This document shows, piece after piece, positions 1 through 47,165 of a stretch of DNA of 47,165 bases. The notes below the pieces were generated by a model, which worked only from the letters and a program-made list of their open reading frames with translations, did no database searches and was not told where the DNA came from. Position 1 is the first letter of the stretch. Each line of letters opens with the position of its first letter. Origin of the DNA: an uncultured bacterium. GTDB taxonomy: Bacteria; Cyanobacteriota; Vampirovibrionia; Gastranaerophilales; Gastranaerophilaceae. The stretch is taken from assembly GCA_949300515.1 (NCBI GenBank), contig CASGEP010000009.1, positions 1 through 47,165 on the forward strand. Reading direction: 5' to 3'. Position numbers and translations under genes: made by a program.

Positions 1-99
1 CGACTTTTTCTGAATTTCAATCAAGTCGGGTAAATCCTTAAGGCGTGTTTCGGGTATGCCCATAGGAGTAACTCGGTTCGCATATTTTGTTGTTGACAT
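1..99 (-). CDS. rpoB: RNA polymerase beta subunit, N-terminal 33 codons (partial, runs off the left edge)
   Basis: The minus strand opens with an ATG at 99 preceded by an AGAGGT ribosome-binding site and stays open to the window edge. The 33 residues end in LPDLIEIQKKS, which matches the conserved start of bacterial RpoB (cyanobacterial RpoB has PDLIEIQRSSF at its N-terminus). RpoB is the catalytic beta subunit of RNA polymerase. The next gene upstream is divergent (320-976, plus), so rpoB begins its own transcription unit here rather than following rplJ/rplL, an arrangement also found in Cyanobacteria. Only the extreme N-terminus is visible, so identification rests on one short conserved stretch. 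Confidence 0.8.
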   Translation of the reverse strand, partial: MSTTKYANRVTPMGIPETRLKDLPDLIEIQKKS

Positions 100-268
100 T
101 TAAGTACCTCTAATATATGTAATTACAATTAAATTTTAAAACAGCTGTTAACGGTATTTTCTTTCTTGAACTTATATATCTTGCAAAAATGATTTTTTCC
201 CATCCTGCAATATCTTAGTCAGACTTATAAAATCATATCCGCTAAAAACCGCCAGTCAAGAGCAAAGT

Positions 269-298
269 TTTACATATCTTTACATTTTGTGTTAAAAT
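269..298 (+). promoter_or_regulatory. Probable sigma-70 promoter for the secreted protein gene
   Basis: TTTACA at 269-274 is followed after 18 nt by TAAAAT at 293-298, with a TG one base upstream (extended -10). It lies in the roughly 220-bp divergent region between rpoB and the secreted protein. The rest of that region is AT-rich and contains a 10-bp palindrome AACAGCTGTT near 142-151, with no other clear element. Confidence 0.5.
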
Positions 299-319
299 TA
301 GACCACAGGCATGGTTTTT

Positions 320-976
320 ATGAAAAAAATATTACTTACAATTGCATTTTTATTTGTTTTCACGCTCACTTCAAGGGCTGATGTGACCCCGCAGTACCTT
401 TCCTCCGTGGCTCATTTCGGCATTGGCGTGGCTCAGAGCGGAAAAAATATAAAGATTTATGAAGAAAATAATTTAAAATCAAAAATTAAAGCCCAGATAA
501 TCTGGGACGAGTTTGGAAATGTCGAGTGCAAAAACACAAAAATGAACTGTGAAGCGCGCGAGATTTTTCTTGGTTTTGCGCCGTCAAACAATGTTGCGCT
601 CTTTAGTGTGGAAGATGAAACGGACGAGTGGATTAACATTTGCTACAACCAGAGATTTCAGCTTTTCGGCTGGATAAAAAAAGATGAGTACACAAATTAC
701 CTGAGCTGGAGCGAGTTTTTAATAAGTTACGGGAAAAGATACGGGCTGTATTTATTCAGAGATGTACCGAAAGAGTATAAAATTCTCTATGCTTCGCCCG
801 ATCCCAAAAGTCCGAGTGTAGACAGTTTTTTCCTTGCAACGCACATCAGTCCCTGGCTTGTAAGGGGAAATTGGATTCTTGTAAAAGTCGAAAACTACGA
901 CGACAAACAAAAAACCGGCTGGCTGCGCTTTAGGAGCGATACCGGCAGGTTTTTCGGGTTTGCAAATTTAAAGTAA
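320..976 (+). CDS. Secreted protein of unknown function, SH3-like N-terminal half
   Basis: 218 residues from the ATG at 320; an in-frame ATG at 311 would add MVF. A typical Sec signal peptide (MKK, then a hydrophobic core ending TSRA before DV) predicts export to the periplasm or surface. After the signal the segment around NIKIYEENNLKSKIKAQIIW resembles the first strands of bacterial SH3 (SH3b) repeats, and a second SH3-like stretch may follow (GWIKKDEYTNYLSW). No catalytic motif or lipobox is visible. Its stop lies 2 nt from the convergent GH13 stop, so the two transcripts probably run into each other. The ribosome-binding site is weak at either start. Function not recognised; the SH3-like reading is an inference. 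Confidence 0.7.
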   Translation: MKKILLTIAFLFVFTLTSRADVTPQYLSSVAHFGIGVAQSGKNIKIYEENNLKSKIKAQIIWDEFGNVECKNTKMNCEAREIFLGFAPSNNVALFSVEDETDEWINICYNQRFQLFGWIKKDEYTNYLSWSEFLISYGKRYGLYLFRDVPKEYKILYASPDPKSPSVDSFFLATHISPWLVRGNWILVKVENYDDKQKTGWLRFRSDTGRFFGFANLK

Positions 977-978
977 AA

Positions 979-3900
979 TCAGAAGCAGATATTGTATCTG
1001 TTCATTATTTCAAGATGTTTGGAGCTCGGGTTGATTAACGGTTTGTAAAAAGTTGTAACGGTATCGTTTAAAACAATTTTTTCTCCGTCGGCGCGTCTCA
1101 GTTTGCCGTCTGCAACCACATATTTTACGGGGTTTCCGTTAGAGTCGAGTTCGTCCGTAAAACAAGCTTTATTTTCGTCGTAAACTTTTCTTTTTAAATA
1201 CTGCTGCGGGCTGTTTGCGTAGTCTATTTTGTACTCAACACCGTTTTCGTCTTTCATGCTTATCGAGGGCACCTCCATTGTTTCCTGTTTGTTTGAATCA
1301 ATACCGAGGTTTGTAAAGACCTGTATAACGTTTGAGCCTTTTGAGTCGTATTTAAGAAGCGCATAGAGCCTTTTTGAGTCTGCTTGGGGAAGCGAAATCG
1401 GCATGCCTCCTGCTATTGCGGAGAGTCCGTATTTGTTGTTCAAATCGCAAACAGCCTGAGTTTTATCGTAATATTTTTTAATAAAAGGTTTATATTCGCT
1501 TGAATTCGGATCAATCCATTCATGCCTTATCAGGTTTCTGTTTGCCTGAGTTATGTTCTTTGTGGCGTATTCATAGCCTGATTGACCCAGATTGTCGCCT
1601 GCGTAGAAAAACGGCATGCCTGTTGTCGCACAAAGGAATTCAGTCATTTTGGTTAACTTATCCATTGCGGGTGTCATAAATATTTCAAAAGCTTTGTCTG
1701 CAACCTGTTTTGCCTCGGTTTTACTGTACCATTTTATTCCTTTTTTGGCTGCAATGTATCCCGCCTCTTCCATAACGTCATTTATTGTGATTTCAAAAGG
1801 CAGCTGTCCGAATGCCTCAGCCCTTATGAAGTCATCGTTCTGTTTGTCTTTAAAATGTCCGAGTGCAAGATTTTTAATGGCTTCATTTATGATATCCAGC
1901 CTTACGGGATCGTTTTTTAAGACCCGTGCAAAGCTTTTTTTGTACATATCGCCCACAACGACGGCTTTTGAGCTTATTAAATCGTATTCGCGAAGCGGAG
2001 TCGTTTCGGCAGGCAGACCCAAAACATTTTCGGCAGCTAATTTTGCGGCTTTTATGTCCTGAGAGTTAATTTTGCTTGAGTCAACATTTATGCCGAACCT
2101 TGAAAGGTAAGCGCCCATATCAAGCGCAAGACAGTGAGGTCCGCGCGGTTTGTCATGGTTGTCCCAGAATATGTGGGCATGGGTAATACTCAAAAGCGGT
2201 CCTGATTTCATAAATGCTTCAAGTTTATCTTTTATGACGTTTAAATTATCATATTCTTCGCCTTTATTGCCGTGTTCAAAGTTTTTTGAGAATAAGTTCG
2301 GCGCAAGATTAAAGAAAACCGAATACTGGGAACCTGTGGTAGCGCCTGTTTTTTCGTTTATCATACGCTCCGCAACGTTGGGGTCTATATATTTACCCCA
2401 GTCAATTTCTCTTAAGAACTCTGCCCTGCTGTTGATGTCACTTTCGCTTGCATCTTTTCCGAGTTCATACCTTGCATTTACTTTGTAAATATCAAGGTTA
2501 CGCAGCGCCCACAAGTCCGTAAGTTCAAGAACTACGTAAGATGAAGGGTTAATCTTGCGAACGTTTTTAACAAAGTTACCCCAGATTTCAATAATATCAT
2601 CCAGTGATTGTTCAACGCTTCTCATGCCGTTTCTTGCCGCAGTTAAGTCGGCAACGTCTTTTGCTGCATCAAAACGCCAGTTTAAACCGCCCTGTGTCTG
2701 TTTTACAAACTCACGGGCAAACTTAAGGCTCTCAAGTGTGTAGTCGCTAAAGCCCGCCTGAATGAGTTCATCGGACAAATTCCACTGCATATCTCTTGTT
2801 TGGGCTCTTGAGCGCAAATTATTTATAATATTTTTTGCAAGATTTCTGCCGTCCTCCTTAACATCATTGCTGCTGACGACTTTTGCATCATAAAGTGTGG
2901 AATCTTTTAGTGCTCTTGAAGTAATTAAAGTACCCCAAGCAGGATCAATTGAAACTTCCTGATCGGGAAACATGCCCTTGAGCAGTGCGTAGCCCAGTAT
3001 AACAGATCCCCACATTTCAAGCATTTCTTTGCCGAATTTTGTGAGTTTAATCCTGTTGTCACTGTCAGCAAGTTCGTAGCTTCTTTCGCGTACTTTATTG
3101 CCTGTTATGTATTTGCCAAAGAGCTTGTATATGTCTTCCGTTGTGATTACATCGCTCGATTCAAGGGAAGTATCGATAATTTTTTCGCCCATTGACTCGT
3201 TAAGCCTTACAAGCACGCCGAGTACAAAGTCTGTTAATATTTCCCGCGATTCCGGTTTGTTCATATAAGCTTTAAACTGGGGAGTGAACAGCGCGGGCTG
3301 AATTTGTACCGAAACATCAAGAGTCGGGTATTTAAAGTTATCTATTACATCTTTTACTATTTTTTGCGCATCATACTGGGCTGCATCATCTCCAATGCAT
3401 TCTTTTTTGACTTCTTCAACTATTTGCGCAAGTTTATCATCGGGCAAGCCGTTTGCGCGCGCAACCTGCGCTATTTCTTCGTTGTTACCGTTAACATAAG
3501 CTTTTGCGATGTGGGCAACCAAGCTGTCATTTGCAAATTTTGTCCAGTGAGTAGCAACATCCCAGAGGTATTCTCTCGCGCCCTGAGAGCCTTCAAGGCT
3601 TTCAAAGGAGTGACCGGGGTTTGAAAGATTCATTTTAACAAGGTCGGTGTTGCCGTCCCAGAAGTCTGCGCCTGCGGCTCTGCCTTTTCTTACTATATCG
3701 AAATTATCAAACGAGAAAAACGCATCAAGATTGTCTATGATTTTCTTTGAACCGGGAGCTTCTTTTTCAAATATTTCATGGGTGTCTGTCAGCATTTTGT
3801 GATTGTAGCCCGTGAATTTATTTCTCACGATTTTGCTTGAATAGTCAAGTTCAAAGAAATAAGGCTGGATTGAATCCTGATGGGTTGTAATATCGTAGTG

Positions 3901-5028
3901 ATCTTTCGGGTTTGCATTATCATAGCTTGTTATGAGATTTTTTGTGTCAAGCTGCTGTTTTACACTTGCGAGCCTGTCGTCAAAAAATTGGATGTAGCTG
4001 GGTCTGTTGTGGTCGTATCCTTCCGTGCCCATAGCATTAATAATCTTAAAGCCTATGTGCTCAAGAGGATTGGGGCGGTTTGGATTTTCACTGTGTACTT
4101 TGTCGGGGAAAATGCCGACTTTGACTTTGTCTCTGACTTTAAACCAGTCATAAAAATATGACTCTTTACCTTTTTTCAGAACATCTTGAAAAAGCGGGCT
4201 TTGGATACTTTGCGAAGTAAATGCGCCGTCGGCTATGTAGCTTTTTCCCTGTCTGTAGAGTTCTGTTATAACTTCTCTGAATTTTGCCTGAGAAGGAACC
4301 CTGAAGAAATTTTCGCCCCAGTATTTATGCGACGACACGGAATCAACACCTATGTAAGGATTTGTCATTACGTATCTGTAGGGTTTTATTTCATCGGGGT
4401 ATCTGAGAAAATCTTCAACACTGCCAAGCGCTTTGTTAAAGTGGTTTCTTACATATTTTGAACGCTTATCCGGACTCATTTTCGGAGCATAAGTATCATA
4501 AAACATATGAATTGCCGAGCCTGATTTCGGCGTTACGCCCATTCTGTTTGAAACTACGGTAAACTCGCCGAATTGAGTCCCCATCCTTGTGCCTGCATCT
4601 AAAATAAGTTTTTTTGTTTCGATTTGAGAAAAGGGGTTGTTTGTATTTTTTGAATTTACGTTTTTAAACGCGTTTGCGGCATCTTTTTTATCTACGAGTC
4701 TGAATCTGTAGCCCATATACTCGCTGCTTGAAGGGTTGCTTATTGCGGTAGTTCTGGGGTATGCAGTTACGCCCGTGAGCCTTAAGTCATTGTAAGATTT
4801 GTTAATGGTTATAGGGGTTTTGCTGATTTTTTCATCAAATTTAAAACCGCCTCTGCCGTCCTCAACAACAGGGCAAACTTCAAGCAAAATGTCGTATTTG
4901 TCTTTGTCGTAAGGGGGAGCAAAAAACTTGTAAACATTATCTACGGTACGCTCTAAACCCTCAAAGCTTACGTTTTGACTTTTTGCGTTCTTTACATCAT
5001 ATTGTTGCTCTATTGCAGAAATTTTCAC
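979..5028 (-). CDS. Very large intracellular GH13-family (alpha-amylase-like) glycoside hydrolase
   Basis: 1349 residues, GTG start at 5028. The GH13 (beta/alpha)8 signature motifs are spread over the centre. WRFDAAKD (nucleophile Asp about residue 787) matches region II, VVLELTD (acid/base Glu about 835) region III, and WDNHDKPRG (Asp about 959) region IV; a C-terminal FYAGDNLGQ segment also fits. The family hydrolyses or rearranges alpha-glucosidic bonds in glycogen, starch or maltodextrin. Most GH13 proteins are 450-700 residues, so this one carries roughly 700 residues of unassigned N-terminal sequence. There is no signal peptide. Residues 19-24 are NVSFEG, a signature shared with unrelated proteins of the window. 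It is last of four tightly packed minus-strand genes (10550 to 979), 104 bp after the second GH13. Exact substrate unknown; a catalytically altered amylase-like protein is possible. Confidence 0.8.
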   Translation of the reverse strand: MKISAIEQQYDVKNAKSQNVSFEGLERTVDNVYKFFAPPYDKDKYDILLEVCPVVEDGRGGFKFDEKISKTPITINKSYNDLRLTGVTAYPRTTAISNPSSSEYMGYRFRLVDKKDAANAFKNVNSKNTNNPFSQIETKKLILDAGTRMGTQFGEFTVVSNRMGVTPKSGSAIHMFYDTYAPKMSPDKRSKYVRNHFNKALGSVEDFLRYPDEIKPYRYVMTNPYIGVDSVSSHKYWGENFFRVPSQAKFREVITELYRQGKSYIADGAFTSQSIQSPLFQDVLKKGKESYFYDWFKVRDKVKVGIFPDKVHSENPNRPNPLEHIGFKIINAMGTEGYDHNRPSYIQFFDDRLASVKQQLDTKNLITSYDNANPKDHYDITTHQDSIQPYFFELDYSSKIVRNKFTGYNHKMLTDTHEIFEKEAPGSKKIIDNLDAFFSFDNFDIVRKGRAAGADFWDGNTDLVKMNLSNPGHSFESLEGSQGAREYLWDVATHWTKFANDSLVAHIAKAYVNGNNEEIAQVARANGLPDDKLAQIVEEVKKECIGDDAAQYDAQKIVKDVIDNFKYPTLDVSVQIQPALFTPQFKAYMNKPESREILTDFVLGVLVRLNESMGEKIIDTSLESSDVITTEDIYKLFGKYITGNKVRERSYELADSDNRIKLTKFGKEMLEMWGSVILGYALLKGMFPDQEVSIDPAWGTLITSRALKDSTLYDAKVVSSNDVKEDGRNLAKNIINNLRSRAQTRDMQWNLSDELIQAGFSDYTLESLKFAREFVKQTQGGLNWRFDAAKDVADLTAARNGMRSVEQSLDDIIEIWGNFVKNVRKINPSSYVVLELTDLWALRNLDIYKVNARYELGKDASESDINSRAEFLREIDWGKYIDPNVAERMINEKTGATTGSQYSVFFNLAPNLFSKNFEHGNKGEEYDNLNVIKDKLEAFMKSGPLLSITHAHIFWDNHDKPRGPHCLALDMGAYLSRFGINVDSSKINSQDIKAAKLAAENVLGLPAETTPLREYDLISSKAVVVGDMYKKSFARVLKNDPVRLDIINEAIKNLALGHFKDKQNDDFIRAEAFGQLPFEITINDVMEEAGYIAAKKGIKWYSKTEAKQVADKAFEIFMTPAMDKLTKMTEFLCATTGMPFFYAGDNLGQSGYEYATKNITQANRNLIRHEWIDPNSSEYKPFIKKYYDKTQAVCDLNNKYGLSAIAGGMPISLPQADSKRLYALLKYDSKGSNVIQVFTNLGIDSNKQETMEVPSISMKDENGVEYKIDYANSPQQYLKRKVYDENKACFTDELDSNGNPVKYVVADGKLRRADGEKIVLNDTVTTFYKPLINPSSKHLEIMNRYNICF

Positions 5029-5132
5029 AGTAATTACCCTTTATTCCCTTCGATTTCTATAAAACATCTGAAAGTATAAAATTGCCTCGAAATGTGGTTT
5101 TGTTTAACAGATGTTAACTTATCATGCGGCTT

Positions 5133-6911
5133 TTAAAAATTTTGCTGCATAACATTTTGCGGATCCACCTGTTTTTCGATATTAGGTGTATTAATTTCAA
5201 AAACATGCGCTTTTAGAGGTCCTAAATCAACAGTCAGAGAATTATCCGCTTTTTGGAAATAACTTGGCTGAGCATAGGACGGCACAAGATTTTTAAGTTC
5301 CTGATTTTGCCTGAAACCGGGTATTTCTATTCTGCCGCTTCTTCTTAAATTAGCGTTTCTGTTGCCGATAAAAAGAAGGGTTTTGCCGTTTTTATGGCGT
5401 GCATAAGCAATGATTTCAGGATTGTTTGTTTCAAGTTTTATAAATGAACCATGTTCGATTATATTTTTATACTCGGGCTTTACCTCGCCGTTTCTAATCT
5501 TGTGTGCGGCTGTCATAAACTCTTGAATTTGAGGATATTCGCCGCCCGGTTTTCTTGAGAAGTTAAATATATCAAGTCTGCCCGTGTGAACGGTGCATTC
5601 GTAGTTGTCTGTTTGAGATGTGGGGGATTTTGCGTGGTCATAGGGGTACAGGTAATAATCGCCCGTTTGAACACCGTCTATATAATAAGGGTTAACCATC
5701 GGAAGCGTGCATTGCAGAGCGGTTGTAAACATTACCCAGGGGGCGCCGCCGTAGTGCATGGGGCTTTGGTCATCGTGCGTTGTCATAGAACCGATTAGAG
5801 ATTTCGGCTCGCTTTGCCTGTTTGACATGTCGATGTTTTCTTTCATATATTTAAACAGGTCATCGGCTTTTGTCCACTGGCTCAGAATATGGAACTGACC
5901 GTAATAAGAATCAAAACCGCCTCTTAATTGGTCTTCGGGTCTGTCGTAGGGCATATTGAGCTGCGGAGAAGCATCTTCATGGGTGTATGATTCTGCCAGC
6001 CAGCCGAATTGCGGGTCTTTTATGTGCGAGTAGGGAATAATTACATTCCAGAACTCTATCGGCTTAGCACGTGATACGTCGGCTCTGATACCGTCTATAC
6101 CGAGTTCTACACAGGCATCTACGTATTTTTTGTGCATATCAACAAGTTTGGGATTAAGTTTGCGCTCGCCTTCATTATCCCAGACTCTGAACATTCTTAT
6201 GTCCTGCCAGCCCTGCGGTGTTTTGTCCTGTCCGTCTTTTTCTTTTGCCATCAGCTCCGGATGTCTTTTTGCAAAATCAAGACTGGCGCAGGAGGGCAAA
6301 TCAAGCATTACGGACATTCCGCGCTTGTGGCATTCGTCAATAAAAATTTTAAAGTGATCCCAGGCACTGCCTTCCATATTCGGGTCTTTTAAATTCGGGT
6401 CAACCGCCAGTTTGCCGTCATCTTCAAGAAATCTGTCCGGCGCATAAAGGGAGCCTGCCGTACCCATAGCCAGTGTTTTGCCTGTCGGGTGTATGGGAAG
6501 AATGTGCAGGGTGTTAATACCCATAGCTTTTATTTCATCAAGTCTTTCTATGGCATTTATAAAGTTACCGCTCTTTTCGCCCGCCTGAATAAGTCCGTTG
6601 CCGTCGAGGTCTTTTGCGTTCATTATCCTTGGAACAACGCCCAAAATTGTGGCTTCGTTGTTTTTGAGCATATCTTTAAAACGGTTGTGCCATACAACGG
6701 GGGTATGTGTTTTTATTTCGTTAACGGCATTTGTCTTTTGGACCGGAAGAATTTGGCTTGAGTGTTTGATTATGTATCTTGAGAGCAGAGGGTTAAACGG
6801 CATACTTTGGCTGTTTTGCACCTCTTGTTTTGTTGTGTCGTTCGTTTTTTGAGCCGCGGCAGCTTTTCTCGGGTAAACTAAATAACGGGCTGAAATATTA
6901 TTTACTTGCAT
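5133..6911 (-). CDS. GH13-family alpha-amylase-like protein with an EF-hand-like loop
   Basis: 592 residues. All catalytic GH13 motifs are present: GIRADVSRAKP (nucleophile Asp about 278), WLAESYT (Glu about 307) and MTTHDDQSP (His-Asp about 379-380), plus INTLHILPIHP at the first barrel strands and a C-terminal beta-sandwich. Predicted to cleave or transfer alpha-1,4-glucans. Residues 101-112 (DLDGNGLIQAGE) form a textbook EF-hand calcium loop in an insertion just before the barrel. No signal peptide, so cytosolic. The first roughly 60 residues are Ser/Asn/Gln/Ala-rich, like the leaders of neighbouring lineage proteins. Its start overlaps the end of the upstream 866-residue gene by 14 bp, implying translational coupling. 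Substrate cannot be decided from sequence alone. Confidence 0.87.
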   Translation of the reverse strand: MQVNNISARYLVYPRKAAAAQKTNDTTKQEVQNSQSMPFNPLLSRYIIKHSSQILPVQKTNAVNEIKTHTPVVWHNRFKDMLKNNEATILGVVPRIMNAKDLDGNGLIQAGEKSGNFINAIERLDEIKAMGINTLHILPIHPTGKTLAMGTAGSLYAPDRFLEDDGKLAVDPNLKDPNMEGSAWDHFKIFIDECHKRGMSVMLDLPSCASLDFAKRHPELMAKEKDGQDKTPQGWQDIRMFRVWDNEGERKLNPKLVDMHKKYVDACVELGIDGIRADVSRAKPIEFWNVIIPYSHIKDPQFGWLAESYTHEDASPQLNMPYDRPEDQLRGGFDSYYGQFHILSQWTKADDLFKYMKENIDMSNRQSEPKSLIGSMTTHDDQSPMHYGGAPWVMFTTALQCTLPMVNPYYIDGVQTGDYYLYPYDHAKSPTSQTDNYECTVHTGRLDIFNFSRKPGGEYPQIQEFMTAAHKIRNGEVKPEYKNIIEHGSFIKLETNNPEIIAYARHKNGKTLLFIGNRNANLRRSGRIEIPGFRQNQELKNLVPSYAQPSYFQKADNSLTVDLGPLKAHVFEINTPNIEKQVDPQNVMQQNF

Positions 6912-9498
6912 TTACCCCTCCGTTTTCTTTTTTACCGTAAAGATGTTCGTTTTTGACCTTGCCGAAGAACAGCTGGGAAACAACCGTAAGAGCCATAACT
7001 CCGGCTGTTATAGGCAGGAATATTCTCATCCATGTTCTGTCGTTGAATTTTCTGCTGGCTGTTTCCATAAACAGCTCGGAGCCTGCTTTTCCAAGCATTG
7101 AATACTGCACTTTCGGGCTTGAGGGCATATACGCACTGTTGTCTATATGACCCGGTCTTGCATGGTCGAGCATTTTTCCGTATATGTTGTAGAAATTTGA
7201 CCTTGTTTCTTTTAATTTTGCAAGCAGAGAGTCATCGCAGGAATTGCTCGTTAACTCGCTCAATGCACCGTAAGGAGCTTTAGCGCCCTCGGGTACAAAG
7301 TCGCTTTGTTTGAACAAGAGCTGCAGAATTTTCGGAGCTTCAATGCCGTTGCCTTTCATATAAAATTTGTTTGCAAGGTCGTTCATTGTACCGTCATACA
7401 TTATGTCGCGGCAAACTTTAATAACATCGTCGCCAAGTTCCTGACCGCCTGTTAAATATTTCCAGTATGCTTCAAGTTCGCCTGTTTTCAGTCTTCTTTC
7501 AAAGTCTGCTTCTAAAATGTATCTGTGACCCGTAGCTTTAACTCCCGCGCTCTTTTCTTCCACAAAGGACTGTATTACTTTTTGCATTAAGGGAGAAGTT
7601 CTGTACATCTGCGGATTTGGTGCATTTTTACGGAGGTAGCCGATTAATTTTTCATCGGGCACTTCCCCGCCGTTTCTTTTAACAAGTTCTTCATAAGAAA
7701 CTTTTAAATCATCCGCAACGAACTTTTTAACTTTGTCCATGTCGTATCGGGCTTCTTTTTTGAATATTGCAAGCGGCGAGTCGTCCGGTATTGTATCAAA
7801 TGCATTTGAGAGAACCGAGCTTACTCTTTTAGCGATGCTGCCAAAGAAGTTGTCAATTACCGACGATTCAAACTTAGCCTGTCTTGATGTGATATCGGAG
7901 ATAAATTTGCCGTACTTGTCATCGCTTGAAGCAATTTTGCCGAGCTTGCCGCTGAGTATGGTTTTTGCACTTTCAGGGTTAAGTCTTGCTTCTTTGAGTT
8001 CCTTATAAGAAAGATTTAAACTTTTCATAAGTTCATCCAGAGAGCTTAAGTGTATGTTCGTTTGGACGGATTCGTATTTTTGACCGCCGATGGCATTTAA
8101 AAACTCTGATATAGTGGCAACCATTGCACCCAGAGGTCGTGTTTGAGTGTTGTATATGTCTTTTATGTTCTTGCAGACATCTTCAACGGCTTCTCTTGTG
8201 TTTGGCTGAAGTTTTGCCAAATCCTTGTAGGCGCGCATTACGTTTTCTTTTTCCGAAGGGTCTGTTATTGTGTCTATGACGGTATTGTAGACATCTTCCA
8301 CATGTTTTGAAGGAAGATATTGAACGCCGTCCACTTCGTAGCCCGAGTTTGTAAAGGCTTCTTTAATTTTTGATACAAATTCGGATTCTTCGACATTGCC
8401 CTGAATATCCGCAACGCTGTCGCCGATTCTTTCGCGCAAAATTTCCGTTATATCTTCGTATCTCAGTACGCCTTTGCCCCTGAACACCCTTTTGCTTTCA
8501 AACTCATCTTCAAGAATTTTGGAAATTCTTGCGGAGTAATTATTTAGCTCTGCAATCAAATTGGCATCATCCGTGTCTCTGGCATTTAAAATCGCATGGA
8601 AGGGATTAAGAAGTGTTGCGGCATGCCTGAAATATTGTTTATCGGGCTCGGCAAGCACGGGATCCGTAAGGACTTTTAATTCTTTTGCATCAACTATGTT
8701 AAATGCCGGATCTTTGATTTTTTCCGCAGCCATTTTTTCAATGTTGTCAAGGTTTTTGATTGCCTTGCTGCAGTTGTGATTTATGATATACTTAGTTACC
8801 CCTCTTTCTGCAAGGTTGCATATCATAGAGGTTAAAAGCGGGCTGAAACCTGCTGTTAACATCCACAATGTATTACCTTGAAGGGCGATTGTGCGCATTT
8901 TTTCTTTTGTTAATTCTCTGTAATCATGTGTAGTTTTGTCTATTCCGAGTTTGTCCGCAACTCTGTCGATTTCTTCTTTTGAATACAGGTCGGGTACAAA
9001 CTGGTTATCAAGATATAATCTCTTTTTTCGGCCCTGTGCATCAACATATTGCTGACGGATATCAAAACCGTAAAGAAATTTTATAGGCTCTGATATAAGG
9101 AGTCTTGGCCATGCTGCCATCGAAGCAAAAAATGAAGCCGCGCCGATAAATTCCATCAAACCTTTTGTGCTCGTTCCGCGTTTTGTAAAAAGATAAGAAG
9201 CAATACCCAAACTGCCAAGCTTCATACCCAGATCGTTAAATCTGCCGAGCTGGTTATCGTTTGATTTACCTGTCGCAAGAGCTTTGCCCAGCTCTACAAC
9301 GTCTTTTGCAGTGTCGTATGTGCCGATTATAACACTTGAAACAGGGTTTCTGCTTTTTAAGAGGTATGCACGGTTCGGCTGCGGAGCAATAGAATTTGCA
9401 TTAACAAGAAATGCTCTGTATGCATCCTGCTCTGCAATTGCCTTGCTCAGCTGTTTGTATTGGTTATTTTGAATAGAGGAGTTGATTTTATTATCCAT
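6898..9498 (-). CDS. Large lineage-specific protein with N-terminal membrane segments and a C-terminal anchor
   Basis: 866 residues, no recognised domain. Hydrophobic stretches occur near residues 100-140 (FIGAASFFASMAAW), around 205-230 (TAGFSPLLTSMICNLA) and at the C-terminus (IFLPITAGVMALTVV) before a short Lys/Asn-rich tail. The roughly 600 residues between are hydrophilic and probably helical. The start codon overlaps the stop of the upstream 350-residue gene by one base (TAATG), and its own end overlaps the GH13 downstream by 14 bp, so all three should be made together. The position suggests a membrane scaffold for the two GH13 enzymes, but that is inference from context only. Confidence 0.75.
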   Translation of the reverse strand: MDNKINSSIQNNQYKQLSKAIAEQDAYRAFLVNANSIAPQPNRAYLLKSRNPVSSVIIGTYDTAKDVVELGKALATGKSNDNQLGRFNDLGMKLGSLGIASYLFTKRGTSTKGLMEFIGAASFFASMAAWPRLLISEPIKFLYGFDIRQQYVDAQGRKKRLYLDNQFVPDLYSKEEIDRVADKLGIDKTTHDYRELTKEKMRTIALQGNTLWMLTAGFSPLLTSMICNLAERGVTKYIINHNCSKAIKNLDNIEKMAAEKIKDPAFNIVDAKELKVLTDPVLAEPDKQYFRHAATLLNPFHAILNARDTDDANLIAELNNYSARISKILEDEFESKRVFRGKGVLRYEDITEILRERIGDSVADIQGNVEESEFVSKIKEAFTNSGYEVDGVQYLPSKHVEDVYNTVIDTITDPSEKENVMRAYKDLAKLQPNTREAVEDVCKNIKDIYNTQTRPLGAMVATISEFLNAIGGQKYESVQTNIHLSSLDELMKSLNLSYKELKEARLNPESAKTILSGKLGKIASSDDKYGKFISDITSRQAKFESSVIDNFFGSIAKRVSSVLSNAFDTIPDDSPLAIFKKEARYDMDKVKKFVADDLKVSYEELVKRNGGEVPDEKLIGYLRKNAPNPQMYRTSPLMQKVIQSFVEEKSAGVKATGHRYILEADFERRLKTGELEAYWKYLTGGQELGDDVIKVCRDIMYDGTMNDLANKFYMKGNGIEAPKILQLLFKQSDFVPEGAKAPYGALSELTSNSCDDSLLAKLKETRSNFYNIYGKMLDHARPGHIDNSAYMPSSPKVQYSMLGKAGSELFMETASRKFNDRTWMRIFLPITAGVMALTVVSQLFFGKVKNEHLYGKKENGGVNASK

Positions 9499-10550
9499 TA
9501 GTGCACCTCATATTCCCTATCTATATCAATTTGTGTGTCAGGCTGATTATCCGCAATTCTAAAGCCTCTTGTGGCATTGAAAACCCCGAGGACCGTAGAA
9601 GCCAGAGCGCCGAAGATTAAAGTTCTGCCCAATATTTTGGAAGCATACATATATTTGCCGGGATTGCCGTTATATAAATCAAGGAAGCTGTCTTTAAGGG
9701 TAGTTGCAAAGTTTTTGCCAAGCCCGATAAGTCTTTCTCTTTTCGTACCGCACACAGGAAATATAATCGGTTTTTCAAAAGGTTCCTGAGCGGCAAGTGC
9801 AACACCGAGTGCAGCCCATATGTAAGAGCTTATGTATTTTGCACTTGTTGCTTTTACTATAATTTCTCTTACCTTGTCCTGAATTGTTTGATCCGGAGAG
9901 TTAAGGCGTGTTTTAAAGCCCATTTTTCTGGCTATTTTATCCCACCATAAAAATCTGTTGCCTTTTTGTTCGCCCATTTTATTTATAAGGTCAAAACGCG
10001 GGAAGTCTGCACTTTCAAAGACTCTGTGATATTCAACCCTTGTTAAATCCCTGTCTCCTTTGTACTCAGGAAGCTCCGTTACCACTTTTTTATAAGGCAT
10101 TTCAAGATCTACGCCGGTTTTATACTCTACCCCTTTGTTAATAAACTTTGAGCCGAGCCACTTGCCGAGCGCGTAAAAAACAACACCGTATGCCATTTTT
10201 CTGCCGGGTATTGCCGCATATGCTCTGTCCGGATTTCTGAATTTGGAATTTGCCAGATTAAACAGGGCGATAAGCGCTGCGGAGCCTGTTATATTGGGTA
10301 TTAAACCCATTGATAAAAATTCGTAAAAATTAGAGTTTCTTGAGCCCTGCATGCCTTTTGGAGCATATGTGAAAACACTGTTTACAAGCTTATCTGCGAC
10401 AATTCTTGCTCCCGTCAGAGGCGTTTTTTTAATAATTCTGTCAGAGGTGCTTGACAGTTTTTTATGCGCCTCATCGGATGCATAATAAGAATTTTGAGGC
10501 ATATTTACTAATTTTATCTGACCTGTTTGCACCTTGTTATAGGACTCCAA
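9498..10550 (-). CDS. Lineage-specific multi-span membrane protein, first gene of the GH13 unit
   Basis: 350 residues from a TTG at 10550; no strong ribosome-binding site is seen, and an internal ATG at residue 17 is an alternative start. Hydrophobic segments: SMGLIPNITGSAALIALFNLA (about 92-112), RKMAYGVVFYALGKWLG (about 127-143), YIWAALGVALAA (about 242-253) and a C-terminal LIFGALASTVLGVF (about 313-326). No known family was recognised. It is the promoter-proximal gene of the minus-strand unit that includes the 866-residue protein and two GH13 enzymes. The TAATG junction with the next gene indicates coupled translation. A membrane partner of a glucan-processing complex is a guess from synteny. 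Confidence 0.7.
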   Translation of the reverse strand: MESYNKVQTGQIKLVNMPQNSYYASDEAHKKLSSTSDRIIKKTPLTGARIVADKLVNSVFTYAPKGMQGSRNSNFYEFLSMGLIPNITGSAALIALFNLANSKFRNPDRAYAAIPGRKMAYGVVFYALGKWLGSKFINKGVEYKTGVDLEMPYKKVVTELPEYKGDRDLTRVEYHRVFESADFPRFDLINKMGEQKGNRFLWWDKIARKMGFKTRLNSPDQTIQDKVREIIVKATSAKYISSYIWAALGVALAAQEPFEKPIIFPVCGTKRERLIGLGKNFATTLKDSFLDLYNGNPGKYMYASKILGRTLIFGALASTVLGVFNATRGFRIADNQPDTQIDIDREYEVH

Positions 10551-10689
10551 AAACTAACACACACGTTAATGAAAAAGCCTGAATGAAAATATTTGATAGT
10601 AATTTTAAAAAAAATTTACATTGTTTAACAAACATTTTTGCTTTTCACCAACAACAATACTAAATGTAGATAAATCCTTAAAAATTTTG

Positions 10690-10695
10690 TAGAAT
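10690..10695 (+). promoter_or_regulatory. -10 box of a probable leaderless promoter (STAND/TPR gene)
   Basis: TAGAAT ends 6 nt before the ATG at 10702. No Shine-Dalgarno sequence lies between them, so transcription would start at or next to the start codon. No convincing -35 was seen. Confidence 0.45.
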
Positions 10696-10701
10696 AATTA
10701 T

Positions 10702-13053
10702 ATGGAAACATCTGATTTTCAATTTAGTAATGAAATTATAGACAAAATAAATTATTTTTACAACTCGTCAGATGAGCTATTGCTTTTGTGCGGTTTTTCA
10801 GGTTGTGCAAAAAGCGAAATTCTATACAAAACTTTAGAAAATCTTGACGAGGATACTCTTGTCTTTAAGCATTTATGTTTTGAAAACACTGCTATTGACG
10901 ACTTTCTTTTAAATTTTTACGATTCTTTCAGAAAATTTTCTCTTGAGAAAAAAGTTAGTCTGAAAAAAACCATGGGGGAAAGTTTTAAAAACAAAGTAAG
11001 CTTTTATTTTAAAAATATTGATAAAAGATGCATTATTGTAATTGATAATTTTGAACTTGCGGATACAAATACGGAGATTTTAAACTTTCTTGCGCACATC
11101 GCAAGTTTTGAAAACACAAAAGTAGTGCTTATCTCAAGGAACAATAACATTGATTTTTTCCTGAGCGAAAATATACCCGCTCAGGTAATAGAAATTAAGC
11201 CTGATACAAAAGAGGTTTTTATAGAAAAACTTGAAAACGAAAATGTCAGCGAAGATGAGGACACTCTCGATAAATTGTATGAACTCACGGGCGGGCACAG
11301 TTTGTATTTAAGGATGGTTTTAAGATACTCGCAGATTACGGGGCTTAAAATATCCGAGCTTTTGGGCGAATTTAAAAAACGAAGCGAATCATTCAGCGAT
11401 TTTGTAATTTTAAAGCTTGTATCCCTTGTGCCGAGCGCATATTTTACGATTATAAAAAATTTGAGCGCCCTAAACCATGCCGTGAGTATCGATTTTATCG
11501 ACAGCTACAACCTTGGCGACACAAGGCAAATCGAATATCTTGAAAGAAATTATCTAATCTCAAGAGTGGATAACGACATTATTTTAAGAAATTATTTTAA
11601 ACAGTATTTTTTATCCACCCTGTCTTTGCAGGAAAGATACGGAATATATACAAGACTTGTTGAAATATACGAACAGGAGCTTGCAAAAAGTCCGCGGGAC
11701 AGGATTTTAAGACTTTCAAGAGAAAGCATAAGGAAACAGGTCGAAGCCGTCAAAAAAAATATTCCCTCCCTTGGCAAGCAGGCAGCCATTAACAAAAGCA
11801 ACTTTTCATACATTTCCCTTGCACAGGAAGGCTCAAACCCCTGGTTTAACACAAAAGAAATAGACAGAAAACAAAAATACCTGGACAAAAAAAGAGAGCT
11901 GCAAAACAAAAAACTCACCCCCAAAAAAGAATTTATGAGCGAAGAGGATGCCCTTATACTAAAAGAATACAGAAGAAGAAAATACGAGCAGGAAAAAATG
12001 GAACGCCTTGAAAATGAGGAGTTCAATTTCCTTGAAGAATTTAAAAAAGCCGACGAGCTTGAGCAAAATTACCAGTTTGCACAGGCAAATGAAATACTCT
12101 CGCGGCTGAAGGGCAAAACAAACGACGAAAAAACCAAAATAGAAATTTTAGAGCACTTAGCACACAACAGTGAAAAAATGAACAACTACGAAAATGCTCT
12201 TAACTACTACACTCAGGTAAGCTCGCTGCATCTTTTAATTGGCGATTATGAAAAATATTTCAGAACAGTACTTGAAATTGCAAACCTATACAAGAATTTA
12301 TACAGGTTTGCAAGCGCAAAAGAGGAATATCTCAAAATCATAAATTCCGATAAAATTTCCGATAATCGCATAAAAACAAGCGCTTATCTGGGATTAGGGG
12401 ATATTTTTGAAAGCGAAAATTCTATAAACGAAGCGCTTAAATATTACAGACTCGCAGGAGATTTTGCAGACAAAAACGACATTTCCATGCTTTGTGAAAT
12501 ATACTACAAAACCGCAATATTATACGATGATATGCAAGATTTTAACAATGCTGCAGAATTCTATTTAAAAAATATAACAGCAAGCGACAATACTATTCAA
12601 AACAGGTGGTTTTCACAAAGCTGCATCAATTTAGGGCTTATTTATTCTTATCAAAATAACACCGATGAAGCAAAAAAATATATTTCATTGGCGCTTGAAA
12701 AAGACAGAAAAGAGGAAAACCCCTCAGGTATATATTTTGCAGCACGTGAGCTTTCAAAAATATATGAACATGAAAGCTTTGAGATTGCACAAGAATATAT
12801 GCAAGAGGCGCTAAAATGTGCAAAAGACTTGCATGACGAATTTAAAGAAGCCTTTGCATATTTAGAGCTGGGCGACTTGTATTATAACTACAATCAGGAC
12901 GAGCTTGCGCTTGAGTGTTTCTTCAGGGCAAAAGCAGCTCTTGGGGCAAATATTTTGGAAGAAAACGAACAAATAATAAACCAGAGAATAAACGATATGA
13001 AAATAAAAATGCTTCCCGCGGTTTTTGCAAGAATTGAGGAAAAATATGTTTAG
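10702..13053 (+). CDS. STAND-like NTPase with C-terminal TPR repeats
   Basis: 783 residues. Residues 31-38 (GFSGCAKS) form a P-loop in which the usual Gly before Lys is Ala. CIIVIDNFELAD (about 110-120) is a Walker B strand and VVLISRNNN (about 140) looks like the sensor strand of STAND/NACHT-type ATPases. A winged-helix-like segment follows, then a highly charged coiled coil (about 380-450) and a run of tetratricopeptide repeats to the end (for example ALNYYTQVSSL, EALKYYRLAGDFA, NNAAEFYLKNI). The family usually acts as a signal-gated switch or scaffold. No effector domain is present. The stop overlaps the rsmG start by 8 bp, so it is probably co-transcribed with rsmG. It starts directly after a -10 box, with no ribosome-binding site. 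Confidence 0.72.
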   Translation: METSDFQFSNEIIDKINYFYNSSDELLLLCGFSGCAKSEILYKTLENLDEDTLVFKHLCFENTAIDDFLLNFYDSFRKFSLEKKVSLKKTMGESFKNKVSFYFKNIDKRCIIVIDNFELADTNTEILNFLAHIASFENTKVVLISRNNNIDFFLSENIPAQVIEIKPDTKEVFIEKLENENVSEDEDTLDKLYELTGGHSLYLRMVLRYSQITGLKISELLGEFKKRSESFSDFVILKLVSLVPSAYFTIIKNLSALNHAVSIDFIDSYNLGDTRQIEYLERNYLISRVDNDIILRNYFKQYFLSTLSLQERYGIYTRLVEIYEQELAKSPRDRILRLSRESIRKQVEAVKKNIPSLGKQAAINKSNFSYISLAQEGSNPWFNTKEIDRKQKYLDKKRELQNKKLTPKKEFMSEEDALILKEYRRRKYEQEKMERLENEEFNFLEEFKKADELEQNYQFAQANEILSRLKGKTNDEKTKIEILEHLAHNSEKMNNYENALNYYTQVSSLHLLIGDYEKYFRTVLEIANLYKNLYRFASAKEEYLKIINSDKISDNRIKTSAYLGLGDIFESENSINEALKYYRLAGDFADKNDISMLCEIYYKTAILYDDMQDFNNAAEFYLKNITASDNTIQNRWFSQSCINLGLIYSYQNNTDEAKKYISLALEKDRKEENPSGIYFAARELSKIYEHESFEIAQEYMQEALKCAKDLHDEFKEAFAYLELGDLYYNYNQDELALECFFRAKAALGANILEENEQIINQRINDMKIKMLPAVFARIEEKYV

Positions 13054-13675
13054 CGATAAAAACCTTGAACTTTTAAAAAATGAATTTAACATTGAACCGA
13101 ACAAAAACACCGTTGAAAAATTAAACTTGTGGCACAAGCTTTTTATCGAATACAATTCACACACAAATCTTATGAGTGCAAATGACACAAAGGTTCTTTT
13201 TGAAAAACATGTTTTTGACTCGCTTGCAATTTTAAAATGGGATGAATTTAACCCGAACAAAAAACAAAAAATCCTTGATGTCGGCACAGGCGGCGGTTTT
13301 CCATCCGTAATTCTTGCACTTTTTTTCCCTGAACTTGAAATTGTCGCAAACGATTCCAGGATGAAAAAAATTAATTTTATCATAGACATAAAAGCGGAAT
13401 TAGACATAAAAAATTTGAAAATTTCTTATGCAAGAATTGAAGACTTAGAGCCGCTAAACTGCGACATTGTTATATCTCGAGCAGTCGGTACAATTAAAAA
13501 CGTCCTAAGACTTTCTAAAAAACACATAAAAGAGGGCGGATATTTTATAATTTACAAGTCAAAAACCCTTGAAGAAGAATTAGAGCAAATTAAAGACCAC
13601 AAAGCGCAAATTGTCAGCTATAAGCTGCCTCTAAAGGAAAATTTTGAAAGACATCTTGCAATTATTAAACAATAG
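13046..13675 (+). CDS. rsmG: 16S rRNA (guanine-N7)-methyltransferase RsmG
   Basis: 209 residues from the ATG at 13046, chosen over an in-frame TTG at 13025 because GAGG sits 6 nt upstream of the ATG. The SAM-binding motif LDVGTGGGFPSV is the GidB/RsmG hallmark, and YNSHTNLMSA and ISRAVGTI are also typical. RsmG methylates N7 of G527 (E. coli numbering) in 16S rRNA, and its loss gives low-level streptomycin resistance in several bacteria. The length matches the family (about 205-240). It overlaps the preceding NTPase gene by 8 bp. Confidence 0.95.
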   Translation: MFSDKNLELLKNEFNIEPNKNTVEKLNLWHKLFIEYNSHTNLMSANDTKVLFEKHVFDSLAILKWDEFNPNKKQKILDVGTGGGFPSVILALFFPELEIVANDSRMKKINFIIDIKAELDIKNLKISYARIEDLEPLNCDIVISRAVGTIKNVLRLSKKHIKEGGYFIIYKSKTLEEELEQIKDHKAQIVSYKLPLKENFERHLAIIKQ

Positions 13676-13709
13676 TTTATAAGGAACATATACTATAAAA
13701 CTTCGTCTA

Positions 13710-13740
13710 TCCTCCAAAAGACTATACTTTATTTGGAGGA
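13710..13740 (+). promoter_or_regulatory. Hairpin sequestering the ribosome-binding site of the sigma factor
   Basis: TCCTCCAAA at 13710-13718 is perfectly complementary to TTTGGAGGA at 13732-13740 (9 bp, 13-nt loop). The 3' arm contains the GGAGGA Shine-Dalgarno sequence of the sigma factor, 8 nt before its TTG start, so folding would hide the ribosome-binding site completely. A TATAAA at 13694-13699 could be the -10 that puts the hairpin in the leader. A TATACT in the loop (13724-13729) could instead start transcription inside the structure and bypass it. Confidence 0.6.
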
Positions 13741-13748
13741 GTAGTATT

Positions 13749-14684
13749 TTGGGTATTAATATTTGTGAGCATAAAGAAGATATATTATTAGAAAATTATT
13801 TGGAAGAAGAAGAGCAAGAGGAGATAAAAACTTTTTCCACTATTGCAAATAAAGATGAAATTTTGCAAATGTACTTAAAAGACATCGGGCGGGTAAAACT
13901 TTTGAACAGAAACTCTGAAATAGCACTTGGAAAAACAATAAAAGAAGGAAGCAGAAAAGAGGCGCAAATAGCCAAAAAGAAGCTTGTACAGGCAAATTTA
14001 AGACTTGTTGTATCTATTGCCAAAAAATACACCGGTCAGGGAATTTTATTTATGGACCTTGTGCAGGAAGGCTCTCTGGGGCTTATTAAAGCGGCACAAA
14101 GGTTTGATTATACAAAAGGGTTTAAGTTTTCAACTTATGCAACCTGGTGGATAAAACAAACCATAATCCGCGCCATAGCTAACTCGTCACGCTCGATAAG
14201 AATTCCCGTACATATGAGCGATAAGATAAGAACACTCAAAAAAGCCATTGTAAAATTGAGCGTTCAAAAAGGTTTTGAGCCAAGTGATGAAGAGTTGAGC
14301 GATTATTTAAAAATTGATATAAAGAAAGTTAAATCAATAAAAAGAGCTATGATAAAAGAACCGGTAAGCCTTGATACACCCGTGGCACAGGATTTATGTC
14401 TTGAAGATTATATCTCGGACAGCGAAAACAAGCTGCCTGAGATAAGCACGGAAAAAGAATTTTTAAACAAAGATATAATAAGCATTTTAGACATTTTAAA
14501 CAGAAAGGAGAGATTTATTATCTTAAACCGCTTCGGTTTAGGGGGGCGCAAAACAAAAACTCTGGAGGAGCTGGGGAGGATTTTAGGCTTTTCAAAAGAG
14601 CGTATAAGACAGATTGAAAACGAAGCGCTAAAAAAACTGAGGCGCTCTAACGAAGCAAAAAGCCTGAAAGATTACTTAGGTTAG
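13749..14684 (+). CDS. RNA polymerase sigma-70 family factor, RpoD/SigA type
   Basis: 311 residues from a TTG start with a strong GGAGGA site 8 nt upstream. Region 1.2 (MYLKDIGRVKLLNRNSEIAL), region 2 (NLRLVVSIAKKY, FMDLVQEGSLGLIKAAQRFDY, KFSTYATWWIKQTI) and the region 3 start (RSIRIPVHM) are clear. Region 4.2 shows the helix-turn-helix LEELGRILGFSKERIRQIE. This is the group 1/2 pattern recognising TTGACA/TATAAT promoters. It is shorter than most housekeeping factors and has no region 1.1, so it may be the primary factor of a reduced lineage or a group 2 paralogue; the window cannot decide. The combination of a TTG start and an occluded ribosome-binding site suggests translational control. 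Confidence 0.9.
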   Translation: MGINICEHKEDILLENYLEEEEQEEIKTFSTIANKDEILQMYLKDIGRVKLLNRNSEIALGKTIKEGSRKEAQIAKKKLVQANLRLVVSIAKKYTGQGILFMDLVQEGSLGLIKAAQRFDYTKGFKFSTYATWWIKQTIIRAIANSSRSIRIPVHMSDKIRTLKKAIVKLSVQKGFEPSDEELSDYLKIDIKKVKSIKRAMIKEPVSLDTPVAQDLCLEDYISDSENKLPEISTEKEFLNKDIISILDILNRKERFIILNRFGLGGRKTKTLEELGRILGFSKERIRQIENEALKKLRRSNEAKSLKDYLG

Positions 14685-14710
14685 CAATGTAAAAGCAGGG
14701 AAAAATATGC

Positions 14711-14716
14711 TACAAT
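14711..14716 (+). promoter_or_regulatory. -10 box of a probable leaderless promoter (ABC ATPase)
   Basis: TACAAT ends 7 nt before the ATG at 14724, with no Shine-Dalgarno sequence between. The -35 region is weak. Confidence 0.4.
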
Positions 14717-14723
14717 CAGTTTT

Positions 14724-15506
14724 ATGGAAAATCTTGTTGAGATAAAAGACCTCTATAAAACTTACAGCGAAAACACGGGGCTCTTTAGTTCAAAAAAAGA
14801 GCCCGTACATGCGCTTGAGGGAATAAATCTTGAAATTAAAAAAGGCGAAATTTTAGCCCTTGTGGGTGAATCCGGCTGCGGAAAGTCGACACTCGGCAAC
14901 TGCATTTTAAAACTCATCGAGGCAAGCTCGGGCGAGATTTTCTTTAAAGGGGAAAATATTTTAAATTACGATAAAAAACAAACAAAAAACTTCAGAAAAT
15001 CTGCCCAAATGATTTTTCAAAACCCGTATTCAAGCCTAAATCCCAAAATGAAAATAGAAGAAATCCTAAACGAGCCCCTTAAAATCCACAGAGAAAAAAA
15101 TATTAAAGAAAGAGTGCTTGAAATTGTTTCCATGTGCGGGCTAAATCAAAACGACCTGAAAAAATACCCGCATGAGTTTTCGGGCGGACAGAGGCAGAGG
15201 ATTGCAATTGCACGCGCACTTGTATTAAAACCGGAATTTATCGTTGCGGATGAGCCTATCTCGGCGCTTGATGTGAGTATTGCGGCGCAGATTATTAACC
15301 TTTTGATTGAACTTAGAGAAAAGTTAAACCTTACAATTCTTTTTATCTCTCATGATTTAAACATTGTAAGATACATAAGCACAAGAATAGCGGTATTAAA
15401 CAAAGGCAAAATCGTGGAGCTGGGCAATACGGATGAAATATTTGCAAACCCCAAAGATGACTATACAAAGCTGCTTCTGGGTTCAATACCCAAAATAGAG
15501 CTTTAG
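14724..15506 (+). CDS. ABC transporter ATP-binding protein, oligopeptide/dipeptide (OppF/DppF) type
   Basis: 260 residues. Walker A GESGCGKST, Q-loop FQNPYSSLNP, signature SGGQRQRIAIARAL, Walker B FIVADEP with D-loop SALD, and H-loop FISHD are all intact. The Opp/Dpp-specific stretch NPYSSLNPKMKI and the C-terminal DDYTKLLLGSIP (divergent from the usual HPYTKALL) place it with OppF/DppF ATPases that energise peptide or nickel uptake. No permease, binding protein or partner OppD lies next to it, so it is an orphan within this window. It ends 4 bp into the convergent queE gene, with no terminator between. No ribosome-binding site is seen. Confidence 0.88.
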   Translation: MENLVEIKDLYKTYSENTGLFSSKKEPVHALEGINLEIKKGEILALVGESGCGKSTLGNCILKLIEASSGEIFFKGENILNYDKKQTKNFRKSAQMIFQNPYSSLNPKMKIEEILNEPLKIHREKNIKERVLEIVSMCGLNQNDLKKYPHEFSGGQRQRIAIARALVLKPEFIVADEPISALDVSIAAQIINLLIELREKLNLTILFISHDLNIVRYISTRIAVLNKGKIVELGNTDEIFANPKDDYTKLLLGSIPKIEL

Positions 15507-16171
15507 CGTATGTTTAAAAACTTGTGCACCTGCGGGATAAGACGGATATTTTTATATTTATCGTAAAATTTGTTGAAAATATCCTCTATATCAAGATTTT
15601 TATCCTGAGGCATTTTTGGCTGCAAAACAAGCAGAATACCGTATTTTTTTGCAAGAGCCGAGGCTTCGTTTATCTCCGAATTTGTTATGTTCTCATCAAA
15701 TACGACTTTTGCAAAAACTTCTTTTTGTTTTGCAATACTTATAAAATCATCAAAAGTTATAAGGCTAAATCTTATGCCTGTAGCACTTTTTAATTTAATA
15801 TCCATAGACACAATATCAACGTAATCAATAACTTTTTTCAGTTCATTTGCATTTGTACCGTTAGTTTCAAGGTATATTTTTTTATTTAATCTGTTTTTAT
15901 ATTTTCTTAAAAATTCACACAGAAAATCCGCCTCCAAAAGCGGCTCTCCGCCTGTAAAACTAATCGTTTTAACATCACTTTGTTTTAGTTTTTCAAAAAA
16001 CTCGTCAAAGTTATAGTCCCTTGAAGCGTTGTCGCACAAAAAATCCGTATCACAGTATCTGCAGCTTAAATTGCACCTTGTAGTGCGCACAAAAAGCTGT
16101 TTTTCGCCGACATAAGGACCCTCGCCCTGAATTGACTCAAAAATCTCTTTAATTGTAATTTTGTCTGCCAT
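15503..16171 (-). CDS. queE: 7-carboxy-7-deazaguanine synthase QueE
   Basis: 222 residues. The radical-SAM cysteines C33, C37 and C40 are in CNLSCRYC, preceded by FESIQGEGPYVGEKQLFVR, the QueE substrate-binding signature, and followed by SFTGGEPLL. QueE converts 6-carboxytetrahydropterin to 7-carboxy-7-deazaguanine in queuosine (preQ0) biosynthesis. The length is normal. No other queuosine gene is in the window. The start overlaps the upstream dnaJ-like gene by 23 bp, so the two are probably one transcript. Confidence 0.94.
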   Translation of the reverse strand: MADKITIKEIFESIQGEGPYVGEKQLFVRTTRCNLSCRYCDTDFLCDNASRDYNFDEFFEKLKQSDVKTISFTGGEPLLEADFLCEFLRKYKNRLNKKIYLETNGTNANELKKVIDYVDIVSMDIKLKSATGIRFSLITFDDFISIAKQKEVFAKVVFDENITNSEINEASALAKKYGILLVLQPKMPQDKNLDIEDIFNKFYDKYKNIRLIPQVHKFLNIR

Positions 16172-17153
16172 AAAAATCTTCTCTTAAAACATCGTCAAAT
16201 TCCAAGGAGAACTTACGATACATTTCAATCTCTTTATCTCGCATACAAGGCGATATGTCAATAATTACTTTTACCATAAGCGGGTCACGTTTATTTGTTT
16301 GAGCATTTAAAAAGCCGCTCTCCAAAAGTTTAAAGGTAGTATTAGTCCTTGTTTTCGGCGGAACTTTTAAAATTTTAATACCGTTATCCGGACTTGGAAT
16401 TTTTATTTCTGCCCCCAAAACTGCTTCATATGGGTTAATCGGCACTTCAAGATATGCAAGCCCTTCTAAACATTTAAAAGCGGCATTTTTTTCAATGTGG
16501 ACAATTAAGTACAAATCCCCGTTTTTACCGCCAAATTTCCCCTCCTCGCCTTCGTTTTTAATTCTTATTTTTGTATTTTCCTTAATATTTGGGGGGATTT
16601 TTACGTTAATTTTTTTATAGCTCGTTTTTTCACCGCTGCCGTTGCAAAAAGAACACTTTGATCCGTTAACAAAGCGCGCCCCAAAGCATTTTGGGCACTT
16701 TTCACTCTGCAAAATATTTACCTTTCTGCTTGTACCTTCTAATGATTCTTTAAGCGTCAGAGTAACAGAAGTTATAATGTCTTGTCCGTCAATCTTTTTG
16801 GGTGTTTTTGGGCGTTTTTTTGTTTGATTAAAATACTTATAAAAATTCTTGAAAAAGTCATTTTTCTCATAAGATTGATAGCTTGAACTTTGATATGTTT
16901 TATAAGAGCTTTTTTCTTTGTTATCTTGCTTTGTTTTTGTTTGGTTAAAACCGTATGCAAAATCATACTGAAAGCGCATATTATCATCCAGCAGAGTTTT
17001 TGCCGCAAGATTAATTTGCTTAAAAATTATCTCTGCCTCAAGAGTATGATTAACATCAGGATGATATTTGCGCGCTTTTTTTCTAAAGGCTGATTTTATC
17101 TCATCCTTTGTTGCAGTGGGTAAAATTTCTAAAATATCATAATAGCTTTTCAT
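16149..17153 (-). CDS. DnaJ-family co-chaperone with a single zinc centre
   Basis: 334 residues. N-terminal J domain with the HPD motif at 31-33, which stimulates DnaK ATPase. A Ser/Tyr/Lys-rich linker replaces the usual Gly/Phe region. The cysteine region has only two CxxC motifs (CPKC and CSFCNGSG) where canonical DnaJ has four, so one zinc site remains. Two beta-sandwich client-binding domains follow (VKIPPNIKENTKIRIKNEGE; YLEVPINPYEAVLGAEIKIPS). It is most like DnaJ but neither a standard type I nor type II protein. No dnaK is nearby. Overlaps queE by 23 bp. Confidence 0.87.
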   Translation of the reverse strand: MKSYYDILEILPTATKDEIKSAFRKKARKYHPDVNHTLEAEIIFKQINLAAKTLLDDNMRFQYDFAYGFNQTKTKQDNKEKSSYKTYQSSSYQSYEKNDFFKNFYKYFNQTKKRPKTPKKIDGQDIITSVTLTLKESLEGTSRKVNILQSEKCPKCFGARFVNGSKCSFCNGSGEKTSYKKINVKIPPNIKENTKIRIKNEGEEGKFGGKNGDLYLIVHIEKNAAFKCLEGLAYLEVPINPYEAVLGAEIKIPSPDNGIKILKVPPKTRTNTTFKLLESGFLNAQTNKRDPLMVKVIIDISPCMRDKEIEMYRKFSLEFDDVLREDFYGRQNYN

Positions 17154-17210
17154 TTGTTTTTGATTTTAATGACATTTTAAAAAAAATCCAATTGTACAAC
17201 TAATTAAAAA

Positions 17211-17234
17211 GCGGTCGGATATTTACCCGACCGC
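17211..17234 (-). terminator. Rho-independent terminator downstream of the nucleotidyltransferase gene
   Basis: GCGGTCGG (17211-17218) pairs with CCGACCGC (17227-17234). Read on the minus strand, the stem is followed by TTTTT, 25 bp after the nucleotidyltransferase stop codon. Confidence 0.8.
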
Positions 17235-17258
17235 AAAATTGCACTCCACAAGGGAACT

Positions 17259-19100
17259 CTAGTGTCCTGCTACATAAATATTGCCCCTGACACTTCCTAT
17301 GGCGTATTTTTCACAAAATGCACCAAGCGCGTCTTTTGCTTCTTTAGAATCGTATACAATACCGCTTTGTAAGTCAGCATTTTTTGCAAAATCATTCAAT
17401 ACAAATTCAGGCACGCCGTAGTATTTATTTTGCTCGCTTGTGCCATGGAGCCTTACTTCGTTTGCAACATCTTTTATTAATTTTAAATAAGCTTCCGCTG
17501 TTCCAATGTCATCCCAAACGGCTGTTTTGCCGCCTTTTGCTTCTAAGGGCACAGTGTAAACTTTCATCTTGTTACCTTCTTCATCGAGCAATTTTCCTTC
17601 ATTTGCAAGCTTAACAATTTTTGGCATAACATTTCCGCCGAGACCCGTTTCATCAGGCGTCAAAATTCCTTGCGCCATAAGGACTTTTAAGGCTTTATCC
17701 GATAAGAAATAAAGTCCGGGGTTTGCAAGAAACTGGCTTTCATCTTTAGGGTTGATAGCACTTTGAACTTTTCTGAATTGTTCCATAGCCTCGTCATACT
17801 TACCGGGTTGAGTAAACTCGTTTGGCATTGGCGCATCGGAAGTATATTGCGGTTTTTCCAAAAATTCTTTAATTTGCAAATTGCCGTTTTCATCTTCCTT
17901 AATTCCCAAAAGCCCGAAAGACTTTGCCCTTTGAGGGTTTACAGGGTAGTAAGGAATAACAAGGGCAGCGTTGGGCAGAGTTTTTAGTGCTTTATAAGTT
18001 CGACTTATATCGGCATTTGTAAATATATCCGCATTTAAAATCATTGCATCACGGTCATTTCTTATAATATCTCTGCTAAGTCCCTCTGCTATTGCCCCTC
18101 CGTCCGTTTTATATTTTGAAACGTAATATACACCTGCGCCGTCTTTAATTTCGTGGTTTTGACTCAAATACTTAACATCATCATTCTCACCTCTTAAAAC
18201 ACCTGCTGAGGCTGCAAGATTAAGTGTTGTCCCTATAATTCTGTATCTTTCATCCGTCGGAAGTTTTGCAGAGGGCTTATTTTCATATTCTCTTGTAATA
18301 TTAAAAAATCTTTCACCAAAACCGCCTGCGGGGATAATTACCGTAGGGTCATATTTCTCAACAAGATCCGCGTAATCTCCTCTTATAGCGTTTTTTTGTA
18401 AACCTGATTCAACATAAGCATCAACCGCACTAATTGTTCTTGGTTCTTTATTCAAAGTCGTTATAACCGTTCTTCCCGTAAAGGAAACATCCCTAAAACC
18501 TTCGTTGGGTGTAGGTTCGTATTGTCCGGGCATTTTGAGAGAAAAACCTTCACCGATAAGCTCTGAACCTGAGAACATTTTTATTGTCTTAGAGCCCAAA
18601 GAAGGGTCTTTTACAGTAATTTCAGGCATAAATTTGCCTTGTTTATAAGTTATAACAGGAAGCTGCGCCCTATTGGGGTCAACTTTGCCTATAAAAATAA
18701 TATTTCCCTTGTCGTTTGAAACGGTATATTTATCAAGACCTTCCGATGATTCTTTAATAACATTTAATCCTGCAGCATTTAGTTTTTCATAGCCTTTTGG
18801 CATTTTTTTCAAGGGTAGGTCAATATTATTGGGAATTTCAAGCAAATTCGGAATTCTTATTTCTTTTGGAGTAATAATAGATTTTTCAAAATCATTTAAC
18901 TCCATTGCGCCTGCAAAATTGAGCGTTTTTGCATTTTTAATGCCATATAGTGCCTGATATGCGCTTGCCAACTTTAGCGCAGATGTTTTTGTACCTGCAA
19001 AATTAACGCTCGATTGGCTTTTTTGCACAGTATTTGCGGCAACATCAACCCTTTTTGCCTGTGAATATCTCACAGGGCTTAAAGATACCTTGTTCAACAT
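17259..19100 (-). CDS. GlgC-like nucleotidyltransferase with a 250-residue N-terminal extension
   Basis: 613 residues from the ATG at 19100 (AAAGGAAAA upstream); an upstream in-frame TTG at 19139 is less likely. The sugar-nucleotidyltransferase core starts near residue 253 with TVIIPAGGFGERFFN (altered GGxGxR pyrophosphorylase loop) and contains AMILNADIF, SFGLLGIKEDENGN and FLEKPQY, as in glucose-1-phosphate adenylyl- or mannose-1-phosphate guanylyltransferases. Such enzymes make NDP-sugars for glycogen or surface glycans. The first 250 residues match no family I know. Residues 31-36 (SVNFAG) carry the F-x-G signature also found in the large GH13, and a second NFAG occurs near residue 63. 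It has its own terminator. Substrate not certain; ADP-glucose would fit the neighbouring glucan enzymes. Confidence 0.8.
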   Translation of the reverse strand: MLNKVSLSPVRYSQAKRVDVAANTVQKSQSSVNFAGTKTSALKLASAYQALYGIKNAKTLNFAGAMELNDFEKSIITPKEIRIPNLLEIPNNIDLPLKKMPKGYEKLNAAGLNVIKESSEGLDKYTVSNDKGNIIFIGKVDPNRAQLPVITYKQGKFMPEITVKDPSLGSKTIKMFSGSELIGEGFSLKMPGQYEPTPNEGFRDVSFTGRTVITTLNKEPRTISAVDAYVESGLQKNAIRGDYADLVEKYDPTVIIPAGGFGERFFNITREYENKPSAKLPTDERYRIIGTTLNLAASAGVLRGENDDVKYLSQNHEIKDGAGVYYVSKYKTDGGAIAEGLSRDIIRNDRDAMILNADIFTNADISRTYKALKTLPNAALVIPYYPVNPQRAKSFGLLGIKEDENGNLQIKEFLEKPQYTSDAPMPNEFTQPGKYDEAMEQFRKVQSAINPKDESQFLANPGLYFLSDKALKVLMAQGILTPDETGLGGNVMPKIVKLANEGKLLDEEGNKMKVYTVPLEAKGGKTAVWDDIGTAEAYLKLIKDVANEVRLHGTSEQNKYYGVPEFVLNDFAKNADLQSGIVYDSKEAKDALGAFCEKYAIGSVRGNIYVAGH

Positions 19101-19215
19101 AAGAGTTTTCCTTTCAACTACTCTCTTTACAACTAACAACCTATTTTTTTGCGAATTACTCGTGTACTCAAATAAAACACATAAAGATTTTTTTTGAACT
19201 GTTTTTTACAAATCT

Positions 19216-19881
19216 TTACTTAACAACTCCCAAATCAAGCACTTCTTTTATTTTGTTTTTTATTATATTGTGTATTTCTTCTTTGCTTTTTGTGCCGTCA
19301 AGCTCAATAAAACCATACTCTTTTTCAAGTTTCTTGTACTCGTCAAGGCACCTTTTTTGATAAATTTCAAAACTCTTGTATATGTCTGTTGATAATCCTA
19401 TATCACGACCTGATTCAAAATAATCCAGCCCGCCTGAAGCAATAAGTCTTTTTATCAACAAATCGGGAGGCATTTTTAAATAAAACACCAAATCAGGCTC
19501 AGGAGCAAATTCGTAGAGCTTTTTAACCCAGTTTATATCATGACCTCGAACAGAGTCACGAACGTAAGCCGTATAAACGTATCTGTCCAAAAGTACGACA
19601 AAACCTGATTTTAGCGCAGGGATTATTACATTTTCAAGCCTGTCCGCGTAATCTGCCGCATACAAAAGTGAAAAAGTCGTGGTATTAAGTAAATTTTTCT
19701 CTTTAGCTTCGTTAATAAGTCCTGAAATAAGTCTTGAGGTTTTCCACTCGGACACAACACAACCGTAGCTCAATCCCTCGATAAAACCTTTAAGCATATT
19801 TACCTGAGTTGATTTTCCCGCGCCGTCCGTTCCTTCAATTACGACCAAAAGCCCGTCATAGCCATGTTTTTTATATGTCAT
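19216..19881 (-). CDS. Thymidylate-kinase-like protein, second of a tandem pair
   Basis: 221 residues. P-loop EGTDGAGKSTQ near the N-terminus, LLDRYVYTAYVRD as the DR(Y/F) nucleoside-monophosphate motif, and a lid-like stretch RLIASGGLDYFESGRD. The fold is that of thymidylate kinase (dTMP to dTDP), but the usual SSxAYQG after the DR(Y/F) motif is replaced by YTAYVRD. It overlaps the upstream paralogue by 11 bp. The pair shares the same motifs in the same order, indicating duplication. It could be a true dTMP kinase, a different nucleotide kinase, or half of a heterodimer. Confidence 0.8.
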   Translation of the reverse strand: MTYKKHGYDGLLVVIEGTDGAGKSTQVNMLKGFIEGLSYGCVVSEWKTSRLISGLINEAKEKNLLNTTTFSLLYAADYADRLENVIIPALKSGFVVLLDRYVYTAYVRDSVRGHDINWVKKLYEFAPEPDLVFYLKMPPDLLIKRLIASGGLDYFESGRDIGLSTDIYKSFEIYQKRCLDEYKKLEKEYGFIELDGTKSKEEIHNIIKNKIKEVLDLGVVK

Positions 19882-20566
19882 TTTCTTCCTCTTTAATTTC
19901 TATGCCGCGCTTTTTAAGCACATCAACCACCAATTTCCTAAAATATTGTTGTTTTTGATGAATTGTATCATTTGCATCAATCTGCACAAGGGAATACTCA
20001 TCTATCATATTTTTATACTGTTCTATAACCCTGTTTTGAAAAATTACATAACTTTTATAGGGGTTATTGGACAATTTTAAATCCATGCCTGCCTCATAAA
20101 ACTTTGGCTGGCGATTTGTACAAATTCTATCCAAAGAAACTTTTGCACTAACATCAAAATACACCGTCAAGTCAGGCTTGATTGCAAAACCGTACATGTT
20201 TCTGACCCACTTGGGATCAACCTCGCGGGCAACGTCGCGGGCAAAAGCAGTGTAGACATATCTGTCTGCAAGCACTATAAACCCTGCTTTGAGCGCGGGT
20301 ATGATTGTACGCTCAAGTCTGTCGGCAAAATCCACCGCATGCAAAAGCGAAAAAGTCCTGCCTGAGAGCAAATTTTTCTTTTTTGCACGTTTTGTCGTCT
20401 GGGAAATAAGCTCTGATGAGTTCCAAGTGGTTAAAATTACATCAAGATTTTTTGACTTTAGCCAACTGTACAATAAGTCAAGTTGAGTACTTTTGCCCGA
20501 ACCGTCAATGCCTTCAACGCAAATCAGCACACCTTGCAGTTTATGGTCTTTTGAAAATCTTAACAT
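19871..20566 (-). CDS. tmk: Thymidylate-kinase-like protein, first of a tandem pair
   Basis: 231 residues. P-loop EGIDGSGKSTQ, LADRYVYTAFARD and a lid-like stretch RICTNRQPKFYEAGMD. The same motifs follow in the same order in the downstream gene (for example SLLHAVDFADRLE against SLLYAADYADRLE). Thymidylate kinase phosphorylates dTMP for DNA synthesis. This copy is upstream and overlaps the second by 11 bp. Which of the two is the housekeeping enzyme cannot be told from sequence alone. A divergent membrane-protein gene begins 75 bp away. Confidence 0.8.
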   Translation of the reverse strand: MLRFSKDHKLQGVLICVEGIDGSGKSTQLDLLYSWLKSKNLDVILTTWNSSELISQTTKRAKKKNLLSGRTFSLLHAVDFADRLERTIIPALKAGFIVLADRYVYTAFARDVAREVDPKWVRNMYGFAIKPDLTVYFDVSAKVSLDRICTNRQPKFYEAGMDLKLSNNPYKSYVIFQNRVIEQYKNMIDEYSLVQIDANDTIHQKQQYFRKLVVDVLKKRGIEIKEEENDI

Positions 20567-20641
20567 TTTCTACCTTGTTTTTTTTGCCGATTAACAATAA
20601 TATCTATATAGTAAAACATAAATTTTAAAAGAGAGCAATAA

Positions 20642-21520
20642 ATGTACAGTGCAATTAAAAAAAGTATTTCGATTATAATCGACAATCCGATTTTAACTTT
20701 AAGTTTTGTGATATATCTTATATTTTTAACACTTTTGATGCCAAAAATTTTTATTTCACAAAATATAATTGTTTTTATACTGACGGTTATTTTAACCCTG
20801 TTACTTACTTCGGCCTTTTTTGCAGGCTGGCTGCAAATGGTAAAAAGCGCCATATATAACTCTAAAAAGCAAGACAGAAGCGACGAGGAGAGATTTAGGG
20901 AATTTATAAACATAAAAAATGACTTTTTTGCGGCTGTTCCCGTCTACATTATGCCTCTGCTTGCGGGTATTATCCTTTATTTGATTATGTTTTCGCTGCT
21001 TGTGGCGTTTAATATCAAATTTGCTAACCATTTTATAGGGAGTTTAGATTTTTTAATAGAGAAATTAAACTCCATGCCCAAGGATACTCAGGGGCTGCAG
21101 GCGTTTTTAGATGCCCTTCCGCAGGAAAAAATCCTTGTTATCTGGTACTGGCAGATACTGTTTTTGTTTACCATAGGCGTGTTTAACTTTTTTATGATGT
21201 TCTGGGCATCGGCACTTTATTATCCGCAAAAATGTACAACAAATCCGCTCAGTGCGCTTAAAAATTCTTTGCTTGTTATATTTAAACATCCCGTAAAGTC
21301 ATTTACTTTATATCTTTTTATCCTGTTTTTAGGCTTTATATTCAGGACTATGGGGGTATTTTTCTCCACAAACGTAATTTTATATTTCATATTTATGATT
21401 TTAGCCATATATTTCTGGGTTTTTGTATTTGTGTTAATATTTGACTATTATGAGTCAAGATTTTACAATCACGGTGATAACGGGTGCAACCTGCTCGGGA
21501 AAAACAAAACTTGCGATTGA
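20642..21520 (+). CDS. Integral membrane protein of unknown function, six hydrophobic segments
   Basis: 292 residues. Hydrophobic segments lie near residues 17-37, 42-65, 95-125, 168-195, 218-236 and 242-270. A charged loop (NSKKQDRSDEERFREF) follows the second. The N-terminal MYSAIKKSISIIIDNPILTL start resembles membrane proteins with a repeated amphipathic helix, but no named family was recognised. The last 71 bp overlap the miaA start in another frame, so the two genes are probably co-transcribed. A 117-residue antisense reading frame here is a shadow. Confidence 0.75.
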   Translation: MYSAIKKSISIIIDNPILTLSFVIYLIFLTLLMPKIFISQNIIVFILTVILTLLLTSAFFAGWLQMVKSAIYNSKKQDRSDEERFREFINIKNDFFAAVPVYIMPLLAGIILYLIMFSLLVAFNIKFANHFIGSLDFLIEKLNSMPKDTQGLQAFLDALPQEKILVIWYWQILFLFTIGVFNFFMMFWASALYYPQKCTTNPLSALKNSLLVIFKHPVKSFTLYLFILFLGFIFRTMGVFFSTNVILYFIFMILAIYFWVFVFVLIFDYYESRFYNHGDNGCNLLGKNKTCD

Positions 21521-22301
21521 TTTAGCCCAAAAAAATAACGCTGAAATTATTTGTGCAGATTCAAGAAGCGTGTATAAAAACCTTGACATTGTAAGCGCAA
21601 AGCCAAAACCATCCGAAATGCGCGGTATTAGGCACCATTTACTTGATATTGCAGAGCCAAGCGAAGATTTCAGCGCGGGAGATTTTGTAAAGTACGCAAA
21701 AATGGCGCTTGAAGATATTAAAAGCAGAGGCAAAAACGTAATTATCGCGGGGGGCACCTGGTTTTATATAAAATCTTTTCTTGATGAAAAAGAACTGCCA
21801 AAAGTCGGCATAAATAAAGAGTTAAGGGAAGAATTAAACAAAAAAAACAATGATGAACTCTGGCAAATGTTAAATGAACTTGACCCCATGCGCGCCTCAC
21901 AAATTCACAAGAATAACAAAGATAAAGTCATACGCTCAATTGAGATGTGTAAAGGGTTAAATATGCCGGTTTCACAGTATCAAAGAGAAGAAAAAGAGCC
22001 GATTTCAGCCCTCTGGTATATGCCGAAAATAAGCCGCGAGGAGCTTTATGAAAGAATAAACGCGCGCGTTGACATTATGCTTGATGAGGGACTTTTTGAC
22101 GAATGGCGGAAAAATAAAGCTCTTTACCCTAATTCAAAAATACTTGAAAATACAATAGGCTACAGGGAATTTTTCGAACTTGAGCGCGGAGTTTGGCAGG
22201 ATTTTAACCAGGCAGTTGAGAAAATTAAACAGAGAACAAGAAACTTTGCCAAAAGACAGCTTACTTATTTCCGCTCAAATCCCGATATAAAAGAAATTTA
22301 A
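21450..22301 (+). CDS. miaA: tRNA dimethylallyltransferase MiaA
   Basis: 283 residues from the ATG at 21450; a TTG 9 nt upstream is also in frame. Residues 12-19 (GATCSGKT) are the P-loop, and ADSRSVYKNLDIVSAKP, HHLLDIAEPSEDFSAGDF and IAGGTWFYIKSFL are MiaA signatures. It adds a dimethylallyl group to N6 of A37 in tRNAs reading UNN codons. ADSRSVY replaces the more usual ADSxQVY. It is slightly shorter than most MiaA. It overlaps the upstream membrane gene by 71 bp and ends just before a strong terminator. Confidence 0.95.
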   Translation: MSQDFTITVITGATCSGKTKLAIDLAQKNNAEIICADSRSVYKNLDIVSAKPKPSEMRGIRHHLLDIAEPSEDFSAGDFVKYAKMALEDIKSRGKNVIIAGGTWFYIKSFLDEKELPKVGINKELREELNKKNNDELWQMLNELDPMRASQIHKNNKDKVIRSIEMCKGLNMPVSQYQREEKEPISALWYMPKISREELYERINARVDIMLDEGLFDEWRKNKALYPNSKILENTIGYREFFELERGVWQDFNQAVEKIKQRTRNFAKRQLTYFRSNPDIKEI

Positions 22302-22311
22302 AAAAAACCTG

Positions 22312-22336
22312 AAAAGCCCCCTTTAAGGGGGCTTTT
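22312..22336. terminator. Bidirectional rho-independent terminator between miaA and hpf
   Basis: AAAAGCCCCC / GGGGGCTTTT, a 10-bp stem with a 5-nt loop, flanked by A- and T-runs on both strands and lying between two convergent genes. Confidence 0.9.
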
Positions 22337-22356
22337 AAAAAAAATAATATTAAATT

Positions 22357-22713
22357 TTAAACTGTTTCCTCATCGGCAATAGCCTCTGTTCTGATTGAGG
22401 GCGAACCGCTTTTTGCTTTTAAGTATTTTTCTTTGTACTTTCTTACCTGTCTGTCCAGTTTGTCGCAGACAAGGTCAATTGAAGCATACATCGATTCTGC
22501 TTTTTCTTCCACTCTTACGGTATCACCGAGAACCTTACAGTTAATTTCCGCAACGTGAGAATCTGCAACGGACGGATTTTTAATAACTGTTAAAACAACG
22601 TCAATAGCCTGAATTTGATCATAATGTGCAGCAACTTTTCCTGCTTTTTCTTTAACGTAGGCTTTAATAGCGTCTGTAATTTCGACATTGCGTCCGTTAA
22701 CATGAATGTGCAT
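22357..22713 (-). CDS. hpf: Ribosome hibernation-promoting factor, short form
   Basis: 118 residues. MHIHVNGRNVEITDAIKAYVKEK and VLTVIKNPS...HVAEINCKV are the HPF/RaiA beta-alpha-beta core, and the basic stretch CDKLDRQVRKYKEKYLK fits rRNA contact. The protein binds the 30S decoding centre in non-growing cells. It ends soon after this domain and so lacks the C-terminal dimerisation domain of long HPF, the form usual in Cyanobacteria and Firmicutes. A GGAG site precedes the ATG and a TATAAT (minus strand, 22759-22764) marks its promoter. Confidence 0.92.
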   Translation of the reverse strand: MHIHVNGRNVEITDAIKAYVKEKAGKVAAHYDQIQAIDVVLTVIKNPSVADSHVAEINCKVLGDTVRVEEKAESMYASIDLVCDKLDRQVRKYKEKYLKAKSGSPSIRTEAIADEETV

Positions 22714-22819
22714 AGTGTCTCCGTTTCTAGCTGCGCTACCTTATTGCGCAACTTTTCTATTATACAACATCAAGCCATGTTTTTAAAGACACAAAAGGTA
22801 AAAAATTAAACTTTTGTAG

Positions 22820-22825
22820 TATAAT
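22820..22825 (+). promoter_or_regulatory. -10 box upstream of the aminotransferase/hisH pair
   Basis: TATAAT ends 29 nt before the ATG at 22855. A GAGGG ribosome-binding site at 22844-22848 lies between, so this transcript has a normal leader. Confidence 0.55.
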
Positions 22826-22854
22826 AAACCCAAAAACATTAGCGAGGGAAAAAT

Positions 22855-24090
22855 ATGCAAAATTTCAACAGTTACATGGGCACACTTGAAACTTACATTA
22901 TGTTTCAAATTAAGGCAAAAATGGTTGCCATGAGCGAAGAACTCACAAAAAAAGGTCGAAAGCCCATCGCACTTTCCATGGGCGCGCCTGTTGATATGGT
23001 ACCTCAATTTGTAATTGAGAGAACAAAAAAATATTTAGATGAACCTAAAAATCATACATATTCTATTCCAAAAGGTGAAATGCCTCTGCTTGAAGCGATT
23101 TCAAAAAGAATGAAAAATCGCTTCGGAGTTGAGCTTGACCCAAAAAGCGAGATATTTTCTCTAATCGGCTCAAAAGAAGGTATTGCAAACTTTATCCGCT
23201 CGCTAATTAACCCTGCAATGGACAAAAAAGAGCAGGAAATTATCTTAATTCCTGACCCGGGGTATGCTTCATACACTGAAATGATTAAAGTATCAGGCGG
23301 CAGAGCTTACGGAATACCTCTGACAAAAGAAAACAACTATATGCCAAACCTTGATGAAGTTTTTGAAAAATTCATAAAAGAAGGCAACGACCCAAAAAAA
23401 GTTAAGGCATTAATTATTAACTACCCTAATAACCCGCTTGGCTGCACATGTACTAAAGAATACTTGCAACATTGCGTTGATTTTTGCAAAAAACACAACA
23501 TAATTTTAATGTCGGATAATGCATATTGTGACATATATTTTGATGAAAAAGACAAGCCCAATTCGGTACTTGAGTGCAATGGCGCTAAAGATATTGCTGT
23601 TGAGTTTTACAGCTTTTCAAAACCTTATGCAATGACAGGCTGGCGTCTTGGTTGGGTTTGCGGTAACAAAGATTTAATAGGAACTTTCGGCAAATTAAAA
23701 TCCAGCCTTGATACGGGTGTTTTTAAAGTAATTCAACTTGCAGGCGCAGATCTTTTAAATTCAAAAGAGGGCGATGAGTACATTAAAAATGCAAACAAAA
23801 AACTGCAAAAAAAGCTTGAGGAGTTTGTAGACGGCCTAAATGAACTGGGTTGGAATATAAAAGTGCCAAAAGCTACGTTTTACCTGTGGATTGACTTGCC
23901 TCCAAGATATGAATGTGCAAAAGATTTTTGTGATGAATTGCTTGAAAAATCAGGCATAGTAGCAGTCCCCGGGGACGCTTTCGGTGATGAAGGAAAACGC
24001 TATTTAAGACTTTCAATCGTTGCTGATGAAAATGAATTAAAAGAAGTTATAAGACGTATGAAAGAGGACGGACATACCTTTGTCAAATAA
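22855..24090 (+). CDS. PLP-dependent class I aminotransferase, LL-diaminopimelate-aminotransferase-like
   Basis: 411 residues. SFSKPYAMTGWRLGW holds the PLP-binding Lys at about residue 256; IINYPNNPLGC and DNAYCDI are the other cofactor motifs, and the C-terminal RLSIVAD holds the substrate-carboxylate Arg. The segment KSSLDTGVFKVIQLAG is close to the DapL/aspartate-aminotransferase-like subgroup. DapL makes LL-diaminopimelate for lysine and peptidoglycan in Cyanobacteria and relatives, so dapL is the best guess, but other class I aminotransferases remain possible. It overlaps hisH by 11 bp, which would also allow a role in histidine or general amino-acid metabolism. Confidence 0.82.
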   Translation: MQNFNSYMGTLETYIMFQIKAKMVAMSEELTKKGRKPIALSMGAPVDMVPQFVIERTKKYLDEPKNHTYSIPKGEMPLLEAISKRMKNRFGVELDPKSEIFSLIGSKEGIANFIRSLINPAMDKKEQEIILIPDPGYASYTEMIKVSGGRAYGIPLTKENNYMPNLDEVFEKFIKEGNDPKKVKALIINYPNNPLGCTCTKEYLQHCVDFCKKHNIILMSDNAYCDIYFDEKDKPNSVLECNGAKDIAVEFYSFSKPYAMTGWRLGWVCGNKDLIGTFGKLKSSLDTGVFKVIQLAGADLLNSKEGDEYIKNANKKLQKKLEEFVDGLNELGWNIKVPKATFYLWIDLPPRYECAKDFCDELLEKSGIVAVPGDAFGDEGKRYLRLSIVADENELKEVIRRMKEDGHTFVK

Positions 24091-24670
24091 AATCATAATA
24101 ATTGACTATGGCGCGGGAAATGTCAAAAGTCTGGGCAATATGCTCGAGTTTTTGGGCTGCGAGTATGAAATTACCGACGACAGAGAAAAAATCCTTAATG
24201 CCAAAAAAATAATTTTTCCGGGGCAAGGGCATTTTGAACAGGCTATGAACAAGCTAAATGCCAAAAATTTGCCCGAGGTAATAAGAAAAACAATTGATAA
24301 CGGGGCAAATTTCTTGGGAATTTGCCTTGGCTTACAGGTTTTATTTGAAAAAAGCGAAGAAGCACCAAATGTTGAAGGTCTTGGAATTTTTAAAGGTGAA
24401 GTTAAAAAATTTCACAAGGGCAAAATCCCTCAAATAGGTTGGAACAACATTAAAACAACACAAGCAAATACTTATCTTCAAGACGATTACTTTTATTTCG
24501 TTAATTCATACTATGTTGTACCTGAGGATAAAAGCATTATAAGTTCAATTACCAACTATCATATTGATTTTTGCTCATCTGTGCAAAAAAACAACATATG
24601 CGCAGTACAATTTCACCCCGAAAAAAGTTCTGAGGCAGGCATAAAATTTTTCAAAAAGTGGCTTATGTAA
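24080..24670 (+). CDS. hisH: Imidazole glycerol phosphate synthase, glutamine amidotransferase subunit HisH
   Basis: 196 residues from a TTG at 24080 with GAGG about 12 nt upstream. IIDYGAGNVKSLGN at the N-terminus, the nucleophile elbow GICLGLQ (Cys82) and the catalytic FHPEKSS near residue 178 are diagnostic. HisH releases ammonia from glutamine for HisF in histidine synthesis. No hisF or other his gene is in view. The first 11 bp overlap the aminotransferase, and the last 8 bp overlap the convergent GGDEF gene. Confidence 0.94.
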   Translation: MSNKIIIIDYGAGNVKSLGNMLEFLGCEYEITDDREKILNAKKIIFPGQGHFEQAMNKLNAKNLPEVIRKTIDNGANFLGICLGLQVLFEKSEEAPNVEGLGIFKGEVKKFHKGKIPQIGWNNIKTTQANTYLQDDYFYFVNSYYVVPEDKSIISSITNYHIDFCSSVQKNNICAVQFHPEKSSEAGIKFFKKWLM

Positions 24671-26579
24671 TATTATAAAATTCATCAAGCGCAGCAATGA
24701 ACTCGTCTGTCAATTCTTCCGAGTATTTCTTTCCTGCTTGACGCTTTATTTCCTCTATAGCTTCTTCTTGAGTATAAGCACGCCTGTAGGGTCTATCTGA
24801 AATCATCGCAAAATAAGAGTCCACTATTAAAATAATTTGAGAAGTTATAGGAATTTCTTCCCCTTTTATTTGATTAGGGTAACCGCTGCCGTCCCAGTTT
24901 TCATGGTGATGTTCAATAATCGGAATAATATCCGAGATATTTGTAATCGGTTTTAAAATCTCGCGTGCAGCCAAAAGCGGGTGCTCGACGATTTTGTCCT
25001 TTTCTTCTTTTGTCAAAGGCGCGGGCTTTTTAAGGATTTCATCAGGGAGCATGGTGTTGCCGATGTCGTATAACAAAATTGCAATTTTAAGCTTGTCAAT
25101 TTCCGATTTCGAGAGTTTAAATTTCTTTGCAACAAGTGTTGCAAGCGACATTTTAGCCTTTGTAATGCCGTCTTGATTTGAAGCTGTGTAGCTTTGAGAA
25201 ATAGTGTCCACAACCGAATACAAAAGCTCTTGGGCAGAATTTCCTTTTACATTCTCTTGGCGTGTCTGCAATTTATTTGAAAGCTCAAGGGCAAGCTTAT
25301 TGTTAAAAGGTATTCTGTGTTTCTCAAGAATTTCAACAAAAGCATTCACCGCAACATCTTGCCAAGAAACATTTTTTTGAGGTTGAGCAAGGCAAACTCT
25401 GTTCCTGCCTTGTTCTTTGGCGTCATACATAGCTTTATCCGACATTTCAATTAAATCATCCAAATCAAGCGTATGTTCGATAAATGTTGCAACTCCGATA
25501 CTTGCCGTAACATTGCCCAAACCCTCAACAGGCTCTTTTTCAATTGATGCTCTAAGCCTTTCTGCTGCAGCAAGCCCGCCTTGAGCATCAATACCGGGGA
25601 GAATTATTGAAAATTCTTCACCGCCGATACGAGAAGCAATATCAACCGAACGGGCATTTCTCAAAATTACTCGCGCAACCGTTGAAATAGCCCTGTCGCC
25701 CATAGAGTGTCCATATGTATCGTTTATTTGTTTCAGATGGTCTAAATCAAGCCCGATAAGCGTAAAGGGCTGGTTTAAACGCAAAGCCCGATTTGCCTCG
25801 CGCTCAATTGCATCATCAAAAAACCTTCTGTTAAAAAGCTCTGTCAGAGGGTCTGTTACAGCTTGTTTTTTAACTGTTTCAAAAAGATTTGCTATAGTAA
25901 TTGCAAGCTCAATTTGCCGCGCAAAAAGATTTAAGAAATTAAGCTCGTCGTCTTTCGCCTCGCTTCTCGGGGAAAAAACAGCCAAAAAGCCCGTAAACTC
26001 TTTTGAAGCGACAAGCGGCAGGATTATGACGGATTTTGTAAAAGTTTTTTTCACAATTTCCTGTGCTTCATTATCGTCTAAATCAGGAAAAACTTCCGTC
26101 AGGATTTCATATAAATCCGTGTAGTGTACGGCGGCTTTATTTTCAATAGCTTCCTGAATTTTGCCGTTTTTTTTGATTTTTAACTTAACATCAAAAATAG
26201 ACTTGCCCAAAAAATTCTCGAGTCTTTGGGAAAATTCGTTTTTTAAATAAGTCCTGAGCGAGTAGAAAACTCCGTCTTTATCCAGCTGCTTTTGAACAAT
26301 ACAGCTGTAGAGATAGCCAAACTCGCCATGCAGAGAGGAAACAATCGTTTCAAGGACGTTAGAGAGCGGGCGCGAAGAGTTCATCATATCCCAAACATGC
26401 TCCAGCGTGAGCAAAGTTTGGTTTGCTTTGTGTAATTCTTCGGTACGCTGTGCAATTTCGCGCTCGAGGGCTTGATTTCTCTGGTACACTTCAAGATAGT
26501 CTTTTTTGTGTTCGTAAATCTGGCTCTCGACTCGTTTTAGATTTTCGTTTGATGCTTTAATCCAGTCAAAAAAACCCAT
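24663..26579 (-). CDS. GAF-GGDEF-HD-GYP regulator with a degenerate HD site
   Basis: 638 residues: an N-terminal coiled coil (about 10-55), a GAF-like sensor (about 60-230), a diguanylate cyclase domain (about 235-395) and an HD-GYP-like domain (about 460-638). The cyclase motif GGEEF (319-323) is intact, with an RSVD inhibitory site upstream. In the C-terminal domain the hallmark HD...IGK is YD...IGN (Y504, D505, N508), while EHHHENWDGSGYP is kept. This predicts active c-di-GMP synthesis and impaired hydrolysis, although HD-GYP domains can also serve as binding modules. It has its own promoter and a probable leaderless start. The end overlaps hisH by 8 bp. Confidence 0.88.
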   Translation of the reverse strand: MGFFDWIKASNENLKRVESQIYEHKKDYLEVYQRNQALEREIAQRTEELHKANQTLLTLEHVWDMMNSSRPLSNVLETIVSSLHGEFGYLYSCIVQKQLDKDGVFYSLRTYLKNEFSQRLENFLGKSIFDVKLKIKKNGKIQEAIENKAAVHYTDLYEILTEVFPDLDDNEAQEIVKKTFTKSVIILPLVASKEFTGFLAVFSPRSEAKDDELNFLNLFARQIELAITIANLFETVKKQAVTDPLTELFNRRFFDDAIEREANRALRLNQPFTLIGLDLDHLKQINDTYGHSMGDRAISTVARVILRNARSVDIASRIGGEEFSIILPGIDAQGGLAAAERLRASIEKEPVEGLGNVTASIGVATFIEHTLDLDDLIEMSDKAMYDAKEQGRNRVCLAQPQKNVSWQDVAVNAFVEILEKHRIPFNNKLALELSNKLQTRQENVKGNSAQELLYSVVDTISQSYTASNQDGITKAKMSLATLVAKKFKLSKSEIDKLKIAILLYDIGNTMLPDEILKKPAPLTKEEKDKIVEHPLLAAREILKPITNISDIIPIIEHHHENWDGSGYPNQIKGEEIPITSQIILIVDSYFAMISDRPYRRAYTQEEAIEEIKRQAGKKYSEELTDEFIAALDEFYNIT

Positions 26580-26586
26580 GACAAAT

Positions 26587-26616
26587 ATTATACAACCACA
26601 TTTATATATTTTTCAA
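26587..26616 (-). promoter_or_regulatory. Promoter of the GGDEF-HD-GYP gene, probably leaderless
   Basis: On the minus strand, TTGAAA (26616-26611) and TATAAT (26592-26587) are spaced 18 nt apart. The -10 ends 7 nt before the ATG at 26579 and no Shine-Dalgarno sequence intervenes. This is the best-formed promoter of the leaderless set. Confidence 0.65.
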
Positions 26617-26635
26617 TACCACGTTTTGTTGAGTG

Positions 26636-27364
26636 CTAATCTTTCACCCAGTATTTATCAAGCCACTTAACGGGTTTGATGTATCTAAAGCCCATTTTGC
26701 CAAAATAACCTCTATAGGCTTGTTTCGGGTTTGGTTTACCGTGAAATATCACTATTTTAGCCTCCGAAGGGTCGCGCGGCACTTTAAACCAGCAGATAGG
26801 AAACTTGTGCAGGCAGCACCTTTTAAAGCTTACACACCAGTCCTTATCCCAGTATTTTAAAACACCTTTTTCAAACATTTCATAAGTTAAAAAAGCCTGT
26901 TCGTTTTTAAAATGTTTCCTTATTGCCGTACCAAGACCGTAAAAATGTTCCAGAACCTCGGGGTGTTTACCTATTTCAAAGCGAAAAACCGAGGAGTTGC
27001 CAATGATATCATCATCAAAGTCCCAATCTTTAATAATTAAAAATTCGCCCTTCTCTTCAAAAAAAGCATCAATATTTTGGCGAATTACGATATCAAGGTC
27101 TAAAAACAGAGCTGTACCTTTCAGGTCGTACAGTTTTTTGTTAAAAACGGTCAATTTTTTCCACATTCTATCGGGAATGCCGTCCTCTTTAAGGGGCGGA
27201 ATGGGAAATGTTTCGATGTTTTTGTCAATTCCGTCGGGATTATCCGTAAAGCACACAAACCTGTGCGGAATTGTTATATTTTTTTCGACCATTTTATAGA
27301 GGCGGTTAACATACGACGAGTCAAACTTATCGCCCCATTTCATGCATATTATGTTTTTATCCAT
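26636..27364 (-). CDS. GT-A-fold glycosyltransferase-like protein
   Basis: 242 residues from the ATG at 27364 (GGAG upstream); an in-frame TTG at 27379 is less likely. NIICMKWGDKFDSSYVNRLY at the start and ALFLDLDIVI, a DxD metal/nucleotide-sugar motif, in the middle resemble small glycosyltransferases acting on surface glycans. IIGNSSVFRFE and WVGE-like acceptor motifs are weak. No transmembrane segment. The upstream 103-residue gene is on the same strand, but a weak hairpin separates them. Donor and acceptor unknown. Confidence 0.65.
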   Translation of the reverse strand: MDKNIICMKWGDKFDSSYVNRLYKMVEKNITIPHRFVCFTDNPDGIDKNIETFPIPPLKEDGIPDRMWKKLTVFNKKLYDLKGTALFLDLDIVIRQNIDAFFEEKGEFLIIKDWDFDDDIIGNSSVFRFEIGKHPEVLEHFYGLGTAIRKHFKNEQAFLTYEMFEKGVLKYWDKDWCVSFKRCCLHKFPICWFKVPRDPSEAKIVIFHGKPNPKQAYRGYFGKMGFRYIKPVKWLDKYWVKD

Positions 27365-27398
27365 TACACTCTCCAACAACCGACATCAAGGGGTAAAA

Positions 27399-27416
27399 CA
27401 GGCGGCAAAAAGCCTG
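27399..27416 (-). terminator. Weak hairpin with U-tract between two minus-strand genes
   Basis: CAGGC and GCCTG form a 5-bp stem with an 8-nt loop, followed on the minus strand by TTTT. It lies between the 103-residue protein and the glycosyltransferase. It may attenuate rather than terminate. Confidence 0.35.
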
Positions 27417-27418
27417 CA

Positions 27419-27730
27419 TTACACACCTTCGTCAAGTTCACCCATAGACTCTAATTGTTTCTTTTTAAGATTGTGAACAACCGCATCCACCAAAAGTTCA
27501 TAGGATTTTGAATCTTTAATTTTTGGCGAAAATTCTTTTGCGAGGGTTTCTCTCACCATTTTTTCAAGCTTATCGTTATCATATCCCACGGATTTATTTT
27601 CATCCGGTATAAGATAATCAATGTATTTTGAACCGATTTTATAGTCCTGAATGTTTTTGTACATAAACCATCTTAACTTTGGGCTTATGTTTGCAAGTTT
27701 TCTGACTATTTTGAAATTTTTAAAATTCAT
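27419..27730 (-). CDS. Small basic hypothetical protein
   Basis: 103 residues, Lys-rich and mostly helical in composition, no signal peptide or membrane segment. A GAGG site precedes the ATG. The C-terminal half (KMVRETLAKEFSPKIKDSKSYELLVDAVVHNLKKK) looks like a short helical bundle. No family recognised. It is upstream of the glycosyltransferase on the same strand. Confidence 0.55.
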   Translation of the reverse strand: MNFKNFKIVRKLANISPKLRWFMYKNIQDYKIGSKYIDYLIPDENKSVGYDNDKLEKMVRETLAKEFSPKIKDSKSYELLVDAVVHNLKKKQLESMGELDEGV

Positions 27731-27921
27731 CCTAACCTCAGATGTTGTGCTTTCTCTTTATTTAAGTGCCCTGAATAAAAAAAGTGTCAGATTTTTTAAA
27801 TATATTAACAAAAGTTTACCTAATTGTATAACATTATAACATATTTAAAAAAATATATATTTTTGTAAATTTTCTTTACAAGCAGGCAAAAATCATTAAA
27901 GTTTCAGCAGAAAAGTTACGA

Positions 27922-27930
27922 TGATATAAG
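27922..27930 (+). promoter_or_regulatory. Extended -10 promoter of the 85-residue protein
   Basis: TGATATAAG (extended -10) lies about 36 nt before the ATG at 27966, with AGGAG at 27951-27955. The rest of 27731-27965 is AT-rich and shows nothing else clear. Confidence 0.45.
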
Positions 27931-27965
27931 TACAAGGATAGACTCTTAAAAGGAGACAGCGGCTC

Positions 27966-28223
27966 ATGTCCACAAATTTCAACATAAAATCGTTCGGATT
28001 AAATGTAATTCCTGACGCAAAACAAAACAGTCACACGGCCCAGACCGTTGAAAAAGCAATAGGGGATATGTGGGAGCCTGTGTTAGACTATCTTGCCACA
28101 AACGAAAACGTTTTCAGCGGAGAAGTCGCAAGAGAAATCAACAGAATAAACATACAGACAATGCAGCTGGGCACAATTGTAAACGCTGACAGGGAAACGA
28201 GAAATTTAGACACAAAATTTTAA
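27966..28223 (+). CDS. Small hypothetical protein
   Basis: 85 residues with an AGGAG site upstream. The sequence starts NFNIKSFGL, recalling the N-terminal signatures of neighbouring lineage proteins, and is otherwise a hydrophilic, helical-looking protein (KAIGDMWEPVLDYLATNENV). No known family. Its stop overlaps the stop of the convergent GGDEF gene through a shared TTAA. Confidence 0.6.
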   Translation: MSTNFNIKSFGLNVIPDAKQNSHTAQTVEKAIGDMWEPVLDYLATNENVFSGEVAREINRINIQTMQLGTIVNADRETRNLDTKF

Positions 28224-29830
28224 ACAATCTCAGACTTTTCAATAAGCTGGCAGCCGTCTTTAGAGTAAGTTGAAACGATATTTTTGCCGTTATTTTTTGA
28301 ATGGTAAAGTGCCGTGTCTGCAGCGCTTATAAGGCTCTTGGGGTCAACGCCGTCATAGGGATACTGTGCAACGCCTATACTTGTTGTAGGCGATATCAGT
28401 GTGACTTCGTTTGCGGCAACGGTAATTTTCGCAATATTCTTTCTTAAACGCTCGGCAATTATCACGGCATCTTCTTTGGTTGTTTCGGGCAATATAACAA
28501 CAAATTCCTCTCCGCCGTAGCGTGCGGGAATATCTATTTTCCTCACCGTTTCGGTAATTGTGCGGGCAAGCTCCCTTAAAATCTGGTCGCCTATCAAGTG
28601 TCCGTAAGTATCATTTACGTTTTTAAAGTTATCTATATCAAGCATTAAAAGCGACATATCACGCTTATATCTCGCGCAGCGGCGTATTTCATTTTCAAGC
28701 AGCGTATAAAAATGGCGATAAATGTAAAGTTTTGTAAGTCCGTCTTTTGTGGCAAGCTCGTATAACTTTGCGTTGTCAATTGCAATGGCTGCCTGATTTG
28801 CAAGAGATGTCATAAACTCTAAATCCTTCTGGTTAAAGAGTTTACCGTTTTTCTTATTTGTAATGTTTATAACCCCTATTGCTTCACCCTTTGCAATTAA
28901 AGGCACACACAAAAGCGAGTGGGTATTTGTTAAGATATCTTTTACAATAAACCTCGGGTCGGCAGAGCCAAGATTTGTAATAATGGGCTTTCTCTCCAAA
29001 AATACCATGCCCGCGACACCTTCGCCCGCTTTTATTTTAGAGCACTGAATAATGCCGTTATTAATGCCTTCTTCTACCTTTTTATCCTGCAAACCGTAGA
29101 CAACCCGCACCTGCAGAGAGTTTTGCGAATAATCATACAGCATAAGCGAGCCTTTTTCCGCCTCCAGCGTGTCGATTGCCTTAGACAAAATAACCTGCAA
29201 AAGGCGTTTTAAGTCGTCAATAAAATTAACAGCCTGAGAAATATTGTACAATATTGAGATATTGTAAAGTGATTTTTGCAGTTTTATTATCTCATGCTCT
29301 TTTTTTAAATCGTTCAAATACTTTCCGATAATAGGCTCGATATAGTCAAACGCAAGATCAAGAATTTCCCTCTGCTCCTGTGTCAGGCGGGAAAAAGTGT
29401 CGCTTAAACCTATAAAACAAAAACAAACAGGGACACCGTTTGAAAAAAATGCTCTTAAATACATCGGTTTGAGTTTTTCAAGCCCGTTTTTCTCCCAGAA
29501 AGAAGCAAAAAGCATATCCCCGTGTTCGTTTCTTGTATCGATTATTTTGCCTTCATTAATTGCGGACAAAAAAGCTTCGTTATCCTGCTCGGATTCAAAA
29601 CACTCATCCGCGCGGTTATTTTGCACGGTGACAACGCTTTTAAAAATCTGTCCGTCAAGCGCATAAAAAGACACATTGGTGTTATCTATAAGCCTAACGA
29701 TGTAATCAGACATTTTCTTAAGCAGGTCATACACGCCCTGCGCCTGATTTGCGATAGTACTTATATCAAACATCCTGCTGAGATGGACTACATTATTTTC
29801 GATATTTGAAATTTCGTTACCGTTTGACAT
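28220..29830 (-). CDS. GAF-domain diguanylate cyclase
   Basis: 536 residues. The N-terminal half holds one weak GAF-like segment and a clear GAF domain (about 195-350; SLLCVPLIAKGEAIGVINITNK). The C-terminal GGDEF domain (about 365-520) has GGEEF at 439-443, the substrate motif LDIDNFKNVNDTYGH, and an RKID inhibitory site five residues before GGEEF. It makes c-di-GMP in response to an unknown small ligand, with product inhibition expected. No transmembrane segments, so cytosolic. This is the second GGDEF protein within 4 kb. Confidence 0.9.
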   Translation of the reverse strand: MSNGNEISNIENNVVHLSRMFDISTIANQAQGVYDLLKKMSDYIVRLIDNTNVSFYALDGQIFKSVVTVQNNRADECFESEQDNEAFLSAINEGKIIDTRNEHGDMLFASFWEKNGLEKLKPMYLRAFFSNGVPVCFCFIGLSDTFSRLTQEQREILDLAFDYIEPIIGKYLNDLKKEHEIIKLQKSLYNISILYNISQAVNFIDDLKRLLQVILSKAIDTLEAEKGSLMLYDYSQNSLQVRVVYGLQDKKVEEGINNGIIQCSKIKAGEGVAGMVFLERKPIITNLGSADPRFIVKDILTNTHSLLCVPLIAKGEAIGVINITNKKNGKLFNQKDLEFMTSLANQAAIAIDNAKLYELATKDGLTKLYIYRHFYTLLENEIRRCARYKRDMSLLMLDIDNFKNVNDTYGHLIGDQILRELARTITETVRKIDIPARYGGEEFVVILPETTKEDAVIIAERLRKNIAKITVAANEVTLISPTTSIGVAQYPYDGVDPKSLISAADTALYHSKNNGKNIVSTYSKDGCQLIEKSEIV

Positions 29831-29922
29831 TGTCGCCTATATCTTTTCTGGTAATATTATAAGATAATATATGGTAAAATACAATTTTAGAGAGTAACAA
29901 AATACACAATTCGGAGGATAAA

Positions 29923-30789
29923 TTGAGCGACATCTGCAAAAACTGGACACAATGGCTTAGTCAAACCCGCTTTGCACATATGAGCGAAGTTCAAATACAG
30001 GAAACTTTCAAATGGCTTTTTGCACTGAGAGATATTGTAATTTCAAAAGCTCAAATACAGCCCGGCAACAGAGTAATAGACATAGGCTGCGGAAGCGGGC
30101 TTTTGAGTTTCGGCGTAATAGAAAAGTTTGAAGATAACGTTGAGATTATCTTCTCCGATAAATTTCAAGACTGTCTTGACGAGTGCAAAAAACTCTTAGG
30201 TGAATGCGGCGTAAAATACAACGCTTCTTTTCTGCAAAGCGACTGTCTTGACATAAAACTTCCCGATTGCAGCGTAGACAGAGCCATGACACGCTCGGTG
30301 CTCGTGCATATTGTTGATAAACAAAAAGCAATAAACGAAATTTACCGTATACTTAAAAAAGGCGGAATTTACAGCGCTTTTGAACCTATTATAAAATCAA
30401 ACACAAGGTATCACGAACTCACAAATCCCTCACAAATAACTGACTGGCAGGCTTTTAAAGATGCCGAGGATGAGTTTATGTCGGATGTAAATGATTCCCT
30501 GACGAACTTTGATGCCCAATCTATCGCCCAAAACCTCGACAGTGCAGGATTTAGCGACGGAGCAATTGATGTGGAGGATACAACATCAAGCTACATCGCG
30601 ACAAGGGAATCTATTGCAAAGTGGTTTGAAAGCGTGCCCAGCCCCGACAGACCAAGCTCGAAAGAGAGATTTTTAAAATATTTTGATGAAAAAAAGGTGG
30701 ATAATTACATAAAAGAAGTTCAGGATGCCCTGCACAACAAAATGATAACCGTTACATCAAAGACAATTTTTATAAGAGCAACAAAATGA
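29923..30789 (+). CDS. Class I SAM-dependent methyltransferase
   Basis: 288 residues from a TTG preceded closely by GGAGG. VIDIGCGSGLLSFG is SAM motif I, IIFSDKF motif II, and CSVDRAMTRSVLVHI the post-motif region of UbiE/arsenite-methyltransferase-like enzymes. The C-terminal segment (about 200-288) is not typical of menaquinone or arsenic enzymes and the substrate is unknown. It overlaps ylxR by 4 bp (ATGA), so the two are co-translated. Confidence 0.8.
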   Translation: MSDICKNWTQWLSQTRFAHMSEVQIQETFKWLFALRDIVISKAQIQPGNRVIDIGCGSGLLSFGVIEKFEDNVEIIFSDKFQDCLDECKKLLGECGVKYNASFLQSDCLDIKLPDCSVDRAMTRSVLVHIVDKQKAINEIYRILKKGGIYSAFEPIIKSNTRYHELTNPSQITDWQAFKDAEDEFMSDVNDSLTNFDAQSIAQNLDSAGFSDGAIDVEDTTSSYIATRESIAKWFESVPSPDRPSSKERFLKYFDEKKVDNYIKEVQDALHNKMITVTSKTIFIRATK

Positions 30790-31043
30790 AACAGAGAAAA
30801 TGTCAGGGCTGCAAACAGATAAAAAATGCGGATTTAATGCATAAAATAACAAAAGAATTTAAAAGCGGCAAGCTCTACCTTAATCCCTGCCCGAAAATTT
30901 TAGGCAGAAGCGCCTATGTTTGCAAAAACAGGGAGTGTATAAATATTTTGATAAAGAAAAAAGCGCTCAAAAAAGCCCTTAAGACAAACTCTGCGGAACA
31001 GATAGAACAGGAGCTTCTAGATGTTGCTGTTGAGGGTCAATAA
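30786..31043 (+). CDS. ylxR: YlxR/RnpM family RNA-binding protein
   Basis: 85 residues. RKCQGCKQIKNADLMHKI at the start and GRSAYVCKNRECINILIKKKALKKAL are the YlxR (DUF448) signature, and the length is typical. In Firmicutes it binds and modulates RNase P RNA (hence RnpM) and is normally between nusA and infB. Here it follows a methyltransferase gene and precedes a convergent GH57 gene, so the usual operon context is lost. It overlaps the methyltransferase by 4 bp and the GH57 stop by 27 bp. Confidence 0.85.
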   Translation: MKQRKCQGCKQIKNADLMHKITKEFKSGKLYLNPCPKILGRSAYVCKNRECINILIKKKALKKALKTNSAEQIEQELLDVAVEGQ

Positions 31044-33284
31044 GACATCCTGCGGGTAGACTTCGTTTATTATTCCGCCGGTTGCACTCACAACGCAAAA
31101 CTCAACGGGTGTACCGGGTTCAAGCCCTAAGTCTTTGTATGAAATTTTTATTTCAATAACGTCTTTGTAGGCGTACTCCTCGTGTTTTGTGAGCACCATT
31201 TTCCACAGCCCGCCGGGGATTGCCACATTTAACAGCGGCGGAAGCAGGTCTTTTTTGTTAAATGCAAATGTGACCTCAAAAGAAAAAGTGTTTTTTATTG
31301 TCGGGTATATGTTGTTTGTTCTTGAAGCGGTCCTTACGGGCGAGAGTGTAGTTTGCAAAGGACTCCTCAAGTAAATGTGAATTTGGTTTTTTATAAAGTG
31401 ATTGCTTTTTGAAACGGTTTGATGGTTAACATCAAACTTAAAGTAAAGATTTTCACTGTTGCAGCCGTAATATATTCCCTTTATCGACTTCCATTTTGAA
31501 AAAGTCGGAGAATCGGGCAAAAAGATATAGCCCGAGTTTTCCCACTCGTCAAGCACACCTTTTTCTATTCCGTCAATTGTCGGGCAAATGTAGCCGCTTG
31601 CCTGCCTTAGGGGTTTACCTATCATGGAAATAAGCGGAATATTAAGATAATCGGGAATAGGGGAGGAAAAGAGCCGATATACATTTCTTAATCTTTCGCG
31701 GAAAAGATAGTCAAAAATTATGTCGCTTCCCGATTCGTTTGGCTCGCCGTACCACCAGAACCAGTCAGAACCTTGTGCTATAAGGATTTCTTCCCTTGCC
31801 TGATGTATTATTTGATTTGCGCGGGCTTTTTGTATGTTTGTTTTTGCCTTTGGCAAAAGTTCTTTTGAAAATTTTTCAAAGTCCTCTTTTGTCCTGTTTA
31901 AATAGTTCCAGGCAACATTTTTTGTCGGCTCGCCGACCCAGAGTTCAAAATTTCTGTTTATCCAGGAGCCCGATGTTATTTTAGACAGCTCCTGCGGATT
32001 GGATTTGTCTATAAAATCGCTCACAAGCGTGGTTTCAAGCGTGTCATCTTCTTCTATCAGTCTGTAGAGGGTGCTCAGGAATTCTTCGCCGTCGTTTTGA
32101 TAGCTCTCCCAACAGTTTTCACCGTCCATGGCAATAGTCAAAAGGTGATTATCAAGCGGGGAGTTCTGCAGTTTGTTTTGAATTGTTTTTATTTTCTCGT
32201 AAAGGTCGTTTGCGGCTATTTCGCCCTCATAGCTTCCGTAACCGAACCCAATCAGATTTGCAAAAAACGAATCCGCAAATATTATATTTGTCTTGTTTTT
32301 GTCCTTTTTAAGAGCATAATTTACACAAAGGGCAAAGGGGTCTTCCAAATTTCCCTCAAAATCACGCGCAAACTCGCGCCCTATACTGTCAGAGAGAATA
32401 CCCTCATCAAGCACGGTCCAGTCGATATTAAAATAAGAGAGCAAATTCATTGTTTTTTTGCTGACACACTGCTCCGAGAGCCACATGCCGCGCGGACGTT
32501 TTTTAAAAATACTTTCAAACCTATCCAGGGCTCTTGATATTTGCTCTTTTGCATCTTTTACACCTCCGATGATTGATTTTGGCAAACTTTCCTCATATGG
32601 GTATGTGCTCTCGCGAATATTTATCAAAAGGGGCAAAATAGCGTGATAATAAGGGTTTATGGAAATTTCAATCCTTCCCTCGTCCTGATATTTTTTGTAG
32701 CTCGGGATTATGTCGTTTATTATCTGCATTTGGATTTCATAAATTTTTTGCCTGTCCTCGAGCGTAAAATCCTTTTGCTTGTCCAAAAGGTAATCAAGCC
32801 CGTCATAGCGGTATCTGTGCCTTTTATCTATCCAGCACAGCGTAAAATTTGCCATAATATCGGCATATTCCTGATCGCTGAAACACTCCGTAATTGCGGG
32901 CTTTTTAGCGTTATTTATCCTCTTTTCGTTTAATTGTGCATAGTAGGGACGGGTTTGGAGCATGTTTGAATAGTTGACATCAAAAAAATTCTCCAATATA
33001 AAGAGTTTGTCGTCTTTGTCCAAATCTTTTATATCGCACAAAAGCAGCTTTAAGTGTATATCTTTTATTCCGTTTGAATACTTTTCGATAGAGTCCAGAA
33101 GAACGGGCGAAATGTCAAAATTTAACTTGATTTTTTTGAAATCCTCCAGCCTCGAGAGCATATCAAGATAGTCTTTTGTGGCATGCAGCCTTACCCACGG
33201 CATTAAAAAATCGCCGTTGGAATTCTCCTGATAAGAGGGCTGATGAAAATGCCATATAAAGGCTATACTTAGCTTTTTGCCCAT
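31017..33284 (-). CDS. GH57-family glycoside hydrolase (amylase / glucanotransferase type)
   Basis: 755 residues. The GH57 start SIAFIWHFHQPSYQ is clear; the nucleophile Glu (about 271) sits in WLSEQCVS and the acid/base Asp (about 387) in IAMDGENCWESY. GH57 enzymes include 4-alpha-glucanotransferases, amylopullulanases and branching enzymes acting on glycogen or starch. The C-terminal roughly 200 residues look like a beta-sandwich accessory domain. No signal peptide. AGGTG precedes the ATG and a TATAAT lies about 30 nt upstream on the minus strand. It adds to the glucan theme of the window. Specific activity not assigned. Confidence 0.9.
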   Translation of the reverse strand: MGKKLSIAFIWHFHQPSYQENSNGDFLMPWVRLHATKDYLDMLSRLEDFKKIKLNFDISPVLLDSIEKYSNGIKDIHLKLLLCDIKDLDKDDKLFILENFFDVNYSNMLQTRPYYAQLNEKRINNAKKPAITECFSDQEYADIMANFTLCWIDKRHRYRYDGLDYLLDKQKDFTLEDRQKIYEIQMQIINDIIPSYKKYQDEGRIEISINPYYHAILPLLINIRESTYPYEESLPKSIIGGVKDAKEQISRALDRFESIFKKRPRGMWLSEQCVSKKTMNLLSYFNIDWTVLDEGILSDSIGREFARDFEGNLEDPFALCVNYALKKDKNKTNIIFADSFFANLIGFGYGSYEGEIAANDLYEKIKTIQNKLQNSPLDNHLLTIAMDGENCWESYQNDGEEFLSTLYRLIEEDDTLETTLVSDFIDKSNPQELSKITSGSWINRNFELWVGEPTKNVAWNYLNRTKEDFEKFSKELLPKAKTNIQKARANQIIHQAREEILIAQGSDWFWWYGEPNESGSDIIFDYLFRERLRNVYRLFSSPIPDYLNIPLISMIGKPLRQASGYICPTIDGIEKGVLDEWENSGYIFLPDSPTFSKWKSIKGIYYGCNSENLYFKFDVNHQTVSKSNHFIKNQIHIYLRSPLQTTLSPVRTASRTNNIYPTIKNTFSFEVTFAFNKKDLLPPLLNVAIPGGLWKMVLTKHEEYAYKDVIEIKISYKDLGLEPGTPVEFCVVSATGGIINEVYPQDVLLTLNSNI

Positions 33285-33324
33285 AACACCTGCTTCTTTT
33301 AATAAACCGTAATACCATTATACA

Positions 33325-33359
33325 AACTAAAAAGCCCACTGTTAATGGGCTTTTTAGTT
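33325..33359 (-). terminator. Rho-independent terminator of the Ala/Lys-rich protein gene
   Basis: AACTAAAAAGCCCA and TGGGCTTTTTAGTT form a 14-bp stem with a 7-nt loop. It lies 20 bp after the stop of the minus-strand gene 33379-33819. Confidence 0.85.
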
Positions 33360-33378
33360 GATTTATTTTTACAATAAA

Positions 33379-33819
33379 TTATCTTTCCGAATTTGACTTT
33401 GTTATGATGTCGTAAAGTTCTTTTACCGCAAAGCCTGTTGCAACTGCTGCAGTCAGCGCCGTAGCGGCAATTTTAACCCCTTTTGCGCCTTTATTTTTTG
33501 CAACAAATTCCGCAACCGTATCTTTTGCTTTAAGTGCGCCTTTTTTAATTGCGCCGCCTGCCGTTTTTGCACCGCTTAATGCTTTTGAACCCGCAAAGGT
33601 TATGGCACCCGCAACTTTTGAAGCTGCGCCTTTTGCGCTGTTCGCTGCAGCCGGTGCGGCATCTTTTACGCCTTCAACAACACTTGAAGCTGCATTTTTT
33701 ACACCTTTTGCTGCTGCTTCAACGGTTTCTTCTGCACCGCCTTGAAATGAAACATTATTTGAACTTGGCACCCTTCTTCTGCCGAGTGTAGAATTTGCAT
33801 TTACCGCCTGTATGTTCAT
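33379..33819 (-). CDS. Ala/Lys-rich amphipathic-helix protein with the F-x-G signature
   Basis: 146 residues. Residues 22-27 (NVSFQG) carry the N-terminal signature and a second TFAG is at about residue 73. The middle (about 35-115) is low-complexity Ala/Gly/Lys with near-periodic segments such as VKNAASSVVEGVKDAA and GALKAKDTVAEF, resembling LEA- or synuclein-like amphipathic helices. A moderately hydrophobic helix (KIAATALTAAVATGFAV) near the C-terminus could insert in a membrane. AAAGGAC precedes the ATG. It is probably co-transcribed with the upstream gene (16-bp gap). Function unknown. Confidence 0.65.
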   Translation of the reverse strand: MNIQAVNANSTLGRRRVPSSNNVSFQGGAEETVEAAAKGVKNAASSVVEGVKDAAPAAANSAKGAASKVAGAITFAGSKALSGAKTAGGAIKKGALKAKDTVAEFVAKNKGAKGVKIAATALTAAVATGFAVKELYDIITKSNSER

Positions 33820-33835
33820 TTTATTGTCCTTTCAA

Positions 33836-34507
33836 TTATATTTCGCCAATGACGTCGGCACCGGGGATTGCATTCATCACTCTTGTAATGTCCCTTACCG
33901 CATCTTTAAGAGTTAAGTCTTTTTGTGTATCATCCGCTATATCGCCTGCTTCACGTCCCGCAAGCACTGCCGCGCCAACGGCAATTGCAGTATCTGCAGC
34001 ATCGCCGCCCGTATTGATACCGAATTTACTTAAAACATCGAGAGCTTTTGCGCCCTTTTCTTCGCCCAAAACTTTTGTAATGCCGCGTCTTAATACGCTG
34101 CCGTCGCCCTTTTGAGCTATTTTTGCAGCTTCTTTTGTCATTTCATCCGCAACATCCGAGATGTTTTTGCTGTTAATTTTTTTACCGACATTACCGAAGC
34201 TTCCCGCGATTTTTGATGTTGCGTTAGATATGCCGTTTCTGAGCTTGGGTGAAACTTTTTTAAACGACACAACCGCAGCCGCAAAGCTTGCTCCCGATAC
34301 CAATAAGTTGACAAGTTTGCGCCCCGATTTTGTCTTTTTAAGTCTGCCGTCAAGGACATCCGCAACAAGTATCGGATCTACGCTAAAATCGCTCTCGCTT
34401 ACATTTTGGAGCGCCTGTGCGTGTGCTTCAAGCGCCTCGGGCGTAAATCTTGCCTTTGTTTGCTGTCTGTTTGGAACTGTTTGATAATTTACATCTATCG
34501 GGTTCAT
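33836..34507 (-). CDS. Lineage-specific protein with a central hydrophobic segment
   Basis: 223 residues from the ATG at 34507, chosen because AGGAGC lies 8 nt upstream; upstream in-frame TTG/ATG codons at 34573 and 34534 lack a site. A hydrophobic stretch (LLVSGASFAAAVVSF) sits at about 75-90, followed by a Lys/Ser/Asn-rich helical region (ISNATSKIAGSFGNVGKK). Residues about 180-200 (DAADTAIAVGAAVLAGREAG) are Ala/Gly-rich. No family recognised. It leads a two-gene unit with the Ala/Lys-rich protein downstream. Confidence 0.6.
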   Translation of the reverse strand: MNPIDVNYQTVPNRQQTKARFTPEALEAHAQALQNVSESDFSVDPILVADVLDGRLKKTKSGRKLVNLLVSGASFAAAVVSFKKVSPKLRNGISNATSKIAGSFGNVGKKINSKNISDVADEMTKEAAKIAQKGDGSVLRRGITKVLGEEKGAKALDVLSKFGINTGGDAADTAIAVGAAVLAGREAGDIADDTQKDLTLKDAVRDITRVMNAIPGADVIGEI

Positions 34508-34627
34508 ATTTATTGCTCCTAACCTTGCACCCATGGAAAGTCTGTGAATATTTTTTTTTGCCTTTATAGCCAAAAAATTTACAAAACTTTACACACCTGC
34601 CAACCAAAGAAATTATACAACATTTTT

Positions 34628-35851
34628 TTAATATTTAAAATACTTTTTATCGGCTATTTCATCGGGCAAAAATTGCTGATAAACATCGGGAGCGCTGTGA
34701 GTGTAAATATAACCTTCGCCAAAACCGTACTTCGAAGCATCTTTATAGTGCGCATCCCTTAAATGCATGGGCGGGTTAAAATCAAGCCCGTTTTTAATAT
34801 CCGCCATAGCCTCATCAACCGCGCATATTGCCCTGTTTGATTTTTTTGCGCGCGCGACAAACTCTGTTGCCTGCGCAAGTGCTATGCGCCCTTCGGGCAT
34901 TCCGAGGTGCTCAACCGCCCTCAGTGCGGCTTCCGCAATTAAAAGTGCGCGAAAATCTGCATTTCCGACATCTTCTGATGCCGTAACAAGAAGCCTCCTT
35001 GCGATAAAGCGCGGATCTTCGCCCGATACAAGCATTTTTGCAAGGTAATAAATTGCAGCGTTTGCATCAGAGCCGCGAAGGGATTTTTGATACGCCGAAG
35101 CAAGGTCATAATGCTCATCAATCCCGTATTTTGCCGTCCTTTTTTGCAAGAGCGTTTCAATTATATCTTTTGTGATTTCGCCCTTTGTCGCAAAATAAGA
35201 ATTTTCCACCGTATTTAGTGCAAACCTTGCGTCCCCGCGCGACAATTTTGTAATTGTTTCAATGGCCTCACCGCTTACTTTTGCACCTTGCGAGGGGTAA
35301 GTTTTCAACAAATAATCATACCCTTTTTGAATAATTTTTTTTATGCTCAAATCATCAACAGGGTTTAAAATTACCACCTGTGCACGTGACAAAAGAGCAG
35401 GTATAACCTGAAAAGAGGGGTTTTCCGTGGTTGAGCCCATAAGGTGGAAAGTGCCGTTTTCAATATGCGGCAAAAGCGCGTCCTGCTGGGTTTTAGAGTA
35501 TCTGTGGATTTCATCTATAAAAACAATTGTGCGTACACCCGCTCTGAGCGCTTCTTTGGCTGATGTCACGGCGTCTTTTACGTCTTTTACGCCCGAAGTC
35601 ACGGCGGAAAGCTCTATAAAATTTGCATTATGATGATTTGCTATAAGGCGCGCAAGGGTAGTCTTTCCGCACCCCGGGGGTCCCCAGAGGATAAAAGAAA
35701 AAAGTCTTTTTGCTTTTATTAAGTTATATATAGGCGAATTTTGCGAAATTACATTTGTCTGCCCCAAATACTCATCAAGCGTTTTTGGGCGCAAAATCTC
35801 AGCCAGAGGCATTTGTTTGTTACTGTTTTCTAGTGCATCAAATAAATTCAT
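34628..35851 (-). CDS. rarA: Replication-associated recombination protein A (MgsA/WRNIP1 family AAA ATPase)
   Basis: 407 residues. RPKTLDEYLGQTNV, P-loop GPPGCGKT (57-64), TIVFIDEIHRYSKTQQDALLP and LMGSTTENPSFQVIPALLSRAQ are RarA signatures. The C-terminal half (RGSDANAAIYYLAKML, DFNPPMHLRDAHYKD) matches the tetramerisation region. RarA works at stalled forks. Its ATG is 14 bp from that of the divergent solute-binding protein and has no ribosome-binding site. Confidence 0.95.
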   Translation of the reverse strand: MNLFDALENSNKQMPLAEILRPKTLDEYLGQTNVISQNSPIYNLIKAKRLFSFILWGPPGCGKTTLARLIANHHNANFIELSAVTSGVKDVKDAVTSAKEALRAGVRTIVFIDEIHRYSKTQQDALLPHIENGTFHLMGSTTENPSFQVIPALLSRAQVVILNPVDDLSIKKIIQKGYDYLLKTYPSQGAKVSGEAIETITKLSRGDARFALNTVENSYFATKGEITKDIIETLLQKRTAKYGIDEHYDLASAYQKSLRGSDANAAIYYLAKMLVSGEDPRFIARRLLVTASEDVGNADFRALLIAEAALRAVEHLGMPEGRIALAQATEFVARAKKSNRAICAVDEAMADIKNGLDFNPPMHLRDAHYKDASKYGFGEGYIYTHSAPDVYQQFLPDEIADKKYFKY

Positions 35852-35865
35852 AGTATAATTTTAAC
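35852..35865. promoter_or_regulatory. 14-bp divergent leaderless promoter between rarA and the solute-binding protein
   Basis: Only 14 bp separate the two start codons. On the plus strand TATAAT (35854-35859) ends 6 nt before ATG 35866. On the minus strand TAAAAT (35863-35858) ends 6 nt before the rarA ATG (35851). The two -10 boxes overlap by two bases, and no Shine-Dalgarno sequence fits on either side. Confidence 0.6.
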
Positions 35866-37119
35866 ATGATTAAAAAATTTTTTTTGACGGTATTTTTAGT
35901 GCTGCTGTGCGCCGCTTTTTTGGCGGGCGGATTTTATTACCTTAAAAAATACAAAAACTCCAAAAACGCGCTTACCGTATGGACAATACAGCTAAAACCG
36001 GCTGCGGCGGAGATAATTGAAGAAAATATTTCCCGCTTCAGGCAAATTCACCCTCAGGTTAAAGTTATCTGGGTTGATATCCCGATAGCCGAAGCCCAGA
36101 AAAGGACTCTTGCTGCGATTTTAGGCGGAAACCCTCCCGATTTAATAAATTTAAACCCTGATTTTTCTTTAATTTTAGCCCAGAGAGGCGCTCTTGAATA
36201 CTTTAGCGGGGAACAGGGCGAAAAATTTATTCCCTCGACCCTTGAAATGCTAAAATACGAAGGTAAAATATTTGCCCTGCCGTTTTATGCGACAAGTTCA
36301 ATTACTCTGTACAACAAGGGAGTTTTTGACTCCTGCGGATACACACAAACCCCAAAGTCATATGAAGAATTAGTACAGATTGCACAGGATTTAAAAAACT
36401 GCAGCGGAATTTACCCGCTTGCAATAAATCTGAATGAAAACGATTCTCTCGCAAAGATTTTAAACAAATACGGCGTAAACAGTTTTGAAAGCGAGGACGA
36501 GATTAAAATAGCCGTTTTTGTTTATTCGATGTTTAACGATTTATACAAAAAAAACCTGATTTCAAGGGATACTCTCACCATAAATCACCGCGAAATGTCG
36601 GAAAAATATATGTCTAAAAATGCCGTTTTTGTTGTTCTGGGGTCAAATTTCTTAAATATGGTAAAAGAAAATGCGCCCGGGGTTTATCTGCAATCCGACA
36701 TATATGAGCAGCTGAAACCCGAATCTGGAAAATATGACATAGCGCTTATGAATTTAGTTATTCCAAAGTATGCAAAAAACAAAGCCCTTGCAAGGGAGTT
36801 TGCAAATCTTTTGACAAACACGGAAAGCCAGCTGAAACTTGCAAAACTCACAAACGTAATCCCGGCAAACAAAGAAGCACTTGAAGATGAGTACTTTAGC
36901 CAATGTAAGAGCGATTTAGGCGCAAAGGCAAGGTGCATAGGAATTGAGCAGCTTAAAAACTCGGGCAACAGGGATTTTGGCGTTAAAAATAAAAAAGAGA
37001 TAAATGAAGCAATAAATAAAACCGCGGAAAAAATTCTTTTAAATCCGGACATTACGGATAAAGAAATCGAAAAAGAAGTAAGAGCTCTTGCTAAAAGAAT
37101 TGAAGAGCTTAGAGCCTAG
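35866..37119 (+). CDS. Extracellular solute-binding protein (sugar type), membrane-anchored
   Basis: 417 residues. An N-terminal hydrophobic segment (about 5-27) followed by KKYKNSKNALTVWTIQL looks like an uncleaved anchor; VLLC is not a good lipobox. The body matches family-1 binding proteins of sugar ABC importers: ENISRFRQIHPQVKVIWV, AAILGGNPPDLINL, YNKGVFDSCGY, and EFANLLTNTESQL near the C-terminus. No permease or ATPase gene accompanies it, so its transporter must be elsewhere or absent. The ATG follows a -10 box without a ribosome-binding site. The end overlaps the convergent 234-residue gene by 11 bp. Confidence 0.85.
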   Translation: MIKKFFLTVFLVLLCAAFLAGGFYYLKKYKNSKNALTVWTIQLKPAAAEIIEENISRFRQIHPQVKVIWVDIPIAEAQKRTLAAILGGNPPDLINLNPDFSLILAQRGALEYFSGEQGEKFIPSTLEMLKYEGKIFALPFYATSSITLYNKGVFDSCGYTQTPKSYEELVQIAQDLKNCSGIYPLAINLNENDSLAKILNKYGVNSFESEDEIKIAVFVYSMFNDLYKKNLISRDTLTINHREMSEKYMSKNAVFVVLGSNFLNMVKENAPGVYLQSDIYEQLKPESGKYDIALMNLVIPKYAKNKALAREFANLLTNTESQLKLAKLTNVIPANKEALEDEYFSQCKSDLGAKARCIGIEQLKNSGNRDFGVKNKKEINEAINKTAEKILLNPDITDKEIEKEVRALAKRIEELRA

Positions 37120-37813
37120 CTTTTTCGCCGCTTTTAATTTTATCCAGAGTTTTTTTGGAGCCTTCATGTTCTCTTGAGAGTTCAAGCACGAACTCGATTG
37201 CCTCAACATCGCGCCTTATTGCATCTTTTAAGGACATAATATCCTGATAGCCAAGCTTTTGAACCTTTTTCGGGTCGGCAAATTCAAAAACTTTTTTAAA
37301 ATTTTCCTGGGCCGCATAGTCATATCCCGGCAGTTTCATTTTGTATGAATACCACTTGTGGAACTGGTGCGACATAACATAAATATTAAGGGGCAAATCC
37401 CTCAAAACAAACATTTCGGAAGTCTTAAAGGCGATTTTTTTGTTTAATACAACATTCAAATAAAGCGCCTCAAGCCCGCTCTTTGGCGTAATAAAACCTT
37501 CTTCTTCCTTCACGCAGGATAAAATTTTATCCGCAAAAGGAACTTTTATAACTCTTGTGCCTGATTTTTCAACATATTCAAGCAGTTTTTCCGGAGTGTT
37601 AATATTTTTTTTAACGATTTTTTTAACCGTTTCTTTCATTATTTTCATTTTCTCGCGTGTTTTTGAATCAAAAGACACGGTTGCAAAAGATGTAATGTGC
37701 GAACTTACCGAACCGCAAGAGTAAGAATAAAGATTTTTCTTTATTTTAGAGCGCATTTTATCTTCCTGCATTTTTAAAATTTTATTTAAAAGTATTTGTG
37801 CAAACTTCCTCAT
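37109..37813 (-). CDS. Hypothetical Lys-rich protein
   Basis: 234 residues, no signal peptide or membrane segment. Residues near 45 read ATVSFDSK, reminiscent of the F-x-G signature but without the Gly. Middle section FITPKSGLEALYLNVVLNKKIAFKTSEMFV and a helical C-terminus (DIMSLKDAIRRDVEAIEFVLEL). No known family. Several in-frame starts are possible; 37813 gives the longest form. Last 11 bp overlap the solute-binding protein gene. Confidence 0.55.
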   Translation of the reverse strand: MRKFAQILLNKILKMQEDKMRSKIKKNLYSYSCGSVSSHITSFATVSFDSKTREKMKIMKETVKKIVKKNINTPEKLLEYVEKSGTRVIKVPFADKILSCVKEEEGFITPKSGLEALYLNVVLNKKIAFKTSEMFVLRDLPLNIYVMSHQFHKWYSYKMKLPGYDYAAQENFKKVFEFADPKKVQKLGYQDIMSLKDAIRRDVEAIEFVLELSREHEGSKKTLDKIKSGEKARL

Positions 37814-37915
37814 ACACTATTAAAAACAAAATAGTGTAAAAAATTGCTACAAAAAAATATTTTTCGGTAAAATAAAAATCTTGAGGGGTTTTAACTAAGC
37901 GAAGGCAACAGTTAT

Positions 37916-38683
37916 ATGAAAATTAATTCGCTAAATGGAAGTATTAATTTTAAAGGCGGTACCGGTCTTTCAAAAGGCTTTAGATACGCTCTGGGGGAGG
38001 GTTTTGCAAAAATTGACCAAATTGGCGAAGGTACAAACATTGCACTTGACTTTATCGGCAAAGCGGTGATTGTGCCTGCTGTTATCCTTGCCGTTTCAAA
38101 AGAGGACAAAGAAAAAAAAGAGTATTCCGCCCTTAAAAACCCTGTGGCGGCAACTATTCAGCTTTTAATGGAAGTACCCATTTTGATGGCGTGTTCAAAA
38201 TTCATCGAAAAGCTTGCAAACTCGGGCGCCTTAGACCCGCAAACAGGCATAAAACACTATAACGAGAGCGAAGCAAAGAAATTATTTTTGCATTTTACAG
38301 AGAGAGCCTCAAAAAACGACAAAACATTTGAAGAAAAATCCAAAGAATTAATCACAAGGCTTGATAAAGAAGGGCTTACAAAAAAGTTGAAAGAGGATTT
38401 TAAAATTTTAATCAAAAACTTAAAAAACCCGACCGATAAAAAACTTCTCGGCTCTGCTCTTGAGGGCTACAACCACACAAAAAAAATGCTTTTCCATCTG
38501 CAAAACAGAATAAGCTTCATTGCAGCGCTGGCACTGACGCCCGTTTTGTGCATGGCGGAAGATTTTATTTTTCCGAAAATTATGAATTTAATTATCAAAA
38601 AACCTCAGGAGCCTGTAAAAAAAGAGCGCCCGATAACGCTTGAAAAGTACATTAATCTTATAAGACAGGGAGGTGTGAAATGA
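37916..38683 (+). CDS. Lineage-specific membrane protein with the F-x-G signature
   Basis: 255 residues. Residues 9-14 (SINFKG) directly follow MKINSLNG and carry the shared signature. Hydrophobic segments lie at about 45-60 (GKAVIVPAVILAV), 78-95 (AATIQLLMEVPILMACS) and 198-220 (ISFIAALALTPVLCMA). The soluble part between is charged and helical. The arrangement of a hydrophobic stretch followed by a PILMACSKFIEKL-type segment recalls the 866-residue protein of the GH13 unit, but homology cannot be shown by eye. Stop overlaps the next gene by 4 bp. Confidence 0.65.
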   Translation: MKINSLNGSINFKGGTGLSKGFRYALGEGFAKIDQIGEGTNIALDFIGKAVIVPAVILAVSKEDKEKKEYSALKNPVAATIQLLMEVPILMACSKFIEKLANSGALDPQTGIKHYNESEAKKLFLHFTERASKNDKTFEEKSKELITRLDKEGLTKKLKEDFKILIKNLKNPTDKKLLGSALEGYNHTKKMLFHLQNRISFIAALALTPVLCMAEDFIFPKIMNLIIKKPQEPVKKERPITLEKYINLIRQGGVK

Positions 38684-39165
38684 TACACCCTATACAAAAA
38701 ACAATAAACGGCTTTGCCAATTCAAATTTTGTTAAAAAACATATAAATGAATGTATAGAAAACCCTGATTTTTTAACAAAAACACTCCTTGTAACAAGCA
38801 TTTCAAAGGACGTTTTTGCCTATGCGCTAAGGGTGCGAAATACCCTGAAGAATGACGAAATCCCGGACGACAAAAAATCATTTGTGGCAAAAATGGATGC
38901 CGCAACAGGGATAACAACTGCGGTTGTACAGTTTGGCACGGGTCTTTTAATAGCAAATCAAAAAATACAAAAAGCAATCTGCAAAACACTTTTCTCCCAA
39001 ATAACGGATGAGAGAAAGTTTAAACAGGCAAGCGAAGGTTTTAGGAGCGTTTCCACCCTGATAGGCGCAACGCTCATCGCAAAACGCGTTATTGTACCGT
39101 TGATTGCAAGCCCTATTGCGGGATACTACGAAAAAAAGAAAAACCAAACCGGCAATTTAGAATAA
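38680..39165 (+). CDS. Lineage-specific membrane-associated protein
   Basis: 161 residues. Hydrophobic helices near residues 30-50 (LTKTLLVTSISKDVFAYAL), 76-92 (TTAVVQFGTGLLIAN) and 124-150 (LIGATLIAKRVIVPLIASPIAG), then a Lys-rich tail. The ATG overlaps the previous gene stop (ATGA), so translation is coupled. No family recognised. Confidence 0.65.
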   Translation: MIHPIQKTINGFANSNFVKKHINECIENPDFLTKTLLVTSISKDVFAYALRVRNTLKNDEIPDDKKSFVAKMDAATGITTAVVQFGTGLLIANQKIQKAICKTLFSQITDERKFKQASEGFRSVSTLIGATLIAKRVIVPLIASPIAGYYEKKKNQTGNLE

Positions 39166-39185
39166 CTTTTTGTTTTAATTAAATT

Positions 39186-39458
39186 ATGACAACGCAAGTT
39201 AACAATCAAAATGTACAGATGACATTTACACCGCCCAAAGTCGGTGTTGTTGAGCCGCCAAAAGGCAGAATAAGCGGCGTTTTAACCAAAGACACAATTG
39301 AAATTGCAAATGCAAAAACGCCCGAGGACATAAAAAACACCGGAATTAAAAAGAAAAAAAGCCCGATAAATATAATAAATTACATGTGGCTTGCGGCAGG
39401 CGCTATTGTTGCCGCCGTTGCAGGGTGCGACCTTATAAAACTCATTAAAAAGCATTAA
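39186..39458 (+). CDS. Small C-terminally anchored lineage-specific protein
   Basis: 90 residues. N-terminal MTTQVNNQNVQMTFTPP resembles the leaders of neighbours with a partial signature (MTF without the Gly). A Pro/Lys-rich middle is followed by one membrane helix (YMWLAAGAIVAAVAGC, about 66-81) and a basic tail, so most of the protein would sit in the cytosol. No Shine-Dalgarno sequence is obvious; the preceding 20 nt are AT-rich. Third in a row with the two membrane proteins upstream. Confidence 0.6.
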   Translation: MTTQVNNQNVQMTFTPPKVGVVEPPKGRISGVLTKDTIEIANAKTPEDIKNTGIKKKKSPINIINYMWLAAGAIVAAVAGCDLIKLIKKH

Positions 39459-39522
39459 TACTATTGCAATATTTTAAAAGCCAAAATATAATACTAGTGT
39501 GAAGTACAAAAAGGCGGAGTTT

Positions 39523-40209
39523 ATGAAGTTAAAACAAGCATTTACATTGGCTGAGGTACTTATAACACTTACTATTATAGGTGTAGTCGCAGCCATTACG
39601 ATACCATCCCTTATTACAAGCATTGATTTAGACAAAAGACAGGCTGAGGCAACGATTAAAAAGACGTATACGACTTTTAACGATGCTACAAAGCAGATTG
39701 TTATGCTTGAAACAACATCCCACACCATGGGAGATGTGGATTGCTCGGATGCAAACTGTATCAGAGATTTATACGGCAAATACGTTTCATTTGTGAGAAC
39801 CTGCAATTCTGATTCTCAGGGAAACTGTCTCGGAAGTGCACCCGCAGAGTCGGAAGGCGACAGCGGAGCCACATCAATGTTTGCTTTGCCTGCTTATGCC
39901 ACGGGCAACGCAAGCAGTATCGGTTTTTCGTCAAGGTCGCTTGCCGTTTTGGCTGACGGCACACTCGTAGGCTTTTTATACGACGAATCCTGCTCCACTA
40001 CGACAAAATCAATAATAGAATACGAAGGCACACCGACAGACATAGAAAAAACCTGTGTATCAATAGCGGTCGATACAAACGGGGATAAAAAACCAAATGC
40101 TGTAGGCAAAGACAGATACCAGTTCGCAGTAGGAAAACTCGGTGTAAAATTCAGACCTCCTAATTATGAAGATCCTACGGAAGATCCGGATGATCCCGAC
40201 ACACCTTAA
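39523..40209 (+). CDS. Type IV pilin-like protein (class III signal)
   Basis: 228 residues from the ATG at 39523 (GGCGGAG upstream, TATAAT at 39487-39492); a GTG at 39499 is less likely. MKLKQA/FTLAEVLITLTIIGVVAAITIPSL is a prepilin leader and N-terminal helix, with Ala where Gly usually precedes the cleavage site and Glu at +5. The globular part has several Cys in pairs, suggesting disulphides, and the last residues are Pro/Asp-rich. Probably a pseudopilin of a secretion or competence apparatus or a minor pilin; no other pilus gene is nearby. Ends just before a terminator shared with the alcohol dehydrogenase. Confidence 0.85.
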   Translation: MKLKQAFTLAEVLITLTIIGVVAAITIPSLITSIDLDKRQAEATIKKTYTTFNDATKQIVMLETTSHTMGDVDCSDANCIRDLYGKYVSFVRTCNSDSQGNCLGSAPAESEGDSGATSMFALPAYATGNASSIGFSSRSLAVLADGTLVGFLYDESCSTTTKSIIEYEGTPTDIEKTCVSIAVDTNGDKKPNAVGKDRYQFAVGKLGVKFRPPNYEDPTEDPDDPDTP

Positions 40210-40228
40210 GGCATAAAAAATTATTTTA

Positions 40229-40260
40229 AAAAAAGCCCCTTTTTTAAAGGGGGCTTTTTA
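40229..40260. terminator. Bidirectional terminator that also encodes the last codons of the alcohol dehydrogenase
   Basis: AAAAAGCCCC with its complement GGGGCTTTTT, A- and T-runs on both sides, 20 bp after the pilin stop. The alcohol dehydrogenase stop codon (40244-40246) lies in the loop and its last codons (KSPL) in the stem. Confidence 0.8.
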
Positions 40261-41479
40261 GTATTGAAAGCGGCTGCATTGACTCTTGATATATAGCCTT
40301 CACCCGCTCCTGCGTGGCTTCATTCGGCGCTATTGCAAGCAGTCCGTCAAGAGATGGTGTCGTAAACGCAAGGTTTGTAAGCTTTTCTACGTCGCTGTTA
40401 CTGTAACCCATATCGGAAAGTTTTTCTTTAACTCCCACCTCAAACAGCCATTTTTCAACTTCCTCTGCAGCCTTTTGAGCTTCGCTTGCCTCTCCTTTGA
40501 GATTTGGCGCAATAGGCTCTAAAATATCAGCCAGAGTAGCTGCTTTATCCGGATAAATTGTCTTAATGACCGAGGGCAGAAGAATTGCAAGTCCAAGACC
40601 GTGAGATAAGTCGTGTTTTACCGCGCTCAGCGGGTGTTCAAGAGCGTGAGTATAGTGCAAAAGCCCGTTGTCAAAACATATACCGCCAAGCAGTGCAGCA
40701 TACATCAAGAAATACCTTGCCTCGAGGTCATCGGGGTTTTTTGCCGCCAAAGGAAGATATTTTGCAACAAGTCTTATTGTTTCTTTTGCAAGCGTTGCGG
40801 TATAGGGAGAGGCAACTTTGCTTGTTGCGGCTTCAATAACGTGATTTATCGCATCAATTGATGTGTAGAGCGTCTGCTTCAAAGACAACTTTGAGCATAC
40901 TTTAGGGTCATCAATAGAGTATGTCGGATAAATGCACTCATAGGCAATTGCCGGCTTAAAGTCTTTTTTAACGACAGTTGCAACCGCAAAGCGGTTAGCC
41001 TCCGTTCCCGTGCCGTGGGTTAAGTTTATTGCAATAACGGGAACTGCGCTCTGGGGTGCAAATTTATACTCATAAAGTTCATCGGCTGTTTTATTTTGAT
41101 ATTTTTCATCCATTAAAATTGCAACGCTTTTGCCCGTGTCGATGGGAGAGCCGCCGCCGATTGCTATAACAGCCTTTGCTCCGAAATCAAGCGCAATTTT
41201 CTTTGCCTCGTCAATACCGTCTGTGGTCGGGTTCGGGGTTACTTTGTCATAATTTACATAGCCTATTGAATTATCCTTCAGGGCTTTCTCAACAATATCC
41301 CAGGCTCCCGTTGCTTTATACGCGTTTCTGCCCGAGATTACAATGACCTTATCAACCCCTTTTGATTTCAAATCTGCCAGAATGTCATTGATTTTGTACA
41401 TGGCACCGACACCGAAATACACTTTTGATTTTGAGATAATCTCTTTTACCTCGTTAATGTTAATGTCTTTTTCCCACAT
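40244..41479 (-). CDS. Iron-containing alcohol dehydrogenase
   Basis: 411 residues from the ATG at 41479, chosen because AAGGAG lies 7 nt upstream; the upstream GTG at 41566 would add 29 unconvincing residues. IAIGGGSPIDTGKSVA is the dinucleotide-binding GGGS motif, and DAINHVIEA with HALEHPLSAVKHDLSHG supplies the Asp/His iron ligands. Such enzymes interconvert alcohols and aldehydes, often butanol, ethanol or 1,2-propanediol, with NAD(P)H in fermentation. Length typical. Substrate cannot be read from the sequence. Its 3' end is inside the bidirectional terminator. Confidence 0.92.
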   Translation of the reverse strand: MWEKDININEVKEIISKSKVYFGVGAMYKINDILADLKSKGVDKVIVISGRNAYKATGAWDIVEKALKDNSIGYVNYDKVTPNPTTDGIDEAKKIALDFGAKAVIAIGGGSPIDTGKSVAILMDEKYQNKTADELYEYKFAPQSAVPVIAINLTHGTGTEANRFAVATVVKKDFKPAIAYECIYPTYSIDDPKVCSKLSLKQTLYTSIDAINHVIEAATSKVASPYTATLAKETIRLVAKYLPLAAKNPDDLEARYFLMYAALLGGICFDNGLLHYTHALEHPLSAVKHDLSHGLGLAILLPSVIKTIYPDKAATLADILEPIAPNLKGEASEAQKAAEEVEKWLFEVGVKEKLSDMGYSNSDVEKLTNLAFTTPSLDGLLAIAPNEATQERVKAIYQESMQPLSILKSPL

Positions 41480-41613
41480 ATTTAACTCCTTTTTAGATAC
41501 AAAACCAGTATAGCATTTTTTTAAACTTTTGTAACAAAAAAAGTATACAAATAACTTTTTTTGCACAAAAAAATATTTACGCGCATGATAGTATTATACT
41601 TTAGGAAGTTTAA

Positions 41614-44280
41614 ATGAAAATAAATTTTAATATAGAAAAAACCAATTTTCTAGCTGCTCTAAACAACAAAAAGCAAAAGAAATATCATAAAACCATAGGT
41701 CAGGACAATGTTTTTAGAAGTTCTTTTCCCTTTGAACAGAGAATGATGTTATCCACACAGCAGTTTATGGAGCTGCAAAACTACATCCAAAAGCCAAGAG
41801 AATCCGGCGGGCAAAAAGATGCAATTCTGGAAAACATTGAAAAAGAGAGGACACAGCGCAAACAAAGTAAAGTATCCAGCGTTGATTTAAAACGGCTTGA
41901 ATCCATAACCCTGCCGCAAAAAGGTTTAAGGGAATTGCATTCTTTTGAAAATTCGGATAAAAAGCTCACTCCCGACAAATACCAAAAAGATGCGATAGAC
42001 GCTTTTATAAGGGGCGAAAGCGTAATTGTAACCGCCCCGACAGGGATGGGCAAAACTCTTATTGCTCAATACGGAATTGAAGATACAATAAAAAAAGGTA
42101 AAAGAATAATCTACCTTTCACCCCTTAAAGCGCTCGGTAATGAAAAATTTACCAAATTCTCGGAGCAGTTCGGTAATTACGACAAAAACGGAAATTTCAT
42201 AAACTCCGATAACGTAGGCATTATGACGGGCGATGTTGTGATAAACCCCAACGCGCAGCTTCTTATTATGACAACTGAAGTCTATCGCAATATGCTGAGT
42301 TCCAAGGATGAAGAAGCAAGAGCACAGACTTTTAAGGATTTTGACGGCGTAATTTACGACGAATTTCACTATCTTGGCGACCCCGACAGAGGAACAATCT
42401 GGGAAGAGTCCGTTATAAACACTCCAAAACATATGAAGCAGATGATGTTATCGGCAACAGCTTCAAACGCACAGGAGATAAGCGAATGGATAAGCAGACT
42501 GAACCCCGGTAAAAAAGTTCACCTTAATGCCGTTATGGAAAACGAAAGATATGTCCCGCTAAATGAGTATGTTTTCGGTTACAAAAAAGACAGAGGCTTT
42601 GCAATCGAGGCGCTTTTTACAAAACAAATCAGCCCCAAAAAACTTTTGTCGGGACTGAGTGACAGACAAAAACAAATAGCACTTGAGCTTGAAACCCTCT
42701 ATAATAAAGACTTTGCAACGATATTAAAACAGCACAACGGCAGAGGCCTGTATATTGATGCAGAAGAATTTGCGCTCGCCCTTATGAGTGAAAAGGGGCT
42801 TGAAAAAGAAAAAGCAAGGCAAATAGCCTATATTTTATCCGACAACGATTTAAAAGTAGCAAAAGACATAAGACTAAACTATAACAGCAAAAATCCTCCG
42901 CTTGCACCGCTTTTAAAAATCCTTAATAAACAAAACAAAACTCCCGCGCTTATTTTCATATTTTCAAAGAAAAGATGTAAAGAGGAGCTTGACGAAGTAC
43001 CCCAAAAACTCGGAACGCTTTTGACTCCGGTAGAGTCAAAAAAGGTTTTGGAGAGTGTAAAAGAGGCAAGGGAAAACGGAATATATTTAGGAAGCAGCTT
43101 TGATGAAGAATATCTTCCAAAACTGCTTATGGGTTACGCGATACACCATGCCGGAATGCTGCCCGCGTATAAAAGTTTAATAGAAAAACTGTCGCGCGAA
43201 GGGCTTGTTAAAGCCTGCTTTGCCACCGAAACAATGCTTGCGGGCATTAATATGCCGTTTAAAACAACGGTCTTTACCTCGGCAGATAAATTTGACGGAA
43301 GGTCCGTCGTAACAATTACCCCCGCAACATACAAACAAGGCTCCGGCAGAGCGGGAAGAAGGGGTATAGACGATGTCGGCAATGTCATAGTATGCCCCAA
43401 GAGCGAATATGACTTTAGTGTTTTTAAAGATATTATTTTGTCAAAAGACACAAAAATAAGAAGCAGTCTGAATTTAACCTATGCAACGCTGCTGCAAAGG
43501 CCGATTTTAAACAATTTAGATGATTTTATCGCAAAAAGCTTCCTTTCTTATCAGGCAAACGAACCCGTAAGGACAAGAGGTCCCGAAAAAGCTCTTGATA
43601 ACAGCTATACAAGCTATCACAGCAGCGCCGTCAGAGAAGTAAAACAAGATGCGAAAAGAAAGTTAAACTACCTTGAAGAAAAAGGCTATGTTCAATGTCA
43701 AAACGGCATCTACAGCCTTACGGAAAAAGGCGAAACAGCAAAAAACATCTACGGAATAAACCAGATTTTACTGACAGAGCTTATCAGCGACCCGAAATAC
43801 ACACAAGACTTAAGACCCGAAGAACTCGCCGCCCTGATGACCGTGTTTGCCGACGTTAAAGACGACAGACCAAAAACAACATTTGACGACGATATGATTG
43901 ATACCGCGCAAAAACTCAGCCCCGCAATTGCTCTTGCGGAAGATTTAGCAAGGGAACAGGGTGCAAGAAGAATTGACAGCGAAATAAAAATGAGCACAAA
44001 CCTTGTCCCCGCGGTTTTGAATTTTGCCTATATGAGCGACTGCAACAGGGAAGAGTGTGTAACTCTCTGGAGGGAAATTTTTGACGAATTAAAATCCCAG
44101 TATTTAATTATGCATGAGGGCGACCTTTTAAGGGTATTTAACGGCACAATGGATTTATTGAAAACAATCTGCGAGGTAAGTGACAACCCCGAACTTGTAA
44201 AAAAGGCGCAAATGGCAATAAACTGCCTCAAAAAACCGCCGCTTACGGACATTTTAGAATACGAGCTGAATATTAAGTAG
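41614..44280 (+). CDS. Ski2-like DEAD/DEAH-box helicase
   Basis: 888 residues. P-loop TAPTGMGKT (140-148), DEFH box (249-252), MLSATASN (motif III), HHAGMLPAYKSLIEKLSREG and QGSGRAGRRGID (motif VI) are intact. The order and the long C-terminal region resemble Ski2/Mtr4/HelY helicases, which unwind RNA or DNA. The first roughly 110 residues are an unassigned Lys/Gln-rich extension. AGGAAG precedes the ATG, with a TATACT upstream. The bacterial role of this family is poorly defined; RNA processing or repair is possible. Ends at a bidirectional terminator. Confidence 0.88.
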   Translation: MKINFNIEKTNFLAALNNKKQKKYHKTIGQDNVFRSSFPFEQRMMLSTQQFMELQNYIQKPRESGGQKDAILENIEKERTQRKQSKVSSVDLKRLESITLPQKGLRELHSFENSDKKLTPDKYQKDAIDAFIRGESVIVTAPTGMGKTLIAQYGIEDTIKKGKRIIYLSPLKALGNEKFTKFSEQFGNYDKNGNFINSDNVGIMTGDVVINPNAQLLIMTTEVYRNMLSSKDEEARAQTFKDFDGVIYDEFHYLGDPDRGTIWEESVINTPKHMKQMMLSATASNAQEISEWISRLNPGKKVHLNAVMENERYVPLNEYVFGYKKDRGFAIEALFTKQISPKKLLSGLSDRQKQIALELETLYNKDFATILKQHNGRGLYIDAEEFALALMSEKGLEKEKARQIAYILSDNDLKVAKDIRLNYNSKNPPLAPLLKILNKQNKTPALIFIFSKKRCKEELDEVPQKLGTLLTPVESKKVLESVKEARENGIYLGSSFDEEYLPKLLMGYAIHHAGMLPAYKSLIEKLSREGLVKACFATETMLAGINMPFKTTVFTSADKFDGRSVVTITPATYKQGSGRAGRRGIDDVGNVIVCPKSEYDFSVFKDIILSKDTKIRSSLNLTYATLLQRPILNNLDDFIAKSFLSYQANEPVRTRGPEKALDNSYTSYHSSAVREVKQDAKRKLNYLEEKGYVQCQNGIYSLTEKGETAKNIYGINQILLTELISDPKYTQDLRPEELAALMTVFADVKDDRPKTTFDDDMIDTAQKLSPAIALAEDLAREQGARRIDSEIKMSTNLVPAVLNFAYMSDCNREECVTLWREIFDELKSQYLIMHEGDLLRVFNGTMDLLKTICEVSDNPELVKKAQMAINCLKKPPLTDILEYELNIK

Positions 44281-44284
44281 AAAA

Positions 44285-44308
44285 AACCCGCCTTAAAGCA
44301 GGCGGGTT
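44285..44308. terminator. Bidirectional terminator between the helicase and ferritin genes
   Basis: AACCCGCCT / AGGCGGGTT, a 9-bp stem with a 6-nt loop, with an A-run before and a T-containing run after, between convergent genes. Confidence 0.85.
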
Positions 44309-44317
44309 AAATTTTAT

Positions 44318-44824
44318 CTAGCCTATGACAGGGGCAACAAAAGTCCTTGCCGCAAGCTCTCTATCCAGAAGCAAGAGCGCTCTCGGGTCGTTTTGCGCAA
44401 GTTTTAAATTGCCCAAAACATTTGATACATTTGCTTCTTCTTCCACCTGTTCTTTTATATACCAGCCGAGGAAGGATATTGCGGCTCTGTCTTTTACATC
44501 CTCCGCAACGGAAGTCAAGTCATTGATTAAAGACGTTACATATTTTTCATGTTTTAGAACTTCTTCAAATACTTCCAGAGGCGAGCTGAAACTTGCATGC
44601 GGCTTTTCGATATTCATAAGCTCGACCTTGCCGCCGCGCTCAAAAACGTAATTGTACATACCCATCGCATGTGAGAGTTCTTCTTGCACCTGAACATACA
44701 TCCAGTTTGCAAAACCGTCAAGGTTGTTTTCTTTAAAGTAAGTCTGCATTGCAAGGTACAAATAAGCGCTGTAGAGTTCTTTGTTTATTTGCACACAAAA
44801 AGCTTTTTCCAATTTTTCATTCAT
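44318..44824 (-). CDS. Ferritin (non-haem, FtnA type)
   Basis: 168 residues. Four-helix bundle with ferroxidase ligands visible at Glu16, Glu49 and His52 (QEELSHAMGMYNYV); KEQVEEEANVSNVL supplies the later glutamates. It stores iron as ferric mineral in a 24-mer and limits Fenton damage. Length typical; no haem-binding Met of bacterioferritin is evident. Likely its own transcription unit, ending in the shared terminator. Confidence 0.92.
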   Translation of the reverse strand: MNEKLEKAFCVQINKELYSAYLYLAMQTYFKENNLDGFANWMYVQVQEELSHAMGMYNYVFERGGKVELMNIEKPHASFSSPLEVFEEVLKHEKYVTSLINDLTSVAEDVKDRAAISFLGWYIKEQVEEEANVSNVLGNLKLAQNDPRALLLLDRELAARTFVAPVIG

Positions 44825-44905
44825 TTTTCGCTACTCCCAACAAAATTTACCATATTATTTTAACACAAAATTAAAACCTTATTTATATTTGCTTTTAATA
44901 AGGTG

Positions 44906-44911
44906 TATAAT
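44906..44911 (+). promoter_or_regulatory. -10 box of a probable leaderless promoter (uracil-DNA glycosylase)
   Basis: TATAAT ends 6 nt before the ATG at 44918, with no Shine-Dalgarno sequence between. The -35 region is weak. Confidence 0.5.
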
Positions 44912-44917
44912 AAGGCT

Positions 44918-45499
44918 ATGTTTAAAACACTTGAAGAAGCAAAAGAAGCCTGCAGCCGCTGTCAAAAATGCAAACTCTGCAAAACAAGGACAAATACCGT
45001 CTTTGGCGAAGGAGTCGTAAATGATAAAATAATTTTAATAGGCGAAGCCCCCGGGTTTTATGAAGATAAAATGGGCAGACCTTTTGTGGGCAAAGCGGGT
45101 GTGCTTTTGGATAAAATACTCGCAAGTGTCGGTTTTTACAGGGATAAAAATATTTATATCTGCAACACAATAAAATGCCGCCCGCCCGAAAACCGCGACC
45201 CCGAGCCGGAAGAGAAAGAGGCATGCAGGGAGTTTTTAGACACACAGATAAATATCATGAAGCCGAGGATAATACTTATTTGCGGCAGGGTGGCGCTTGA
45301 GAGTATGTTTAACAGGAAAATGAGCATTACACGCGTGCGCGGGGAGTGGTTTGACGGACCAAACGGCGCAAAGATGATGCCGATTTTTCATCCGTCTTAT
45401 CTTTTAAGGAACGATTCAAGAGAAAAAGGAAGCCCGAAATGGCTGATGTGGAAGGATATTCGCGAAGTCAGAAGGATGTATGATACCCTTGGCGCATAA
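44918..45499 (+). CDS. Family 4 uracil-DNA glycosylase (iron-sulfur type)
   Basis: 193 residues from the ATG at 44918; a GTG at 44903 is less likely because it lies on the -10 box. The N-terminal Cys run (C12, C15, C18, C21), IGEAPGFYEDKMGRPFVGKAG, the later Cys pair around CNTIKCRPPENR, and FHPSYLLRND are family 4 UDG hallmarks. It removes uracil from DNA and holds a 4Fe-4S cluster. Length matches the family. A common alternative, a phage polymerase-domain protein with the same fold, is unlikely here. Confidence 0.92.
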   Translation: MFKTLEEAKEACSRCQKCKLCKTRTNTVFGEGVVNDKIILIGEAPGFYEDKMGRPFVGKAGVLLDKILASVGFYRDKNIYICNTIKCRPPENRDPEPEEKEACREFLDTQINIMKPRIILICGRVALESMFNRKMSITRVRGEWFDGPNGAKMMPIFHPSYLLRNDSREKGSPKWLMWKDIREVRRMYDTLGA

Positions 45500-45604
45500 C
45501 GGGAAGGACAGTAAAGCGCAACGCAGAGTCCGGTTGATAGAGTAGGTATAAATATAATTTGTATATAGTACGACGCGGAAGTAAATCAATCAATGTGTAG
45601 CTGG

Positions 45605-45624
45605 CATCCTGAACTCGTTTCAGG
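45605..45624. repeat. Palindromic intergenic repeat fragment (CATCCTGAACT type)
   Basis: CATCCTGAACTCGTTTCAGG contains a 6-bp inverted repeat (CCTGAA/TTCAGG). The unit resembles the 'TCATCCTGAACTCGTTTCAGGATC' class of dispersed intergenic repeats seen in several bacterial genomes. An inverted 11-bp match (AGTTCAGGATG) lies at 46700-46710, so the two bracket the membrane gene. Confidence 0.5.
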
Positions 45625-45711
45625 GTCTTAACAGTGGAGAATGGTAACATGTAACGTTGTGCAAGTTACTAACAACATACAAACACAATTAACAACATTG
45701 TAAAATATATT

Positions 45712-45720
45712 TGATATAAT
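45712..45720 (+). promoter_or_regulatory. Extended -10 promoter of the accessory membrane protein
   Basis: TGATATAAT fits an extended -10 and lies about 124 nt before the ATG at 45845, giving a long leader with an imperfect hairpin. Confidence 0.4.
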
Positions 45721-45844
45721 ACCCATGTTGTGAAATTATATGAGGGTTGAAAATATTGTTAAAGAATAAAAAGAGGGCTACAGTATTCACTACTATAGTC
45801 TTGGCTTTTTAAAATAAAGAAAGATAGGAGATAAGGAGTAACAT

Positions 45845-46537
45845 ATGGCAAAAATTTCTTATTCACTTCTTGGCGGCATATCTGCCATTGTTGGTGCCGG
45901 ACTTTTCAACTTTGTATGGCATTATGGCTCAAAGCCCCTTGGCGCAAATCAAGAAATCGTAAATACAATAACAGGAAAAGCTCTAATACTGAGTGACTTG
46001 ACTGTTGTATCTGGCATTGCGTGCTCAGTAATTGGTTTTTTCATATTGACACTACTGTCCTTTTTGTATAAAAAACTTATAGTTTTTAAAATATCAATGC
46101 TATATCCTGATGAAAAAATTTTAGATATGGTTCCGGTAAGCACAAAAGCCGTTAAAGTTTTGCTTCTATTCCCCGGATTAGGTTTTGGACAACTGGTACT
46201 TCCATTTTATTTGCATCCTGATCTGGTGCATATAGATATGGTTACAAGGGATAATCTGCCCGTTTTTATAGTAATACTTCTAATATTTACCATACTGTGT
46301 TTTTCCATTACAAATTTAACCAGTGTATTAACAAACAAAAAAATTATTGCCGACAAGCCGTTTCGGGACAGTTTTTATTTGCTGAAAGATATTGATGAAA
46401 TAACAAATGACGGCAAATATATTAAGATAACTTCGAAACAATACAGTGACAGATGTATGCTGCTATTGCCCGCAAAGGACAAGCGTATAATCAAGTATTC
46501 AAATCTGCTTAAGAAATTAGTTGATAAGCAAAAATAG
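45845..46537 (+). CDS. Membrane protein with four transmembrane helices, accessory region
   Basis: 230 residues with AAGGAG upstream. Hydrophobic helices at about 4-26, 48-78, 101-122 and 136-161, then a soluble C-terminal domain (about 165-230; FYLLKDIDEITNDGKYIKITSKQ) that looks like a small beta-rich domain. No known family. It has its own long leader, repeats on both sides and a mobile-element tail downstream, which suggests acquisition by transfer. Start and length are convincing; function unknown. Confidence 0.65.
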   Translation: MAKISYSLLGGISAIVGAGLFNFVWHYGSKPLGANQEIVNTITGKALILSDLTVVSGIACSVIGFFILTLLSFLYKKLIVFKISMLYPDEKILDMVPVSTKAVKVLLLFPGLGFGQLVLPFYLHPDLVHIDMVTRDNLPVFIVILLIFTILCFSITNLTSVLTNKKIIADKPFRDSFYLLKDIDEITNDGKYIKITSKQYSDRCMLLLPAKDKRIIKYSNLLKKLVDKQK

Positions 46538-46699
46538 AAATTATTATTATGTTTACTTTGCACACAAAAGAGGATATGCCCAAAAACATCAAATTATATC
46601 AATTGAATTTATATATTCATCACTTTTAAGTTCCTGTGCTGCGCATGGACAGGCTCACACAAAACTTTAGCTTAAAATTTTAGTTCGCTTCGTCAACCA

Positions 46700-46710
46700 A
46701 GTTCAGGATG
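46700..46710. repeat. Inverted partner of the CATCCTGAACT repeat
   Basis: AGTTCAGGATG, followed by ACAG, is the reverse complement of the core at 45605-45615. The surrounding 46538-46730 is non-coding, with TTCGCTTCGTC and an AT palindrome (TAAAATTTTA) just before it, as in longer copies of such repeats. Confidence 0.45.
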
Positions 46711-46730
46711 ACAGATACATGTTATATAAA

Positions 46731-47003
46731 TTACTTCTGCGGTTGTATCATTTGCGAAAGCCGCCTTTGCAGCAGTTTGATTTTTTTGTTTAGTTCGTCA
46801 GCACTCACGCAGGCAAATTCACTTTCCATGGTTACAAGTTCTTTTGCTATGCCTGTTATTTCATTAATACATTCTCTGCTGAAATGTAATTTATTTAATA
46901 CGTGTTTTAAAAAAGCGTTTTCAAACTCGTCTTGCCTTAATGCGGGGCTTTTGCAGCCATGGCAGCGATAGTAAATATAATTGCCTTTTTTATGCTGGGC
47001 CAT
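46731..47003 (-). pseudogene. Truncated serine recombinase, zinc-ribbon tail only
   Basis: 90 residues. RPMAQHKKGNYIYYRCHGC resembles the recombinase zinc-beta-ribbon (CGxPM...KYxYYRC) and is followed by a coiled-coil-like segment (ADELNKKIKLLQRRLSQMI) as in large serine recombinases. The catalytic N-terminal and recombinase domains and the first Cys pair are absent; in the same frame a stop lies at 47028-47030. It is therefore a remnant of a site-specific integrase. A hairpin lies just upstream. Confidence 0.7.
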
Positions 47004-47024
47004 CGGGCGCAGAACTTGCGCCCG
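47004..47024. other. 8-bp perfect hairpin (CGGGCGCA/TGCGCCCG)
   Basis: CGGGCGCA (47004-47011) and TGCGCCCG (47017-47024) with a 5-nt loop, GC-rich in an AT-rich setting. No T-run follows on either strand, so it is unlikely to be a simple terminator. It sits between the recombinase remnant and the next minus-strand gene. Confidence 0.45.
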
Positions 47025-47055
47025 TCGTTATATTTGCACTGTTAAAATTTGCGGT

Positions 47056-47165
47056 TTAAGTATTTCTGCTGCGAAAATCCTCAAGGCATTTTTTTAAATA
47101 TTCTTTTTCCTCAGGCGTTACCGCAAGACATATACGCTCTGTTTTGTCTGTTTTTGACCCTTTTG
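47056..47165 (-). CDS. C-terminal end of a mobilisation / ribbon-helix-helix-like protein (partial)
   Basis: The minus strand is open from the right edge to a TAA at 47056. The visible 35 residues, including KTERICLAVTPEEKEYLKKC, resemble the start of MobC-like relaxosome or CopG-type ribbon-helix-helix proteins (basic stretch, then 'VTPEEKEYL'). The rest lies outside the window. With the recombinase remnant this suggests an integrated mobile element continuing beyond the window. Confidence 0.5.
   Translation of the reverse strand, partial: KGSKTDKTERICLAVTPEEKEYLKKCLEDFRSRNT

Follow-up and report, generated by a model that had tools for sequence, protein, structure and literature searches.

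A short F-x-G motif in the polar leaders of unrelated Gastranaerophilales proteins, a candidate docking tag

Four proteins encoded on one contig of an uncultured gut bacterium of the order Gastranaerophilales begin with a polar leader followed by nearly the same six residues, and raise the question of whether unrelated proteins can carry one short address. The window, the whole stretch of 47,165 nucleotides that we analysed, is contig CASGEP010000009.1 of assembly GCA_949300515.1. Its genome is close to Ca. Galligastranaerophilus. A preliminary description of the window had proposed a tag read by a common partner.

Four hexamers and their hosts

Translation places all four hexamers at the residues first reported for them. 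The largest host is a GH13-like protein of 1349 residues with a GTG start (979..5028, minus strand), assigned from a homologue profile. It carries NVSFEG at residues 19-24 (4957..4974, minus strand), of which F22 and G24 are kept in homologues. A GlgC-like nucleotidyltransferase with its leader (17259..19100, minus strand; PF00483, 4.5e-16) bears SVNFAG at residues 31-36 (18993..19010, minus strand), a second leader copy, LNFAG, at residues 60-64 (18909..18923, minus strand) and an internal copy, DVSFTG, at residues 204-209 (18474..18491, minus strand). Its length of 613 residues is counted from the ATG at 19100, which we took as the start because homologues begin like that version; an alternative TTG at 19139 would put SVNFAG at residue 44. 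The third host, an Ala/Lys-rich protein of 146 residues (33379..33819, minus strand) with no match in the Pfam search, has NVSFQG at residues 22-27 (33739..33756, minus strand) and possibly a second copy, ITFAG, at residues 73-77 (33589..33603, minus strand), read in this sequence alone. On the plus strand, a 255-residue protein with two hydrophobic segments by hydropathy (37916..38683) bears SINFKG at residues 9-14 (37940..37957), and its homologue in the same-genus genome G091 aligns from residue 1 with 55% identity.

The claim of one short motif on unrelated proteins is borne out. Three weaker variants reported beside the hexamers (MTF at 39186, VSFDS at 37109 and SFG at 27966) are indeed in the sequence; they lack F-x-G and were left uncounted.

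Conservation in the GH13-like family

Among the genomes listed, homologues of the GH13-like protein occur in 84 of 85 genomes of its family, and a profile built from 26 of these sequences finds GH13 neopullulanases among PDB entries (2wc7, 2e-16). These 26 form an alignment of full-length sequences that includes the window's own, to which all the others but one are 23-28% identical. M1, F22 and G24 are invariant (26/26), residue 2 is K in 25 sequences and residue 3 is V or I in every one, with M-K-[VI] in 25 of the 26. Four further loci with no closed frame were kept outside the alignment and their N-termini read separately. Three of them (L109, L111 and L114) start M-D-L and the fourth (L118) M-R-L, and M-K-[VI] is therefore not universal. 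F-x-G is present in all 30 N-termini, with V, I or L at position -2 in 28, behind a spacer that differs in length and sequence and puts F at residue 15-22. The tree of the family amounts to 10.8 substitutions per site; 75 of 1113 gap-free columns are invariant, and F22 and G24 are among them. The codons of both residues vary over the 26 sequences (Gly GGA 9, GGT 6, GGG 6, GGC 5; Phe TTT 22, TTC 4). Therefore, it is the protein and not the RNA that is conserved.

Few kept residues in a fast-changing flank are what is expected of a short linear motif, and the region directly behind the tag is conserved too. A structure model of residues 1-380 is poor overall (mean pLDDT 49.6); residues 1-22 score below 50, confidence rises behind the tag, and short strands are drawn at residues 25-27 and 33-35. 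In 22 of the 26 homologues a further copy lies in the C-tail, at 25-43 residues from the end of the protein, and one more has V-A-F-T-G there. The window's own protein is without a C-tail copy.

The GlgC-like family and copies outside the leader

GlgC-like homologues were read from five families of the order (f1, f3, f4, f6 and f7), giving eight sequences, two of them near-identical. Their leader copy is looser, with F-x-G in five, F-G in the two near-identical ones and F-x-A in one. The internal copy is invariant at F and G in all eight (F207 and G209 in the window), and the catalytic domain, as matched by Pfam, follows some 45 residues later. This copy reads DVSFTG in the window and DVSFSG, KLTFQG, DITFNG, SVSFTG, NLSFTG or SISFTG in the homologues. 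Homologues in both families compared, GH13-like and GlgC-like, thus keep the motif, whose absence from orthologues had been named beforehand as an outcome that would count against a tag. As judged from these alignments, the motif is under selection in at least these two families.

Because the internal GlgC-like copies and the GH13-like C-tail copies are conserved, the motif is not exclusively N-terminal. It is a tail or linker motif as well in these two families and commonest at N-termini overall.

Enrichment at N-termini

The samples comprised 825 kb of the window's own genome (724 called genes), 690 kb drawn from 18 further genomes of its family and 100 kb from one genome of its genus. They also took in 293 kb from other families of the order, 93 kb, extended to 193 kb, from another family of the class, and 216 kb from other members of the phylum. 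Gene starts were the output of a purpose-made simple gene caller. The enrichment tests, like those of residue 3 below, were regex-based.

With the regex suggested in the preliminary description, [STN][VI][SN]F.G at residues 5-40, 4 of 39 window genes match against 0 of 260 internal windows (p=2.5e-4). Outside the window the counts are 5/1750 and 2/9393 (p=1.5e-3). Shuffling of the 724 own-genome N-termini, window included, gives 0.29 expected where 8 were found, with a maximum of 3 in 300 shuffles. One of the five matches outside the window, L053:5187-6068, looks like ScpA, and we assume that an N-terminal F-x-G of ScpA's own may explain it. With the window left out and residues 4-60 searched over the order, [VI][SN]F-polar-G matches 13/1750 N-termini and 9/5670 internal windows (p=3.7e-4); with a form wider at position -1 the counts are 17/1750 and 26/5670 (p=0.014). 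Over all order samples [STN][VI][SN]F.G at residues 4-40 gives 8/1621 against 1/8462 (p=3.4e-6) and the relaxed regex 32/1621 against 61/8462 (p=1.1e-5). Reversed and F-to-L control regexes show no enrichment over the same samples, and an F-to-Y control is weakly enriched (14/1621 against 40/8462, p=0.04).

Sub-samples are less clear. In family f1 alone the relaxed regex is not significant (6/570 against 22/3073, p=0.27) and the reversed control is on a par with it (7/570 against 18/3073, p=0.08). In the other families of the order the relaxed regex reaches 5/242 against 8/1148 (p=0.06), and the form wider at position -1 shows nothing (1/242 against 7/708, p=0.91). Another family of the class (f8) has two regex matches in 154 genes, both hydrophobic by eye, a set too small to argue that the motif is missing there, and other members of the phylum have 1/128. 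C-tails in general are without enrichment (0/1293; relaxed 12/1293 against 67/6410). The enrichment is thus real in the pooled data but modest, and weak in some sub-samples. The motif is above chance in unrelated proteins, and N-termini lie above expectation, in the pooled data; the pooled set is a mixture of true tags and chance matches, judged so because one apparent tag (L058) sat behind a Sec signal.

Composition of the leaders

A list of 57 candidates, drawn up partly by eye, served to annotate hosts, to measure the composition of leaders and to look for clustering; it holds weak variants, among them a 5'-nucleotidase (L193) without F-x-G, and the later-rejected L058. In 36 leaders of this list N makes up 15.3% of residues against 6.0% in all proteins, and E 2.3% against 7.2%; N, S and Q are over-represented in the leaders, and E, L and G are scarce. 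With the window excluded, I or V stands at residue 3 in 15 of 39 relaxed-tag proteins and in 255 of 1711 others (p=3.4e-4); with two narrower tags the counts are 6/14 (p=0.013) and 5/15 (p=0.07). M-x-[IV] at the extreme N-terminus is therefore a second element associated with the tag.

Two other leader patterns were compared. D-T-F-E, a motif picked after being seen, occurs in 8/1789 against 2/3549 (p=0.0035), and for D-T-V-S-F, which was rejected, the counts are 6/1789 and 5/3549 (p=0.12). A blind N-terminal pattern search ranked signal peptides and pilins at the top, and a trained score matrix was dropped after it drifted toward housekeeping motifs.

Tagged hosts across the order

Together the 57 candidates match 33 Pfam families, whereas a random set of 57 proteins matches 129. 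Tagged hosts that could be identified are the GlgC-like transferase, a sucrose-phosphatase-like HAD protein, an HNH nuclease, an FtsH-like AAA/M41 protein and a TPR protein, with the 5'-nucleotidase weakly tagged; ankyrin and CheR are also among the Pfam matches of the list. Hosts as varied as these suggest no single pathway.

A family of 505-residue proteins is glycosidase-like by eye only and matches no family or PDB entry. A tag-like leader is found at loci L195-L198, with F-x-G in L196, F-G in L197 and L198 and neither in L195. Copies of about 440 residues that start at the fold make up 7 of 20 loci, 9 of the 20 being unusable, and two matches to the family occur in 11 of 60 genomes. Of 14 genomes tested for canonical glycogen synthase, 12 give a strong match, and among the matches listed a divergent relative 935-987 residues long is present in five genomes. 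These hint at a second glucan enzyme set in the order.

Tagged genes of the by-eye list form 8 adjacent pairs where 1.6 are expected. We nevertheless do not claim clustering, the objective regex giving 8 against 4.25, a value reached in 118 of 2000 shuffles. A phage link is not supported. No relative of the GlgC-like protein turned up in the viral collection, and of 10 tagged proteins compared with PHROGs one has a match, an HNH nuclease; yet the list of 57 matches 15 PHROG families, several strongly and of unknown function.

What might read the motif

We consider it quite possible, if somewhat short of probable, that the hexamers are a lineage-specific short linear motif on unrelated hosts that serves as a docking tag. 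The consensus would be close to M-x-[IV], a polar spacer and [VIL]-x-F-x-G, in leaders of otherwise unrelated proteins, with two families bearing the motif in a linker or C-tail as well. The leaders are presumably flexible. A common putative partner would bind the F-x-G strand and dock the hosts at one cellular site; the docked set may comprise divergent glucan-type enzymes (GH13-like, GlgC-like and the 505-residue family) and several small membrane proteins. Among the readings we weighed, docking is the best, type III-like export the boldest and a structural strand the soberest.

Export would make the leader a signal whose M-x-[IV] and downstream F-containing motif are read by a second, non-flagellar type III-like system. 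A machine that could do so seems to be at hand. All 98 genomes of the order have FHIPEP above cut-off, 97 of them with a best E <1e-200. Matches of a second E-value class (about 1e-201 to 1e-222), taken as the gate of the second system, are listed for 93 of these genomes, and flagellin is found in only 35. FlhB is present in all 19 genomes tested for it, 16 from the order and 3 from another family of the class, and all 20 tested for rod-type genes (17 and 3) have them. In the window's genome Pfam places SLT, FliE, FliF, FliH and FlhA together, and the 314-residue protein at the FliG position has no Pfam match; by eye, similar gene runs occur in named Gastranaerophilales. In the portions of the papers available to us, incomplete flagellar sets are read as flagellum loss (eLife 2013 e01102; GBE 2014 evu073), and a 2018 termite-gut paper describes a TXSScan search for secretion systems in one genome; in the parts seen of the literature on the order or class and type III or secretion systems, a non-flagellar type III system is nowhere linked with the order. 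Early flagellar subunits, according to the available part of one study (eLife 2022 e66264), combine a hydrophobic N-terminal signal with a downstream gate recognition motif. The tag is alike in that I/V is commoner at residue 3 of tagged proteins and in that two rod proteins resembling FlgC (L147:1640-2083, and L218:5160-5603 immediately ahead of the type III-like operon) bear D-[IL]-S-F-H-G at residue 48. It is unlike in its spacing, the GH13-like F at residue 15-22 falling short of the 24-30 residues given for FlgD, and in its conserved internal and C-tail copies, which do not fit an export signal. The relaxed motif is also in none of the 6 FliE and 4 other rod or hook-like proteins compared. 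The tagged gene that lies beside the operon in G000 and G091 is on a separate contig from the gate in the 23 other genomes listed with both, G045 has tag-like leaders though only partial gate matches were found, and a GlgC-like transferase would be an odd substrate. We regard export by such a system, for which the support is indirect, as rather unlikely. Its wider form we rate as doubtful: the bipartite leader would be an order-wide sorting code, read by this second machine or by a stand-alone FlhA-domain relative, and the tagged proteins would be the secretome or assembly set of a supposed decaying flagellum. The Sec and Tat routes were rejected, the maximum 12-residue hydropathy in residues 1-35 being 1.6 or less in the 57 listed proteins. 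Apart from L058 these lack a Sec-type hydrophobic core there, which agrees with another exit; L058 itself, an LptC/OstA-like protein near the gate (L058:5542), was dropped as tagged for a Sec signal upstream in frame.

It may also be that there is no common reader. [VI]-x-F-x-G would then be a first beta-strand or a cap that recurs on the domains it precedes, mixed with chance matches. The conservation that runs on behind the GH13-like tag and the short strands of the weak model would agree with this, but the motif precedes proteins of unrelated families, and the residue-3 association and the internal and tail copies would be left unexplained; we hold a purely structural origin to be unlikely. 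A processing or degradation signal, with F-x-G as the recognition site of a protease that shortens or degrades the hosts, is very improbable. It would suit a motif close to the N-terminus with nothing but a polar leader in front, but no protease is tied to the motif, and the conserved internal copy would mean cutting the GlgC-like enzyme ahead of its catalytic domain. Bacterial microcompartment (BMC) encapsulation peptides are short terminal peptides on unrelated enzymes, as the tag would be, and require BMC shell proteins. Shell genes were found in 0 of 14 genomes searched, and microcompartment docking is unlikely here. The closest parallel to the docking we propose is the carbonic anhydrase CsoSCA, whose disordered N-terminal peptide, in the part of the report available to us, docks on Rubisco and suffices for foreign cargo (PNAS 2023, PMC10614612). 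In both cases an enzyme is brought to a hub by a peptide at its N-terminus, for the tag as proposed; CsoSCA is one cargo with a known partner, whereas the tag would serve many unrelated hosts with a putative partner and outside any shell found.

Implications

The tag question also points to a type III-like system, one that the literature, in the portions available, reads as an incomplete flagellum. If the docking reading is true, an uncultured gut order marks many proteins that are unrelated to each other, and mostly belong to no known family, with a single short address. The tag would then be a handle on the roles of these proteins, and the search for a binder of [VI]-x-F-x-G would become concrete.

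A second type III-like system

A gene run at G000:C15:13859-20413 in the genome from which the window derives (sampled loci L038 and L194), and likewise loci L215-L227, encode SLT, FliE, FliF, a protein without family assignment in the position of FliG, FliH and FlhA. This run is a second, non-flagellar type III-like system, whose FlhB and rod genes are located elsewhere, outside the run from SLT to FlhA. FlhA matches of the second E-value class are found in 93 of the 98 genomes of the order, and flagellin is found in 35. Two FlgC-like rod proteins (L147:1640-2083 and L218:5160-5603) carry D-[IL]-S-F-H-G at residue 48, which fits the relaxed form of the tag. A protein of about 490 aa comprises the FlhA cytoplasmic part only (L186:1468-2949 and G000:C27:12333-13370; FHIPEP 309-654 or 321-656), and, among the matches listed, many genomes of the order have similar rows.

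The GH13-like family and its neighbourhood

Among the genomes listed for the family, G045 alone has no GH13-like match; it is also the one genome sampled from the order in which a near-full-length FlhA-type match is missing. This double absence reflects either genuine co-loss or an assembly gap. At L107-L134, the GH13-like protein carries a C-terminal S/T-F-T-G tail in its final 45 residues, often followed by Y-N-P-Q-Y-N; L106, L113 and the protein encoded in the window lack the tail. Window positions 979-10550 are likely an operon, in which the gene of the GH13-like protein is joined by those of another, divergent GH13-like protein of 592 aa and of an 866-aa and a 350-aa protein. In another genome, G089, visual inspection places a relative of the 866-aa product near the GH13-like gene.
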